Part shown: in pieces, positions 1 through 52,282 of the stretch
Position numbering within the stretch: the stretch's first letter is position 1
How the letters are laid out: each line of letters opens with the position of its first letter
Origin: Candidatus Eisenbacteria bacterium
GTDB lineage: Bacteria; Orphanbacterota; Orphanbacteria; Orphanbacterales; Orphanbacteraceae
Assembly (NCBI GenBank): GCA_016867715.1
Contig: VGIW01000015.1
Coordinates: forward strand, 1-52,282
DNA: 52,282 nucleotides
Direction: 5' to 3'
Made by a program: the position numbers and the translations under genes
Notes under the pieces: model-generated
Seen by the model: the letters and a program-made list of their open reading frames with translations, nothing else
The model's database searches: none
What the model was told of the DNA's origin: nothing

Positions 1-3000
1 ACGGGCCGAAGTTGTAGCTCGCGTAGGCCACGTCGTTCGCGGAGAGCTGCGCCCCGAACTTGATCTTGTTGCCGCCGACGATCGTGAAGTCGTACTTCGT
101 CGGGCTCGCCAGCGCGTCGAAGTGGGCTTGCGTGTGGTACGTGCAGACCACATCGGCCGCGCCGGTGTCGATCGCGACGTCGACGGAGTACGCGTAGTTC
201 GTCTCGTCGCCCTGGATGGCCCCGGCCAGCAAGGCGGTGGAGATGTACGGATAGAAGTTCTGGACCGTGAGGACCTCGTCGAGCACGCGGTTCGCGTACC
301 AGAAGTACACCGCCGCCTTCTCGGGATCCGCCGCGTTCTGCGAGTCGCTCAGCTTGGCCCGGATCCAGAGCTCGCTTCCCCGCGTCACCCAATCGAGAAC
401 CGTGTCGGTGTAGTGGATGTCCTCGGCCGCCGCCTTGGCGAGAGGACGAGCCGCCGTGTCGATCACGGCCTCGGTCGAGAGCCGGCCGAACTCGTACGGG
501 TTGAGATGCGGAGGCGTCGTGTTCAGCTCCTCGTCGGTCGCCCCGATCGAGAACTGATAGCGCCCGTCCGTGAGGCCGCTGATGTTCCAGGCGAACGTGT
601 ACGGGTAGACCGCGTCCGCCGGGACGTTCGCGCGCGTCCACGGGTTGTTGAAGATGTTGAGGTCCGGATCGGTGTAGTAGCAAGGATCCAGACGGAACCA
701 GACATACACCGAGTCGACCGTCGTGGTGTCCTCGGCGGTCACCATGAGATCGAGGGTCGTATCGTCCGCGCCGAGCTGGTCGCCGGCGTCGCCGTCCGCG
801 ACGGGGCCGAGCACGTCGATCGTGTCGCCGTTCGAGAAGGCGTAGATCACGTCCGTCTCCGGCGGCACGTTCTCTTGGATCGTGATCGACACGTAGTGCG
901 GGAACGGATCGAAGTTTCCGGTCTTGTCAAACGCGACGGCGTGGATCAGAACCTGCGTGTCGGTGTGGAACCACCCGAGCGCCGTCATCGCGTCGATGTC
1001 CATATAGACCGCATACGGCGCGAGGTGATCCTGCGCATTGAAGTCGTCCTCGTCCGCGACCCCGTCCCCGTCCGTGTCGGTGAGGTTCGTGGGGTCCTCC
1101 TCGATGAGCGGATGGATCCGCATGCCGAGCATCTCGGTGAGCGCCGGCGCGATCCCGTTCCGGAGGAGGATATCCGTCGAGGTGACCGTGAACGTCGTGT
1201 CGTCGGCGTAACGGTCGTGGACGATCGCATCCCCGAGCGAGAACCCGGTCGTATCGTCCAAGTTCACAAAGAAGTCGTTGTCGTCGTTGAGGTCGAGCAC
1301 GTCCCACGTCGCGCCGCCGTCGAGCGAGTACTCGAACTCGACGTACTTCAGGTCGGCGTCCGGGCTCTCCGCCCAGATCTTGATGAAGCCGTTGTCGCCC
1401 GCGACGATCAGGTTGTTCAGATTCGCCGCGCCCACGGTCTTCTCGCCGCCGTGACCGATCGCGATCGCGGCGATCGTCGCCGCCGGGGGCTCGGTGTCGA
1501 GCGAGATGACCTCGTACGGGATCGGCGAGCCGGCGGAGGTCGTGTCGGTATTGCCGAGCTCGTCGGTCGCCACCGCGCGAACGAGGTACTGGCTTCCGAG
1601 GCCGGCCACGTTCCAGTTCCCCATCCAGAGCTGGAGGCTGTCGGTCGGGCCGTTCTGGAGGAAGCCGCCCATGTTCTGGCGGAAGATCCAGTCCGGGTTG
1701 TTGAACGCGTCGCTCGAGTCGGCGTCCGCGTAGAACTCGATCGCGGCGAAGGCGGTGAGCGGGTCCCCGAGCGTCGGCGTTCCGATGATCACCACGTCGC
1801 CTACGTTGTAGACGCCGTTCATGTTCACGTCCCGCACGATCGGGTCACGCTCCGAGTAGCCGTCCCCGTCGTAGTCGACATACTTGATGTTCGTCGGGAA
1901 CGAACGGTAGAGGTTCGCGCCCCAAACGCCGTGCAGGCTGTCGAGCATCCGGAGCGTCCCGGCACCCTCCCGAAGGATGATGTCGCCTCCCGGATCCGCG
2001 GAGAGCGTGTCGTCGTTGTCGTCCCTCGTGATGTATACCCAGTAGCTCCCCGCGTCGTTCGGCGTGCCGTCCGCGTCCAGGTCGTACCAGTACTCGAAGT
2101 CGACTCGGTCGACCTCGATGTCGTGGATCCAGACCTTCGCGTAGAGGGCGAAGGTCGAGTCGTCGAGGCGGGTCGGTGGGTCGATGTACGCCCGGAGCCC
2201 GGTCTCGCGAACCTTCGCCGTGAAGATGAAGGTCGTGAGCTTGTTGTCGTTCCCCTCGACGTCGCGCGCCCACGCGCGGATCTCGTAATCACCCTCGGTG
2301 ATCAGGGTGTCCGCGGTGTTCCACGTCACGGCGACCGGCGGGTAGAGGTCGGCCAGCGTGTCGGTGCCGGAGATCGTTCCGGTGACCGAGCCCATGATCT
2401 CCCAATCGCCGTACGCGGTGGCGGTCTTCCCGTACGTCACCTTGCGGTACTCGAACCGCACGAACGGCACGTCGGTGAACGCCGTGAGGTCCCGGTCGTC
2501 GAGATCGCCTCCGGTGATCCGGAAGATCACGACCGAGTCCTTCGGCACCTCGCAACCGTTCGAGAGGTCGGCGTCGATGTTCCCGCCGAGCACCTCGCAC
2601 GACGAGATGTTCGTGATCGGGATCACGCCGTCGACCACGGTGAACATGAGGTCGTAGGTCGCGAGCGTGGTGTCGAGGATCTCCCAGTTGCCGAACGTGT
2701 CCTTCGAGCGGACGCGGAAGTAGACGTCCAGCGTGCTGTCCGGCGGGGAGTTCCCCATGATCGGCGCCGTATAGAGGTACGCGAACGGCGCGTTGTTGTC
2801 CGTGCCGGCGGTGACCCAGGTTGACGTAGCAAAGTTGTACGCCTCGAAGAGAACCTCGACGACGTCCGGGTTCGTGATCGCATGGACCCAGTAGGTCGCC
2901 GGCGTCGGCGGCACGTTCTGCGTCGAGTCGTACGAATCGAACACCTGGATGCCGGCGAGCGGCTTGACGTCGTAGGCTCCGAAGGCCGCCACGTCGATCG

Positions 3001-6000
3001 TCGCGTCCTCGGCGGTCAGGTTGAGGACGAACTTCTCGGACGTCGAGTTATCCGGATTGAAGTTTCCGGTCCGGTTCGCCGGGTTGTACCAGATACCGGT
3101 CGCCGACGGCGGCAGGTACCAGTGGCCGACCGCGACCGAGTCGTCGTTGTAGCCGATCTTCGGGCCGATCGACTGGCCGACCCAGTCGTACGCCACCGCG
3201 CGGATCTCGAACGTGTCCGCGTCGGTGATGCCGTAGAGGGTGGCCACAAGGCCCATGTTGATGTTGAAGCCGTTCTGGAAATACCAGTGGAACGCGCTGT
3301 CGGCGGCGGAGACGGTCTCGTCGCCGTACAGGCCGTTCGGGTTCTTGCCGAGCCCGTTCAGCGTGTCGCCGCTCAGGTCCCACCAGTTGGCCACGTCGAG
3401 GAGCCACGGCATGTAGTCCACGCCGGTGCCGGTCCGAGCGAGGCCGTCGACGTCGTTTTGGGAGATCGTCGAGCCGTCGATCATCCCGTCCTCGTCGTCG
3501 TCCCAGCGCATGTAGTGGGTGTAGAGGGTGTCGGCGTTGTTGTCGACCGTCCCGTCGTTGTTGTTGTCGACGCCGTCCGCGAGCGGAGTGCTCCTCGCCG
3601 CCTTGACCTCGACGTCCGCCGTGTCGGCGAGACCGTCGCCGTCATCGTCGTACCCATCGATCCCCGGGAACCCGCCGTCGCCGGCGTTGTCCCCCCTCGG
3701 GTCGAGAGCCATCTCGGTCCACGACCCGCCGTTCTTCTTGATCTGAACGACGAGGTAGTCGACCAGCGAGTCGGACGGGGTCTCGAACGTCAGGTCGATC
3801 CAGTTCCCGATCTTGAAGATCTGGAGACCTGGCTCCTGCATGTTCGTCTCTTCGTCGACGTCCCACCGGCTGTCCTGCTGCTCGACGCGCGAGATGTAGC
3901 AGACCTCGGGCGCGACCTGATCGAGATCGATCAGCATCGTGTCGAGCGCGAGGTTCTGGTGCGAGTCCATGAGGTTCACGATGACCGGAAGGTCCTTGAT
4001 CACCGCGAAGCCGGTCTCGGTCTTCGGGAGGCCCGACTCGTCGGTCACCGAGGTGGACGCGCGGATCGTGTCGAGGACCGCCCAGAAGAGACGCTCCTCC
4101 GGATCGTTGTAGTCGAGGTTCCCGTCGCCGATGTTGTAGAGCTTGTTGCCGCCGTGGTTCGTGTAGGCGGTGTCGGCGATGTTCCAGAACTCCTCGCCGA
4201 GATCCCAGACGCCGTTTCCGTTCTCGTCGATGAACGGCTCCGGCCAGTTCTTCTGGTTCGCGAAGGGCTGGTACGTGTCGCCGCCGGCGGCCGTCGTGTC
4301 CCAGTCATCGTCGTTGTCGGTCTGGTCGGCGAGCCAGTTCTTAAACGCGATCGAGTCGTTGCCGGTGTAGGTGTCGACCTTCGAGAAGTCGGCCCACATC
4401 CGGCCGCGGGAAGCCGCGAGGTTCAGATAAGTAAGCAATGGGTCGAGCGCGAGCGGGTTCACCGTCATCGTGTCGCCCGCTCCGGAGAAGTCGAGCCTCA
4501 CGACGATCGAGTCGCCGTTCGCGTAGATGCGGAGCGGGTTGTACGGATCGACCATGTTCCCGATGCGCGCCGAGAAGATGTCGTTGAGGTGCGCGAAGGG
4601 ATCGCTCGCGTTCCCCCACTGGTCGTAGGCGACGAGCCAGACGAAGTTGTCGTCGTCTCCGTTGTCGTGGCCCATGTTGACCGGGCCCCACGCGCCGCCG
4701 CCGTTCGCGTTCGCGACGGCCAGCGTCTCGGTGAGGGCCGCGTCCCCGTAGACGACCACCTTCGCGTTCGCCTCGACAGAGCCGGAGTCGGCGTAGATCG
4801 AGTCGTTCAGCGTGCCGGCCGCGTTCCAACGGCCGATCACGTGGATCACGTTGTCGTCCTGATCGAACTTCGGATCGCCGGCCAGGATCCAGTCGCGGAT
4901 GTCGTCGATGTGTCCGGCCACGAACGTCTGCTGCAGGGCGATCGCCTGCTGCGTTCCGGCGAAGTTGATCACGCCGTAGTTGCCGTTGTAGTCCACGCCC
5001 ACGATCCCGACGTGGATGATGTCGCCGTCCTCGATCACGTCCCGGTTCGAGACCACGCTGTCCGGGGTGATGTTGAGGTAAGCGATGATCGGGTTGTCCC
5101 GGTTCGGGGTCGGGTTGAAGACCGGGATCCCGCGGTTCCAGTTGGCGGTCACGAACGTGTCGGTGACCGCGGCCCCGATCCGGGTGAAGAGCTTGTAGTA
5201 CTTCACGCGATCCGTGCCGGCCGACTCGCGCCACGCGATGCGCGCGATCGAGGAGTCGTTCGGCCAGGAGAACTCGCGGACGAGATCGGTGCGGACCTGA
5301 ATGATGTCCGACATCGTCGGCGGGTTGTTGTAGCGGACCGGATGACGGACGCTGGAGGTCGCGACCTCGCCGGAGGCCGAGCCCTCGATCGGGGTCGCCG
5401 CGCCGGTGTTGATCGCGATCGTCGCGCCTTCGGACCAGGAGTTGTCGTTGATTCGGCGGGCGAAGCGCCGGCCGGTCCCCACCCAGTTCGAGGCGCCGTT
5501 CGGCGTGAACCCGCGGATGAGGAACGCTCCGTCCTGAACGGTCGAGCCGGTCACCTGCTGGCTGAAGTGAACGATGACCGAGTCCTGTCCGCCCGTCAGG
5601 TTGTCCTTATAGAGAGCGGCCAGAATGATGGGCCCGAGAGAGACCGTATTGGCCTGCGTGTCGGTGTTCGGGTCCCACATGTCGTTCTGCATCACGTCCG
5701 TCGCGGAGTGCCGGATGTTGTCGCCCGCGGCCGCTCCGGTCGCCGGGTTCGTGAAGCGGACGACCCACGGCGTCCACGGCTGCTCGACCGGCTCCGAGAG
5801 ATCCGGGTTCGCGCCGGTGAGGTCGAGCGTTCCGGTCCCGCCGATCGTGAAGTCGGTCCGGTCGATCGTCGTGACGTCGTTCAGGTTGATCGTGTCCGCG
5901 CGCACCGGCATGTTGTAGACGATGTAGAGGGTGTCGTCCCCGAGGCCCGGCGTGCTCAGCGAGTCGTACGCCGCATCGAGGATGTACGCCCCCTCGGCGC

Positions 6001-6709
6001 TCGTGATCCGGTGCAAGACCCGCGAGGTCGCGGTGTCCCCCGCTGCGTTCTCCACGTCGTTCCCCGCCCGGAAGGCGATCGTCGTGATGTAGGGGAGGAG
6101 CTGGACCGCGCTGTCCGGCGCCGTGGCGAAGCGGAAGTTCGCGAGTATGTAGGTCGTCGGACCGCCGACCACGTTCAGCGCGGTGTCCGAGAGGGCCATG
6201 CTGAACGCGAAGTCGGTCGAGTCGACGTTGCTCGCCGCCTCGGAGAGGATCACGACCAGAACGTCGTTCGTCGGATCGTCGTCCAGGTTGGTCGTGAGCA
6301 CCGCCGAACGGATGATCGGCCCCTTGTTGATCGGGATCGGGGTCGCCTCGTTCGAGAGGAGCTGATCCGGAGAGGACGCGATCGCCTCGATCCAGCTAAT
6401 GAAGACGCTGTCCGTGCTGTCCGGCACGTTGCTGACGAAGCTAGTCCATTCGATCATGTCTCCGGAGAAGGCGCCGCCTGCCGCGGCAATCGTCGTGTCG
6501 GTGAAATCGATGTCCGTCACCTGCACCGAGCCGAAGACGGTCGATTCGTTGAAGACCGTGTACAGGCTGCTCGTCCCGTCCCACGCCGCGTCGATGATCG
6601 CGGGGCCACCCGGCCGCGGAAGAGCGTCCGCGCCGCTCGCGAAAAGGGACACCGCGAGCAACGCTCCGACCAACGAATTCAGGATCAGACGTCCCAAGCG
6701 ATCAGACAT
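1..6709 (-). CDS. Giant exported multi-domain Ig-like protein (3' end beyond window)
   Basis: The minus strand is open from an ATG at 6709 to the window edge, giving more than 2,230 residues without a stop. A GGAGGGCGAGAAG ribosome site precedes the ATG. Residues 1-30 form a signal peptide (short basic start, hydrophobic LVGALLAVSLFA core). The rest is Asp-, Thr- and Asn-rich with repeated modules ending in a strand motif of the type YxIRAxAxDxxGN, near residues 1175, 1480, 1715 and 1925; this is typical of bacterial Ig-like or fibronectin-like surface proteins. Acidic DxDDDGxxD stretches near residues 1015-1050, and a dockerin-like stretch (DVNMNGVYNVGD) near residue 1625, could bind calcium. 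No catalytic motif was recognised. It is probably a cell-surface or secreted structural or adhesive protein; its C-terminal sorting signal lies outside the window. Function is unknown. Confidence 0.85.
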   Translation of the reverse strand, partial: MSDRLGRLILNSLVGALLAVSLFASGADALPRPGGPAIIDAAWDGTSSLYTVFNESTVFGSVQVTDIDFTDTTIAAAGGAFSGDMIEWTSFVSNVPDSTDSVFISWIEAIASSPDQLLSNEATPIPINKGPIIRSAVLTTNLDDDPTNDVLVVILSEAASNVDSTDFAFSMALSDTALNVVGGPTTYILANFRFATAPDSAVQLLPYITTIAFRAGNDVENAAGDTATSRVLHRITSAEGAYILDAAYDSLSTPGLGDDTLYIVYNMPVRADTINLNDVTTIDRTDFTIGGTGTLDLTGANPDLSEPVEQPWTPWVVRFTNPATGAAAGDNIRHSATDVMQNDMWDPNTDTQANTVSLGPIILAALYKDNLTGGQDSVIVHFSQQVTGSTVQDGAFLIRGFTPNGASNWVGTGRRFARRINDNSWSEGATIAINTGAATPIEGSASGEVATSSVRHPVRYNNPPTMSDIIQVRTDLVREFSWPNDSSIARIAWRESAGTDRVKYYKLFTRIGAAVTDTFVTANWNRGIPVFNPTPNRDNPIIAYLNITPDSVVSNRDVIEDGDIIHVGIVGVDYNGNYGVINFAGTQQAIALQQTFVAGHIDDIRDWILAGDPKFDQDDNVIHVIGRWNAAGTLNDSIYADSGSVEANAKVVVYGDAALTETLAVANANGGGAWGPVNMGHDNGDDDNFVWLVAYDQWGNASDPFAHLNDIFSARIGNMVDPYNPLRIYANGDSIVVRLDFSGAGDTMTVNPLALDPLLTYLNLAASRGRMWADFSKVDTYTGNDSIAFKNWLADQTDNDDDWDTTAAGGDTYQPFANQKNWPEPFIDENGNGVWDLGEEFWNIADTAYTNHGGNKLYNIGDGNLDYNDPEERLFWAVLDTIRASTSVTDESGLPKTETGFAVIKDLPVIVNLMDSHQNLALDTMLIDLDQVAPEVCYISRVEQQDSRWDVDEETNMQEPGLQIFKIGNWIDLTFETPSDSLVDYLVVQIKKNGGSWTEMALDPRGDNAGDGGFPGIDGYDDDGDGLADTADVEVKAARSTPLADGVDNNNDGTVDNNADTLYTHYMRWDDDEDGMIDGSTISQNDVDGLARTGTGVDYMPWLLDVANWWDLSGDTLNGLGKNPNGLYGDETVSAADSAFHWYFQNGFNINMGLVATLYGITDADTFEIRAVAYDWVGQSIGPKIGYNDDSVAVGHWYLPPSATGIWYNPANRTGNFNPDNSTSEKFVLNLTAEDATIDVAAFGAYDVKPLAGIQVFDSYDSTQNVPPTPATYWVHAITNPDVVEVLFEAYNFATSTWVTAGTDNNAPFAYLYTAPIMGNSPPDSTLDVYFRVRSKDTFGNWEILDTTLATYDLMFTVVDGVIPITNISSCEVLGGNIDADLSNGCEVPKDSVVIFRITGGDLDDRDLTAFTDVPFVRFEYRKVTYGKTATAYGDWEIMGSVTGTISGTDTLADLYPPVAVTWNTADTLITEGDYEIRAWARDVEGNDNKLTTFIFTAKVRETGLRAYIDPPTRLDDSTFALYAKVWIHDIEVDRVDFEYWYDLDADGTPNDAGSYWVYITRDDNDDTLSADPGGDIILREGAGTLRMLDSLHGVWGANLYRSFPTNIKYVDYDGDGYSERDPIVRDVNMNGVYNVGDVVIIGTPTLGDPLTAFAAIEFYADADSSDAFNNPDWIFRQNMGGFLQNGPTDSLQLWMGNWNVAGLGSQYLVRAVATDELGNTDTTSAGSPIPYEVISLDTEPPAATIAAIAIGHGGEKTVGAANLNNLIVAGDNGFIKIWAESPDADLKYVEFEYSLDGGATWDVLDLNDDNDFFVNLDDTTGFSLGDAIVHDRYADDTTFTVTSTDILLRNGIAPALTEMLGMRIHPLIEEDPTNLTDTDGDGVADEDDFNAQDHLAPYAVYMDIDAMTALGWFHTDTQVLIHAVAFDKTGNFDPFPHYVSITIQENVPPETDVIYAFSNGDTIDVLGPVADGDAGDQLGADDTTLDLMVTAEDTTTVDSVYVWFRLDPCYYTDPDLNIFNNPWTRANVPADAVYPYTFAWNISGLTDGRYQFSIGATDEELNTTPPHLNPYEFGRLSTEAVIDTAARPLAKAAAEDIHYTDTVLDWVTRGSELWIRAKLSDSQNAADPEKAAVYFWYANRVLDEVLTVQNFYPYISTALLAGAIQGDETNYAYSVDVAIDTGAADVVCTYHTQAHFDALASPTKYDFTIVGGNKIKFGAQLSANDVAYASYNFGP

Positions 6710-7285
6710 CTTCTCGCCCTCCTTTGAACGGGCTACCGGCCCGCCGCGAGGTTTCAATTTCCGACAGGAAAGCGGGATAACGCTTGTTCTCGAGCCGTTC
6801 TCCACCTTGTTCCTCCTGCATCCAACGTTTCCGCAAAACCAAGCTCTCCAAGCCTGTTCGCCATGCGCAGAAAAAGGTATGGTCTCTCGGACTTCCCTTT
6901 CGGCTCGCCCGAAAGATCAGGCATACTTTATCTGCGAACTAGTCTCCAACTCAATGAGATTTCTACTCTTCTTCTCCCTCGGAATGTCCCCATTCCAGAA
7001 AATCGGAGACACTTTCACACGCCCCGAAAGGCTTGTCAACAAAAAAGTCCTTTCGCGGCCTTTCCGTAGTTTCGGCCCTTTCGCGGAATCTCTTAGGGCT
7101 TTTCTCTCGGTTGCCGTTCGCCCGGCGGAGAGGGTTTCGGAGCCGCGAGGTGAGAGAGATGGGGCCCGCTCGCTCATCGCGCGGCTCGAACCCGATGTGT
7201 CGATGTCGAATGAACGCACGTTCCGTCCCTTCCGCGCGTCATCGCCGGAAAAACGCGGCGAAGCTATCAGGAGCGCCGAGCCGTG
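6710..7285. other. Intergenic region upstream of the giant protein gene
   Basis: There is no convincing coding sequence. The segment is less GC-rich than the rest of the window. On the minus strand a weak sigma-70-like pair (TTGAGT at 6949-6954, GATAAA at 6927-6932, spacer 16) could drive the giant gene, leaving a long leader of about 210 nt. A TTGACA box also occurs at 7034-7039 but has no good -10 box at the right distance. Short CTTTCGCGG repeats occur around 7050-7095. No rho-independent terminator for the gene ending at 7286 was identified with certainty. Confidence 0.4.
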
Positions 7286-8617
7286 TCAAGGGTTTTTGCC
7301 GGCCTCCGGAGAAGTTTCAGGTTGCGGCGATTCCGGCGCGGGATCGAAGTCCGGACATCCGTCTTCGTCGCGATCGCCGTCCATGTCCTCCGCCTCGTCG
7401 GGGCAGAAGTCCTCCGCGTCGGGGATGCCATCCTCGTCGTTGTCGACATCGGGGACGCCGTCCTCATCCTCGAATCCGTCGCGATCTTCCGCGTCGAGCG
7501 GCGCCTTGTCCCATGCGTCGGGGATGCCGTCGCGATCGTTGTCCCTGTCGGGACAACCATCGTCATCCTCGAACCCGTCGTAGTCCTCCGGCTCATCGGG
7601 ACACCGATCGAGACCATCCGGGACGCCGTCGTCGTCCTCGTCCGTTCCTCCCAGAATCCCGATCCAATGAACGCCGAGCGAGACGCGCCAATCGGGGAAA
7701 AGAAGCTCCGGAGGCGCCCAAGCGGTCGTGCTCGGATCATCGCGGGAGAGAGAGAACCCCGCCTGCCCCGACAGATGGAGCCCGCGCCGCAGGCGGACCC
7801 GAATGCCCGGAGCGAGCTCGAGAACGTTCTCGCGCGCCGAGACGACGCCGGACCTCGGGAGCCGGTCCGCCAGGACCTCGGCGAAGAGATCGACTCTCCG
7901 GGAGTGGATCTCGAGCGCGCCCCGCAGGATCAGGGCATCGTTTTGCGTATCGTCCTCGCCGGGGCCCAGTTGAGGGTAGAAGAGCGGATAGAGGAGAGCC
8001 CCCTCGGTCTCGTTTCGGTTAACTCTGTATCCCGTCTGAAGATGGACTCGGAAGCCGTTCCCTCGGTACGCGAGCCCGAGGAGGATTCCGCCGTCCGTTG
8101 CGTCGGCGGAGAAGCCCTTGTCCGGGTTTCCGGTCGGGACGTTCGCGAAGGCCTCCGCCGACGCGCGGAGGCGGCGCGCGATGGCGGGGAGCGCGAAGCG
8201 GACGCCGAGGCGGCTGTCCCCCATGTCCCCGTAGGATGTCGCCGGGGTCGCCGCTCCTCCCTCCGCCCCCGCCGGCTCGAAACGGGTGCCTCGCGCATCG
8301 AAGGCGAACGAGAGATCGACCCGCCCCCCGATCAGAGCGTAGGCGAGGAAGAGCCTCGCGTGCGCGCTCTCCGCCCGATCGGACCGCGCGGACCCCTCGA
8401 CCGGGAGGGAGATCCGGTGATAGCCGGTGCCGAAATGCACGTAGTAGGCGCGCCGGGGGAGCACGGAGGCGTCCCGGACCTCGCCAAGCCAGAGCCCGCG
8501 GGGGCGAGAAAGCTCGTCGGAAGCCGCGCGCGGTGGAGCTCCAGAGGAGCTTCCCGCGAGCAAGAGAACGAGAAGCGCGGCTCCTCCGGCGGGTCGGAAG
8601 AAACGAAAAGGCTTCAC
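7286..8617 (-). CDS. Exported beta-barrel-like protein with C-terminal thrombospondin type 3 repeats
   Basis: 443 residues. The GTG start at 8617 overlaps the stop of the upstream DUF1844 gene (GTGA), so translation is probably coupled. Residues 1-26 are a signal peptide. Residues 40-320 alternate polar and hydrophobic residues and read like an outer-membrane beta-barrel. Residues 325-425 are a run of calcium-binding type-3 repeats of the form DxDxDGxxDxxD/CPD (for example DEDDDGVPDGLDRCPDEPED). In many proteins this architecture continues into an OmpA peptidoglycan-binding domain; here the protein ends about 15 residues after the repeats with a Pro/Glu-rich tail. The downstream frames were checked and show no OmpA motif, so this looks like the natural end, not a frameshift. 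Likely located in the outer membrane; precise role unknown. Confidence 0.8.
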   Translation of the reverse strand: MKPFRFFRPAGGAALLVLLLAGSSSGAPPRAASDELSRPRGLWLGEVRDASVLPRRAYYVHFGTGYHRISLPVEGSARSDRAESAHARLFLAYALIGGRVDLSFAFDARGTRFEPAGAEGGAATPATSYGDMGDSRLGVRFALPAIARRLRASAEAFANVPTGNPDKGFSADATDGGILLGLAYRGNGFRVHLQTGYRVNRNETEGALLYPLFYPQLGPGEDDTQNDALILRGALEIHSRRVDLFAEVLADRLPRSGVVSARENVLELAPGIRVRLRRGLHLSGQAGFSLSRDDPSTTAWAPPELLFPDWRVSLGVHWIGILGGTDEDDDGVPDGLDRCPDEPEDYDGFEDDDGCPDRDNDRDGIPDAWDKAPLDAEDRDGFEDEDGVPDVDNDEDGIPDAEDFCPDEAEDMDGDRDEDGCPDFDPAPESPQPETSPEAGKNP

Positions 8618-8967
8618 GATCCTCCGCCGTTCCCCGGCCGGTCCTTCGCGGAATCGCCGGCGGGGGCGTCTTCGGACTTCTCCGGCGCCCGTTTCGCCGC
8701 TTCCTCCCGCTCGTCCACGTAGTTCAGGCGGAGGTTCGCGAGGATGTGCTCCAGATGATCCGCTTCCGCGCGGATGAGGTTTCCCTTGGTCTTCGCCTGG
8801 AGCGTCGCGAGGAAATCGATGTAGATGCGCGCCTTGTCGAGATCGCGCTCCACGGCGCCGGTCGTCGGGTCGGCGATCTTGCCGAGAAAGGCCATCGCGG
8901 CGTGGTAGAAGGAGTCGACCAGCGCGAAGAAACGGATCGTGTGGATATCCGGCTTCTCTTCCGCCAC
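8614..8967 (-). CDS. DUF1844 family protein
   Basis: About 117 residues from the GTG at 8967. The frame stays open up to 9060, but the promoter at 9029-9057 places transcription start downstream of the upper starts, and a purine-rich GGGAGAGGGGGAAGG precedes the GTG, so the inner start is preferred. The core matches the DUF1844 family: FFALVDSFYHAAMAFLGKIADPTTG, then DLDKARIYIDFLATLQAKTKGNL and a C-terminal helix (LEHILANLRLNYVDE). Members are small, helical, of unknown function and often found near envelope or metabolic genes. The acidic, Lys/Ala-rich C-terminus is low complexity. The stop overlaps the start of the barrel gene by four bases. Family assignment is confident, function is not. 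Confidence 0.8.
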   Translation of the reverse strand: MAEEKPDIHTIRFFALVDSFYHAAMAFLGKIADPTTGAVERDLDKARIYIDFLATLQAKTKGNLIRAEADHLEHILANLRLNYVDEREEAAKRAPEKSEDAPAGDSAKDRPGNGGGS

Positions 8968-9028
8968 CGCCTTCCCCCTCTCCCTTCTCTCTTTCTCTCT
9001 TTTCTCTTTTCTTCTCCGAAGGCCCTGT

Positions 9029-9057
9029 AGGTTAGCATCGCCGTCCTGCGGTGTCAA
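9029..9057 (-). promoter_or_regulatory. Sigma-70-type promoter for DUF1844/TSP3 genes
   Basis: On the minus strand TTGACA (9052-9057) is followed by a 17-base spacer and TAACCT (9029-9034). Predicted transcription start is near 9022, giving a leader of about 55 nt to the GTG at 8967. Confidence 0.65.
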
Positions 9058-9142
9058 CACGCGACCCGGGGCCGTCGATCGCGCGCCGAAGAACGGCTCA
9101 TGCTATCTATGCACCTCAACAAAAGCCCATGAAGACTGAAGC

Positions 9143-9175
9143 AAAAAGAAAGCCGGCGACCGCGCGGCCGCCGGC
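9143..9175 (-). terminator. Rho-independent terminator after the beta-helix gene
   Basis: On the minus strand a GC-rich hairpin with GCCGGCG/CGCCGGC arms (9152-9175) is followed by TTTCTTTTT (9143-9151), 25 bases after the stop codon at 9200. Confidence 0.75.
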
Positions 9176-9199
9176 AGCGTTCGAATGCGAGAGCCGAAC

Positions 9200-10201
9200 C
9201 TAGCGGTACATCGACTTGACCGCTCCCCAAGAAGTGTTCTCGGTCGCGGTTTCGCCGCAGCCGATCGAGAGCGCTCCGATGAGCCCGCAGGCGGGATCGG
9301 AGACGGCCGGGCTCGACCCGCTCACGGTGAGGTCGTCGCATCCCTCCGGCGAGCAGAACAACGGATCGGCGGAGACGCTCCCCTGACCCTGCACGACGCC
9401 GTGATAGTTCCCGGCCGGGTTCCCCCAGACGATCGAGCAGAGGTCGCTCGGCGTGCAGTTCTGCGCCCAGACGCCCGGGCCGCCCGTGTTGAAGGCGACG
9501 ATGTTGTTCCGCAGAGCCGGCGACGTTCCCGCCAGCGAGATGCCGGAGCCGTACCCAGGAGCGCACGAGTTGTAAGCGATCGTGTTCTGTTCCACGACGG
9601 CGCCCGTGCAGAACGCGAGATGAATGCCTCCGCCGAACGAGGTCGCCTGGTTGCCGCAGATCACGTTCCATCGGATGACCGGGGTCGATGTCTGCGCGTA
9701 GATCCCCGCCCCCTCATGAGCCGTGTTCTCCGTGATCCGGCAAAACTCGATCGTGGGAGAAGCCATGTTGTCGACGAAGATCCCTCCCCCGCGAATGGAG
9801 GCGCGGTTCTGGCGGATATGGCAATTCGAGATCACCGCGGTCGACCCGGACTGGAAGTAGATCCCCCCGCCCTTCTGATAGCTCCCGTTCCGGACCGTGA
9901 AGCCCTCCAGGCGTGTGGAGGAGGTCGCGTTGTAGGGGACAAAGACCGTGATGTAGCTCCCCTTCCCGTCGATCGTCGTGAACTCGGGGCCCGCGCCGAT
10001 GAGCTGCACGCCCGCCTTGAGAGAGATGTTCTCGCTGTAGGTGCCGGGGCCCACCTGGACGATATCCCCCGATCGAGCGGCGTTGATCCCCTTCTGGATC
10101 GTGTTGTACGACCCGGGAACGAAGATCGTGGCCGCGCCCGCGGGCCACGCCGCGGCGAGCAAGAGAAGCCCGAAGAGAAGGACCGTGGACGCTTTCTTCA
10201 T
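9200..10201 (-). CDS. Exported parallel beta-helix protein with WGxVK C-terminal tail
   Basis: 333 residues. The ATG at 10201 is chosen because AGGAGGTGCGCATC lies directly upstream; an in-frame GTG at 10210 falls inside that ribosome site. Signal peptide MKKASTVLLFGLLLLAAAWPAGA. Residues 25-290 are a right-handed parallel beta-helix (IFVPGSYNTIQKGINAARSGDIVQVGPGTY entry motif, then GGGIYF/GGGIFV/GAGIYA rungs). A cap module follows (SADPLFC, SPAVSDPACGLIGA, GCGE) that also occurs in the beta-helix protein at 32688-34724. The last 15 residues, ATENTSWGAVKSMYR, are shared in pattern with two other exported proteins in this window and may be a sorting tail. No catalytic residues of pectate lyases were recognised. 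Probably a cell-surface or secreted protein; ligand unknown. Confidence 0.88.
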   Translation of the reverse strand: MKKASTVLLFGLLLLAAAWPAGAATIFVPGSYNTIQKGINAARSGDIVQVGPGTYSENISLKAGVQLIGAGPEFTTIDGKGSYITVFVPYNATSSTRLEGFTVRNGSYQKGGGIYFQSGSTAVISNCHIRQNRASIRGGGIFVDNMASPTIEFCRITENTAHEGAGIYAQTSTPVIRWNVICGNQATSFGGGIHLAFCTGAVVEQNTIAYNSCAPGYGSGISLAGTSPALRNNIVAFNTGGPGVWAQNCTPSDLCSIVWGNPAGNYHGVVQGQGSVSADPLFCSPEGCDDLTVSGSSPAVSDPACGLIGALSIGCGETATENTSWGAVKSMYR

Positions 10202-10630
10202 GATGCGCACCTCCTGACGGCCGCCCCGTTTCGTTCCCGCGATGCGGCCGAGCCTTTCCGGATTTGTCGCGCCCCGCTCGGAGGCCCCGGTTTCGCGCCT
10301 CGACCACGGGTGAGAGCGAGCCTGCCCGGTTCTTCGTTATGGCCGGGCGGTTCTCAGCGAGCAATCGGGGGAGCAAGGAATGTGCCAGGGAGCGTCCGCA
10401 GACCAGCGGTTCGGGAGTCCTAACTTACCTATTTGAATATACTAAGGTTCTGTTGAGGTCGCTAGGAGAAGCGGCTGTTTTTTTGCCACTCTCCTGCGTC
10501 CGTGCACCGTGCAGATTCCGTCTCGCGCGTTCAATCGTGCAATGTCCGGTTCTCGCCATCCACGAGCTTCTTCTTGGCATCGTCGAGAGGAAGGACAACC
10601 TTGACGGTGCGCGCTCTTCCTCGCTCGGCG

Positions 10631-10787
10631 GGCCGACCTCCCCCTCGGGGCCTGATCGACGAGGCCGGGTACCCGCACCTCGACGATGGAGCCGAAGGCT
10701 CCCGCACCAGGGGGGCGGGTGGCCGAGCGATTGGAGCCGAGAACGCGCGGGGCGCGTTCGGAGGCGTCCCCGAGGAGGAGGTCGGCC
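10631..10787. ncRNA. Candidate multi-branched structured RNA
   Basis: A 20-base arm at 10631-10650 is complementary, with one mismatch, to 10768-10787. Between the arms are three further hairpins: CGAGG..GGGTACCC..CCTCG, GGAGCCGAAGGCTCC and GAACGCGCGGGGCGCGTTC. This closing stem with three internal hairpins looks like a folded RNA or a cruciform-forming element. It does not match any RNA family I recognise, and the transcribed strand cannot be told. Confidence 0.3.
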
Positions 10788-11060
10788 TGACGAGCGGGCC
10801 CGCCCATGCTCCTTCTTGGCGACAGACACCTTCTTGGGGAAGAGCTCCGGAGCCGAGGGGGTGAGGCTCGCTTGCTCAAACATGCCGCGCGCGGCGCGCG
10901 GCAACTCGCCGCTCTGCCTCCCCCCCGTCTCCGGAGCAAGACAAACTTGCTCCTGTGGCACCCGCCGTCCGACGACAGAGAACGCAACCACGGCGGGTGA
11001 CCGCGGCAGGTGTCCGCGAGAAGCGCAGCCACCAAGGCTCGGCGACTTCAATCACTCGTC

Positions 11061-11230
11061 CTTGTAGGCGCGACCGAGGCCGCCGAGGGAGTCCCCGGAG
11101 CGCGAAGCGCGAAGGGGGAGCATCGAGCGGACAGCCGCGGGCACGACCGAGCCGGGGCTCCCCGTCGCGAAGAGCGACGGGGGGGCGAGGAAGCTCCTTC
11201 GCGCATGCGGCGCGAAGGAGAGACCCGCCG
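11061..11230. repeat. Diverged member of the dispersed intergenic repeat family
   Basis: It shares GTAGGCG..CGACCGAGGC and CCCCGGAGCGCGAAGCGCGAAGG with the copies at 51665-51849 and 42747-43007, and ends with a GGAAGCTCC-hairpin-GGAGAGACCCGC variant (perfect CCTTCGCGC/GCGCGAAGG stem at 11195-11217). More diverged and rearranged than the other copies. Confidence 0.45.
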
Positions 11231-11351
11231 TACGACAACAGACGACGCCGCCACAGCGGGTGGGCGCGTCCGTCCGCCGTCCGTGAACCTCGAATCCCAA
11301 GAGCCTAAATCATTGATGGATTATGGAAGAAAACCGCTGCGAGGGAGAAGA

Positions 11352-11428
11352 TGGCGGGGCCGACGGGCCTCGAACCCGCGACCTCTGGCTTGACAGGCCA
11401 GTGTGCTAACCAACTGCACCACGACCCC
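11352..11428 (-). tRNA. tRNA-Asp (GTC)
   Basis: On the minus strand a complete cloverleaf runs from 11428 to 11352: acceptor GGGGTCG paired with CGGCCCC, anticodon stem CTGGC/GCCAG with loop CTGTCAA (anticodon GTC), T arm GCGGG-TTCGAGG-CCCGT and an encoded CCA end. It lies 54 bases downstream of the GH3 gene on the same strand and may be co-transcribed with it. Confidence 0.95.
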
Positions 11429-11482
11429 GACCATGAGCTGTCGTTACGCTGAGAGGAAGGTAACAGACGAACCGCCCTTCTG

Positions 11483-12976
11483 TCAACGACGGCCGAAGGG
11501 GGAAATTCCGAGAGGCCTCTTTCTTCCGTCGAGGATTTCGAAGAGCGCGGAAAGGGTATCCCTCCCGAAGTCGAACGCGAAGAGACGCTCGACCCCTCGG
11601 ATTCGGAGGAGCGGCTCCGGATCGGCGAGGGCGACCGCGACGAGCCGCCGGCGCCCCTCCATCAACAAGCGGAGAAGGCGCGATTGCCCTGCGGGGAGCT
11701 CCCCGCGCGCGAGAAGCCCGAGGACGACGGCTTCGGCTCTTCCGGCCTCTCGCGCGACCGCGCGGCACTCCGCGCCTGACGGGTCGGCGGGAAAGAGATG
11801 GACTGCCTCCCGTCGAAAACGCTCCCCGAAGCGCTCGTCGATCCCCGAGAGATCGAGGCTGATTCGAATCCGACCGGGAAGAGCCTCCGGGAGAAAGGCG
11901 ACCCAATCCCCCTCGGGAAGCGGGCGGAAGCTCCCCGGGCCGGCCCACACGATCCCGCGGGCCGGGTCGGCCCGCACGGCGGCGCCTCCCGCCGGCCGAT
12001 GGAGCCTTCTCCCCGCAAGGGCTCTCACCCGCCGCGCCGCCGCCCGAGCCGCCCGGGGATCGACCCGCCCGCTCCGAATCGCCTCGGCCAACCGGCGCGA
12101 CGCGCGCCTCCCCGCCGCGAGGGAGCGGGTCACGCAGAAGAGATCGACCCCGGCGGCGAGCGCCTCCGGCAGGAACGTCTCGCCGGGAAAGCCGGCCATC
12201 TCGACCGCGTCGCTCATCACGACACCCCGGAAGCCGAGCCTTTCGCGGAGAAGCCCCCGGATCACGGACTCCGAAAGGCCCGCCGGCAGCGCCCCGGTCC
12301 CAAGGGCGGGATAGGCCACGTGCGCGATCATCACCGCCGGGAGCCCCGCGCGGAACGCCGATCGGAACGGGGGGATCGACGAGCCGAGGATCGCCCGCGC
12401 GCCCCGCCGATCGATGGGAAGGGTGAGGTGCGAGTCCGACCGCACGCTCCCGTGACCAGGGAAGTGCTTCCCGACCGGGAGTACGCCCCCGCGAAGATAC
12501 CCTCGAACGGCCGCCGCGCCGAGCCGCGCGACCCGCTTCGGATCGCCGCCGAACGAGCGCGTCCCGATCACCGCGCTCCCCCCTCGGTCCTCGACGTCGA
12601 GCACCGGCGCGAGGTTCATGTTGATCCCGACCCGCCGAAGGAGCGACGCCTGTCTCGCCGCCCACTCCCGAACGGCCCGCTCGCTCCCGGCGGCCCCGAG
12701 GTGCATCGCCGAGGGAGGGCGCCCCGCGATCGCGGCGGCCGCGCACACGATCCCCCCCTCCTGGTCGACCGCGACGAGCGGCGGACGCGGGAGGAGAGAA
12801 CGCGCCTCGGCGATGAGATCTTTCGCCTCTTCCGGATCCCTCAGGTTGCGCGGAAAAAGGACGAGGTGGCCGACCGACCCTTCCGCGAGGATCTCCTTCT
12901 CCCGGGAGGTCAGCCTCCGGCCGGCCGGAGCGGCCATCACGAGCGAAGAGGCGATCGCCGCTTCCGATTCCGGCAT
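11483..12976 (-). CDS. nagZ: NagZ-like glycoside hydrolase family 3 (beta-N-acetylhexosaminidase)
   Basis: 497 residues from ATG 12976, which overlaps the last base of the upstream SpoIID stop. The N-terminal ~330 residues are a GH3 barrel with NagZ hallmarks: VAVDQEGGIV, the KHFPGHGSVRSDSHLTLP active-site loop carrying the catalytic His/Asp dyad, and SDAVEM holding the probable nucleophile Asp. NagZ cleaves GlcNAc from GlcNAc-anhydroMurNAc muropeptides, the product then handled by AnmK, whose gene is in this operon. Single-domain NagZ is about 340 residues; here about 160 extra C-terminal residues form a second domain, as in longer Gram-positive or Bacteroidetes members. No signal peptide is evident, which suggests cytoplasmic action. 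Specificity is inferred from motif and context. Confidence 0.88.
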   Translation of the reverse strand: MPESEAAIASSLVMAAPAGRRLTSREKEILAEGSVGHLVLFPRNLRDPEEAKDLIAEARSLLPRPPLVAVDQEGGIVCAAAAIAGRPPSAMHLGAAGSERAVREWAARQASLLRRVGINMNLAPVLDVEDRGGSAVIGTRSFGGDPKRVARLGAAAVRGYLRGGVLPVGKHFPGHGSVRSDSHLTLPIDRRGARAILGSSIPPFRSAFRAGLPAVMIAHVAYPALGTGALPAGLSESVIRGLLRERLGFRGVVMSDAVEMAGFPGETFLPEALAAGVDLFCVTRSLAAGRRASRRLAEAIRSGRVDPRAARAAARRVRALAGRRLHRPAGGAAVRADPARGIVWAGPGSFRPLPEGDWVAFLPEALPGRIRISLDLSGIDERFGERFRREAVHLFPADPSGAECRAVAREAGRAEAVVLGLLARGELPAGQSRLLRLLMEGRRRLVAVALADPEPLLRIRGVERLFAFDFGRDTLSALFEILDGRKRPLGISPFGRR

Positions 12977-14373
12977 CAACGGCTCTCCTCGAGATGCTTC
13001 CGGGTCGCGTGCTCCAGCCGCGCGCCCGGATAGTAGTGGCGCAGAATCTCCTCGTATCGGTGCCCTTCGTCCGCCCTCCCGATCGCACCCCACTGGCACA
13101 TGCCGACCCCGTGTCCGTTCCCGCGCCCCTCGGCGACGATCTCTGCGGCGAGACGCCCGGAACGCTTGACATGCAAAGTAAACGCGGCGCTCCGGAGGAT
13201 TCCGCCTCCCCGGGGCCTTCGGAGAACCCATCGCACGCGATCGCCTCCGATCCGGACATCCGCCTTCTCCGTCACGAAGAGCGTGGAGAGGACACGCCCG
13301 GACCGGCCGACCTCCTCGATGCGGACGTCGCGAAGACGGCCGAGGCGCTCCGGGCTCATCCCTTGTTCCGCCGCGAGATTCCGGACGATCTCGACGAGAT
13401 CGCTCCCCTTCCAGCGCTCCGTCCATCGGAAGTGGGGCGATTCCCTGCAGAAGGCGCGCGCGGGCGCTTCGCTCCCGTCCGGCCCGTCGCCCGTCGAGCG
13501 AAGATAGGGAGCCGGCTCCCGGTTGAACCAGACCTCCTCGACCGGCGCGCTCCGTCCGCCGCAGGTCGAGGAGTAGTAGGCGCGAACGAGCGCCCCCTCG
13601 TACGAGAGGATGACCCCCGCCGTCTCCTCGAGCGCCCGATCGACGACCGCGTCCGTCCGTTCGAGCCCGCGGTAGACCTGATCGCTCTCCGTCGCGACGA
13701 GATCCCACGGCGCGTCCTCGGCCGCGGCCGCGACGCGCCCGAGCGCGTATGTCCGCGCGGCGACCGCCTGCGCCTTCAGCGCCTCGAGCCTCTTCTCCGA
13801 AAGCCATCCGATCTCCCACGGGACGACCCCCCGGAGGTAATCCTCGAGACCGATCCCGTTGATCGCGGAGAGGCCGCGCTCCGATGCGACGAAAACAAGC
13901 GTCCCCGCGTACGGATTTCCTTCAAGCGTGAAAGGTTCAGCCCGCTCGGGAAGCACGCTCACGGGGGAAGGGACGGCGATCGGATCGAACCGCCCGCGCA
14001 TCTCGATTCCTCCGCCCGCGGAGAGCGCGAACCGAAGAAGGCTCCCCTCGGCGACCGCGATCTCCCCGCCCGTCCAGCGAAGGAGCCCGCCGCTCGGAAG
14101 GCCGGCCTCGAGTGAGGGCGCGTCCATGCGGAGCGCGACGCGGAGCGGTCCGATCGGCCGGCCGCCGTCCGGTTTCCCATGCCGCGCCGGGTCCTCTCTT
14201 CCCGGCCGCTCGCGCTCGGTGTCTCGCTTCTTGCCGACCCCGCTCCGCGTGGTCCAGCCTTCGTCGGTCGGGCGGGAGCCGGCGGGGGGGCGCGGCGAGC
14301 AGCCGCCCAGAGAGACAAGAAGCGCGGCCGCGAGCGCGAGCGAGGCGCGGACGAGCGGGGCTCGGCGGCTCAT
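12976..14373 (-). CDS. SpoIID/LytB domain lipoprotein
   Basis: 465 residues from the ATG at 14373, which overlaps the anmK stop (ATGA). The N-terminus is a lipoprotein signal (LALAAALLVSLGGC, lipobox Cys near residue 25). A SpoIID/LytB domain follows, with the signature YLRGVVPWEIG...EALKAQAVAARTYAL near residues 170-210 and a C-terminal GHGVGMCQWGA. SpoIID proteins are lytic transglycosylases that cut glycan strands bare of peptides and leave 1,6-anhydroMurNAc ends; LytB members enhance amidases. Its position between the anhydroMurNAc kinase and NagZ suggests that it supplies substrate to this pathway from the periplasmic face. The long linker (residues 30-90) is polar and charged. Confidence 0.85.
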   Translation of the reverse strand: MSRRAPLVRASLALAAALLVSLGGCSPRPPAGSRPTDEGWTTRSGVGKKRDTERERPGREDPARHGKPDGGRPIGPLRVALRMDAPSLEAGLPSGGLLRWTGGEIAVAEGSLLRFALSAGGGIEMRGRFDPIAVPSPVSVLPERAEPFTLEGNPYAGTLVFVASERGLSAINGIGLEDYLRGVVPWEIGWLSEKRLEALKAQAVAARTYALGRVAAAAEDAPWDLVATESDQVYRGLERTDAVVDRALEETAGVILSYEGALVRAYYSSTCGGRSAPVEEVWFNREPAPYLRSTGDGPDGSEAPARAFCRESPHFRWTERWKGSDLVEIVRNLAAEQGMSPERLGRLRDVRIEEVGRSGRVLSTLFVTEKADVRIGGDRVRWVLRRPRGGGILRSAAFTLHVKRSGRLAAEIVAEGRGNGHGVGMCQWGAIGRADEGHRYEEILRHYYPGARLEHATRKHLEESR

Positions 14374-15557
14374 CGCGGGCCGCTCCGCCCGATCCGCAAG
14401 CGGAACGATCTCGGGCCTGGGGCAAGGATGCCGAGGAGCGGGGCTCCGCGCGCACCGGTGATCGCTTTCATTGGGTAGCGCGCCCCGCGGGCGAACTCGG
14501 CCGCGAGAACGGCGAAACCGACCGCTTCGCGCGCATCGGCCGGGATGCCGAGCCTCTCGATCGGAAGGAGGTTCCGGGGCGCGATCTCCTCGGCGAGCCT
14601 GCGGACGAGCGTTCGGTTTCTCGCGCCTCCTCCGCATAGATAGACCTCGGCCCCCGGAGCGGACCTCTTCCGAATCTCGCCGGCGGCGCTCGCGGCGGTG
14701 AAGGCGGCGGCGGTCGCGAGAAGATCATCGGCCCCGATCCTTGCGGCGCGCCCCCTGTCCCAAAGATCCCTCGCGAGCGCGTCCCCGAAGACCTCGGTCC
14801 CCGTCGAGCGGGGAGGTCGTCTTCGGAGAAACGGGTGGGCGAGAAGGGCGCGGAGGATTCCTCGATGGACAGTCCCGCGCGCCGCACGCCGCCCCCCCCG
14901 GTCGCAATCCTCCCGCCCGCCCGAGGCGAGCGCGGCGAGACGATCGAGGAGCGCGTTCCCGGGGCCGGTGTCGTAGGCGAGGGTCTCTTCCCAGGCGCCC
15001 CCCGCGGGGAGGACCGTGAGGTTCGCGATCCCCCCGATGTTCAGAAGCACACGATCCACACGGCTCGAACGGAAGAGGAGATAGTCCGCGATCGGAAGAA
15101 GAGGCGCCCCCTCCCCCCCCGCGGCGATGTCCGCCGAGCGGAAATCGTGGACCGTCGGGACGCCGGTCCTCTCCGCGATCACCACTCCGCACCCGATCTG
15201 CACCGTGGCCCCCCCGCGTCTTGCCGGAGCGTGAAGGATCGTCTGCCCGTGGCTCCCGATGAGATCGACCGCGCCGATCCCCCCATGCCGGGCCGCGAGC
15301 CGGCTCGCCGCGCGCGCGAAAAGCTCCCCGACCCTCACGTGGAGCCGCGCCCGCTCCTCGGCGTCCCTTGGGCCTCGCCCCGCGATCGCGGAAAGCCTCG
15401 CGCGGTCCGCACGCCCGAAGGGGAAAACCGCGAAGGCCTCGAGCTGGAGCTGTAGAAGAGACCCGACCCCGCGGATCTCGAGGAGAGCCGCGTCGATCCC
15501 ATCCATCGACGTCCCGGAGAGAAGCCCGATCACGCGGAGAGAACCCGACCGGCTCAT
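14370..15557 (-). CDS. anmK: Anhydro-N-acetylmuramic acid kinase
   Basis: 395 residues from the ATG at 15557, which overlaps the transporter stop (ATGA). The family signature VIGLLSGTSMDGIDAALLEI opens the protein, followed by DLIGSHGQTILHAP, VPTVHDFRSADIAAGGEGAPLLP, LLNIGGIANLTVLP and AYDTGPGNALLDRL, and the C-terminal CGGGARN motif. AnmK opens the 1,6-anhydro ring of anhydroMurNAc and phosphorylates it to MurNAc-6-P in the cytoplasm. Length is close to the usual 370-390. The next enzyme, MurQ etherase, is not in this window. Function is assigned with high confidence. Confidence 0.95.
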   Translation of the reverse strand: MSRSGSLRVIGLLSGTSMDGIDAALLEIRGVGSLLQLQLEAFAVFPFGRADRARLSAIAGRGPRDAEERARLHVRVGELFARAASRLAARHGGIGAVDLIGSHGQTILHAPARRGGATVQIGCGVVIAERTGVPTVHDFRSADIAAGGEGAPLLPIADYLLFRSSRVDRVLLNIGGIANLTVLPAGGAWEETLAYDTGPGNALLDRLAALASGGREDCDRGGRRAARGTVHRGILRALLAHPFLRRRPPRSTGTEVFGDALARDLWDRGRAARIGADDLLATAAAFTAASAAGEIRKRSAPGAEVYLCGGGARNRTLVRRLAEEIAPRNLLPIERLGIPADAREAVGFAVLAAEFARGARYPMKAITGARGAPLLGILAPGPRSFRLRIGRSGPR

Positions 15558-17239
15558 GACCACTCCTCCCGGTTCAGCATCCGGAAGAGGAGGACGGCCC
15601 CCGCGAAGCCGCCCGCGAGGAGAAGCGCGCCGAGGCGCGGGCTTCCGAGAAGGAGACCACCGCCGCCGAAGAGGAAGAGATAGAGCGACGCCGCGCCGAC
15701 CCCCCAGAGGAGGAGCCACCTTCCGAGCTCGCCCCTCTTTCCGGTCCGGAAACGCCCCCACGCGCCGACCGGACGGACGCGCTCGGCGAAGCGCATCAGG
15801 CGTTCCTCGTCGGTCGGCCGGGTGAGGAACGTCACGGGGAGCCAGACGAGCGCCGAGAGCCCGACGATCCAGGGGAGCGTGTAGGGGAACGCGATCTCCG
15901 GCGCGAAGAGGCGAAGCCCCGCGTTCGCCGCGAGCGAGGCGAGCATCGCGGAGAGCTCCGACCAGGCGTTCACGCGCCACCAGAACCAGCGGAGCACGTA
16001 GACGATCCCCGCGCCCGCGCCGAGCGAGATCGTGAGGATCCACGCGCCGGTGATCGTCTTGTATTGGAGAGCGACGAGCGCGCCCCCCGCCATGAGGAGC
16101 GCGGTCGCGAGCCGCGAGAGAAGAACGAGCCGCCTCTCCGACGCCCCCGCGTCGAGGAAGCGCCGGTAGATGTCGTTCACGAGATACGAGGCGCCCCAGT
16201 TCAGGTGCGTGACGAGCGTCGACATGAAGGCAGCGAGGAGCGAGGCGAAGAAGATCCCGCGCCACACCGTCGGAAGAACTCGGAACGCCGTGTCCGGATA
16301 CGCCGTTTTGTGATCGGTCGCATTCGGGAAGAGCACGAGCGAGACGAGGGCGACGATCACCCAGGGCCAGGTGCGGAGCGCATAGTGCGAGAACTGAAAC
16401 CAGAGGGTGGCGCGCACCGCCTCCCTCTCGTCCCTCGAGGCGGACATCCTCTGCACGATGATCCCGCCGCCGTCCGCGTTGTCCGTGCACCACCAGAGCA
16501 TGAAGAAGTAGATGAGAAACGCGGAGAGCGGGAGCCACGACTCCTCCGCGCTCGGAACCGGACGAAGAAGCGCGCCCATTCGCTCCGGCCCGAGAGCGGC
16601 GGCGAGCCCGCCGAAGCCGCCGACCGCCCGAAGAGCGAAGACCGCGACGGCGATCGATCCGGTCATCGCGAGCGCAAACTGGAAGAGATCGGTGAGGACG
16701 ACCCCCCAGAATCCGGAAAGCACCGAATAGAGAAGCGCGACCGCGCACGAGATCGCCACCGTATGCACGCGGCTCATCCCGGGAAGGATGCTCGCGAGCA
16801 GGGTTGCCATCGCGAGGATGATCCATCCCATCACGAGGCAGTTTCGGATCGTCGCGAAGTAGAAGCCGCGGAATCCGCGAAGGATGCCTGCGCCCCGCCC
16901 CGAGTAGCGGACTTCGGTGAGCTCCGCGTCGGTGAGCACGCGCGCCCGCCGCCAGAAGCGGGCGAAGACGAAGACGGAGAGCATGCCGCCGAAACCGTAG
17001 CACCACCAGAGCCAGTTTCCGGCGACGCCCCGCGTGCGGACGAGCTCGGAGACCGCGAGCGGCGTGTCGGCGGAGAACGATGTGGCGACCATCGAGGTTC
17101 CGGTGAGCCACCACGGAAGCGAACGCCCCGAGAGGAAGAACTCCTCGACGCCGCGCCCGGCGCGCCGCGTGAGCACGAGGCCGAGGACGAGCGAGAGAAG
17201 CATGAACCCGCCGACGATCGCCCAGTCGACCGCTTCCAT
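15554..17239 (-). CDS. Sodium:solute symporter family transporter
   Basis: About 561 residues from the ATG at 17239 (MEAVDWAIVGGFMLLS); a GTG at 17254 is an alternative. It has about 13 hydrophobic segments, the N-terminal helix VGGFMLLSLVLGLVLTRRAGRGVEEFFLSGRSLPWWLTGTSMVATSFSADTPL typical of SSS-family transporters, and a hydrophilic C-terminal stretch before two last helices. It heads an operon with AnmK, a SpoIID lipoprotein and NagZ, so the likely substrate is a muropeptide sugar such as anhydroMurNAc or GlcNAc-anhydroMurNAc, in place of AmpG. Family assignment is firm; substrate is inferred from context. An operator-like tandem repeat lies just upstream. Confidence 0.88.
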   Translation of the reverse strand: MEAVDWAIVGGFMLLSLVLGLVLTRRAGRGVEEFFLSGRSLPWWLTGTSMVATSFSADTPLAVSELVRTRGVAGNWLWWCYGFGGMLSVFVFARFWRRARVLTDAELTEVRYSGRGAGILRGFRGFYFATIRNCLVMGWIILAMATLLASILPGMSRVHTVAISCAVALLYSVLSGFWGVVLTDLFQFALAMTGSIAVAVFALRAVGGFGGLAAALGPERMGALLRPVPSAEESWLPLSAFLIYFFMLWWCTDNADGGGIIVQRMSASRDEREAVRATLWFQFSHYALRTWPWVIVALVSLVLFPNATDHKTAYPDTAFRVLPTVWRGIFFASLLAAFMSTLVTHLNWGASYLVNDIYRRFLDAGASERRLVLLSRLATALLMAGGALVALQYKTITGAWILTISLGAGAGIVYVLRWFWWRVNAWSELSAMLASLAANAGLRLFAPEIAFPYTLPWIVGLSALVWLPVTFLTRPTDEERLMRFAERVRPVGAWGRFRTGKRGELGRWLLLWGVGAASLYLFLFGGGGLLLGSPRLGALLLAGGFAGAVLLFRMLNREEWS

Positions 17240-17286
17240 GCGCAACGCGAACACCCCCCCGGCGGATCCTACCGGAAATCAGCGAA

Positions 17287-17334
17287 GAAGGTATCGGATA
17301 CCGTTCGGAAGAAGGTATCGGATACCGTTCGGAA
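17287..17334 (-). promoter_or_regulatory. Two tandem 24-bp iterons with GGTATC-N-GATACC palindromes
   Basis: Two identical 24-base units (17287-17310 and 17311-17334) each contain the 13-base palindrome GGTATCSGATACC (17290-17302, 17314-17326). They lie 33 to 80 bases upstream of the transporter start. A -10-like TAGGAT (17266-17271, minus strand) places the first palindrome over the expected -35 position, which would suit an operator for a dimeric regulator. No regulator gene is adjacent. Confidence 0.45.
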
Positions 17335-17337
17335 ATA

Positions 17338-17410
17338 GAGGAAGCTCCCGGAGCGCGGAAGCGCGAAGGGAGACCCGCGGCCGCAGTAGGAAACGCGCGC
17401 ATCCTCCAGG
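17338..17410. repeat. Partial copy of the dispersed intergenic repeat
   Basis: GAGGAAGCTCCCGGAGCGCG to CCTCCAGG matches the copies at 51665-51849 and 42747-43007, but only the outer 73 bases are present. The CCAGG end abuts the stop codon of the C25 protease gene at 17411. The block contains nested short stems (CTCCC/GGGAG, GCGC/GCGC). Confidence 0.75.
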
Positions 17411-20400
17411 CTACCGGAGGATGACCGCCTTCCCGAGCGCTTCCGCGCGCTCGCCCGGACGGACCGCAACGAGGCGATAGAGATAGACCCCGTTCCCGAC
17501 CCGATCCCCGTCCTGGTCGGTCCCGTCCCAGACGTTCGGGTTCTCGTTGTACCCGATCCTTCCGGAGAGCCCCTCGAGCACGCGGATCCTCTTGCCGGTC
17601 GTCGTGAAGACCTCGGCGCGCACCGCGTCCGCGCCGTCGGTGAGATGGTAGTAGAAGCCGGTCGCATCCTCGGTCGGGTTCGGGTGGTTCAGAAGATCGA
17701 CGATTCGGAAGCGCTCCTCGACGCGGAAGCGGAACGTCTTGCCGAGGGCGCGCACGAAAACATGAAGCGCGTGATCCCCGGAGGAGAGCGCCGGGCGAAG
17801 CGCGCCGAGCCAGCGGAAGGAGTCGAGCGGGCGAAGTGAATCGGGCTCGATGGCCGCTCCGTCGAGCGTGAAACCGATTTCTTCCTCGGCGACCGGGACC
17901 GGGGTCGTGATCTCTGCGCGGATGAGCGGCCCCGGCGAGACGTAATCCCCGTCCCGGATCGCGATCCCGTCGAACGTGAGCGCGACCTGCACGAACACTC
18001 GAAGCGTGAAGGTTCCCTCCCGCCCCGCGCCGTCCCTCGCCCGGAAGACGATCGTGTACTCCCCGAAGCGGACCTCGGGGCGATAGACGATCTTCCAGCT
18101 CCTTCCGTCCTCGGGAAGCCCGTCGTCGGGCGAGACCTCGTAGAGCGCCGTGTCGAGCGGCTCCCCCCCATCGAGGACCGCAAGAGACGAGCGGTCGATC
18201 CGGACCTCGTCGTGAACGCGCGCGACGATCGTGACCGGTCCCCCATCCGCACGCCCGAGAAGCGCGCCTCCGTTCTCGACCGGAACGCCGTCCACGGTCA
18301 CCTCGAAGTGGGGCGGCCGCGCGTCGATCGCGAGAAGAGGATCCCCGAAGAGCGCCTGCCGGCGAAGCACCAGGAAGCGTTGGAACGAGGGGATCGACGC
18401 GAAATCCATGAGACCGAGCGCGAAGATCTCCCCGAGAGTCCAGCGGGGCGATCCGGCGTACCAGGGAGGGAGCGCGTCCGGATCCGCGCCCGGAACGACG
18501 CCCGGCGTTCGGAAGAAATACTTGAGCACGCTATCGTTGAGGTCCAGATTTCTTATGAGCTCTTCGGTTCCGGTCGAACCGAAGGTCGCCACCGCCCCTC
18601 CCCGGTCCGAGAGCATCATCTCCTCGGGGATCGACTCGTACCCGAGCGAGAGGAGCCGGTCGAACTCCGAGATCGAGCATCCGTATCCCATGAAGATGTA
18701 GGGACGGCCCGCGTGGTTGCTCTTCTGCCGGATGTCCTGCGAGACGTTCTGCCCGAGCGGCCGGTAGCTCGGCCCGTTTCGAAGGATCACCTCGTGCGTG
18801 AGGACGTTTCGGTTCCCGTGCCCCTGAAAGTTGATGAGCCCGACCCCGGGTCCGTTGATCTGGTCGAAGAGCGCGCCCGAGACCGCCTGCCGGCAAAGCC
18901 CGATCGTGCAGTCGATGTCCGCCCGGTTCGCGTTCGCCGAATCCCCGTCGTAAGGGCAGAGCGGATGGAAGACATCGGTGAAGCGGGAGAGGAAGATGTT
19001 CACCGTATCGATCCCCTTCGCGGCGGTCTCCTTGATCTCGCGGGCGAACTCGGCCGAGTTCCTCTCGAACTGGACCTGGAACTCGTTCTGGAGGGCCTCG
19101 CCTTGGGCGACCCACGCGTCGTCCGCGAGGAAGAGAACCCGCGAGCGCCACGTGTCCTCGGGGCGTATCGTCTCGTAGGCGATCGTCTTCTCGACGAGGC
19201 GCGCCGCCTCCTCGGCCGTGCCGACTGGGAACCGTCCGAGAAGGAGATCCGGGAGCGGATCCTGGGGGCCGTCGAGAAGGACGTAGGCGAAGTCGCTTGC
19301 GTCCCAATGGTCTCCGCTCACGCGCGGGTCGGCGACCTTTTGGAAGACGGGACGGGTCGGGATGAAATCGAAATCTCCCGGCTGGGCGTTGCGCGCGATC
19401 CCCTTGAAGTCCTCGTATCCGTCGCCGACGAGAAGAACCGCGATCGGGGGCGAGGCCCACCGATGGAACGCGTAGCGGATCCAACGGGCGATCGCGGTCG
19501 TGTCCTTCACGCCTCCGTTGAACTCGTCGTACACGTCGCTCACCGGCACGATGCGCGTCCGATAGCCTTGCGCTTCCCGGTGCGAGGCGAGCGGCTCCAT
19601 CGCCGCGGCGAACGCGTCCCACGCGAGAACAAGAAAGTCCGCCTCTTCGGAGGCTCGGTCGGTCGGCGCGTCGGCCGCGATCGACGAGGCGGTGATCCGT
19701 TTCGCGCGCTCGAGCGCGCACGCGGCGTAGCGCTTCGTCGCGCCGGCGGAGTCCTGAAAGACGATCGCGTACCCGCCCCCCGGCGCGGGCGACGCATCGG
19801 CGAGGATCCGCGCGCTTCGATACGGGTCGGTCACGTCGAAGAGGAGAACGTCGGGCCCCGCGAACCCGTCGACCTCGATCTGGAAACGCCCCGTCGCGCC
19901 GCCGCTCGAGAAGAGGAGACAGCCGTCGATCGCTCGATAGAGGAAGTTCGCGTGGACCTCGTACCAATCGAGGAAACCCCGCGCCTGCGGAACTTCATTT
20001 CCCTGCGGGGTCGCCCCGCGCGTTCCTTGATACAAGAAGCGGTTGACCCCGGCGGCGAGCGAGGAGGCGGGGCGCGTCCGCTCCGCGGGGAAGAGGCGCG
20101 GTCCGATGCTGTCCACGACCCCCCGGAACGCGGTGTCCGCGTCCGCCTGGTTGATGAGGATGTAGCGATCGTAGGGATAGGTCCCCTCTCCCGGCGCTTT
20201 GACGGAGACGGCCATCGCCTTGATCCCGTACGGGAGCGAGACGTCCGGCGCGGGGAGCGCGATCTCGGTCATCAAGCTCCACGTCTCGTACGACTTCGGG
20301 AAGTAGAGATCGACCGTATCCGAGGGGGTGCTGGTGTTGTAATGCTCGTCCACCTCCCAGCGGATCGAGTCGGGGAACGAGACGAGAGGAACAAGGCCTG

Positions 20401-21511
20401 TCCAGCCGCGGGACGCCGGCCGCGTCTCGAGCGGCTCGCGGGTCCCCTCGACCGACAGGAAGTAGACCGCTTGATACGCGAAGCGATCGTCGCTGTCCCG
20501 CCTCATCCGATCCTCGCGAAAGCCGGGAAGAAAGGCGAAAAGCGCGTCCCCCTCTCCGAAGAACCCGTCCGCCGCGGCGTCTCGCACATGAAACGGAATC
20601 GAGATCTCCGTGAACGGATCTCCTCCCTCCCGGAAGAGCGAGTCCGCGAACCCCCGGCGGTAGAGAGCGAGCGCGTCGATCGGCGTTCCCGCGGCGAGCC
20701 CCGCCTTCTTGAGCTCGGAGAAATCGATCCGGTAGAGCCCGCTCTCCTTCACCGAGATCTTGTATTCATTCATCGCGCGGAGCTGCTTCCGGAGCGGGGC
20801 AACCGGTCGAGGGGCTCGCGCGCGGAAGGACCGGGCCTGGTCGTAGTTCAGGACCGCCCCCCGGTAGACATCCTCCCACCGTCCCTCGTTCCCTACCGGC
20901 TCCCCGGGGACGGACGGGTCGGCCTTCGACGGATCGGGGACGAACTCCACCTCGACCGTGAGCCGATCGTAGACGCGGAGAAGCCCGCTGGACGGCTGGA
21001 ACTGGAAGGGCGAAACGGCAACCGAAACGAGCGTTTGGTGGCGGAGCCGCGCCGGCTCGCCGACCGTGACGAGCGGCTCCGGATACCAGGACGCGCCCGC
21101 GTAGAACGCGCGGTCGATCGTGAAGAGGAGGACCGGGCTCCCGTCAATGAGGCTCTCGCTCGGCGTCGGCTCGACCGGCGGCCCCGGAAGATCGCGAAAC
21201 TCGGCGTGCACGACGCGCGCCCGCGCCGTGTGCCCCTCCGGAACCGCGATCCAGAAACCCCGCACCGGAAGATCGGGGAGTCCGGTCTCCCCCGTCCGAC
21301 CGGCGCCGAACAGGCGGACGCTTCGATACGCCTGGCCCTCCCGCACGACCTCCTCGATCGTGTGGCGGTCCGGTCCGACCGTCCATCGGAGACCGTTGTC
21401 TCCGAAAGTGGTCGCGGATTCCGCTGCGACGCCCCCGACGAAAACCGCGCCCAAAAGGACGGCCGCCCCGAGAACCCACCAACTTACACGAACGCAACAA
21501 GATCCGATCAT
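17411..21511 (-). CDS. Gingipain-type (C25 family) cysteine peptidase with FlgD-like C-terminal domain
   Basis: 1,366 residues from the ATG at 21511. The frame extends to 21577, but the promoter at 21585-21614 puts transcription start there, so the inner start with a signal peptide (VSWWVLGAAVLLGAVFVGGVAAESA) is preferred. Residues 30-250 resemble a gingipain propeptide. The C25 domain spans about 620-1065, with the catalytic His in LINFQGHGNRN (about 898) and Cys in IFMGYGCSISEFD (about 945). A C-terminal module (HPNPTEDATGFYYHL..., WDGTDQDGDRVGNGVYLYRLV, ending KAVILR) matches the FlgD-like/type A sorting domains of type IX secretion cargo. In Bacteroidetes the relative PorU is the sortase of that system; this protein could be a sortase or a secreted protease. 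Confidence 0.88.
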   Translation of the reverse strand: MIGSCCVRVSWWVLGAAVLLGAVFVGGVAAESATTFGDNGLRWTVGPDRHTIEEVVREGQAYRSVRLFGAGRTGETGLPDLPVRGFWIAVPEGHTARARVVHAEFRDLPGPPVEPTPSESLIDGSPVLLFTIDRAFYAGASWYPEPLVTVGEPARLRHQTLVSVAVSPFQFQPSSGLLRVYDRLTVEVEFVPDPSKADPSVPGEPVGNEGRWEDVYRGAVLNYDQARSFRARAPRPVAPLRKQLRAMNEYKISVKESGLYRIDFSELKKAGLAAGTPIDALALYRRGFADSLFREGGDPFTEISIPFHVRDAAADGFFGEGDALFAFLPGFREDRMRRDSDDRFAYQAVYFLSVEGTREPLETRPASRGWTGLVPLVSFPDSIRWEVDEHYNTSTPSDTVDLYFPKSYETWSLMTEIALPAPDVSLPYGIKAMAVSVKAPGEGTYPYDRYILINQADADTAFRGVVDSIGPRLFPAERTRPASSLAAGVNRFLYQGTRGATPQGNEVPQARGFLDWYEVHANFLYRAIDGCLLFSSGGATGRFQIEVDGFAGPDVLLFDVTDPYRSARILADASPAPGGGYAIVFQDSAGATKRYAACALERAKRITASSIAADAPTDRASEEADFLVLAWDAFAAAMEPLASHREAQGYRTRIVPVSDVYDEFNGGVKDTTAIARWIRYAFHRWASPPIAVLLVGDGYEDFKGIARNAQPGDFDFIPTRPVFQKVADPRVSGDHWDASDFAYVLLDGPQDPLPDLLLGRFPVGTAEEAARLVEKTIAYETIRPEDTWRSRVLFLADDAWVAQGEALQNEFQVQFERNSAEFAREIKETAAKGIDTVNIFLSRFTDVFHPLCPYDGDSANANRADIDCTIGLCRQAVSGALFDQINGPGVGLINFQGHGNRNVLTHEVILRNGPSYRPLGQNVSQDIRQKSNHAGRPYIFMGYGCSISEFDRLLSLGYESIPEEMMLSDRGGAVATFGSTGTEELIRNLDLNDSVLKYFFRTPGVVPGADPDALPPWYAGSPRWTLGEIFALGLMDFASIPSFQRFLVLRRQALFGDPLLAIDARPPHFEVTVDGVPVENGGALLGRADGGPVTIVARVHDEVRIDRSSLAVLDGGEPLDTALYEVSPDDGLPEDGRSWKIVYRPEVRFGEYTIVFRARDGAGREGTFTLRVFVQVALTFDGIAIRDGDYVSPGPLIRAEITTPVPVAEEEIGFTLDGAAIEPDSLRPLDSFRWLGALRPALSSGDHALHVFVRALGKTFRFRVEERFRIVDLLNHPNPTEDATGFYYHLTDGADAVRAEVFTTTGKRIRVLEGLSGRIGYNENPNVWDGTDQDGDRVGNGVYLYRLVAVRPGERAEALGKAVILR

Positions 21512-21584
21512 GACGCCACGTCCTGTCCTGGAGAGCGCCCGCTCGGACGCCGGAAGGGAAGGGAATCTCGCGTACATACGGAGA

Positions 21585-21614
21585 AAGGTAGCAATCCTGG
21601 TGCCAGGCGGTCAA
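21585..21614 (-). promoter_or_regulatory. Promoter for the C25 peptidase
   Basis: Minus strand TTGACC (21609-21614), 18-base spacer, TACCTT (21585-21590). It predicts a leader of about 65 nt and rules against the upstream ATG at 21577. Confidence 0.5.
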
Positions 21615-21674
21615 CGGCTTGGCCCGACGATAGGAGAAGACGCGGGGCGGGGACTCGCGACGAGCCCGCGCCCG

Positions 21675-21703
21675 TTGACCCCCGCGTGAGCGGCTGGTAG
21701 GAT
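21675..21703 (+). promoter_or_regulatory. Promoter for the FG-GAP protein
   Basis: Plus strand TTGACC (21675-21680), 17-base spacer, TAGGAT (21698-21703), 27 bases before the ATG at 21731. It faces away from the C25 promoter about 60 bases to its left. Confidence 0.55.
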
Positions 21704-21730
21704 GCCGCGAGACAGAACTTCGAGGGGATC

Positions 21731-23287
21731 ATGAAGCTAAGCGCCTTCTTGCTGTCGTTCGGTTGGGCCCTCCTCGCGCTCGCGATCGGAGCCGCCTCGC
21801 TCGGCGCCGAGTCCCTCGACCTCCAGGCGGAAAAGACTCTCGTTCTGTGGGGCGGCGAGTCGGGAGGACAGTTTGGGAACGCGGTCGCGGCGGGAGATTT
21901 CGACGGGGACGGGATCGACGACCTCGCGGTCGGCGCGCCCGCGGCCGGGGGGACGGCGGGCGAGCCGATGGCGGGGCGCGTCTACCTCTTCTTCGGGCGC
22001 GCCGGGCGGGAGCTCGCGGGCGGGTTCCGCGCCGCGGAGACCGCGGACCTCGTGATCGTCGGCGCCTATTCCCGCCATCAGATCGGGATGCGCCTCGCGG
22101 CCGGCGACATGGACGGAGACGGTCGCGACGACCTCGCGGTCGGCACGATGTACGGGACCGGGCCGGACGGACATCGGGCCGGCTGCGGCGAAGCGCGCGT
22201 CTTCTTCGGGCGCCCCCGCGACGAGCTTCCCGAGCGGATCGATCTCGCCGAGTCGGAGGCGGACATCACGCTCTACGGAGCGGAAACCCACGACCGCTTC
22301 GCCGGGGAGATGGCCTTCGGCGATCTCGATGGGGACGGGCTGCAGGATCTCGCGATCGGCGCGTTCTACGGGGACGGTCCGATCGGGGATCGATATCACG
22401 CCGGAGAGGTCTCCCTTCTCTTCGGCGACAAGAGATCCCGCCTTCCGCGCGTCGTCGATCGTGCGAGCGACCGGCTCCCCACGATCTTCGGGCCCGAGCC
22501 GACCGACACCTTCGGGCGCGCGATCGCGACCGGAGACGTGGACGGGGACGGGCGCGAGGATCTCGTCGTGGGCGCCTACTATGGGGACGGTCCGGGGAAC
22601 ACGCGCATCAACGCCGGGGAGACCTTCCTCGTGTTCGGAAGAGAGCGGAGCGCCTTCCCGGAGGGACTCGATCTCGCCGAGGGAGGGGCGACGATCCTTC
22701 ATGGCGAAGAGGATGGGGATGTGTCCGGACGGTCGGTCTCTACGGCCGACCTCGACGGGGACGGCCTCAAGGATCTCCTGATCGGCGCGCACCTCTCCCC
22801 GTGCCGTTCGTCCGCGGGCTCGCCGGGGAAGTGCGGGGCGGTCTATGTCGTCTTTGGCCGGACGCGGGCCTCATGGCCGCGCGCGCTCGATCTTCGGACC
22901 GACGCGGACGCGAGGATCGAGGCGATGGCCGAGAACGACCAGCTCGGCTGGCCGATCGCCGGCGGGCGTTGGGGGAGCGAGGGAGATGTCGCGCTCCTCT
23001 TCGCGCGCGGGTCCGACGGGGGCGATCTCCGCCGATCGAAAGCGGGAGAGCTCTTCGTTCTCGGACGCTGTTCGCGGGAAGACCTTGCGCGCGCCGAGAC
23101 GATTCGGTCGGCGGCGCGCTTCTCCCTCGTCGGGTTGGACGAAAGGGACCGGATCGCGGCCGACGCCGTCCTTCTCGATTGGAACGGGGACGGGCGGCCG
23201 GAGATCGCCCTCGGGGTCCCCGTGGCGGCCGGGGAGAAGAACCTCTTGCCTCAATGCGGCGAGGTCGCTATCTGGTCTCGTCGGTAG
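21731..23287 (+). CDS. Exported FG-GAP (integrin-like) repeat protein
   Basis: 518 residues from ATG 21731, preceded by GAGGGG. Signal peptide MKLSAFLLSFGWALLALAIGAASLGA. The mature protein is built of FG-GAP repeats, each with a calcium-binding DxDGDGxxDLxVG core: GDFDGDGIDDLAVGAP, GDMDGDGRDDLAVGTM, GDLDGDGLQDLAIGAF, GDVDGDGREDLVVGAY, ADLDGDGLKDLLIGAH and LDWNGDGRPEIALGVP, spaced 60-75 residues apart. Such repeats fold into an integrin-alpha-like beta-propeller that binds ligands at the surface. There is no additional domain and no FlgD-like or WGxVK tail. It is transcribed divergently from the C25 peptidase and its 3' end overlaps the convergent TPR gene by 20 bases. Ligand unknown. Confidence 0.88.
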   Translation: MKLSAFLLSFGWALLALAIGAASLGAESLDLQAEKTLVLWGGESGGQFGNAVAAGDFDGDGIDDLAVGAPAAGGTAGEPMAGRVYLFFGRAGRELAGGFRAAETADLVIVGAYSRHQIGMRLAAGDMDGDGRDDLAVGTMYGTGPDGHRAGCGEARVFFGRPRDELPERIDLAESEADITLYGAETHDRFAGEMAFGDLDGDGLQDLAIGAFYGDGPIGDRYHAGEVSLLFGDKRSRLPRVVDRASDRLPTIFGPEPTDTFGRAIATGDVDGDGREDLVVGAYYGDGPGNTRINAGETFLVFGRERSAFPEGLDLAEGGATILHGEEDGDVSGRSVSTADLDGDGLKDLLIGAHLSPCRSSAGSPGKCGAVYVVFGRTRASWPRALDLRTDADARIEAMAENDQLGWPIAGGRWGSEGDVALLFARGSDGGDLRRSKAGELFVLGRCSREDLARAETIRSAARFSLVGLDERDRIAADAVLLDWNGDGRPEIALGVPVAAGEKNLLPQCGEVAIWSRR

Positions 23288-24620
23288 GCCGCGCCGGAAC
23301 CTCTTTGCCCTTCTTCTGATGAATCGCGCTGCCGACCTCCTCGGTCCTCCACGTCTGCGGCTCCTCTTCGGGCACCGGCTCCCCGCGCTCCAGATAGGAG
23401 ATCGCGCGCCTCGCCTCGTACCCCTCCCAACCGTACGGCGCCATCTCGTTGACGCGCTTCCACGCATCCACCGCCTCGGCGTACTTCCCTCTCTTCTGGA
23501 GGATGTTGGCGTAGTCGATCCAGCCGTGGAGATAGTCCGGATCGACCTCGATCGCGCGCCGCACGTAGAGCTCGGCCTTCTCTCCGTCCCCGAGATCCCG
23601 GTAGCACATGCCGAGGTTCCTCCAGGCGAGCTGGTTCCTCTCGTCGAGACGACCCGCGGTCTCATAGAAAGGGATCGCGCCCGCGGGGTCGTTTTCCATC
23701 CGGTAGATGAGCCCGAGCTGAACGAACGCCTCCACGTGAACGGAGTCGAGGAAGATCGCAAGCTCGAGAAAGCGCTTGGCGGCCTGTTTTTCCGGAACGC
23801 TCCGATGTTGGATCCCGAGGTAGAGGAGTTTTCCCGGGAGACGCGGGTCGATCGCGTGCACGCGCTCCCGGAGACGCGCAGCCTCCTCCTTCCGGCCGAG
23901 CCGCTCCTCGACGAGCGCGAGAATCGCGAGCGCCTCCGCGTCCTCGGGGGTCTCCCGGAGTAGCTCATCGAGAACCCCCTTCGCCTCGGCGAGATCTCCC
24001 GCGTAAGCGAGCGTCGTGCCGAGCTCGAGCCGGACGGGGAGCGACCCAGGGTCGAGACGGTGCGCTTCCCGCACCTCCGCTTCTTCCTCCCCCCCGCGCG
24101 CCCTCGTCCGGTGCACGAGCCCGAGGTAGAGCCGGGCCATCGCGCGTTCCGGATCGAGCTCCACCGCCCGCCGGAGCGCCTCCTCCGCCGCGAGGAATTG
24201 GAAACCCTCGAGAAGCGAGCGCCCGTATTCCTCCCACGCGCGGGCGAAACCCGGGTTCTCGGCGAGCAAATCATCGAAACCTTCACTTTTTAGCTGGGAA
24301 CGTCCGAGAAGAACGACGCGGGCCAGGCGGACCGCTGGGTTGCTCGGATCCTTCAGGACGAGCCGCTCGTACTCCTGGCGAACCGTCTCCCTCTCCCCCG
24401 CCGCCGCGCGCAAATGCACGTAGGCGAGGTGCGCCTCGATGTCGTCGGGAACCTCCGCGATGCGCGCCTCGAGGAGAGCGCGCGCCTCGTCGACGCGCCC
24501 GGCGCGATGGAGGGCGGCCGCCTCGCGCACCGCGTCTTCGGCTCCGAGCGCCCCGGGAGCCGCAAGCGCGCACGCGATCCACGCCGCGAGTAGAACGCTT
24601 CCGAACCCGTTCCGAATCAT
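23268..24620 (-). CDS. Exported TPR-repeat protein
   Basis: 450 residues from ATG 24620, which overlaps the sulfatase stop (ATGA). Signal peptide MIRNGFGSVLLAAWIACALAAPGALGA. The rest is a solenoid of tetratricopeptide repeats with the usual A-x-x-x-Y/L-x-x-A-L/I..P pattern, for example EEALRRAVELDPERAMARLYLGLVH and KAELYVRRAIEVDPDYLHGWIDYANIL. The C-terminus is charged (QKKGKEVPARPTDETR). It is the last gene of an operon whose upstream members are a membrane glycosyltransferase and a sulfatase-fold protein that each carry their own TPR domain, so all three may assemble through TPRs in the periplasm. No enzymatic motif was seen. Confidence 0.85.
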   Translation of the reverse strand: MIRNGFGSVLLAAWIACALAAPGALGAEDAVREAAALHRAGRVDEARALLEARIAEVPDDIEAHLAYVHLRAAAGERETVRQEYERLVLKDPSNPAVRLARVVLLGRSQLKSEGFDDLLAENPGFARAWEEYGRSLLEGFQFLAAEEALRRAVELDPERAMARLYLGLVHRTRARGGEEEAEVREAHRLDPGSLPVRLELGTTLAYAGDLAEAKGVLDELLRETPEDAEALAILALVEERLGRKEEAARLRERVHAIDPRLPGKLLYLGIQHRSVPEKQAAKRFLELAIFLDSVHVEAFVQLGLIYRMENDPAGAIPFYETAGRLDERNQLAWRNLGMCYRDLGDGEKAELYVRRAIEVDPDYLHGWIDYANILQKRGKYAEAVDAWKRVNEMAPYGWEGYEARRAISYLERGEPVPEEEPQTWRTEEVGSAIHQKKGKEVPARPTDETR

Positions 24621-27022
24621 TGAACACCCTCCATGTTCGCGCGCGCGGACCGGATGTTCTCCCGGGCCGTCGCGGCGCTCGGCGAGTCGGGCGCCGCGAG
24701 CGACGCCTTCTCCCACGCCTCGATCGCTTGGGCAAGATTCCCGTGGGCCGCCTCCGCCACCCCCAGGTTGAGATAGATATCGGGATCCCGTCGGTCGAAC
24801 TGAAGCGCGAGACGATACTGTTCAGCCGCCTCCCGGTGCTTCCCTTCCTCGCGCAGCAGGTTGCCGATCCCGTACAGGCCCTTCGCGAACCGCGGGTTCA
24901 CCTCCACCGACTTGTTCAAGTACTCGGCGGCCAGCCGCCGATCCCCGCGCTTCTTGGCGAGAATCGCGATGTTGTAGTAAGCCTCCACGAGCGTCGGATC
25001 GCTGTGGAGCGCCTTTCGATACTGATCGACGGCCCGCTCGATCTCTCCCGCTTTCTCGTATGCGAGCCCGAGATGGTAGTAACCCTTGGCGGCTTCGTTC
25101 GGGCTCTCGATCGCCCTCTTGTAGTACTCGATCGCCTCCGGGAGACGGTTTTGCTTTTCCGCGACCTTTCCAAGACCGATAAGGGCGACCCCGGACGTCG
25201 GCACGATCTCCATCTCCTTCCGGTACTCCTCCTCCGCCTCCGCGAAGCTCCCCCGCGCAAGGGCAATCTCCCCGAGGCGCGCGTGCACCCTCTGGGCGTG
25301 CGGGTCCGCATCGAGAACCGAGTGAAGGATCTCGGCCGCCTCGTCCGCCCTCCCCAGCCGGAGGAGAGCGTAGGCGCGGTTGCTGAGCGTGGGGAGGGTC
25401 CTCGCTCCCAACTGGATCGCCTTCGTATACACGCTCTCCGCGCGCGCGGCGTCCCCCATCGCGAGGAACCCGTCCCCGATCGAGGCGAGAATGCGCGGGC
25501 TCGCCGGGTCCTCCTTCTCCAAATCGACCAACGCCTGGAGCCCTCCCGGGAAGTCTCCCCGGTCGAACAGGTTGAAGGACGCGAAGTACTTCCTGAGAAG
25601 GTCGATCCGATCCTTTGGATCCGGAAGATCTTTGTACGAAATTTCTTCGTCGACCTCCGCTTCTCCCGCGAGGTAGCCGAGCGCCTCGAGTTTCCGCCGA
25701 GTCTCCTCGTCGACGGTGATCCCGTCGGTCTCTCCGCGGCGCCGATTGTCCTCCGCGATGATCTCCTCCAGTAGAGCCCGCATCTCCGCGGCGATCTCAG
25801 GCCTCTCCGCGATCCGGTTCGCGGTCTCCCCCGGATCGACGGCGACCTCGTAGAGCTCCTCCCTCGGGAGAAGGATGAACTTCCACTGGTCGTTGGAGAC
25901 CGCGCGCACCTCGCTCCACCCGAAATCCTCCCGCGAGGAGATCGACTCGGCGTAGTGGACGAGCCCGAGCGGCGCGTCCGGATCGAGGAGGAGGGGAACG
26001 AGGCTCACCCCCTCCGCCTCGGGCATCCCCGGAAGGCCGAGGAGGTCGAGGATGGTCGGGGCGGCGTCTACCATCCGGACGATGCTCTCCACCACCGTCC
26101 CCCGCCGGAACGGCTTCTCGCGGAAGGCAGGATGATCGGGCCACCGGATGATGAACGGCACGCGGATCGTCGATTCATACGTGAAGGTTCCGTGCGTCAC
26201 CTCGCCGTGGTCTCCGAGCCCCTGCCCGTGATCCCCGACGAGAACCACGAGGGTCTCTTCCGCGAGCCGGAGCCTCTCGAGCGCGTCGAGGAGACGCCCG
26301 ATCTCACGGTCGGTGTACGCGATCTCTCCGTCGTACAGGTTCGAGGCGTAACGCGTGAGGAACGGCTCCGGAGGTTCGTACGGCTGGTGCGGATCGAAGA
26401 GATGGACGAAGAGGAAGAACGGCTTCCCCTCCTTCTTCTCCAGCCACCGGATCGCGCGGTCGATCGTGACCTCCGCGCGCACCTCGGGGATCCCTCTTTG
26501 GAGCGGGGACTCCCTCTCCGGGGGGAGGGAATCGACGTACGTGTCGAACCCGCGTGCGAGGCCGAAACGGGCGTCGAGGACGAACGCGGAGACGAACCCC
26601 GCCGTCCGATACCCTTCCGCGCGGAGCCTGTCGGCCAGCGTCTCCTTCCCCTCGGGGAGGCGGTACGTCCCGTTGTTCCGCACCCGGTGCCTGTAGGGGA
26701 ACTGGCCGGTGAGCATGCTCGAGTGCGAGGGGAGCGTGAGCGGAGCGACCGACGCCGCGCGGGCGAAGCGGACCCCCTCGGCCGCGAGCTTGTCCATCCG
26801 AGGCGTCTCGATTTCTTTATATCCATAGCATCCGACGTGGTCCGACCGGATCGTGTCGATCGAAAGAAAGAGGACCGAGAGACCGGTCCGAGCGGACGGG
26901 GCGCCGTCCGGCTTCTGCTCGCGGACGTCCGCCCGGTCCCCGGCCGGCTTCTCCCCGCCCCCTCCGCAAGCCAAGGCGGAGACGAGAACCACAAGGACGA
27001 TCGCAAGGCTTCTTCGGATCAA
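24617..27022 (-). CDS. Sulfatase/alkaline-phosphatase-fold lipoprotein with C-terminal TPR domain
   Basis: 801 residues from a TTG at 27022 overlapping the upstream stop (TTGA). A lipoprotein signal (LAIVLVVLVSALAC, Cys19) anchors it. Residues 46-400 are a sulfatase-fold domain: metal ligands in LFLSIDTIRSDHVGCYGY and VLVGDHGQGLGDHGEVTHG. The activation site that reads C/S-x-P-x-R in true arylsulfatases is here T95-L-P-S-H, so no formylglycine can form; Thr is the nucleophile in phosphoethanolamine and lipoteichoic acid transferases of the same fold, which suggests phospho- or phosphoglycosyl transfer or hydrolysis rather than sulfate removal. Residues 470-790 hold about nine TPRs. Substrate unknown. 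It sits in an operon with a GT-C glycosyltransferase, so the target may be a surface glycan. Confidence 0.85.
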   Translation of the reverse strand: MIRRSLAIVLVVLVSALACGGGGEKPAGDRADVREQKPDGAPSARTGLSVLFLSIDTIRSDHVGCYGYKEIETPRMDKLAAEGVRFARAASVAPLTLPSHSSMLTGQFPYRHRVRNNGTYRLPEGKETLADRLRAEGYRTAGFVSAFVLDARFGLARGFDTYVDSLPPERESPLQRGIPEVRAEVTIDRAIRWLEKKEGKPFFLFVHLFDPHQPYEPPEPFLTRYASNLYDGEIAYTDREIGRLLDALERLRLAEETLVVLVGDHGQGLGDHGEVTHGTFTYESTIRVPFIIRWPDHPAFREKPFRRGTVVESIVRMVDAAPTILDLLGLPGMPEAEGVSLVPLLLDPDAPLGLVHYAESISSREDFGWSEVRAVSNDQWKFILLPREELYEVAVDPGETANRIAERPEIAAEMRALLEEIIAEDNRRRGETDGITVDEETRRKLEALGYLAGEAEVDEEISYKDLPDPKDRIDLLRKYFASFNLFDRGDFPGGLQALVDLEKEDPASPRILASIGDGFLAMGDAARAESVYTKAIQLGARTLPTLSNRAYALLRLGRADEAAEILHSVLDADPHAQRVHARLGEIALARGSFAEAEEEYRKEMEIVPTSGVALIGLGKVAEKQNRLPEAIEYYKRAIESPNEAAKGYYHLGLAYEKAGEIERAVDQYRKALHSDPTLVEAYYNIAILAKKRGDRRLAAEYLNKSVEVNPRFAKGLYGIGNLLREEGKHREAAEQYRLALQFDRRDPDIYLNLGVAEAAHGNLAQAIEAWEKASLAAPDSPSAATARENIRSARANMEGVQ

Positions 27023-29145
27023 CGGGATCCTCCTTCCCGCCCCTCGGCCAGGGCGGCTTCGGCCATCCGGATGTTCGCGATCACCGGGCTCTCCGGATCA
27101 TAGTCGAGAATCGTCCTCCACGCCTCGATCGCCGCGTCGACCTCTCCTTTGTGAAAGCGGAGAAGACCGATGTTGTTCCAGGCCGCGGAGTGGCGCGGGT
27201 CGATCTCCACCGCCCGCCGGTACTCCCGCATCGCCTCCTCGTCGCGCTCCTCCTTCTCGAGAAGATCGCCGAGGCGGTTGTGGAGATCCGCCGTGGACCC
27301 GATCCGCGCGATCGCCTCGCGGACCGTCCGCTCCGCCTGCGGGAGGTCCCCCCCCCGCTCGAGGGCGTTCACGAGGTTCCGAACGATCCTCTCGTTCCTC
27401 GGGTCCATCTCCACGGCGGCGGCGTACTCCGCGGCCGCCTCGCCGAAGCGGCCCATGTCGTAGAGCGCGTTCCCGAGGTTATAGAGGAACTCGGGCGACG
27501 CGGGCCGGAGATGGATCGCCTCGCGGTACTCCTCCACCGCCTTCTCGTTCTCCCCGAGCGAATGATACACCGTGCCGAGGTTCGCGCGAGCCTCCGCGAA
27601 CGCGGGGGAGCCTCGGATCGCTGCTCGGTACTCCTCCGCCGCATCGGCCGCTCTTCCCTCCAGCTGCAGGAGGCGCCCGAGCCCGTAGTGCGCCGTCGGG
27701 TATCCGGGAAGAAGCCGGAGCGCCTCGCGATAGGCGGCCTCCGCCTCCTCGCTCTCCCCGCTCGCCAGAAGCCCGTTCGCGAGGTGCACGAGCGAGTAGG
27801 CCCGCGCGATCCCCTTCCCCGCGCCGAAGGAGCCCCCGTTCACGAGGACGAAGAGAAGGGCGAGAGAGCCGGCCGCCCAGAGGCGGGGGGCCCACGCGCC
27901 TCTTCGAAGAACGCCCGCGAACGCCGCCGTCCCGACCGCCGCCGGCGGGATGAGCGCGACGGAGAAGGGGATCCGGTACCTCGAGTGCGTGTAGAAGAGA
28001 AGAGCCGAGAGGAACTGCGCCGCGAGAAAGAGGAGGACCGGCGCCCCCCTCCGCCGGCGGAGAAGGACCGCGAGACCAAGCGCGCCGAGCGGAGCGATCA
28101 CGCCGAACACGAACGGAGCACGCCGGAGCGCGGGGATCTCCTCTTGAAAAAAGGAGAGATCCGCGTTGTCCGGCGCCTCGGCGTTGTTCCAATGGAGCAC
28201 CGCTTTTCGGCCGAGAAGAGCGAGATACGCGCCCGGGTCGCCGCGGATCCAATCGAGCGCGCGGCGCGTCCAGTACCACGACACCTCGGACGCCTTCAGC
28301 GAGCGCCCCGCCCCTGCCTCGGCAATCCGCCGGGAATCGCGGATGTTGATGTTCTCGGGAGAGAGAGGGATCGGCTCGTCGGGGAACGCGAAGACCCCGG
28401 CCGCCTTCTCGTTGTTCCCCATGTAGAAGTTGATCCCGCTGTGCGAGGAGACGAGGACGAAGTCATTCCCGCGGACGAGGTTTCGGATCGTCGCCGGGGA
28501 GACGGCGAGGAGTAGACCGGCGAGAAGAAGAAGGGCGGCCCGCGCCTTCCTTGTTTCCTCGCGCGCAAAGAGGATCCAACCGAGAAGAAACGGAAAGAAG
28601 AGGAGGAGGTTCCCTTGGATCAGCGTTCCGACGCCGAGGAGGATCCCCGCGGCGAAAAGCTTCGCGTATGAAGCGCCGGGACGGCGCCGGAGAAGGAGCG
28701 CGAGAAGAAGGAGATTAACGAAGACCCCGATCGCCGTCGGGAGAAGGAACGCCTCGTAGAAGAGCGCGGGGCGGTAGAGCCCGCCGGCGAGAAGCGCGAG
28801 AAGTCCGGCCGGCGCGCCCCCGAGGCGGCGCCCGATGTCGAAGAGGAGGAGCGCGCTCCCGATTCCGAGAAGGAGCTGGAAAAGGACGATCGGAACCGGC
28901 CCGGCGCCGAAGACCTTGTAGAAGAGGGCGAGGGAATACGGGTAGAACGGGTTCGTCGCGAAGACGTCGAGCGGATACCCCTCGCCCGCCGCGATCGCGC
29001 GGGCCAGCCGGTCGTTCACCTCCGCGTCCACGGCCGGATGAAGGAACAGAGGGTGCGCGCGGACCTCGGCGAAGTAGGCGACCCGGAGACCAGCCGCGAG
29101 AAGAAGAGCCCCCGCAAGGAGGAGCGCTCCCCTCCTCGCCCTCAC
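27019..29145 (-). CDS. GT-C (PMT/ArnT-like) membrane glycosyltransferase with C-terminal TPRs
   Basis: 708 residues. The GTG at 29145 is chosen because it overlaps the upstream stop (GTGA) and opens directly into a membrane helix (RRGALLLAGALLLAAGLRVAYF). About ten transmembrane segments occupy residues 1-430. The first periplasmic loop carries acidic residues (HPAVDAEVNDRLARAIAAGEGYPLD) in the place of the catalytic Asp of dolichyl-phosphate-mannose-type GT-C enzymes (PMT_2/GT39/GT83). Residues 450-700 are about seven TPRs. GT-C enzymes use polyprenyl-phosphate sugars to glycosylate protein or lipid on the periplasmic face; the TPRs could recruit acceptor proteins. Acceptor and sugar are unknown. 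Confidence 0.8.
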   Translation of the reverse strand: MRARRGALLLAGALLLAAGLRVAYFAEVRAHPLFLHPAVDAEVNDRLARAIAAGEGYPLDVFATNPFYPYSLALFYKVFGAGPVPIVLFQLLLGIGSALLLFDIGRRLGGAPAGLLALLAGGLYRPALFYEAFLLPTAIGVFVNLLLLALLLRRRPGASYAKLFAAGILLGVGTLIQGNLLLFFPFLLGWILFAREETRKARAALLLLAGLLLAVSPATIRNLVRGNDFVLVSSHSGINFYMGNNEKAAGVFAFPDEPIPLSPENINIRDSRRIAEAGAGRSLKASEVSWYWTRRALDWIRGDPGAYLALLGRKAVLHWNNAEAPDNADLSFFQEEIPALRRAPFVFGVIAPLGALGLAVLLRRRRGAPVLLFLAAQFLSALLFYTHSRYRIPFSVALIPPAAVGTAAFAGVLRRGAWAPRLWAAGSLALLFVLVNGGSFGAGKGIARAYSLVHLANGLLASGESEEAEAAYREALRLLPGYPTAHYGLGRLLQLEGRAADAAEEYRAAIRGSPAFAEARANLGTVYHSLGENEKAVEEYREAIHLRPASPEFLYNLGNALYDMGRFGEAAAEYAAAVEMDPRNERIVRNLVNALERGGDLPQAERTVREAIARIGSTADLHNRLGDLLEKEERDEEAMREYRRAVEIDPRHSAAWNNIGLLRFHKGEVDAAIEAWRTILDYDPESPVIANIRMAEAALAEGREGGSR

Positions 29146-30452
29146 GGCTCTCCCCGCCGGAGCGGCGGCTCCCCGGGGCCCGGCTCTTCGGAGCACGCGG
29201 CCCGGTAGCAGCCGGCGCGGAGATCCCCGAGAAGCGGAGAGCGCGCGTGAAGCCGATGGTCCGTTGCCTCGTCGCAGAAGCCGGGGTCGAGAACGCGGAC
29301 GCCCTCGATCGGCGCGGCGCCCTCCGGCCCCTCGGCCGGAGCGCACGCCCAGACGACGTTCCCCTCCGCCTCGAGCGACGCCTTTCCTTCATGCATCAAC
29401 CAAGGTCCGGTCGAGCGAACGACGAGGTTCCGGCGGATCGCCGCGCTCCCCGTATCCTCCACGCGGATCCCTCCCATGAAGCCGTGGTTCCGGACGAGCG
29501 TGTTCTCCTCGATCCGGGCGCTCGACTTCCAGGAGTAGAGCGACGCCCCCTGTTGGCCGCAGTGGTTGTCGAAGGCGAGGTTCCGCTCGATCCGCCCGTC
29601 GACCTCTTGGAGGAACGAGACCGCCCCGCCCCGCTTCATCGCGAAGTTCCCCTCGAACAGGTTTCCGAGGACGGCAGCGACGCACTGTTTGAGCGCGGCG
29701 ACCCCGCCCCCCGAATCGAAGACGACGCGGTTATCGACGAAGCGGTTCTCCGCGATCTCGACCCGCGCGCGATCGAGAAGGCAAAGGCCGCCTCCGTGAA
29801 AGACCGCCGAGTTCCCCTCGAACAGGTTCCTCTCCACGCGGCCGGATGCGCCCGCGAAGAAGCACGCGCCCCCGCCGTGGTAGCGCGCGTAGTTGTCCCG
29901 GATCACGCAGTCGCGGATCACCGCGTGCACGCCGCCATAGACGAAGACCCCCCCGCCGTTCCCCTCGAAAACCCATCCGTTCCGGATCGTGAAGCCCTCG
30001 AGGAGGATCTCCTCTCCGCCGTCCCCGTAGGCGGTCACGACCGAACGATCCGCCCCCTCGCCGTCGATCACGGTCTCTCGGGCGCGCGGATCTCTCTCCC
30101 GGAAGGAAGGGTCCCAGCCCCCGAGGAGGATCTCTTCTCCGCCGTCCCCGTAGGCGGTCACGACCGAACGATCCGCCCCCTCGCCGTCGATCACGGTCTC
30201 TCGGGCGCGCGGATCTCTCTCCCGGAAGGAAGGGTCCCAGCCCCCGAGGAGGACGAGCGACTTCGAAAGGTAGAGGGTTTCGCGGTAGACGCCCTCCGCG
30301 ACGAGGAGCGTGTCGCCCGCCGCCGCCGCCTCGGCCGCTCTCCCGATCGTCGCGTGCTCGGCCGGGACGCGGAGAACGCCCGCCCGCGGGGCGCACGGAA
30401 GCGCGAGAAGGAGGAGAAGAAGAACCCGCCGAAGCCGCTCCGGTCGAGACAT
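29142..30452 (-). CDS. Exported parallel beta-helix protein with internal 41-residue duplication
   Basis: 436 residues from ATG 30452 (MSRPERLRRVLLLLLLALPCAPRAG, signal peptide). A beta-helix follows: VLRVPAEHATIGRAAEAAAAGDTLLVAEGVY entry motif as in the other two beta-helix proteins here, then rungs such as GFTIRNGW, NGGGVFVYGG, YHGGGACFF and FHGGGLCLL. Near residues 69-150 the block LLGGWDPSFRERDPRARETV to GDGGEEI occurs twice in tandem. A cap-like segment (LDPGFCDEATDHRL) precedes the Pro/Gly-rich C-terminus (GPGEPPLRRGEP); it has neither the WGxVK nor the FlgD-like tail. First gene of the operon with the glycosyltransferase, sulfatase-fold and TPR proteins, and possibly their substrate or partner. 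Confidence 0.82.
   Translation of the reverse strand: MSRPERLRRVLLLLLLALPCAPRAGVLRVPAEHATIGRAAEAAAAGDTLLVAEGVYRETLYLSKSLVLLGGWDPSFRERDPRARETVIDGEGADRSVVTAYGDGGEEILLGGWDPSFRERDPRARETVIDGEGADRSVVTAYGDGGEEILLEGFTIRNGWVFEGNGGGVFVYGGVHAVIRDCVIRDNYARYHGGGACFFAGASGRVERNLFEGNSAVFHGGGLCLLDRARVEIAENRFVDNRVVFDSGGGVAALKQCVAAVLGNLFEGNFAMKRGGAVSFLQEVDGRIERNLAFDNHCGQQGASLYSWKSSARIEENTLVRNHGFMGGIRVEDTGSAAIRRNLVVRSTGPWLMHEGKASLEAEGNVVWACAPAEGPEGAAPIEGVRVLDPGFCDEATDHRLHARSPLLGDLRAGCYRAACSEEPGPGEPPLRRGEP
30001..30246. repeat. In-frame 123-bp tandem duplication
   Basis: Units 30001-30123 and 30124-30246 are identical except for one base (CTCCTCTCC against CTCTTCTCC) within the beta-helix gene. The period of 123 bases is 41 codons and keeps the frame. 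Near-identity points to a recent event or to an assembly artefact. Confidence 0.9.
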
Positions 30453-30523
30453 GAGGCGATTATAGCCCGCGCGCGAAAGGCGGGGCAAGAGAACGCGCCG
30501 GCCGTCCGCCCGACGGGCGCACG

Positions 30524-30553
30524 AAAAAGGGCTCCCGCGCGCGGCGGAAGCCC
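30524..30553 (-). terminator. Rho-independent terminator
   Basis: Minus strand hairpin GGGCTTCCGC/GCGGGAGCCC (30529-30553) followed by TTTTT (30524-30528), 25 bases beyond the stop of the 30578-31237 gene. Confidence 0.8.
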
Positions 30554-30577
30554 CCACTCGGAAAGAAGTAGACTTCG

Positions 30578-31237
30578 TTACCGGAAGAGCTGCTTCACGC
30601 TCCCCCAGCTCGCGGGCTCCGTCGCCGCGGGGTAGGAGCACGTCATCCCTTCCTCGCTAAATGGGAGTGACTCCAAAGCGGACGACGAGAGGACCGAGGT
30701 CGCATCCCCATCTATAACCCAGAGAATCGCGCCTTCGGCCGCCACGTTGAAGGTCAGGCTTCCGACCTTGGCTGGGAAAGCCTCGTAAGGAACTCCCCCG
30801 CTCTGGAGATTCCAGTCGATTCCCTGAACCAGCCAGCACTTGTAGTTCGGGTAAGCGCTCGTGATCCACGGGCTGACCTCGATGGGGAAAGTCCCCGTGT
30901 CCGAGGCGAAGGTGGTGAACTGAGTCCAACCAGCGGCCGGGTGATTCGAGGTCCAGAGCGCCGTCCCAACCAGGCTCCCCTCCGTTACGCAGAACGTGCA
31001 GCCGTAACCGTAGAACGGCGGACAGTCGTCGTAGAACACGTTCACCGTGACCTGCGTGCCGATCTCGCCGGCGCCGAACGTGCGCCCCATGTCGAAGTCG
31101 CCCGGCTCGCAGTCGAGGTCTGCGTTCACGTCCAGGCCGACGAACCGTTCCGCCGCGGCGAACGAGAAGGCGAAGAGGAGAAAGAGCATCGCGGCGGCCC
31201 CCGCCGCGAAACGCTTGACATACGAACGACCACGCAT
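30578..31237 (-). CDS. Exported protein of unknown fold with WGxVK C-terminal tail
   Basis: 219 residues from ATG 31237, preceded by AAGGAGCGGAATC. Signal peptide with a basic start and hydrophobic core (KRFAAGAAAMLFLLFAFSFAAA). The mature part has four Cys clustered in YDDCPPFYGYGCTFC and a further pair later, suggesting disulfides and periplasmic or extracellular location. The segment is rich in beta-type residues (TQVTVNVFYDD, ILWVIDG) and could be an Ig- or cohesin-like sandwich, but no family was recognised. It ends ATEPASWGSVKQLFR, the tail shared with the proteins at 9200-10201 and 31417-31974. It has its own strong promoter and terminator, so it is a single-gene unit. Confidence 0.82.
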   Translation of the reverse strand: MRGRSYVKRFAAGAAAMLFLLFAFSFAAAERFVGLDVNADLDCEPGDFDMGRTFGAGEIGTQVTVNVFYDDCPPFYGYGCTFCVTEGSLVGTALWTSNHPAAGWTQFTTFASDTGTFPIEVSPWITSAYPNYKCWLVQGIDWNLQSGGVPYEAFPAKVGSLTFNVAAEGAILWVIDGDATSVLSSSALESLPFSEEGMTCSYPAATEPASWGSVKQLFR

Positions 31238-31310
31238 GATTCCGCTCCTTTCCGAGTGGTACCGAGCAATGGGGACGAGGCGCCCCCCGCGAACCCGTCG
31301 GGACGCGGCT

Positions 31311-31340
31311 ACTATAGGCAGTGGGCGTGAGAAGTGTCAA
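31311..31340 (-). promoter_or_regulatory. Strong sigma-70-type promoter
   Basis: Minus strand TTGACA (31335-31340), 18-base spacer, TATAGT (31311-31316); about 68 nt of leader to the ATG at 31237. Confidence 0.8.
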
Positions 31341-31366
31341 CCGGAAAAGTGACGGGGAAACGGAAA

Positions 31367-31393
31367 GAGGCGGTCCGTACGCCGGACCGCCTC
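31367..31393 (-). terminator. Rho-independent terminator
   Basis: Perfect GAGGCGGTCCG/CGGACCGCCTC hairpin at 31367-31393, followed on the minus strand by a T-rich tract (TTTCCGTTTCC), just after the stop at 31417. Confidence 0.7.
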
Positions 31394-31416
31394 CTCTTCT
31401 TGGATCCGAGAAGGAT

Positions 31417-31974
31417 TTACCGGAACAGGCTCTTCACCGCGCCCCAGTTGGTCTCCTCGGTTGCGATCGAACCGATCTGAACCGTGCCGAGCACCGTCCC
31501 GTTGTTGTCCCAGCTGTACGTGTAGAAGCTGAGCGTCAACACGCCCGAGCCCTCGAGCATGTACAGATCGTCGATCGACTGATCGACCGCCGCGTGGTAA
31601 GTCACCCTCGCGACCTTATACGGGAACATGATCGGAACGTCGAAGGTGAGGTTCTGTCCCTGGGCCGTGATGCAGTTCTGGGCATCCGGCGGCTGGAACG
31701 GGAACGACCAGCCTCCCCCCGGCGAGTAGGCCACGAAGCCCTGGTACTCGAGGGAGCGATCAAAGTTGCAAATGAACGCGCCCCAAACCCAGGTGCCCTT
31801 GCCCTGCGGACCGTACAGCCAGATATCGACGCCCACGTAGTCGCTCTGGTTAACCTGGATGTAGTCCACCCCGTTCATCGGGTTGCCGTCGAGATCAAGC
31901 TCGAGGCGGTACTGGCCCATGCCGGCGGACGCGAACAGCAACAGGGCCGCCGCCGCAACAAAAGCCTTCTTCAT
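31417..31974 (-). CDS. Exported protein of unknown fold with WGxVK C-terminal tail
   Basis: 185 residues from ATG 31974, preceded by AAGGAGCAACTGCGC. Signal peptide MKKAFVAAAALLLFASAGMGQ. The mature protein (YRLELDLDGNPMNGVDYIQVNQSDYVGVDIWLYGP...) reads as a single beta-sandwich with many aromatic residues, and was not assigned to a family; a cohesin-like or carbohydrate-binding fold is possible. It ends ATEETNWGAVKSLFR, nearly the same tail as two other exported proteins in the window, although the bodies do not align. It has its own promoter and terminator. The codons of the tail differ between copies, which argues for selection on the peptide and not recent DNA duplication. Confidence 0.82.
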   Translation of the reverse strand: MKKAFVAAAALLLFASAGMGQYRLELDLDGNPMNGVDYIQVNQSDYVGVDIWLYGPQGKGTWVWGAFICNFDRSLEYQGFVAYSPGGGWSFPFQPPDAQNCITAQGQNLTFDVPIMFPYKVARVTYHAAVDQSIDDLYMLEGSGVLTLSFYTYSWDNNGTVLGTVQIGSIATEETNWGAVKSLFR

Positions 31975-32140
31975 GCGCAGTTGCTCCTTTCTTCCGAATC
32001 GGAAGTTACCTTCGCTCTCAAGCCGCGCGCCGCGATCCACCCGGGGACCCACTCCCGAAAGAACCGCATGATTCAGCCGCCCCTGACCGCTTCCCAACAA
32101 TCATTCGCGGCCGAACGCACACTTCCTGAAAGCACTTGAG

Positions 32141-32170
32141 ATTCTACCAGGAAGGCCCGGTCCGTGTCAA
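32141..32170 (-). promoter_or_regulatory. Strong sigma-70-type promoter
   Basis: Minus strand TTGACA (32165-32170), 18-base spacer, TAGAAT (32141-32146); leader of about 160 nt to the ATG at 31974. Confidence 0.75.
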
Positions 32171-32224
32171 CTCAAAATCTTGTTTCGAGCTACTTCGGAT
32201 CCGCCCGTTCCCGGTGAGCCTCCA

Positions 32225-32440
32225 ACCCTTTCCACCGGCCTGCGCCGGTTAAGAAGCCGTTTTCGCGGCTCCCCGCACCCTGCTTATCGGCTCCGAGGGT
32301 GAGGGGTTTGACCGCTCCCGCTTCCGTGCGCTCGTCCGGGGCCGGGCCCAGGGAGCCCGCCCCGGCGGTAAGGCCGACACCTTACCCGATTTGGTAGCCG
32401 TCAACGCTCTCTCCGCATCACCTCCTCGGCTGCAGGATAG
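32225..32440. ncRNA. Candidate structured RNA or regulatory region, family not recognised
   Basis: The non-coding 32171-32582 interval contains several strong hairpins read on the minus strand: GGTAAGGTGTCGGCCTTACC (about 32367-32386), GGGGCGGGC/GGCCCGGCCCC (about 32335-32365), GAGCCG/CGGCTT near 32255-32270 and ACCGG/CCGGT near 32234-32249. CCGAGGAGGTGA can pair at long range with TCACCCTCGG about 140 bases away. I compared it by eye with RNase P, tmRNA, 6S, SRP RNA and common riboswitches and found no match. No conserved ORF lies inside. Confidence 0.35.
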
Positions 32441-32582
32441 TCTCTGGAACCGACTGAAGAATACCACTGGGGAAGGGGCTTCGTCAACAGGAAATCAGGG
32501 GCCCGGGCCCCGTGAGGCCTTCCTAACCGATTCTTGATCACCCTGTTCGTTTCGTCGTCCCGGCGGGCGCCCGACGAGGCAG

Positions 32583-32611
32583 TTGTCGCTGGGGAACCCT
32601 CCTGCTACAAA
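32583..32611 (+). promoter_or_regulatory. Promoter for the beta-helix/FlgD-tail protein
   Basis: Plus strand TTGTCG (32583-32588), 17-base spacer, TACAAA (32606-32611), about 70 nt before the ATG at 32688. Confidence 0.55.
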
Positions 32612-32687
32612 TAGAAGCGCGTATGCAAGCCCACTCGGCGTCACTCGCACTTCCCCGCGCGGACCGGATCCCCGGTCGGGAGGAGTC

Positions 32688-34724
32688 ATGAGAACCCGTC
32701 GTTTCCCGGCGATCCCCTTTCTTATCACCCTCGCGCTCGCGGCCCTAGGACATTCGATTCCTGCCCACGGAGGGACGGAGAACCGGGCCGATGAGCCCCC
32801 GGAGGCGTGGCGGCTTCTGAGAGGTCCCGGTAGAGCGGAGCTGCTCGACCGCATCCTATCCGATCTCGACCGCCTTTCGGAGCATGAGAGCGCCTTTTCT
32901 CCACGAAGCGCGCGATCGAGGGAGGAGAGGACCGATGAGCTTTCTATAGGCCCTTGGCCCTACCGCGAATCCGGCCGCCCTCGCGTCTGGACGATCCGGC
33001 CGGACGGCACCGGAGACGCCCCGACGATCCAGGCAGGGGTCGACTCGGCGGCCCCAGGCGACACCGTTCTTCTCGAACCGGGGATCTTCCACGGAGAGGG
33101 AAACCGCGATATCCGCTTCCGCGGAAAGGCGTTGGTCGTCCGCGGAAGAGACGCCCCCGAGCTTCACGTGATCGACTGCAAGGGGACGCAGGAGGATCCT
33201 CATCGAGGGTTCGTCCTCGACCAGGGCGAGGGGCCCGGGTCGGTCCTATCGACCCTAACGGTGACCGGCGGCCACTCGACCGACCACGGGGGCGGCATCC
33301 TCTGCCGAAACGGCTCGTTCCCCACGTTGGAGAACCTGATCGTGCGGGAGAACCGCGCGGACGCTTGGGGGGGCGGGATGTTCTGCTACGATGCCTCGGC
33401 GGAGATCGTCGGATGTGTCTTCCGCGGGAACACGAGCCGCTGGGGCGGGGGGATTTACGGAAGGCGGGCGTTCCTCGAGGTCAGGGACGCGCTTTTCGCA
33501 GAGAACGTCGCCGGACACCAGGATTTCGACTGGGGCGGCGCGATCGGATGCGACAGCTCCGATTACTTGAAGCTCGAAAGGGTTCGGTTCGAGTCGAATC
33601 GCGCGCCGGTCGGAGGGGCGGTTTCCGCGTACGACACGCCGCTTCTCGCCGTCGACTGCGCGTTCATCGGAAATGAGGCCGATCTCCTCTGCGGTGCTCT
33701 CTACAGCTTTCCGATCGCTCCCGGCGACCCAGTCGTCCTCAGGAATTGCGACTTCTCGGAGAACACGGCGATCCTCGCCGCGGGGGCGGCCTCCTCCCTG
33801 GGGGGATGCGATACGATCGCCGAGTGCTCATTTACGGGAAACGAGGCGAACTGGGCGGGCGCGGTCTTTCTGGGAGGAGACACGCACGTCCGCGCGTGTT
33901 CCTTCACGAACAACCGCGCGCGCCGGAGCGGGGGAGCCTTCAGCATCTACGGGAGGGCGTTCCTTGACACGTGCACGATGGCGGGAAACACCGCCGCCGA
34001 CTCCGGCGGGGTCGTTCAGACCGAGTACGCCGACCCGATCCGATTCGAACGATGCACGATCGCCTTCAACGGCGCCCCGCACGGAGGAGCGGTCAGCGTG
34101 CCGTCCGGAGTGTCGTCGTCGGTGATTCTCTCGCGCTCGATCGTCGCCTTCAGCGATTCAGGGGAGGCCGTTCTTTGCGATGGGACGGGCGGCACCGCCG
34201 TCTTGAGCTGCTGCGACCTCTACGGAAACGAGGGAGGCGACTGGGTCGGCTTCATCGCGCCGCAGGCGGAGATCAGCGGAAACTTCTCGGCGGACCCGCT
34301 CTTCTGTGGCGGGGAGACGAACGACTTCACGCTCGACGCGGAGTCCCCCTGTCTCGACGCGGCGGGCTGCGGCCTCGTGGGCGCGTGGGGTTTGGGATGC
34401 GGGGGATCGGTCGGCGTTGCGGCCGAAGACGGGGCTCCGGCGAGCTCGACCTTCCTCGCGCCGAACGCGCCGAACCCCCTTAACCCGTTCACGACGATCC
34501 GGTTCGGTTTGAAGGAACCGGGAGCGGTCTTGCTCGCGCTTCACGATCCAGCCGGACGTCGCGTGAGGATCCTCTGCAATGGGGAACGCCGAGATGCGGG
34601 GGAACACTCGGTGACTTGGGACGGCCGCGACGCAACAGGCCGAGCCGTTGCATCCGGGGTCTATCTGGTCCGGATGGAGACGCAAGGTTTCTCGGCCGCG
34701 CGAAAGATCCTCATCCTCAGGTAG
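32688..34724 (+). CDS. Exported parallel beta-helix protein with FlgD-like/type A sorting C-terminus
   Basis: 678 residues from the ATG at 32688, preceded by GGGAGGAGTC; an in-frame TTG at 32583 lies inside the promoter and is rejected. Signal peptide FPAIPFLITLALAALGHSIPAHG. Residues 100-560 are a right-handed beta-helix (TIQAGVDSAAPGDTVLLEPGIFHG entry, then GGGILCRNGS, GGGMFCYDAS, GGGIYGRRA, GGAVFLGGD rungs). A cap (SADPLFCGGETNDFTLDAESPCLDAAGCGLVGA) is clearly related to that of the protein at 9200-10201. The last ~85 residues (NAPNPLNPFTTIRFGL..., GRRVRIL, GEHSVTWDGRDATGRAVASGVYLVRM, ending KILILR) match FlgD-like sorting domains. Probably secreted and surface-attached; no enzymatic residues were recognised. 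Confidence 0.88.
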   Translation: MRTRRFPAIPFLITLALAALGHSIPAHGGTENRADEPPEAWRLLRGPGRAELLDRILSDLDRLSEHESAFSPRSARSREERTDELSIGPWPYRESGRPRVWTIRPDGTGDAPTIQAGVDSAAPGDTVLLEPGIFHGEGNRDIRFRGKALVVRGRDAPELHVIDCKGTQEDPHRGFVLDQGEGPGSVLSTLTVTGGHSTDHGGGILCRNGSFPTLENLIVRENRADAWGGGMFCYDASAEIVGCVFRGNTSRWGGGIYGRRAFLEVRDALFAENVAGHQDFDWGGAIGCDSSDYLKLERVRFESNRAPVGGAVSAYDTPLLAVDCAFIGNEADLLCGALYSFPIAPGDPVVLRNCDFSENTAILAAGAASSLGGCDTIAECSFTGNEANWAGAVFLGGDTHVRACSFTNNRARRSGGAFSIYGRAFLDTCTMAGNTAADSGGVVQTEYADPIRFERCTIAFNGAPHGGAVSVPSGVSSSVILSRSIVAFSDSGEAVLCDGTGGTAVLSCCDLYGNEGGDWVGFIAPQAEISGNFSADPLFCGGETNDFTLDAESPCLDAAGCGLVGAWGLGCGGSVGVAAEDGAPASSTFLAPNAPNPLNPFTTIRFGLKEPGAVLLALHDPAGRRVRILCNGERRDAGEHSVTWDGRDATGRAVASGVYLVRMETQGFSAARKILILR

Positions 34725-34759
34725 CAGTCCTCTTCTTCGAGGAATGAAGGATGGAGAGA

Positions 34760-34786
34760 AGCCCCCCCGGCGGAGCCGAGGGGGCT
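34760..34786. terminator. Bidirectional terminator between convergent genes
   Basis: Hairpin AGCCCCCCCGGC/GCCGAGGGGGCT at 34760-34786 in the 86-base gap between convergent genes. On the minus strand it is followed by TCTCTCC, on the plus strand by a weaker T run. Confidence 0.6.
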
Positions 34787-34810
34787 GTCGATTCGGAGAG
34801 AATCAAGACA

Positions 34811-35545
34811 CTAGTAGATCTGGTCGCAGTCCAACCCCATGCTCGTGTTCCGAGTCAGCGTGAAGCTGACACCCGCGCCGCCCGGGCAAACATCGCCCGC
34901 GTTCACGCGGGGCGCGTAGATGAACGTGTCCTGGAAGTTAACCGAGTTCGTTGCCCCGCAGGCCCGGAAGTCACCCGAGTAGCCGGCTCCGGCGTTCACG
35001 AAGGGCGCGAACTTGAACGTGTCCTGGAAGTTCACGTTCCCCGTGCCGTTGAAGTCCACCGACTTGACGCAGAGCGTGTCGAAGTTGTTGGAGAGCTCGA
35101 CGCTCGGGTCCCCGCAGAGGGCCGTGACCTTCCAGTTGAGGGCGAACTTCGCTCCGCCGCCGCCGTAGAGATCGAACGCCACCACGCCGTTCGCGTTGGT
35201 CGCGGCGGTCCGAGAGGCGGTCCCGCAGATCCGGCCGTTCACCGACGTCGGCGACCCGAGATCGTTGTTCGGGTCGAACTGGCCGGAGAGGTCGAGGCGC
35301 ACGTTGCAGGTCGGAACGGGCGCCGAGAGGCAGTCGCGCACGGTCACGCGGATCCAAACCTTCTCATAGGTGCCGGCCGGGCTCCACACTACGTTGCATG
35401 TGGCGCAGGGAAGCCCGGTCCCGGACACGCGCTGAAAGGCCATCACCGTGCTCGAGTACGCCGCGCAGGGAAGGCCCGCGAACGCCGTGGTCGCGAACCC
35501 GAACGCGAAGAGAGCGAGCAGTCCGAACATCAACCCTTTTCTCAT
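34811..35545 (-). CDS. Exported protein with duplicated dockerin-like motif
   Basis: 244 residues from ATG 35545 (CAGGAGGTAGCA upstream). Signal peptide MRKGLMFGLLALFAFGFATTAFA. Residues 25-155 look like a Cys-containing Ig-like domain (VWIRVTVRDCLSAPVPTCNVRLDLSG). Residues 165-220 contain two copies of a calcium-loop-like segment, VDFNGTGNVNFQDTFKFAPFVNAG and a version with NSVNFQDTFIYAPRVNAG, resembling the paired F-hand loops of type I dockerins (D-x-N-x-x-G-x-V-N-x-x-D). Dockerins bind cohesins to assemble extracellular complexes. No cohesin was recognised with confidence in this window. There are no other tails. It has two tandem promoters upstream. Confidence 0.8.
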   Translation of the reverse strand: MRKGLMFGLLALFAFGFATTAFAGLPCAAYSSTVMAFQRVSGTGLPCATCNVVWSPAGTYEKVWIRVTVRDCLSAPVPTCNVRLDLSGQFDPNNDLGSPTSVNGRICGTASRTAATNANGVVAFDLYGGGGAKFALNWKVTALCGDPSVELSNNFDTLCVKSVDFNGTGNVNFQDTFKFAPFVNAGAGYSGDFRACGATNSVNFQDTFIYAPRVNAGDVCPGGAGVSFTLTRNTSMGLDCDQIY

Positions 35546-35736
35546 TGCTACCTCCTGCAGGAAAGTTCCAGCGATCGTTCCTTCCCGGTTCTCCGGGCGC
35601 TCACACACATCTATCGTCTGGGCCTGTGGCGGAGCCACGAGGACCTATCCAGGATGAAAGCTTCCCCGCACCTCCTTTCGGCAGATTGATGGGTATAGGC
35701 AAGGGAGAACTCAATCGCGATTCTGGTAGCGCTGGT

Positions 35737-35766
35737 ACTATACCAAACTCCCTTTCCGCCTGTCAA
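35737..35766 (-). promoter_or_regulatory. Proximal strong promoter for the dockerin-like protein
   Basis: Minus strand TTGACA (35761-35766), 18-base spacer, TATAGT (35737-35742), the same boxes and spacing as at 31311-31340. Leader about 185 nt. Confidence 0.75.
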
Positions 35767-35828
35767 CCGTAAAACCTCAGCCCTCCGATAGGTTACGCGA
35801 CAGGCAATCGGCTCCACACCTGGAAGAA

Positions 35829-35857
35829 ACTCTACCAGAAGACGGCCGGGAAGTCAA
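35829..35857 (-). promoter_or_regulatory. Distal promoter, same direction
   Basis: Minus strand TTGACT (35852-35857), 17-base spacer, TAGAGT (35829-35834), about 90 bases upstream of the proximal promoter. Confidence 0.5.
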
Positions 35858-35960
35858 CGGGTTTGTCCGGTTAACTCCAATCTTCATCGGATCCTCGAAG
35901 GTTCCTGATGATCGTTCCGATCGTCCCGATCCGGGGAGCCCGGCCAGCCGGGTCTGCGCG

Positions 35961-36034
35961 TGGGCGAAGCAGGATTCGAACCTGCGGCCTCCTGCTTGTA
36001 AGGCAGGCGCTCTCACCATCTGAGCTATCCGCCC
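35961..36034 (-). tRNA. tRNA-Val (TAC)
   Basis: Minus strand cloverleaf from 36034 to 35961: acceptor GGGCGGA paired with TTCGCCC, D arm GCTC..GAGC, anticodon stem CCTGC/GCAGG with loop CTTACAA (anticodon TAC), T arm GCAGG-TTCGAAT-CCTGC, discriminator A. CCA is not encoded (CGC follows), unlike the tRNA-Asp gene in this window. It lies 33 bases after the gene ending at 36068 and may be co-transcribed. Confidence 0.95.
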
Positions 36035-36067
36035 GGACGTGATTCCGGCCTAACATACTATCGGACA

Positions 36068-36289
36068 CTATTTTACCGCGATCGCAAGGGGAAGGATCAC
36101 GCAGTACCCGGCGACGAGGAGGATCGGCGCCAGCGTGATCGAGTTCTTGCTGAGGAGGAGGTAGCCGAGGAGGATGAAGAAGATCCCGACCCCAAAGAGG
36201 ATGTAGTTCCGCTGCCCGAACGCGAGCCCGTCCTCGGTCCTTGCCGCGGGGCGGGCCGGCTTGACCGCTTTCTTCTTCACCTTCGCCAC
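36068..36289 (-). CDS. Small two-helix membrane protein (DUF3098-like)
   Basis: 73 residues from the GTG at 36289, preceded by GGGAGGCACGAATC; an upstream ATG at 36376 would overlap mltG and lacks a ribosome site. A Lys-rich cytoplasmic start (VKKKAVKPARPAARTE) is followed by FGQRNYILFGVGIFFILLGYLLLS and TLAPILLVAGYCVILPLAIAVK, two transmembrane helices. The pattern matches small DUF3098-type proteins of FCB-group bacteria. Function unknown. It follows mltG, so a role in the envelope is possible but unproven. Confidence 0.72.
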   Translation of the reverse strand: MAKVKKKAVKPARPAARTEDGLAFGQRNYILFGVGIFFILLGYLLLSKNSITLAPILLVAGYCVILPLAIAVK

Positions 36290-36347
36290 GATTCGTGCCT
36301 CCCGGGGATCCTGTTCGTTTCGATTACAGCGGCCTTCGCCCCTCCCG

Positions 36348-37355
36348 TCAAGGAGAATCACGGAGCGCCTTCGCACTCCTCTTCGCGCGGCCGTGCTCTT
36401 CCGCAGTCGCGGTGAAGACGTGCCGCCCCCCCTCTCCCGACGCCACGAAGAAGAGAGCGTCCGAATCCTCGGCCGGATGGAGAGCCGCGCGGATCGACGC
36501 CTCCCCGGGGGAGCAGATCGGCCCCGGCGGGAGGCCCGGGTTCTTGTACGTGTTGTACGGAGAGTCGATCGCGAGATCCGCGAGGAGGGGCGCCTCCCGC
36601 GTTCCGAGCGCGTACTGCACCGTCGGGTCCGCCTGGAGCTTCCAACCGAGGCGAAGCCGGTTGTGGTAGACCGCCGCGATCAAGGGCCTTTCCTCAGGGA
36701 GGACCGCCTCCGACTCGACGATCGAGGCGAGCGTCACCGCCTCGCGCGCCGAGAGACCCATCTCCGCCGCCCGCGCCTCCTCCTCCGCGGAGAACCGTTT
36801 TCGAAAGGCCTCAACCATTCGACCCAAAACCAGTTGGAGCGGGTCGGTCGGAAAGAAGAAGTACGTGTCCGGGAAGAGATAGCCCTCGAGCGTCGGCCCG
36901 GGCGCGCCGAGGCTCCCCGCCAAGGCCGGCTCGGACGCAACCCGGAGGATCTCCTCTTCCGGGATGGAGAGCGCCGAGGAGAGGATCCGGGCGACCTCCG
37001 GGAGGCGGAGCCCCTCGGGGATGGTGACACGGACCGCCTCGTTCGCCCCCCTCTGAAGCAGACGGAGGATCCGCCCGCCCGGCGTCCCCGGGACGATCCG
37101 GTAGACCCCCGCACGCACCTTCCGATCGGTCCCCCCGATCCGGCCGACGAGGGTGAACCATCGGGCGTCGTCGAGGATCCCGTGGCTTTTCAGGACCGCG
37201 CCGATCGATCCGAGGCCCGCCCCCTCCGGGATCACCACGCGCTCTGCCTCGAGACCCTCGGGAGGCTCGCCTTGATAAAAGCGGTGCACGGCCGCGCCGA
37301 AGAGGACGAGGACCGTCGAGAGAGCGAGAGCCGCGGCGAGAGATCGCCCGCTCAT
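36348..37355 (-). CDS. mltG: Endolytic transglycosylase MltG (YceG-like)
   Basis: 335 residues. A single N-terminal membrane helix (LAAALALSTVLVLFGAAVH) is followed by a LysM-like region (VVIPEGAGLGSIGAVLKSHGIL) and the YceG catalytic domain, with EGYLFPDTYFF, the catalytic Glu in LASIVESEA, VYHNRLRLGWKLQADPTVQYA and DSPYNTYKNPGLPPGPICSPG. MltG cuts nascent peptidoglycan strands at the outer face of the inner membrane and sets glycan length. Pairing with ruvX (four-base gap upstream) is common in many phyla. Length fits the family. Confidence 0.95.
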   Translation of the reverse strand: MSGRSLAAALALSTVLVLFGAAVHRFYQGEPPEGLEAERVVIPEGAGLGSIGAVLKSHGILDDARWFTLVGRIGGTDRKVRAGVYRIVPGTPGGRILRLLQRGANEAVRVTIPEGLRLPEVARILSSALSIPEEEILRVASEPALAGSLGAPGPTLEGYLFPDTYFFFPTDPLQLVLGRMVEAFRKRFSAEEEARAAEMGLSAREAVTLASIVESEAVLPEERPLIAAVYHNRLRLGWKLQADPTVQYALGTREAPLLADLAIDSPYNTYKNPGLPPGPICSPGEASIRAALHPAEDSDALFFVASGEGGRHVFTATAEEHGRAKRSAKALRDSP

Positions 37356-37359
37356 CGGT

Positions 37360-37851
37360 CTAATCCTCCGCCGGCCGCGCGCCGCGCCGGCGATCCAGAT
37401 ACGACTGCAGGATCAGGACGGCGGCGATTCGATCGATCCTCGCCGAGGCCGCCTTCGTCTCTTTCGGGCGCCTTCGCCTCGCGCGCCGTCTCGGCGTCTC
37501 CCCCTTCTCCCCTTCGCGGCCGTCGGCGAGGCGAAGCACGCGCTCCGCCTGCGCGGATGTCAGGCGCTCATCCCACGTCTCGACCGGAACCGCGAGGAGC
37601 CCCTCGAGGAGCTTCGCGAAGCGGGCCGCGTCCTTCGCCATCTCGCCGACCGTTCCGTCCAGGTTCCGCGGGAGCCCGACGACAACCCGATCCACCCCCC
37701 TCTCGACCGCGAGGATCCGAATCGCTTCGAGAAGCGCCTTCTCATCGATCCCGTCGAGAACGGGGAGCGGGAGGGCGAGGATCCCCTCCGGATCGCTCAC
37801 CGCAACCCCGACCCGCTTCTTTCCGAAATCGATCCCGAGCACGGCTCCCAT
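37360..37851 (-). CDS. ruvX: RuvX/YqgF family Holliday-junction resolvase or rRNA-processing nuclease
   Basis: 163 residues. RNase-H-fold motifs in order: VLGIDFGKKRVGVAVSD, VVVGLPRNLDGTVG, ETWDERLTSAQAE and a C-terminal DRIAAVLILQSYLD. The expected acidic active-site residues (Asp in GIDFG, Glu/Asp in WDE, Asp in DRIAA) are present. An Arg/Lys-rich insert of about 25 residues (RRRARRRRPKETK) precedes the last motif and is unusual. YqgF-type enzymes act in 16S rRNA end maturation and possibly DNA repair. Located 3 bases after the permease gene and upstream of mltG. Confidence 0.92.
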   Translation of the reverse strand: MGAVLGIDFGKKRVGVAVSDPEGILALPLPVLDGIDEKALLEAIRILAVERGVDRVVVGLPRNLDGTVGEMAKDAARFAKLLEGLLAVPVETWDERLTSAQAERVLRLADGREGEKGETPRRRARRRRPKETKAASARIDRIAAVLILQSYLDRRRGARPAED

Positions 37852-37854
37852 TCT

Positions 37855-38721
37855 CTACCAATCCCTTCTACGGAACAGCCGAATCGACCCCCACCAGACG
37901 AGCCCGCCCCAGACGGCGGCTCCCGGCAACGACCACCAATCGAAAGAGGGGAAGACCGGGCGTCCGAGCGCGAGGTCGATCCCGACGCTCGTCGCGTTTC
38001 CGATCGGCGGGAAGAGGCGGACGAACGCGCGCACGAGGTCCGCCTTCCATCCGATCGGCTCCCCGCCGAGAAACGGCTGAAGGATCGGAAGCCACCAGGG
38101 GGCGACGTTCTCCGGAACGTCGACCGCGAAGAGCGAGGACTCGAGAAGATCGAGCGAGAGGACCGCGCTCGCGATCCACACGAGGAGCGCGCCCATCGCC
38201 CCCCAACCGCCGCCGAGAAAAAGCCGGAAGAGGACGAGAACGCCGAGGAGGAGTGCCTGGGCGAGGACGATCACCGCCGCCCCCGCCGCGATCTCGGCGC
38301 GAAGGCTTCCGGTCCTTGAGAAGAGAAGTATCTCGAAGAGGACGAGAGCCGCCGCCCAGAAGAGAAGAACGACGAGAAGAACCCCCGCCGAGCGGCCGGC
38401 CAGGTAGCGCGCGCGGCTGATCGGCGCGGAGAGGGAGAAGGCCGCGCGTCCCGTCTCGGCGTCGCCGAGAACGAGCCCGGCCCCGTGGAAGAGCAGAAAG
38501 AGCAGGATCAGAAACGAGACCGCGCGCACCCCGAGACCTATGGCGAGGGCGACCCGCGCGCTCTCGTCGAGATCGACCGGCTCGCCGTTCACGGTGAAGG
38601 TCCCCGTCGCCTGGAGCGCGATCCAGAAGAGAGCCGCCGCCCCGGCGAGGAGAAGAAGCGAGAGGGGGAAACCCCTCCCGCGCCGGAAGACGAGGAACAC
38701 CTCGCGCGCGAGCTCCCTCAT
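37855..38721 (-). CDS. ABC-2-type transporter permease
   Basis: 288 residues from ATG 38721, which overlaps the ATPase stop (ATGA). Six to seven hydrophobic segments, including LSLLLLAGAAALFWIAL, ALAIGLGVRAVSFLILLFLLFHG and LVVLLFWAAALVLFEILLF, with a short loop resembling the ABC-2 family's GETEKG region (LGDAETGRAAFSLSAPISRARYLAGR). It pairs with the ATPase encoded directly upstream. Families of this kind export antibiotics, lipids or polysaccharides, or act in cell-surface maintenance; substrate unknown. Confidence 0.85.
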   Translation of the reverse strand: MRELAREVFLVFRRGRGFPLSLLLLAGAAALFWIALQATGTFTVNGEPVDLDESARVALAIGLGVRAVSFLILLFLLFHGAGLVLGDAETGRAAFSLSAPISRARYLAGRSAGVLLVVLLFWAAALVLFEILLFSRTGSLRAEIAAGAAVIVLAQALLLGVLVLFRLFLGGGWGAMGALLVWIASAVLSLDLLESSLFAVDVPENVAPWWLPILQPFLGGEPIGWKADLVRAFVRLFPPIGNATSVGIDLALGRPVFPSFDWWSLPGAAVWGGLVWWGSIRLFRRRDW

Positions 38722-39608
38722 CTCGACACCTCCCCGAGCGCGTCCCGAAGGGAAGCGGGGCGGAAGACCGTCTCGCGCGGCGGAAAGCCGCCCTCCTCGA
38801 GCGCGCGGACCACCTCGTTCCCCTCGCCGCGATCGGACACGAACACCCGGAGCCTCCGCGCCTCTCGGTTCGCGACGTGCGGCCGCCCGCCGAGGAGCGC
38901 GGCCGGTTGTTCGGGAAGCGCCGGGAGAACCAGATCAACGAGAAATGGGGCGGGAAGGAGATCGGCCGGAGGGGCCGCGCGCGTGAGCCGGCCCTTCTCG
39001 ATCACGCCGACCCGATCGCAGACCCGCTCCACCTCGGAGAGGATGTGCGAGGAGAGGAAGACCGTCGCCCCTTTGCCTTTCGCTTCAATAATCGCATTCT
39101 CAATCATCTCGCGCCCGGCGATATCGAGGTCGGCGGTCGGCTCGTCGAGAAGCCAGATCGCCGGCTCGAGCGCGAGAAGGAGAAGGAGCCCGGCGCGCCG
39201 CCGCATCCCCTTCGAGAAGGCGGCAAGCTCGCCGTCCATCCGGTTCGAGAGACCGGCCCGCTCGGCCGCGTGCGGAAGGCGCGAGAGGTCGCGGCCGCGG
39301 AGACGGATCTGGACGCGCGCCCACTCGCCGAGCCGGAGCCCGCTCGGGAAGAGGAGATCCTCGGGGAGGTAACCGACCGCGCGGCGGCTCTCGGCGCGAG
39401 AGGCGGGGACTCCCGCGAGAAGGACCTCCCCCCGGTCCGGGCGCGCGAGGGAGGCCGCGATCCGGATCGCGGTCGTTTTTCCCGCCCCGTTCGGACCGAG
39501 AAATCCGAACACCTCTCCCCTCTCGACGGAGAGATCGAGATCGACGAGCGCGGGGAGCGCACCGAAGCTTTTCGAGACGCTGCGCCAGACGATCCCGCCT
39601 CCGCTCAT
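38718..39608 (-). CDS. ABC transporter ATP-binding protein
   Basis: 296 residues. Walker A FLGPNGAGKTT, Q-loop region VGYLPEDLLFPSGL, a divergent signature FSKGMRRRAGL (consensus LSGGQ), Walker B AIWLLDEPTADLD and switch His in LSSHILSEV. About 75 C-terminal residues form a small accessory domain, as in CcmA/NatA-type subunits. Start (ATG 39608) overlaps the stop of the SpoIIE-type phosphatase gene and stop overlaps the permease start, so the three should be translated together. Works with the adjacent permease at the inner membrane. Confidence 0.92.
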   Translation of the reverse strand: MSGGGIVWRSVSKSFGALPALVDLDLSVERGEVFGFLGPNGAGKTTAIRIAASLARPDRGEVLLAGVPASRAESRRAVGYLPEDLLFPSGLRLGEWARVQIRLRGRDLSRLPHAAERAGLSNRMDGELAAFSKGMRRRAGLLLLLALEPAIWLLDEPTADLDIAGREMIENAIIEAKGKGATVFLSSHILSEVERVCDRVGVIEKGRLTRAAPPADLLPAPFLVDLVLPALPEQPAALLGGRPHVANREARRLRVFVSDRGEGNEVVRALEEGGFPPRETVFRPASLRDALGEVSR

Positions 39609-41866
39609 GCGCCCCCTCCGCTCGCGCCCCCGCGAAGAACGATCAGCGTGAAGTCGTCCGCGTGCCGGTCGCTTCCGGCGAAGCGCGCGACCTCCCCCCG
39701 CACCGCCTCGACGATCTCGGCAGCGCTCCGCGCGCAGTGCCTCCGGACCGTTTCGACGAGACGCGTCTCGCCGAACTCCTCCTCGCCGCGCGCCTCCTCG
39801 GTGACCCCGTCGGTGTAGAAGATCGCGAGATCCCCCTTGGCCACGCGGACCGTCCCCTCGCCGTAGGAGGCATCCTCGGCGAAGCCGAGCACGAGCCCCC
39901 CCTCCGCGAGCGTCTCGATCCGTCCGTCCGCGCGAAGGACGAAGGGGCTGTTGTGCCCTCCATTGCAGAAGCGGATGACGCCCTCCTCCCTCCGATAGAC
40001 GCCGAAGAAGAAGGTCGCGAACTGCTCGACGGAAGTCGAGCGGCAGAGGACCCGGTTCAGCCTCCCCACGAGCTCCGCCGCGCGCGCCGCCCGGCTCATT
40101 TGCACGTGAAGGGCCGCGTGAAGCATCGACATGAGAAGCGCGGCGGGGATCCCCTTCCCCGACACGTCCCCGACCGCGATGCCGAGATCCCCGCTCTCCA
40201 TCGGGATGAGATCGTAGTAGTCCCCGCCGACCTGACGGCTCGGGACGTTGATCGCGGCGACGTCGATCCCGTCGACGCGCGGGCTCCGCCTGGGGACGAT
40301 CGACTCTTGCACCGAGCGCGCAAGGGCGATCTCCTCGTCCACGAGGCGGCGCTCGACCGCCTCTTCGTGGAGGCGCGCGTTTCGCGCCGTGAAGCCGATC
40401 TGCGTTCCGAGCATCGAGAGGAGCCCGATCTCCTCTCCCGTGTAACGACTCCCGGTGATCTTCGGCCCGAGCGCGAGAAAGCCGAGACCATCCCCCCCGC
40501 CGGGGAGATGGACGGGGACGACGACCTCCGCGCGAAGACGGAGAAGCGCCTCGCGAACCTCCTCTCGCTCCTCCGCGGCGACCGGCTCCTCCGCGAGATC
40601 GCGCGCGGGGGCAGGCTCGCGCAGGCCGTCGGCGGCGCGGACGATCGGATGGCTCGCCTCGAACGCGGCGGGAGTCTTCTCGCTCGACCCATGCTCCAGA
40701 TAGCGCTCTCCGCTCCGGTCCCGCAGGAAGAGACGGACATCGTCCACGGCAAGCGCGTCCCGGAGCGACCGGACGATCCGGTTCGAAACGAGCGCGAGGT
40801 CGAACGCCGTCGTCATCTCGCGGCTGAGATCGCGGAGGATCCCCAGATGCGCGGCGCGCTCCCCCGCGAGCACACGGTCGACCGCCCGTTCGACGCGGCC
40901 GAGGATCGGGTGGAAGAAGACGATCGCGAGAAGAACAAAGAGGCCTTGGAAGAAGGGGATCGCGGTTCCCGCCTGGACGTGAAGAACCCGGTCCATCTGC
41001 CGGGCGAGAAGAAGGAAGCCGGCGACGAGCGCGCCGAACGTGAGCGAGAAGAGGAACGCCCGGCGGAAGACCGTTCCCACCTCAAGGAAGCTCGCGCGGA
41101 CGATCGCGAAGCCGATCGCTCCGGTGCCGACGAGAAGGGCCGCCGTGACGAGAACCGTGCGCGTCCCCTCCGGGAGCGTCGCCGCGAAGAGGTTCGGGAG
41201 CGGTACGGCGATCGCGTAGAGACCGACGCAGCTTCCGAGACCGAAGAGAACCGCGCGGAGCTGCCGCCGGATCTTGGGGACGCGGGTTTCCCGAAAAGAG
41301 CGCGCGAGGAGGTAGATCGCGAGCGTCACGAGGAGAACGTCGAGAAAGGAGAAGAACCGGATGTGGAAGCGGGCGAGAAGCCGGAGCGCAAGCGCCCCGA
41401 GGCCGATCCCGAGGCGGAAAAACTCCCCGAACGCCCCGCCGATCCCGAAGGGGGCGGACGGCTCGAAGCGCGCGAGGGCCGGCCCCATCCTCCCGAGAAA
41501 GAGGAGAAGCGCGAGATGGAACACGTACGGAAGATAGAGGAGCCAAGGGAGCGAGGGGCGGCGCGCGAGAAGGGGATGCTCGCGCGGAAAGACGAGAGCG
41601 AAGAGAAGGAGCGACGGGAAGAAGAGCTCCCACACGTAGGCGAAGGTCGTCGCGAGATCGGTCCCGAGGAACGGCGTTCCGCCCTTCGTCCCGAGGAGCA
41701 TGCCGAGCCCGCCGATGAGCGGCCCGAACCCGCCGAAGAACATCATCGCGGCGGCGACCCGACGGAGGCGTTCGCCCGGGGCCTCGCGGAGGATGACGAT
41801 GCCGAAGAGGAAGACGGCGCTTCCGCAGACGAGATAAAGGGAGGCGCCGACCAAGGTCCAGTTCAT
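39605..41866 (-). CDS. Membrane-anchored GAF and PP2C (SpoIIE/RsbU-type) serine phosphatase
   Basis: About 753 residues from ATG 41866 (AGGGTG nine bases upstream); a GTG at 41878 is an alternative. Residues 1-310 hold about nine membrane helices; a GAF-like domain follows (about 345-510; LSREMTTAFDLALVSNRIVRSLRDAL...). Residues 520-745 are a SpoIIE-type PP2C phosphatase: ARSVQESIVPRRSP linker, VGGDYYDLI, GIAVGDVSGKGIPAALLMS, FCNGGHNSPFV, LAIFYTDGVTEE and ADDFTLIVL with the metal-binding Asp residues. These enzymes dephosphorylate an RsbV/SpoIIAA-type anti-anti-sigma factor in response to a signal. RsbV- and RsbW-like genes lie just upstream, so a full partner switch is present. Signal and output are unknown. 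Confidence 0.9.
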   Translation of the reverse strand: MNWTLVGASLYLVCGSAVFLFGIVILREAPGERLRRVAAAMMFFGGFGPLIGGLGMLLGTKGGTPFLGTDLATTFAYVWELFFPSLLLFALVFPREHPLLARRPSLPWLLYLPYVFHLALLLFLGRMGPALARFEPSAPFGIGGAFGEFFRLGIGLGALALRLLARFHIRFFSFLDVLLVTLAIYLLARSFRETRVPKIRRQLRAVLFGLGSCVGLYAIAVPLPNLFAATLPEGTRTVLVTAALLVGTGAIGFAIVRASFLEVGTVFRRAFLFSLTFGALVAGFLLLARQMDRVLHVQAGTAIPFFQGLFVLLAIVFFHPILGRVERAVDRVLAGERAAHLGILRDLSREMTTAFDLALVSNRIVRSLRDALAVDDVRLFLRDRSGERYLEHGSSEKTPAAFEASHPIVRAADGLREPAPARDLAEEPVAAEEREEVREALLRLRAEVVVPVHLPGGGDGLGFLALGPKITGSRYTGEEIGLLSMLGTQIGFTARNARLHEEAVERRLVDEEIALARSVQESIVPRRSPRVDGIDVAAINVPSRQVGGDYYDLIPMESGDLGIAVGDVSGKGIPAALLMSMLHAALHVQMSRAARAAELVGRLNRVLCRSTSVEQFATFFFGVYRREEGVIRFCNGGHNSPFVLRADGRIETLAEGGLVLGFAEDASYGEGTVRVAKGDLAIFYTDGVTEEARGEEEFGETRLVETVRRHCARSAAEIVEAVRGEVARFAGSDRHADDFTLIVLRGGASGGGA

Positions 41867-41931
41867 CGCAAGCCGCACCCTGAAGGGGGTGTGCGAGGGA
41901 CGGCGCGGGATCGGCGGACCTTCGGGTCCGG

Positions 41932-42381
41932 TCAGCCTTCCTTCCGGTGCGCGGGCCCCAGCATCTTGCTCATCGTAACGGTCGTCCCGCGGGAAGGTTC
42001 GATCGCGAACCGCACTTCATCCATGAACGTCCGAAGAATGAAGATCCCACGCCCTCTCTCGCGCATGAGGTTCTCGGGGTCCCGCGGGTCGGCGACGGAA
42101 TCCGGATCGAAGCCCGTTCCCTGGTCCGAGACCTCGATCTCGAGCCGCTCCGGTTTCGACCGGAACCGGATGCGGACCTTCTTCCTCCGGTCGTTCTTGT
42201 TGCCGTGCTCGATCGCGTTCGTGCACGCCTCGATCACGGAGCTGCCGATCGCGTCCCGGACCTCGCGCGCGACCCCGAGACGTTCGGAGATCTCTTCCGC
42301 CACGGCGTTCACGAGAGAGAGATACTCGAGCGAGCTCGGAACGACGAGCTCGACGTTCTCCCAGCCGCCGGAAGGGTTCAT
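41932..42381 (-). CDS. RsbW/SpoIIAB-type anti-sigma factor kinase
   Basis: 149 residues. A GHKL ATPase fold: the N box EVRDAIGSSVIEACTNAIEHGNK (catalytic Glu and Mg-binding Asn), the G1 box VSDQGTGFDP and the G2 segment RGRGIFILRTFMDEV. Such proteins phosphorylate an RsbV-type partner on a serine and hold a sigma factor or other output. It follows rsbV by 5 bases and precedes the phosphatase. No sigma factor lies next to it, so the output target is elsewhere or non-transcriptional. Confidence 0.9.
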   Translation of the reverse strand: MNPSGGWENVELVVPSSLEYLSLVNAVAEEISERLGVAREVRDAIGSSVIEACTNAIEHGNKNDRRKKVRIRFRSKPERLEIEVSDQGTGFDPDSVADPRDPENLMRERGRGIFILRTFMDEVRFAIEPSRGTTVTMSKMLGPAHRKEG

Positions 42382-42386
42382 CGGAC

Positions 42387-42731
42387 CTACTCGCTCCCGA
42401 ACGTGACGAGCGCTTCATCCTCGGTGGGGTACGTTTCGAACACGGTCGAGAGTTTCGTGATCATGAGGACGGATTCGATCCTCTCCGCGACGCTCGCGAG
42501 CTTGAGAACGCCGCCGCCGTTCTTCACCGACGTGTACCCCGAGATGAGGATCCCGAGCCCCGTCGAGTTGATCCACGAGAGGTTCCCGAGGTTAAGGAGG
42601 ATCTTCTTCCTTCCGTCGGCGAGGAGCTGCTTGACCAGGTTCTGGAAGGTCGCCGCGTCCTCTCCCCCCATCAGCTTGCCGGAAAGCTCCAGAACGGTGA
42701 CATCTCGAATGTCTCGACGTTTAATGTTCAC
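42387..42731 (-). CDS. STAS-domain anti-anti-sigma factor (RsbV/SpoIIAA-type)
   Basis: 114 residues from the GTG at 42731 with AGAAGGGGGCGAGAA upstream. A STAS domain: VTVLELSGKLMGGEDAATFQNLVKQLL, KKILLNLGNLSWINSTGLGILI (phosphorylatable Ser in WINSTGLG) and VKNGGGVLKLASVAERI. In the partner switch, unphosphorylated RsbV binds RsbW and frees the output protein. It is the first gene of this run; a repeat element of 261 bp sits 15 bases upstream, so the promoter must lie in or beyond that element. Confidence 0.92.
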   Translation of the reverse strand: MNIKRRDIRDVTVLELSGKLMGGEDAATFQNLVKQLLADGRKKILLNLGNLSWINSTGLGILISGYTSVKNGGGVLKLASVAERIESVLMITKLSTVFETYPTEDEALVTFGSE

Positions 42732-42746
42732 TTCTCGCCCCCTTCT

Positions 42747-43007
42747 AGCCTGGATTATGCACGCGTTTCCTGCTGCGGCTGTGGATCTCCCTTCGCGCTT
42801 CCGCGCTCCGGGAGCTTCCTCGGCGACCCGTCCCCCCGGGACGGGTGCCCGCCTCGGTCGCGCGAGGAGACGCCTACGAGGCCTCCCTTCCGTCGCCGCT
42901 TCCTCAACGTAGTGCCGAGACTACGTTTCCGGGAGCGGCTCGTCCAGGTCGGCCTCTCGGCTCGCGGTCCGCATCCTCGCGACGGAAACGTGTGCATAAT
43001 CCAGGCT
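42747..43007. mobile_element. MITE-like element with 24-bp terminal inverted repeats
   Basis: The ends 42747-42770 and 42984-43007 are inverted copies of AGCCTGGATTATGCAC(G/A)CGTTTCC with one mismatch in 24 bases. The 261-bp interval carries no gene. Its left two-thirds match the repeat copies at 51665-51849 and 17338-17410, including GGGAGCTTCCTCGGCGACCC and CGCGCGAGGAGACGCC blocks. No clear target-site duplication is visible. Size, inverted ends and lack of coding capacity fit a miniature non-autonomous element. It lies between the RluA-family gene and rsbV. Confidence 0.7.
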
Positions 43008-43037
43008 TCCGATCCGTCCCTCGAACGCACTCCGTTT

Positions 43038-44045
43038 CTAGGATCGATGCCCGCCGCGCCGCTCCTCCCGCCGGAGGATCGAGAGGAGCCCCGCGAAGTC
43101 GCTCGGCGCTTCCGCCTCGAACGCCATCTCCGCGCCGGTGCGCGGATGCCGGAAGCGGAGCCGCCAGGCGTGGAGCGCTTGCCGGTCGATCGCTTCGAGC
43201 GCCCGCTCCGCCGAGCGACGGTGCTCGCTCGGCAGCGCCGCGAGCGCCTTCCGCCTCCCGCCGTACTCCGGATCGCCGAAGACCGGGTGCCCGGCGTGCG
43301 CGAAGTGGACCCGGATCTGATGCGTCCGCCCCGACTCGAGCGCCACCTCCGTGAGACAAGCGTAAAGGAAACGCTCCCGCGACGTAAACCGGGAAACCGC
43401 CTCCTTCCCCTTCTCCGTCACCGCCATCTTTTTCCGATCGCGCCGGGAGCGCCCGATCGGCGCGCGGATCACTCCCTTGTCGGGGGGAAAGCCCCAGACG
43501 ACGGCGAGGTACTGCCGTTCGACATCTCGTCTCTCGATCGCGCGCGAAAGCGCGAGGTGCGCCTCCCGGGTCTTCGCCGCGACGAGAAGTCCCGACGTGT
43601 CCTTGTCGAGCCGGTGAACGATCCCCGGTCGGACCGCCTCTCCGGCGTCGGAGAGGGTCCCGCACCGGGAGAGAAGCGCGTGCACGAGCGTTCCGGTGCG
43701 AACCCCCGCGCCCGGATGCACGACCATCCCCGCCGGCTTGACGACGACGATGAGGTCCTCATCCTCGTGGCGCACGTCGAGAGGGATCGCCTCCGGCACG
43801 AGGGCGGACGGCTCGGGAGGGGGGAGCGTTATCGTCACCGTCTCCCCCGCGGCGAGCTTGCGGCTCGCCCGCGCCGTCTTCCCGTCCACGAGGACCCTCC
43901 CCTCGCGGATCAGCTTCTGGCCGAAGGCGCGCGAGGGGAGCCCCGCGTCCTCCGCGAGAAACCGGTCGAGGCGGACCGCATCCCTCTCCGGAGGCACCAG
44001 GACCCTAACCGAGCGCGTCTCCTCCCGCATCCGTTTGCTTTCCAT
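43038..44045 (-). CDS. rluD: RluA-family (RluD-like) 23S rRNA pseudouridine synthase
   Basis: 335 residues from ATG 44045; a second in-frame ATG at 44030 is possible and both overlap lspA. An N-terminal S4 RNA-binding domain (VRLDRFLAEDAGLPSRAFGQKLIREGRVLVDGK) is followed by the synthase domain with the catalytic motif HRLDKDTSGLLVAAK (Asp nucleophile) and SGRTHQIRVHFAHAGHPVFGDPEYGG. The pairing lspA-rluD is common across bacteria. RluD modifies helix 69 of 23S rRNA; RluA/C-type specificity cannot be excluded from sequence alone. Confidence 0.92.
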   Translation of the reverse strand: MESKRMREETRSVRVLVPPERDAVRLDRFLAEDAGLPSRAFGQKLIREGRVLVDGKTARASRKLAAGETVTITLPPPEPSALVPEAIPLDVRHEDEDLIVVVKPAGMVVHPGAGVRTGTLVHALLSRCGTLSDAGEAVRPGIVHRLDKDTSGLLVAAKTREAHLALSRAIERRDVERQYLAVVWGFPPDKGVIRAPIGRSRRDRKKMAVTEKGKEAVSRFTSRERFLYACLTEVALESGRTHQIRVHFAHAGHPVFGDPEYGGRRKALAALPSEHRRSAERALEAIDRQALHAWRLRFRHPRTGAEMAFEAEAPSDFAGLLSILRREERRGGHRS

Positions 44046-44523
44046 CGAAAGGATCGCCGGATCTCATCGATAGGAGAAAGAAGAGGGCGACGCCGGCGAC
44101 GACCCAGGCGTCCGCCAGGTTGAACACCGGCCAGCGAAGGTCGCCGACGCCGACATCGAGAAAATCGATCACGCGTCCGAAGCGGAGGCGGTCGATCAGG
44201 TTGCCGATCGCGCCGCCGAGAACGAGGCCGATCGCCGTCCGCCCGCCCGGCGTGCGGATCCGCCCGCGCGCGGCGAGATAACCGAGCACGGCGACCGCCG
44301 CGATCGAGAGGACGGTGTAGAGGTTCCCGTGGTCGCGGAAGAGGCCGAACGCCCCGCCGGGATTCTGAACATGCGTGATCCGGAAGACGTCGCCGGCGAC
44401 AGGGACCGAACGGCCGAGATCCAGCCTGGAGGCGACGATCGCCTTCGCGGCTTGGTCGAGGAGGAGCGCGCCCGCCCCGACGAGAACGGAAAAGAGAAGC
44501 CCGAGACGGGCCGGGGTCTTCAC
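44005..44523 (-). CDS. lspA: Lipoprotein signal peptidase (signal peptidase II)
   Basis: 172 residues from the GTG at 44523, which overlaps the upstream stop (GTGA). Four membrane helices and the conserved catalytic Asp residues in GGAIGNLIDRLRFGRVIDFLD and FNLADAWV, with the NPGGAFGLF loop (NPGxAFG consensus). LspA removes lipoprotein signal peptides at the inner membrane; several lipoproteins in this window (SpoIID, sulfatase-fold) would be substrates. The 3' end overlaps rluD by 41 bases. Confidence 0.95.
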   Translation of the reverse strand: MKTPARLGLLFSVLVGAGALLLDQAAKAIVASRLDLGRSVPVAGDVFRITHVQNPGGAFGLFRDHGNLYTVLSIAAVAVLGYLAARGRIRTPGGRTAIGLVLGGAIGNLIDRLRFGRVIDFLDVGVGDLRWPVFNLADAWVVAGVALFFLLSMRSGDPFDGKQTDAGGDALG

Positions 44524-44894
44524 GGTCCCGATTGCCCTTCCTTCTCCTTGCACGCGGCGCAAAGACGCGCGTGGGGAACGATCTCGAGTCGCCCCTCGGG
44601 GATCGGCTCCCCGCAATCCTCGCAGATCCCGTACGTTCCGACGCGGATCCGCTCGAGCGCCTGATCGATATGATAGAGAAGACGCGTATCGCGGGAGGCG
44701 AAGTGGAACGCCTTCTCCCGCTCCATCGCGTCGGTCCCGAGATCCGCCATGTGGAACGAATAGGCGGAGAGATCGCCCGCGGCGTCCCTCTGCGTCTGGT
44801 TCGACGACGACTGATGCCGCTCGAGAGCGCGGAGCAGCTTCGCGCGCTCCTCGAGGAGGCGCTCCTCGAAGTGCGCGAGTTCCTTCTTGTTCAC
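44520..44894 (-). CDS. DksA/TraR-family C4 zinc-finger protein
   Basis: 124 residues from the GTG at 44894 overlapping the ileS stop (GTGA). An N-terminal coiled coil (LAHFEERLLEERAKLLRALERHQ...) precedes a C4 zinc finger CEDCGEPIPEGRLEIVPHARLCAAC. DksA-like proteins enter the RNA polymerase secondary channel, often with ppGpp. The coiled-coil tip does not show the DxxDxA motif of E. coli DksA clearly, so function as a transcription regulator is probable but not certain. Position between ileS and lspA is common in many phyla. Confidence 0.88.
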   Translation of the reverse strand: MNKKELAHFEERLLEERAKLLRALERHQSSSNQTQRDAAGDLSAYSFHMADLGTDAMEREKAFHFASRDTRLLYHIDQALERIRVGTYGICEDCGEPIPEGRLEIVPHARLCAACKEKEGQSGP

Positions 44895-47800
44895 CTCTTG
44901 TCCCCTTCGCTTTCCGTCCGGCCGGCCGCCGCCGGGGAAACCCGCGAGACGGCGATCCGGGCCGGCTCGCCGTTCAGATCCCACTCCTGGGCGCTCTCCC
45001 CCCGCGCCTCGCCCCGCTCGAGGGAGACGGTGAGAGTGTCCGAGCGGATCTGATCGGAATGACGGTCCACGGCACGCGCGAGCCGATCGCTCCCCTCGTA
45101 CACGACGCGGACTCGATCGACGACCTCGAACCCGGCTTCTTTACGCATGAATTGAATCTTGTTCACCATCTCTCGGGCGAATCCCTCCATGAGAAGGTCC
45201 TCGTCGAGAGACGTATCGAGGAAAAGAACCGTGCGCTCTCCCCGTTCCATTTCGTAGGTACCGGCCCCCTTCTCCTCCGTCTCGAGATGCGAGGGGCCGA
45301 GGAGGACCGCCTGCCCGTCCACCTCGATCTCCCCTCTCCCCTCGTCCCGAATCCGCCGCACCGCCTCGGAGGGGAGGGCGCGGATCGCCGCGGCGACCTT
45401 TCCCGCGAGAGGGCCGAACTCGGGGCCGAGAACGGAGAAGACCGGCTTCGCCGAGAGGCGGAGAAGGGGACCCGCGTCCCTCGCGATCTCGAGCGCGCGG
45501 GCGTTCAGCTCCTCGCGCACCGGCCCCAGCATCCGCTCGAGCCGGCGGATCGACTCCTCGTCGGGTAGGACGACCACGATGCGCCGCACCGGCTGGCGGG
45601 TCTTGATCGATCTTCGCATCCGAACCGCGCGGCCGAGGTTCGCGACCTCGCGCGAGAGATCGACCGCCGCCTCGAGGTCCGCGTCGATCCGCGTCCCGTC
45701 CGGTTCGGGGTACGACGCGAGATGAACCGACTCCGGCTCGTTCGGATGGAAAGGCGGGACGAGGGCGCGATAGACCTCTTCGCTCACGAACGGGACGATC
45801 GGAGCGAGGAGCTTCGAGAGGACGACGAGCGTCTCGTAAAGCGTCTCGAACGCGGCGCGCTTCTCGGCGTCCATGCCGCTCTTCCAGAAACGCTTCCGGT
45901 TCCGCCGCACGTACCAATTGCTGAGGTCGTCGATGACGAACTCCTGGAGGGCGCGCCCGGCCCGCGTGAGATCGTATCGGTCGAGCGCGGCCCCGGCCTC
46001 GCGAGAGGCCCTGTCGAGGCGCGAGAGGACCCAGCGGTCCATATCGGTCCGGCCCGATTCCCTCTCGCCGCGCGCGGACGGGTCGAACCGATCGAGCGAC
46101 GCGTAGAGAAGAAAGAACGAGAGCGTGTTCCGGAGCGTGTCGACGAACGGGTATCCCACCTCGCGCACCGTTCCGACGCTGAAGCGGCGCGGCACCCAGA
46201 GCGGCTGGCTCCAGACGAGGTACCACCGGAGAGCGTCGGCGCCGTATTTTCTCAGGATCTCCCACGGATCGACGACGTTCCCCTTCGTCTTCGACATCTT
46301 CTTCCCTTCCTCGTCGAGCACGAGGCCGATGACGAAGCAGCTCTTGTACGAGCTCGTTCCGGAAACGTGCGTGCTGATCGCGAGGAGGGAATGGAACCAG
46401 CCGCGCGTCTGATCGGTCCCCTCGCAGATGAACTCGGCGGGGAACTGGTCGGCGAACAACCCCTCCTCATCGAAGGGGAAGCGGTACTGCGCGTAGGGCA
46501 TGCAGCCGGAATCGAACCAGACATCGATCACTTCCGGCACGCGCTTCATCGCACCGGCGCACGCCTCGCAGCGGATCTCGACCCGATCCGCCCACGGCCG
46601 GTGGAGATCGATCGGCTCGGGAAGGGGCGCGGTCGCGCGCCGGCGGAGATCCTCGACGCCGCCGACGGACGCGGTTTCCCCGCACGAGGCGCACCGCCAG
46701 ATGTTGAGCGGCGTTCCCCAGAAGCGGTCGCGGGAAAGACACCAGTCGACGTTGTTCTCGAGCCACTTGCCGAAGCGGTTCTGCCCGAGCTCGGGCGGGT
46801 ACCACGCGATTCGTGTGTTCTCCTCCACGAGCCGATCGCGGTAGGCGGTCGTCCGGATGAACCAACTCGCCCGCGCGAAGTAGAGGAGCGGCGTCGCGCA
46901 GCGCCAGCAGTGCGGATAGCTGTGCGTGGTCCGCTCCTCGCGAAAGAGAAGGCCGCGCGCAACGAGGTTCCGAATGATCTCCGGATCCGCCTCCTTCACC
47001 GGGCGCCCGGCCCACTCGGTCACCGACTCGACGAAGCGGCCGGTCGCGTCGACGAGCGAGATGACCGGAAGCCCCTCTTCCTGGCCGATCCGATAGTCGT
47101 CCTCGCCGTACGCGGGGGCGATGTGAACGATGCCGGTCCCCTCCTCGAGCGACACGAAGTCCGCCGCGATCACGCGCCACGCGCGCGGGTCTTCCTCTGC
47201 GTAGGGAAAGAGCCTCTCGTAGCGCATCCCGACGAGATCGGCCCCGCGAAACCGCCGCGCGATCCTCGGCGCGTTCTTGAACACAAGCGAGAGACGCGCT
47301 TCGGCGAGGATGAGCGTCTCCCCCTCTCCCTCGACCTCGACGTACGTTTCCGCCGGCGCGACGGCGATCGCCGCGTTCGAGGGGAGGGTCCACGGGGTCG
47401 TCGTCCACGCGAGGAAGCTCCGGCCCTGCTCTCCCAGGACGCGCATCCGGATCGTGATCGAGGGATCGATCACGTCCGCGTACCCCTGCGAAACCTCGTG
47501 GCTCGAGAGAGGCGTTCCGCAGCGCGGGCAGTACGGAACCACCTTGTGCCCCTCGTAGATCAGCCCGGCGTCCCAGAAGCGCTTCAAAACCGCCCAAACC
47601 GACTCGATGTATTCGTTCGTGCAGGTCACGTACGGGTTCTTCATGTCCACCCAGAAGCCGATCCGGTCGGACATCCGCTCCCATTCCTCGGAGAAGCGGA
47701 AGACCCGCTCGCGACACTTTTGATTGAAACGATCGATTCCGTATTGTTCGATCTGTCCTTTGTTCGTGAAGCCGAGCTCTTTCTCCACCTCGATCTCGAC

Positions 47801-48082
47801 GGGAAGGCCGTGCGTGTCCCACCCGCCCTTCCGAACGACGCGGAACCCTTGCATGGTCCGGAAACGGCAGACGAGATCCTTCACGATGCGGCCCGCGGCA
47901 TGGTGGATGCCGGGAAGGGCGTTCGCCGTCGGCGGGCCCTCGTAGAAGACGAAGCTCCTCGCGGCCGGGCGCTCGACGCTCTTCCGGAAGATCTCCCGCT
48001 CCTTCCAGAAGCGGAGGATCTCCTCTTCGCGTTCGGGGACCGGCGCGGGGTTCGGCTCGGGGAAGCGGGATCGTTCGGTCAT
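44891..48082 (-). CDS. ileS: Isoleucyl-tRNA synthetase, eukaryote-like (IleS2) type
   Basis: 1,063 residues from ATG 48082 (GGAGGA upstream). Class I motifs: YEGPPTANALPGIHHAAGR (HIGH region) and KKMSKTKGNVVDP (KMSKS). An editing CP1 domain contains WTTTPWTLPSNAAIAV and GTGIVHIAPAYGEDDYRIG. CxxC pairs (CPRCG, CASCGE, CEAC) suggest zinc sites. Length and motif style correspond to the longer archaeal/eukaryote-like IleS2 clade, which in known members is less sensitive to mupirocin. Charges tRNA-Ile in the cytoplasm. It is followed by dksA/traR-like and lspA genes with 4-base overlaps. Confidence 0.95.
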   Translation of the reverse strand: MTERSRFPEPNPAPVPEREEEILRFWKEREIFRKSVERPAARSFVFYEGPPTANALPGIHHAAGRIVKDLVCRFRTMQGFRVVRKGGWDTHGLPVEIEVEKELGFTNKGQIEQYGIDRFNQKCRERVFRFSEEWERMSDRIGFWVDMKNPYVTCTNEYIESVWAVLKRFWDAGLIYEGHKVVPYCPRCGTPLSSHEVSQGYADVIDPSITIRMRVLGEQGRSFLAWTTTPWTLPSNAAIAVAPAETYVEVEGEGETLILAEARLSLVFKNAPRIARRFRGADLVGMRYERLFPYAEEDPRAWRVIAADFVSLEEGTGIVHIAPAYGEDDYRIGQEEGLPVISLVDATGRFVESVTEWAGRPVKEADPEIIRNLVARGLLFREERTTHSYPHCWRCATPLLYFARASWFIRTTAYRDRLVEENTRIAWYPPELGQNRFGKWLENNVDWCLSRDRFWGTPLNIWRCASCGETASVGGVEDLRRRATAPLPEPIDLHRPWADRVEIRCEACAGAMKRVPEVIDVWFDSGCMPYAQYRFPFDEEGLFADQFPAEFICEGTDQTRGWFHSLLAISTHVSGTSSYKSCFVIGLVLDEEGKKMSKTKGNVVDPWEILRKYGADALRWYLVWSQPLWVPRRFSVGTVREVGYPFVDTLRNTLSFFLLYASLDRFDPSARGERESGRTDMDRWVLSRLDRASREAGAALDRYDLTRAGRALQEFVIDDLSNWYVRRNRKRFWKSGMDAEKRAAFETLYETLVVLSKLLAPIVPFVSEEVYRALVPPFHPNEPESVHLASYPEPDGTRIDADLEAAVDLSREVANLGRAVRMRRSIKTRQPVRRIVVVLPDEESIRRLERMLGPVREELNARALEIARDAGPLLRLSAKPVFSVLGPEFGPLAGKVAAAIRALPSEAVRRIRDEGRGEIEVDGQAVLLGPSHLETEEKGAGTYEMERGERTVLFLDTSLDEDLLMEGFAREMVNKIQFMRKEAGFEVVDRVRVVYEGSDRLARAVDRHSDQIRSDTLTVSLERGEARGESAQEWDLNGEPARIAVSRVSPAAAGRTESEGDKR

Positions 48083-48122
48083 GATGTTTCGCGGGTCCTC
48101 CGGCGAAACGCCGCGCGCATCG

Positions 48123-48758
48123 CTACGAGGTTTCGCCGGCGCTCCGGGCGGCCTCCTCGGACCCGGGGAACGCCTCGCGCTCCCCGGGGACGGCGGACGG
48201 CGGGCGCGCGCCGGCGCTCTCCTCGGAAGGCTCTCCGCGCATGAGATGGAGATCCTCGAACAGCTCGCGCTGGAGCTCCTCGAGACGGCGGAGATCCTCC
48301 TCGCCCTCGTACTCGTTTCTTTTGAGGTCAAGCATCTTGAGCTGGGTCTCCACGAGAAGGCGGAAGCGAGCGAGGAAGTCCCGCCTCTGCTTCGCGAGAT
48401 CGACCAGATCGCCCCGCACGCTCTCGAGGATGCCGCGCGCGGTCTGGACCGCCTTCTGCGCCCTGAGGTCCGCGTCCTTGAGTCGGATCTCGACCTCCTG
48501 ATCCGCGTTCTTCTTCGTGTCGCGGGCGACCTTCTCCGCGGTCACAAGAGCGTTCCGCAGGGCTTCCTCGATCCTGCGGTAGTTCTCGAGCTGAATGTCC
48601 GACGTGGCGATCCGATCGCGGAGCACCCGGTTCTCCTGCACGACCTCCTCGACCTCGTCGGCGACCATTTCGAGGAACGAGGCGACCTCCTGCTCGTCGA
48701 GCCCGCGCAGCGCCTTTCGGAACGTCTGCTTCCGAATGTCGAGGGGAGAGATCTTCAT
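48123..48758 (-). CDS. DivIVA-domain protein
   Basis: 211 residues from ATG 48758 with GGAGGGAG upstream. The start ISPLDIRKQTFRKALRGLDEQEVASFLEMVADEVEE is the DivIVA membrane-curvature-sensing motif, followed by a long coiled coil (residues 30-165) and a disordered Pro/Ser/Glu-rich tail. DivIVA scaffolds bind the inner membrane at poles or septum and recruit cell-growth or division proteins. In Gram-negative relatives the homologue's role is less defined. It lies in the usual neighbourhood (yggS-yggT-divIVA-ileS). Confidence 0.9.
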   Translation of the reverse strand: MKISPLDIRKQTFRKALRGLDEQEVASFLEMVADEVEEVVQENRVLRDRIATSDIQLENYRRIEEALRNALVTAEKVARDTKKNADQEVEIRLKDADLRAQKAVQTARGILESVRGDLVDLAKQRRDFLARFRLLVETQLKMLDLKRNEYEGEEDLRRLEELQRELFEDLHLMRGEPSEESAGARPPSAVPGEREAFPGSEEAARSAGETS

Positions 48759-48882
48759 GACGCGGCTCCCTCCTATTCGTCCGTCTCCCGGTCGTTTCGC
48801 AGAAACCTCAGCCTATCCGAATTCGCGCCCCCGGCCAAGCGAAATCCTGCGAGGAGAGCGGTTCGGGGCGGCGGCACGGCCC

Positions 48883-49476
48883 TCAGGCTCTCAAAAAGAA
48901 GGCGAGGATCGCCCCCTTGAGGAGGTGGAGGAGTACGAACACGAGAAGCGGGGAAAGGTCGAGCATTCCGAGAGGCGGGAGGATCCCTCGGACCGGGGCG
49001 AGCAGCGGCTCGGTCGCCGCGTAGAGGAAGCGAGTGAAGCGACCTCCGCCGTACGGCCCGACGCGGAACCAGGAGAGCAAGATGCGAAGGATGAGAAGGG
49101 TCGTGTAGACCGAGACAAGCCCGCAGAGCAGGCGGCCGATCGCCTCGAGGAGCGCGCCGCTCGAAAGAGCGGCCGCGGCGCGGAAGAGCTCGCCGAGAGT
49201 GTCGTTCGTCACGCCGACCGCGAAGTAGGCGGCGAGGAGGACGGCCATCATCGCCAGAACGGTCGCCACCGCCCCCGAGGTTCCCGGGGGGAGCATCGCG
49301 CGGATCGGGAGAACGAGGAAGTCGCTCGCCCGCGCGATGCGGTGGCGAACGGAGCGCGTCCCGAAGCGGAAACGCTCCGGCCGGAGAAGGAGGCGAAGGA
49401 CGAGAAGGGAGAGGAATGCGAAGGCGAGCGCGCGGACGGCGAGATGCGCGACTCGAAGAATATCTGAACTATTCAT
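48883..49476 (-). CDS. YggT-family membrane protein
   Basis: 197 residues from ATG 49476 (GAGGTTGAACC upstream). Four to five membrane helices with two YggT repeats: one near residues 10-95 and a better conserved second copy (LLCGLVSVYTTLLILRILLSWFRVGP, FLYAATEPLLAPVRGILPPLGMLDLSPLLVFVLL). Function is poorly known; the plant and cyanobacterial homologues affect chloroplast and nucleoid distribution, and the bacterial genes usually sit between yggS and divIVA, as here. Confidence 0.9.
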   Translation of the reverse strand: MNSSDILRVAHLAVRALAFAFLSLLVLRLLLRPERFRFGTRSVRHRIARASDFLVLPIRAMLPPGTSGAVATVLAMMAVLLAAYFAVGVTNDTLGELFRAAAALSSGALLEAIGRLLCGLVSVYTTLLILRILLSWFRVGPYGGGRFTRFLYAATEPLLAPVRGILPPLGMLDLSPLLVFVLLHLLKGAILAFFLRA

Positions 49477-49570
49477 GGTTCAACCTCGCGGAACCTGTTC
49501 TTCTCGCGGACATTGTGACGAACACCATCTTCCCCAAGCGTGTCTGTCACCATCTATGGACCCGGCTTGC

Positions 49571-50257
49571 TCACGCCCGCTCTCCGAAGATCGCGGTCCC
49601 CACGCGGACCATCGTCGCCCCCTCCTCGACCGCGATCTCGAAGTCTCCCGACATCCCCATCGAGAGATGGCGCATCGCGATCCCGCCGACCGGATCCGAG
49701 CGGAGCGCGTCGAAGAGGCGGCGGAGCGAGCGGAACGCGGCGCGGATTCTCTCCGCGTCGCCGGTGAGCGGCCCGATCGTCATGAGCCCGTCCGGAAGGA
49801 TGCCGGGAAGCTCCGCGATCCCATCGAGTATCGCCCGCACCCCCTCCGGATCGACGCCCGCCTTCGATTCCTCGCCGGAGACGTTCACCTCGACGAGAAC
49901 CGGGATCTTCCTCCCGGCCGCCTCCGCTCGGCGCGAGACCGCCTCGGCGAGCCGAACGGAGTCGATCGACTGGATTCGGTCGAACAGCTCCACCGCCTTC
50001 CCCGCCTTGTTTCTCTGGAGACTCCCCACCATGTGGCGTTCGGGACCGGCGAGGATCTCCGGCCATTTCGACTCCGCTTCTTGCACCCGGTTCTCTCCGA
50101 TCGCGGGCGCGCCCGCGCGGATCGCCTCGTTGATCCGATCGGGCGGAACGTTCTTCGTCACCGCGACGAGAAGGACCGCTCCCGGATCGCGCCCCGCGCG
50201 CGCGGCGGCGGCGGCGATTCGATCCCGGACTCTGCGGAGATTCTCCTCGATTCCCAC
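49571..50257 (-). CDS. YggS-family pyridoxal-phosphate-binding protein (PLPBP)
   Basis: 228 residues from the GTG at 50257, chosen for the GGGAGGTGACGGC ribosome site; the frame stays open upstream to 50287. A TIM-barrel with the PLP lysine in VLLVAVTKNVPPDRI, then GAPAIGENRVQEAESK, HMVGSLQRNKA, VEVNVSGEESKAGV and LSMGMSGDFEIAVEEGATMVRVGTAIFG. It buffers cytosolic pyridoxal phosphate and influences amino-acid and cofactor homeostasis; it has no demonstrated racemase activity. First gene of the minus-strand run, with its own promoter. Confidence 0.93.
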   Translation of the reverse strand: MGIEENLRRVRDRIAAAAARAGRDPGAVLLVAVTKNVPPDRINEAIRAGAPAIGENRVQEAESKWPEILAGPERHMVGSLQRNKAGKAVELFDRIQSIDSVRLAEAVSRRAEAAGRKIPVLVEVNVSGEESKAGVDPEGVRAILDGIAELPGILPDGLMTIGPLTGDAERIRAAFRSLRRLFDALRSDPVGGIAMRHLSMGMSGDFEIAVEEGATMVRVGTAIFGERA

Positions 50258-50277
50258 GCCGTCACCTCCCGCGCCGC

Positions 50278-50306
50278 AGGGTACCATCGGCCGCCGGGCG
50301 CCGCAA
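50278..50306 (-). promoter_or_regulatory. Possible promoter for yggS
   Basis: Minus strand TTGCGG (50301-50306), 17-base spacer, TACCCT (50278-50283), about 30 bases before the GTG at 50257. Confidence 0.4.
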
Positions 50307-50392
50307 CCCGGTGCCGCCCGGAACCTTCAGAGGCCCCCGGTGTGTCGGGAGAGGCGCTTCGAGAGGGGACGAAAGGGGCGTTCTGAGGTAGG

Positions 50393-51664
50393 ATGGGGGA
50401 CGTGAAGACGACGGCGGACAAGGCGCGCGTTCCGACTCCCACGGGTCCCGTCTCGTACGACGTCCATCCGTTTCTCGATCCGAGGTTCCCGAGCCGCTAC
50501 GCCCCCCTCGCGCGGATCTGGGTCGCGACGATGCGGCGCGCCCTCGCCGACCCGGTCTACTACGCGGAGATGCTCCGCTCGTACGCCAAGCCGGTGAGCG
50601 AGAAGGGGAGCTCGAGCGTCCTTCTCGGGCGTTACTTCCGCGACGCGGACGCGTATCTCGACGATCTTCTCCTTCTCGTCCCCCCCTCCTTCGCGGCCCA
50701 GATGCGCCCCCTCCCCGACACGCGGAGGGCAAACGACATGCTCCGCCTCTTCCGCTCGGCGATCGACGGCGAGGACTCGAGGACCCGTTACGAGGCGCAG
50801 AGGAAGCTCTATCTCGCGAAGCTTCTCTTCGACGTCGACCACTGCCGGAGCGTTCGGGACGGTCCCCGCCATCAGGCGCGCTTCGAGAGGATCCTCAAGG
50901 AGAACCTTTGGGTCGATCTCGTCGGCCATCGGAGCATCGAGGTGTGCTGCCGCTTCGCGGAGGCGAAAGACGGCGAGCAGGCCTTCGAGGTCGGCGTTCC
51001 CCCCGATCCAGGAGCGACCTGCTGGCGCTTCCAAGTGAAGATGCTCCCGGCGAAGAACGGCGACGCCGAGGTGCCTATCTACCATTATCGTTCACGCTTC
51101 AAGAGAGAGGCGAACCCGGAGCCGGGGCGCCCCTCGAAGAACGGCTTCCTCACGCTGACCGAGAGGCCCCGCTGGCCGGGGCTCGGACGCCGGAGCGGAT
51201 CGATCGTGAGCAAGATGCTCCGGCGGGGAATCGCCGACCCGCAGATGGTCGAGGATCTCCTCGGCGCGATGTTCATCGTCGGCGATCGGCGCCAGGCGTA
51301 CGCGCTCGAGCGCCGGCTCATCCACATGCTGGGCGGGCCGCTGCGATGGCGCGATCGGGTCGACACGCTCGCCGGGGAAAAAGACCGCCGCAAGATGGGC
51401 GTCCGCTCGTCGAGCGGTTTTCGCGTGCTGAAGTCGATCGTGGATGTCTTGACGGACGACCCGGGCGGGGCCGGCCCGTATTTCTTCGGGGTCGAGGTTC
51501 AGATCTTCCCGCTCGAGGACTACCTTCGCACGCTCCACGCGCGCCACTTCGCGAGCCACTACGCGTACAAGAGACGCCAGTTCCTCCACGATCTCCTTCC
51601 GATGCTCTTCCCGAGCGAGATCTACGGAAAAGAGACCGCTCACCTGGCCGCCGAATCGAAGTGA
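50393..51664 (+). CDS. Divergent RelA/SpoT-type synthetase-domain protein with novel N-terminal domain
   Basis: 423 residues from ATG 50393 (GAGG just upstream). Residues 265-395 align by eye with the RelA/SpoT (p)ppGpp synthetase domain: SGSIVSKMLRRG matches the K-S-x-x-S-I-x-x-K-M segment; EDLLGAMFIV carries the Mg-binding Asp (D288); GVEVQI has the catalytic Glu (E368); HARHFASHYAYKRR matches the MHxxAExGxAxHWxYK segment. The loop that is normally NGYxSLH reads SGFRVLK (341-347), so Asn, Tyr and His are replaced by Ser, Phe and Lys. About 260 N-terminal residues, helical with a Cys/Trp-containing beta segment, match no family I know. It may make an alarmone, use another nucleotide, or bind only. 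It is divergent from yggS. Confidence 0.6.
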   Translation: MGDVKTTADKARVPTPTGPVSYDVHPFLDPRFPSRYAPLARIWVATMRRALADPVYYAEMLRSYAKPVSEKGSSSVLLGRYFRDADAYLDDLLLLVPPSFAAQMRPLPDTRRANDMLRLFRSAIDGEDSRTRYEAQRKLYLAKLLFDVDHCRSVRDGPRHQARFERILKENLWVDLVGHRSIEVCCRFAEAKDGEQAFEVGVPPDPGATCWRFQVKMLPAKNGDAEVPIYHYRSRFKREANPEPGRPSKNGFLTLTERPRWPGLGRRSGSIVSKMLRRGIADPQMVEDLLGAMFIVGDRRQAYALERRLIHMLGGPLRWRDRVDTLAGEKDRRKMGVRSSSGFRVLKSIVDVLTDDPGGAGPYFFGVEVQIFPLEDYLRTLHARHFASHYAYKRRQFLHDLLPMLFPSEIYGKETAHLAAESK

Positions 51665-51849
51665 TCGGTACTAAGTACACAACCCCCGCGCTGAGGAAGC
51701 GGCGAAGGAAGGAAGGCCTCGTAGGCGTCTTCTCGCGCGACCGAGGCGGGCACCCGTCCCGGTGGGGCGGGTCGCCGAGGAAGCTCCCGGAGCGCGGGAG
51801 CGCGAAGGGAGATCCGCGTCCGCAGTAGAAAACGCGCGCGGAACCCAGG
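51665..51849. repeat. Copy of the dispersed intergenic repeat filling a convergent gap
   Basis: It occupies exactly the space between the stop of the RelA/SpoT-like gene and the stop of the glutamine synthetase gene. It matches the 42747-43007 element over about 160 bases (GAGGAAGCGGCGAAGG, CGCGCGACCGAGGCGGGCAC, CCGAGGAAGCTCCCGGAGCG and the CCCAGG end) but lacks the second inverted terminus. Confidence 0.75.
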
Positions 51850-52282
51850 TCACATGGAGGAGAGCTCCTCGATCGTCCGATCGATGAGCCGCTTCGGGAA
51901 GATTCCCCCCTCCTCGAACACGCCGCGATCCTTCCGGAGCGCGAGGACTACATCCTCGAAGTTGTGCGGGATCGGCTCCGCGGCGCGGCGATCCCGATCG
52001 ATCCGGCCCGAGTCGGTCTCCGCGAGGATCTGATCGATCCCCTCTGCCTCGGCGCCCCACGCCACTGCTTGCGCCACGCCGGCGAGGAGAAGATACGGGT
52101 GGGCCGATCCGTCGGGGAGACGAAACTCGATCGTCGGCGGGCTCACGAGCCGCCCCTTCTCGGTGCGCGCGGAGATCGGGATCCGGACCAGGGCCCTCCG
52201 GTCCGCATCTCCCCACATCACCGAGTGAGGGGATTCCTTCCCCTGCGAGAGCCTCGCGAACGAACCGCCGGTTCGGTTTCCG
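51850..52282 (-). CDS. Glutamine synthetase, C-terminal part (5' end beyond window)
   Basis: 144 codons are visible, open to the right edge on the minus strand. The segment SPHSVMWGDADRRALVRIP and TIEFRLPDGSAHPYLLLAGVAQA matches the conserved C-terminal active-site region of glutamine synthetases (MxWGxxNRxAxxRIP, then ExRxPDxxANPYLALA). The C-terminus EPIPHNFEDVVLALRKDRGVFEEGGIFPKRLID is longer and more divergent than in typical GlnA, so the type (GSI variant or a GS-like ligase) is undecided. It joins glutamate and ammonia with ATP if it is a true glutamine synthetase. It is convergent with the RelA/SpoT-like gene. Confidence 0.8.
   Translation of the reverse strand, partial: GNRTGGSFARLSQGKESPHSVMWGDADRRALVRIPISARTEKGRLVSPPTIEFRLPDGSAHPYLLLAGVAQAVAWGAEAEGIDQILAETDSGRIDRDRRAAEPIPHNFEDVVLALRKDRGVFEEGGIFPKRLIDRTIEELSSM

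Follow-up and report, generated by a model that had tools for sequence, protein, structure and literature searches.

C-terminal tags determine what bacteria show on their surface, and the study of each known class has brought to light a new enzyme or route of secretion: sortase, exosortase, rhombosortase, myxosortase, and the type IX secretion system (T9SS) with PorU. The tags of the sortase, exosortase/archaeosortase, rhombosortase, and myxosortase systems each combine a motif with a transmembrane segment and a basic end (PMC11980579). Beta domains serve as the T9SS signals of types A, B, and C (PMC10202324, PMC12618676). The smallest T9SS C-terminal domains (CTDs) known comprise 43 to 55 residues in three strands (PMC11969387), and the 22 C-terminal residues of one CTD were enough for the secretion of green fluorescent protein (GFP) (PMC10202324). 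Here, we describe a tail of about 15 residues, T-x-E-x-x-[ST]-W-G-x-[IV]-K-x-[LM]-[FY]-R, that forms the very C terminus of hundreds of exported proteins, otherwise unrelated to one another, from several phyla of uncultured bacteria. The tail is previously undescribed and resembles no known protein-sorting signal.

The starting point was a 52,282-nucleotide stretch of Candidatus Eisenbacteria bacterium (contig VGIW01000015.1, positions 1 to 52,282; here, the window), in which an initial annotation had reported three exported proteins with a shared tail. Translation and pattern searches confirmed these proteins, all encoded on the minus strand, each carrying a signal peptide and ending in ATENTSWGAVKSMYR, ATEPASWGSVKQLFR, and ATEETNWGAVKSLFR. 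The first (9200 to 10201; 333 amino acids) is a right-handed beta-helix protein (Pfam PF13229, E = 2.7e-16) whose tail and stop codon occupy positions 9200 to 9247. The second (30578 to 31237; 219 amino acids; tail and stop at 30578 to 30625) and the third (31417 to 31974; 185 amino acids; tail and stop at 31417 to 31464) have beta-rich bodies. AlphaFold gave the third a confident beta fold (pLDDT > 90), for which the top Foldseek match was a cohesin (5nrk, E = 3.8e-7, target TM score 0.79); the weaker model of the second likewise has cohesins as its first, weak structural matches. After removal of tails and signal peptides, these two bodies aligned by hhalign with a probability of 96.8 (E = 2.9e-10), and their homologues adjoin each other at two other loci (L092 and L168). 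The two are remote homologues with a cohesin-like fold, and the window therefore contains two unrelated body types, not three: the earlier view that all three bodies are unrelated holds for the beta-helix protein and fails for the other pair. The codons of the three tails differ, as had been claimed (TGGGGAGCGGTCAAGTCGATGTACCGCTAG, TGGGGGAGCGTGAAGCAGCTCTTCCGGTAA, and TGGGGCGCGGTGAAGAGCCTGTTCCGGTAA).

These folds bring to mind a mini-dockerin, that is, a tail that docks into cohesin-fold bodies such as those at 30578 to 31237 and 31417 to 31974 and so builds a surface lattice. Dockerins bind through helices, which provides a precedent, and at locus L226, a single cluster holds tailed cohesin-like proteins in alternation with T9SS cargo and includes T9SS-tagged cohesin-like proteins. 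However, most tailed proteins have other bodies, and cohesin folds turned up in no phylum but that of the window; we regard this explanation as very improbable.

To determine how widely the tail occurs, we searched genomes with patterns of differing stringency. In the 3.5-Mb genome of the window, the pattern W-G-x-V-K-x-x-[FY], with no stop codon required, gave 11 matches and its reversal none; the strict pattern of tail plus stop gave 33 matches, again with none for the reversed pattern; and about 40 distinct tails on exported proteins were found with a stop-containing pattern. In the phylum of the window, strict matches were present in all seven genomes (10, 21, 23, 25, 32, 33, and 39 matches); they also occurred in 20 of 20 genomes of a second phylum (12 to 62 each) and in 77 of 80 genomes of a third (0 to 34 each, with 29 to 34 in G088, G089, and G098 and none in G056, G058, and G093). 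A chance origin is ruled out by the reversed-pattern control, which returned 0 in all 107 genome rows of the three phyla. A stricter pattern applied to approximately 85,000 species genomes detected at least 120 loci in at least 57 isolates. Among the matches listed, about half of which are labeled only "bacterium," every labeled locus belonged to an Eisenbacteria, Krumholzibacteriota, Latescibacterota, or Gemmatimonadetes record; the tail is likely absent outside these groups. Among 2.9 million viral contigs, this stricter pattern had no matches. Some tails carry Ser or Thr in place of the Gly (SSWSDIKEMFR and STWTDVKEMFR), and all tail counts are therefore lower bounds.

Position was assessed without requiring a stop codon. 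Across the seven genomes of the window's phylum, the codon following the match was a stop in 183 of 208 cases, and the nonterminal matches listed for the window's genome (e.g., C13 and C18) end one to four residues later. Among fetched loci, a set that came from a stop-containing pattern, whereas the 183/208 count is an unbiased test of position, 205 tails were exactly terminal, nine lay within five residues of the end, and three were apparently internal. One of these three is cut by a contig end.

A logo of 190 distinct tails, in which W, G, and K are partly fixed by the search expression, reads T/V/S, A/P, V/T, E (92%), x, x, S/T (96%), W, G, x, I/V/L, K, x, L/M, Y/F, and R (99%), followed by the end of the protein. 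Its 16 positions together hold 44 bits of information, little of which falls at −12, −11, −7, and −4, a pattern that matches one side of a helix. A periodicity test over ten positions peaked at 100 degrees, although weakly (P = 0.13), and strand periodicity was absent (P = 0.79); with no alternation in its conservation, a beta-strand reading of the tail was rejected. In both proteins modeled with AlphaFold, the tail forms a separate short helix after a low-confidence linker (predicted helices at residues 210 to 218 in the 30578-31237 protein and 177 to 183 in the 31417-31974 protein), with low helix confidence (pLDDT of about 55 and 45 in the two models). No hydrophobic segment was present in the last 26 residues of the logo. 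Together, the conservation pattern and the models indicate that the tail is a short amphipathic helix on a flexible linker, with neither a transmembrane segment nor an Ig-like beta fold.

A short C-terminal element on an apparently flexible linker might also mark proteins for quality control or proteolysis by a periplasmic protease. PDZ-type periplasmic proteases read hydrophobic C termini, whereas the tail ends in Arg, and a degradation signal encoded on dozens of structural surface-type proteins would be surprising; we consider this role extremely unlikely.

We next characterized the carriers. By a crude rule, a signal peptide was called in 172 of 189 carriers (at least 91%), compared with 183 of 510 neighboring open reading frames (ORFs); of the 17 carriers lacking a call, one is a false match, and several are truncated or plainly possess a signal peptide. 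With signal peptides and tails removed, the bodies fell into 59 BLAST clusters, which rules out homologous bodies as the source of the shared tail. Their domains include beta-helix, CHRD, plastocyanin-type cupredoxin, FG-GAP, PKD, PPC, CBM20/X25, choice-of-anchor V, W, X, and J, and the MYXO-CTERM family MXAN_6652. In one case (L224, 7750 to 8355), a full choice-of-anchor V domain (residues 15 to 175 of 201) is followed by the tail. Thus, a single tag occupies the extreme C terminus of many nonhomologous exported proteins, the arrangement that defines a sorting tag. The initial annotation had suggested a short tag for sorting, anchoring, or processing, predicting C-terminal matches, signal peptides on almost all carriers, and many nonhomologous bodies; position, signal peptides, and body diversity all support that proposal.

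At least two carrier families are lipoproteins. Because these proteins are already anchored at the N terminus, the tail cannot in general act purely as a membrane anchor. The same observation bears on a membrane- or lipopolysaccharide-binding amphipathic helix acting with no protein receptor, a reading suggested by the Trp, the aromatic and basic character of the helix, and its C-terminal position. The tail is too short to anchor a protein alone, and its residues and C-terminal register are conserved far beyond what amphipathicity demands, W, K, and R being nearly invariant. Such a helix is therefore improbable.

Known C-terminal tags share features with the tail but differ in architecture. 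Like PEP-CTERM/exosortase tags, it sits on many unrelated exported bodies, and its E-P-x-[ST]-W form is superficially similar; PEP-CTERM, however, requires a transmembrane helix and an Arg cluster, and the tail has neither. Like MYXO-CTERM/myxosortase and GlyGly-CTERM/rhombosortase tags, it is lineage restricted and found on dozens of proteins per genome, and some tailed bodies match MXAN_6652, but those tags are tripartite with a transmembrane segment (in MYXO-CTERM, with an invariant Cys). LPXTG/sortase tags are likewise C-terminal sorting tags, whereas the tail lacks both LPXTG and the hydrophobic segment, and its hosts are Gram-negative members of the FCB group. The hydrophobic transmembrane segment and basic cluster common to these classes are missing from the 190-tail logo. 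T9SS type B and type C CTDs are alternative T9SS signals, type B with its own shuttles, but are beta domains of about 100 residues or longer, in contrast to a short predicted helix. The type A CTD (TIGR04183/PF18962/FlgD_ig) is likewise C-terminal on Sec-exported, mostly beta-rich proteins of the same genomes, interchanges with the tail on homologous bodies, and shares a hydrophobic-hydrophobic-basic end with Lys at −5/−6. Nevertheless, type A CTDs are 43 to 82 residues long, have beta structure (Ig-like or reduced), and contain motifs B, D, and E, none of which the tail has; they form a beta-sandwich, or a reduced beta-sheet, of some 43 residues or more, whereas the conserved part of the tail covers about 16 residues, and AlphaFold models the tail as a helix. 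Lacking a transmembrane segment and an Ig-like beta fold, the tail is not an LPXTG, PEP-CTERM, GlyGly- or MYXO-CTERM, or T9SS CTD signal, in agreement with the initial annotation, which had noted the missing hydrophobic segment and a length below that of a type IX domain. No NCBIfam or Pfam model covered the tail in 146 tailed proteins or in ten isolated 39-residue ends, and the literature searched contained no mention of the motif or of T9SS or sorting in these phyla. The isolated ends gave one subthreshold match (E = 0.18) to an unrelated actinobacterial family.

Nearly all hosts of the tail encode the T9SS translocon. SprA_N was detected in 37 of 38 tail-positive entries (34 of 35 distinct genomes) and in none of 14 controls; type A CTDs were found in 35 of 35 genomes, with between 53 and at least 120 copies each, along with 8 to 17 PorV-family proteins per genome (11 in the genome of the window). 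The two tags are mutually exclusive on the 146 tailed proteins, among which neither FlgD_ig nor Por_Secre_tail had a match. TIGR04183 did not appear among the 25 of 26 families listed for tailed proteins, and ten isolated tails matched no T9SS type A CTD model at E values up to 10. In the window, an exported beta-helix protein on the plus strand (32688 to 34724) carries a type A CTD (FlgD_ig PF13860, residues 613 to 665). It is 37% identical over 483 columns (E = 3e-73) to a tailed protein of its own genome, the alignment running to a shared CGLVGA[WF]G[LI]GC, beyond which the tags differ. At locus L227 (9821 to 11266 and 11281 to 12930), that tailed partner adjoins a T9SS-tagged beta-helix gene, and the mature starts of the two neighbors are near identical. 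The T9SS CTDs of these genomes end in K-hydrophobic-hydrophobic-[LV]-[LV]-[RK], which recalls the K-x-[LM]-[FY]-R of the tail.

One candidate reading is that the tail is a very short new T9SS signal, recognized by the SprA/PorV translocon or one of the many PorV-family shuttles and cleaved by the C25 sortase. The distribution of SprA_N and type A CTDs, the number of PorV-family proteins, the homologous bodies bearing either tag, and the similar ends are consistent with it, as are the secretion of GFP with 22 CTD residues (PMC10202324) and the frequency of T9SS cargo genes, which was 7.2% (26 of 362) immediately adjacent to tailed genes and 3.8% (21 of 548) two to four genes away (P = 0.03). 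Against it, the tail lacks CTD motifs and is predicted to be helical, whereas even known short CTDs are 43 to 55 residues of beta structure (PMC11969387). Three genomes with no detected tail retain 132, 128, and 83 type A CTDs, so that T9SS alone is insufficient as an explanation. Tail number correlated weakly with CTD number (ρ = 0.38, P = 0.03) and, across 27 genomes, with PorV-family number (ρ = 0.39, P = 0.04), the latter correlation being confounded by phylum; within the phylum of genome G018, ρ for PorV-family number was 0.03, and no expansion of PorV paralogues following the tail was seen there. We consider a new T9SS signal a serious possibility, though one well short of even odds.

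The alternative is that a dedicated receptor or anchoring system outside T9SS, such as a periplasmic or outer membrane scaffold that binds the free helix, reads the tail. Tail number is largely independent of cargo number (genome G025 has one tail and at least 120 CTDs, and the zero-tail genomes have 83 to 132), the tail is predicted to be helical and soluble, unlike T9SS signals, and it occurs on lipoproteins as well. However, by the SprA_N and CTD counts above, nearly all carriers tested possess T9SS as well, and clustering of 757 ORFs next to tailed genes yielded no candidate receptor or processing enzyme. The clusters comprised only beta-helix relatives, T9SS cargo, sulfatases, ABC proteins, and a few PorV-like genes, and no conserved neighbor was seen among them as a partner of the tail. 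The co-occurring conserved processing protein anticipated by the initial annotation was likewise not found by this clustering or by PorV-family counts. We hold a receptor outside T9SS to be only slightly less likely than a new T9SS signal.

Taken together, these results suggest, with a probability of roughly 0.7, that the tail serves exported proteins genome-wide as a C-terminal docking-helix sorting tag in several uncultured phyla of the FCB group (Eiseniibacteriota, Krumholzibacteriota, and relatives). For such a tag, we propose that (i) Sec takes the proteins out of the cytoplasm, as their signal peptides show; (ii) a short flexible linker would connect the folded body to a predicted amphipathic helix of 9 to 10 residues, capped by Ser/Thr and probably displaying the conserved Trp, Ile/Val, Lys, Leu/Met, Phe/Tyr, and C-terminal Arg; (iii) a putative periplasmic or outer membrane receptor would read the free helix; and (iv) this receptor would direct the tailed protein to, or fix it at, the cell surface or outer envelope. 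That destination is proposed because related bodies bear other anchors elsewhere, including T9SS tags on homologues, MYXO-CTERM in the MXAN_6652 family, and the anchors of the choice-of-anchor V, W, X, and J families. On small proteins, the tail may take the place of the type A T9SS domain. As the route over the outer membrane, T9SS acting via a putative specialized shuttle or adaptor appears most likely, although we hold this view at slightly under even odds. It is possible but somewhat doubtful that Gram-negative candidate phyla possess a sorting pathway that uses its own putative receptor to recognize a soluble C-terminal helix of about 15 residues with a free terminal Arg, independently of sortase-type transmembrane tags and T9SS Ig-like domains.

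The tail is abundant in environmentally widespread uncultured phyla and absent from the protein-family libraries searched. It breaks with two known architectures, the transmembrane-type tags and the T9SS beta domains, and gives a handle for predicting surface proteins in hundreds of genomes.

Three tandem paralogues on contig C13 of the window's own genome (locus L221, 10116-12617) carry an extended form of the WG tail (WGKVKGLFRKVL, WGGIKNLFRRVFR and WGQVKKLFRDLF), in which the usual Arg is followed by one extra helical turn. At locus L223 of genome G002, Gly is replaced by Ser or Thr in the tails of the genes ending at 8405, 9639 and 16784 (SSWSDIKEMFR, SSWSDVKQLFR and STWTDVKEMFR), and these tails escaped the search patterns used, which fixed Gly after Trp.

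In the window, a C25 peptidase of the gingipain/PorU family (17411-21511, minus strand; 1,366 amino acids) contains a C25 propeptide and ends in a FlgD_ig domain of the type IX secretion (T9SS) type. There are two readings of this protein: a protease that is T9SS cargo, or the sortase. Just downstream of both tailed cohesin-like genes, a sulfatase-TPR repeat fusion (24617-27022) and a PMT-type glycosyltransferase-TPR repeat fusion (27019-29145) adjoin each other, both on the minus strand. The beta-helix gene at 29142-30452 (minus strand), which lacks the WG tail, contains a 123-bp unit tandemly duplicated in frame at 29993-30253 (approximately 2.1 copies, 98% match), reflecting either recent expansion or an assembly error.

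The WG tail was also present on all three tandem choice-of-anchor V-type proteins of genome G029 (L224, 7750-9686), which bear a CxxCH motif near the N terminus. Lipoproteins with a clear lipobox likewise have the WG tail, both in Eisenbacteria MAGs (L097, L098, L106 and L108) and in the window's own genome (L005), so the role of the tail goes beyond anchoring the protein to the membrane.

Follow-up and report, generated by a model that had tools for sequence, protein, structure and literature searches.

Results

An intact gene divergent to yggS

The window, by which we mean the whole stretch of 52,282 nucleotides analyzed from a Candidatus Eisenbacteria contig, carries an intact open reading frame (ORF) on the forward strand that the initial annotation had described as a RelA/SpoT-like synthetase with an altered nucleotide-binding loop. 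The features of this ORF and its two flanking genes are listed below, with residues numbered from the ATG at position 50393.

49571..50287, minus strand: gene for a yggS-type PLP-binding protein (PF01168), the divergent neighbor at 6/6 home-phylum loci
50393..51664, plus strand: whole ORF, 423 amino acids from ATG 50393 or 420 from the likelier GTG 50402, kept in 7/7 genomes
50402..51007, plus strand: N-terminal region with invariant H25, E134, R137, K138 and H160, partly common to TIGR04552
51095..51103, plus strand: R235-F-K237, likely equivalents of FaRel2 R64 and K66 on strand beta1
51104..51193, plus strand: insertion of ~30 residues that separates beta1 from the phosphate-binding helix, as seen in alignments
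51200..51223, plus strand: S270-xxx-K274-xx-R277, putative triphosphate-binding helix with canonical spacing, aligning with SIxxKM of RSH proteins
51254..51271, plus strand: D288-L-L-G291-A-M293, with the Mg-binding Asp kept and the adenine-stacking Arg replaced by Met
51407..51433, plus strand: acceptor (G-)loop S339-SSGFRVL-K347, with aromatic residue 343 kept and invariant Lys347 in place of the NGYxSLH His
51494..51505, plus strand: E368-V-Q370-I, second catalytic-site strand with invariant Glu and Gln
51551..51583, plus strand: A387-S-H389-xxx-K393-RRQF, counterpart of the AAHWxYK that follows EVQI in RelA/SpoT
51850..52281, minus strand: glutamine-synthetase-like gene (PF00120), the convergent neighbor, cut by the window end and also adjoining the gene in genome G004

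Translation probably begins at the GTG, the more likely of the two start codons because the ATG reads ATA in the sister genome L002. Searches recovered one gene copy from each of the seven genomes searched in the phylum of this organism (home phylum), at E values of 1e-133 or better. The gene is intact in all seven, at identities of 93-51%. When the window gene is compared with its nearest relative, which is 93% identical, 70 of 100 nucleotide differences fall at third codon positions, and dN is 0.035 relative to a dS of 0.261 (dN/dS of about 0.13). The ORF is a real, vertically conserved gene and not a chance reading frame.

The gene is divergent to a yggS-yggT-divIVA-ileS run. Such runs are a commonly conserved cluster, and therefore this neighborhood says little about function. 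Elsewhere in the window, a STAS-domain gene (42390-42731, minus strand) sits beside a putative anti-sigma kinase gene, judged by eye (41935-42381, minus strand), and in two genomes of another phylum (L077 and L078, of family f57 described below) a STAS-type gene immediately follows the family gene.

The home genome also encodes a separate, normal Rel with HD, SYNTH, TGS and ACT domains. The acceptor loop of this ordinary Rel (L015, G000:C40:12717-13046) reads SNMYRSLHTTV rather than the usual NGYxSLH, and the NMY is common to the ordinary Rel of other home-phylum genomes. In two home-phylum genomes there is also another RelA_SpoT-domain protein of more divergent sequence (L016, G002:C31; L017, G005:C18), and the start of the L017 ORF looks by eye like a membrane protein. 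Two long proteins, L102 (G051:C95, 859 amino acids) and L104 (G174:C1, 566 amino acids), combine divergent RelA_SpoT domains with large extra regions.

Relationship to RelA/SpoT synthetases and TIGR04552

Searched alone, the window protein has no match in Pfam or NCBIfam, and sequence and profile searches of the PDB returned chance matches only (designed DHT03 repeats and sialidase B). Single-sequence structure predictions for the whole protein and for residues 205-423 yielded pLDDT values of 34.5 and 35.2, below usable quality. The family was represented by an alignment of 35 sequences (A2), which is the basis of all residue counts out of 35 given here. PF04607 (RelA_SpoT) is matched by 14 of the 35 members with a best E value of 5.5e-6. 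Among ten members scanned singly, the best score was 21.5 bits, below the Pfam gathering cut-off of 27 bits. When the C-terminal half of the family is aligned by hhalign with a profile of 36 RelA/SpoT sequences, the match reaches Prob 94, P 9.1e-8 and a score of 56.2, versus 14.2 for a reversed profile and at most 24.0 for 60 column shuffles. The depth of the reference alignment matters for this comparison, as evident by the Prob of 6 obtained with a shallow RSH alignment of four sequences. Comparison with SAS-type sequences gives P 5e-6.

The closest named families are the uncharacterized NCBIfam models TIGR04562 (26/35 members, best 2.4e-8) and TIGR04552 (20/35). The matches inspected in detail score far below the curated cut-offs (125/140 bits for TIGR04552/TIGR04562), the best of them reaching 33.6 bits versus 140. 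A TIGR04552 profile prepared from 14 proteins collected from other genomes aligns with columns 77-401 of our family at P 6.1e-13, extending into the N-terminal region, and with RelA/SpoT (RSH) proteins at P 1.8e-11. From these profile comparisons, TIGR04552 is itself a RelA/SpoT relative, and the window protein is best placed as a divergent SYNTH superfamily member whose clade adjoins TIGR04552. Homology of the family to this superfamily is very likely, and the (p)ppGpp synthetase relationship proposed in the initial annotation holds through the direct profile match, the PF04607 hits and the chain through TIGR04552.

TIGR04552/TIGR04562 proteins are similar in length to the window protein, are related to it over the C-terminal SYNTH-like part plus ~80 N-terminal columns, and share its K-xxx-S-xxx-K, D, E-x-Q and SHxxYKxxQ motifs. 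However, TIGR04552 proteins keep the Arg after the Asp, lack the Arg of R-x-K and have the normal K-to-S spacing. Their genes also differ in having neither a yggS neighbor nor the Cys/Met enzyme neighbor described below, and no clear conserved neighbors of TIGR04552 genes were observed. The literature on TIGR04552 yielded a single passing mention, of a mutation in Bdellovibrio.

A conserved donor site and a rebuilt acceptor loop

A structural reference is provided by FaRel2 with a bound ATP analogue, in which R64, K66, S70, K74 and R77 hold the triphosphate, R64, R95 and Q147 hold the adenine, E145 confers adenine specificity, D90 binds Mg and Y128 stacks the acceptor base (PMC11782079). All motifs cited in the initial annotation are present (SIVSKM 270-275, DLLG 288-291, SGFRVLK 341-347, EVQI 368-371 and HARHFASHYAYK 382-393), and S270, K274, R277, D288, E368 and Q370 match FaRel2 sites, with unchanged spacing inside the individual motifs (S-xxx-K-xx-R, D-xx-G and E-x-Q). 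The retention of Asp and Glu noted there extends to all aligned members, with D288 and E368 invariant (35/35). K274 is likewise invariant (35/35), and S270 (33/35) and R277 (34/35) are nearly so.

Upstream of this helix, R235 and K237 are also invariant (35/35). Canonical RelA/SpoT enzymes have three residues between the Lys and the Ser, whereas ~30 residues are inserted after beta1 in this family. Despite the insertion, R235 and K237 are likely the counterparts of FaRel2 R64 and K66, a placement supported by the distant protein from genome G164, which has RIK 14 residues before its Ser.

Other positions have changed. At the site of the adenine-stacking Arg after D-xx-G, 29/35 members have Met and 1/35 has Arg. 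The canonical NGYxSLH loop is absent and is replaced by one of the F/Y-x-V-x-K type, in which the His position is Lys347 in all 35 members, so that the loop alteration reported for this one protein proves to be family-wide. Residue 343 is aromatic throughout (35/35), as Phe in 26 and Tyr in 9. In FaRel2, the corresponding change of Tyr128 to Phe impairs catalysis (PMC11782079). Compared with the RelA/SpoT SYNTH domain (PF04607) of long Rel enzymes, the family thus has the same order and spacing of donor motifs, the EVQI strand and the AxHxxxK that follows, whereas both NGYxSLH and the adenine Arg are replaced. As judged from these alignments, the family has preserved most donor chemistry but has rebuilt adenine stacking and the acceptor pocket, because the donor residues are near-invariant and the sites equivalent to R95, Y128 and the NGYxSLH His have changed.

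The N-terminal region

Long Rel enzymes carry HD, TGS and ACT domains, whereas the window protein has none of the three, in agreement with the initial annotation: comparison with the HD domain of long RSH proteins gave no match, and Pfam gave none for TGS or ACT. The possibility that the N-terminus is a decayed HD hydrolase was also considered and rejected, as it bears no likeness to the RSH HD domain (score 14.0). This region was previously described as 260 residues long and new. Its length requires correction, since the conserved R235-F-K237 most likely lies in the first strand of the synthetase-like part, which most likely starts near residue 225-235. The N-terminal region has no Pfam or PDB match, yet it is not entirely new. 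About 80 columns of it resemble the uncharacterized TIGR04552, a resemblance that had gone unmentioned, with an hhalign score for the N-terminal part alone of 31.7 versus a shuffle maximum of 19.9.

Distribution and a gene partner in a second phylum

In a second phylum, profile searches recovered relatives from 32 of the 80 genomes searched, within its families f26 and f57. A distant, longer member is present in G164, the sole genome of its phylum searched. This protein (L113:1787-3457) has 557 amino acids, and its acceptor loop and EIQI strand are separated by a long additional segment. In a wide sample of 386 genomes, clear members are confined to the home phylum, G031 and G164; a weak match in G050 coincides in position with the ordinary RelA/SpoT gene of that genome. 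No relative was confirmed in a viral contig collection.

In a tree of 37 rows, the home phylum forms a single group (support 87/59) that includes a single f57 sequence, from a genome with two copies. The other f57 copies adjoin this group, and f26 supplies the remaining rows. We are unsure of the positions of G164 and of the odd f57 copy, because their branches are long. The f57 genome in question, G068, has two copies (L075 and L116), one of which clusters with the home phylum on a long branch, a pattern that suggests an old duplication or a transfer.

In f26, a gene for a PLP-dependent Cys/Met enzyme (PF01053, E 1.7e-147) lies 11-74 bp upstream of the family gene on the same strand at all 26 loci with upstream sequence. 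The closest models for this enzyme are those of methionine gamma-lyase, matched below their cut-offs. Among 38 f26 genomes, 27 have both genes together, nine have neither, and two have one only, at a fragment or contig edge. The sulfate-assimilation gene cysD follows the family gene in one genome. The family gene and the Cys/Met enzyme gene are probably co-expressed in the second phylum. Neither the home phylum nor f57 shows this link, nor do the surroundings of TIGR04552 genes; the nearest Cys/Met enzyme genes of the home phylum (37-44% identical) sit elsewhere in the genome. No paper tying RelA/SpoT enzymes to methionine gamma-lyase genes was found in the literature.

Discussion

We favor, with moderate confidence, the interpretation that the protein is an active ATP pyrophosphokinase with a changed acceptor, an N-terminal gate and, at least in f26, a link to sulfur amino acids, acting beside a normal Rel. 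Catalytic activity of the family as such is quite probable on the basis of sequence. ATP-Mg would be bound through R235, K237, S270, K274, R277, D288, E368 and Q370, and the beta,gamma-pyrophosphate would be moved to an acceptor hydroxyl, the acceptor being bound unlike GDP/GTP in RelA. The acceptor loop would retain its aromatic base-stacking residue, and both pockets appear to be reshaped, because the loop His is Lys and Met replaces the adenine-stacking Arg. The most likely role of the N-terminal region is to sense a ligand or partner and to gate activity. Since the protein is probably co-expressed with the Cys/Met enzyme in the second phylum, its product there most likely serves to report on sulfur amino acid metabolism or to control it. 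The ordinary stringent response would be served by the normal bifunctional-type Rel.

Several observations count against this interpretation. The adenine Arg is lost and Phe stands in place of Tyr in most members, and the equivalent Tyr-to-Phe change impairs FaRel2 catalysis (PMC11782079). In addition, the Cys/Met gene link is restricted to f26, and the window protein alone lacks a family match and yields structural models of low pLDDT.

It is somewhat unlikely that the protein is an additional (p)ppGpp or (p)ppApp synthetase of the ordinary kind, with a drifted sequence, that makes a standard alarmone when activated by an N-terminal signal. The SYNTH homology, the kept donor residues and the aromatic at the acceptor position in every member are all consistent with this alternative, and additional small synthetases are found in many bacteria (PMC3153485). 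However, an invariant Lys occupies the His position of NGYxSLH, the Asn-Gly is lost, the adenine-stacking Arg is Met and a 30-residue insert adjoins the ATP helix. That these pocket changes are common to the whole family suggests selection rather than drift.

The initial annotation had left open whether the protein is an enzyme of changed nucleotide preference or a binding-only relative. The second part is less supported, given the retention of almost every donor-site residue. A catalytically dead relative, limited to binding a nucleotide or tRNA and regulating a partner such as the adjacent PLP enzyme in the second phylum, would explain the loss of the adenine-stacking Arg and of acceptor-loop residues, as well as the tight pairing with one enzyme gene in f26. 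However, across two phyla almost every member has the Mg-binding Asp, the Glu and the phosphate-binding Lys, Ser and Arg, a degree of retention that is unusual for a pseudoenzyme and makes this alternative improbable.

RelP, RelQ, FaRel2 and CapRel likewise have a synthetase domain without a hydrolase, and the family shares the catalytic residue pattern of FaRel2 (PMC11782079), but it differs from these proteins in its large N-terminal region, fixed chromosomal place, lack of an antitoxin and acceptor loop. A toxSAS-type toxin that pyrophosphorylates the tRNA CCA end or makes ppApp, for toxin-antitoxin function or phage defense, is highly improbable: although toxSAS enzymes belong to the same superfamily and show that SYNTH acceptors can change (PMC11782079), our gene has a fixed genomic place and occurs in every searched home-phylum genome, its neighbors are yggS/yggT/divIVA/ileS and glnA or the Cys/Met enzyme gene with no antitoxin seen nearby, PADLOC gave no meaningful match and the viral contigs held no confirmed relative.

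Returning to the ATP pyrophosphokinase interpretation, its boldest form specifies a RelA/SpoT-fold enzyme whose acceptor is new, being neither a guanine or adenine nucleotide nor a tRNA end, and which is tied to methionine/cysteine or PLP metabolism. We regard this form as unlikely, and if true it would represent a new type of alarmone or of metabolite modification. More broadly, the comparisons extend the RelA/SpoT superfamily by TIGR04552 and by a further clade that all searched members of one small phylum have kept. They also turn a 'hypothetical protein' into a testable candidate enzyme with named active-site residues, an altered pocket and a gene partner that accompanies it almost without exception in one lineage. 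The family thereby raises the question of whether the alarmone fold may act on acceptors beyond purine nucleotides and tRNA ends.
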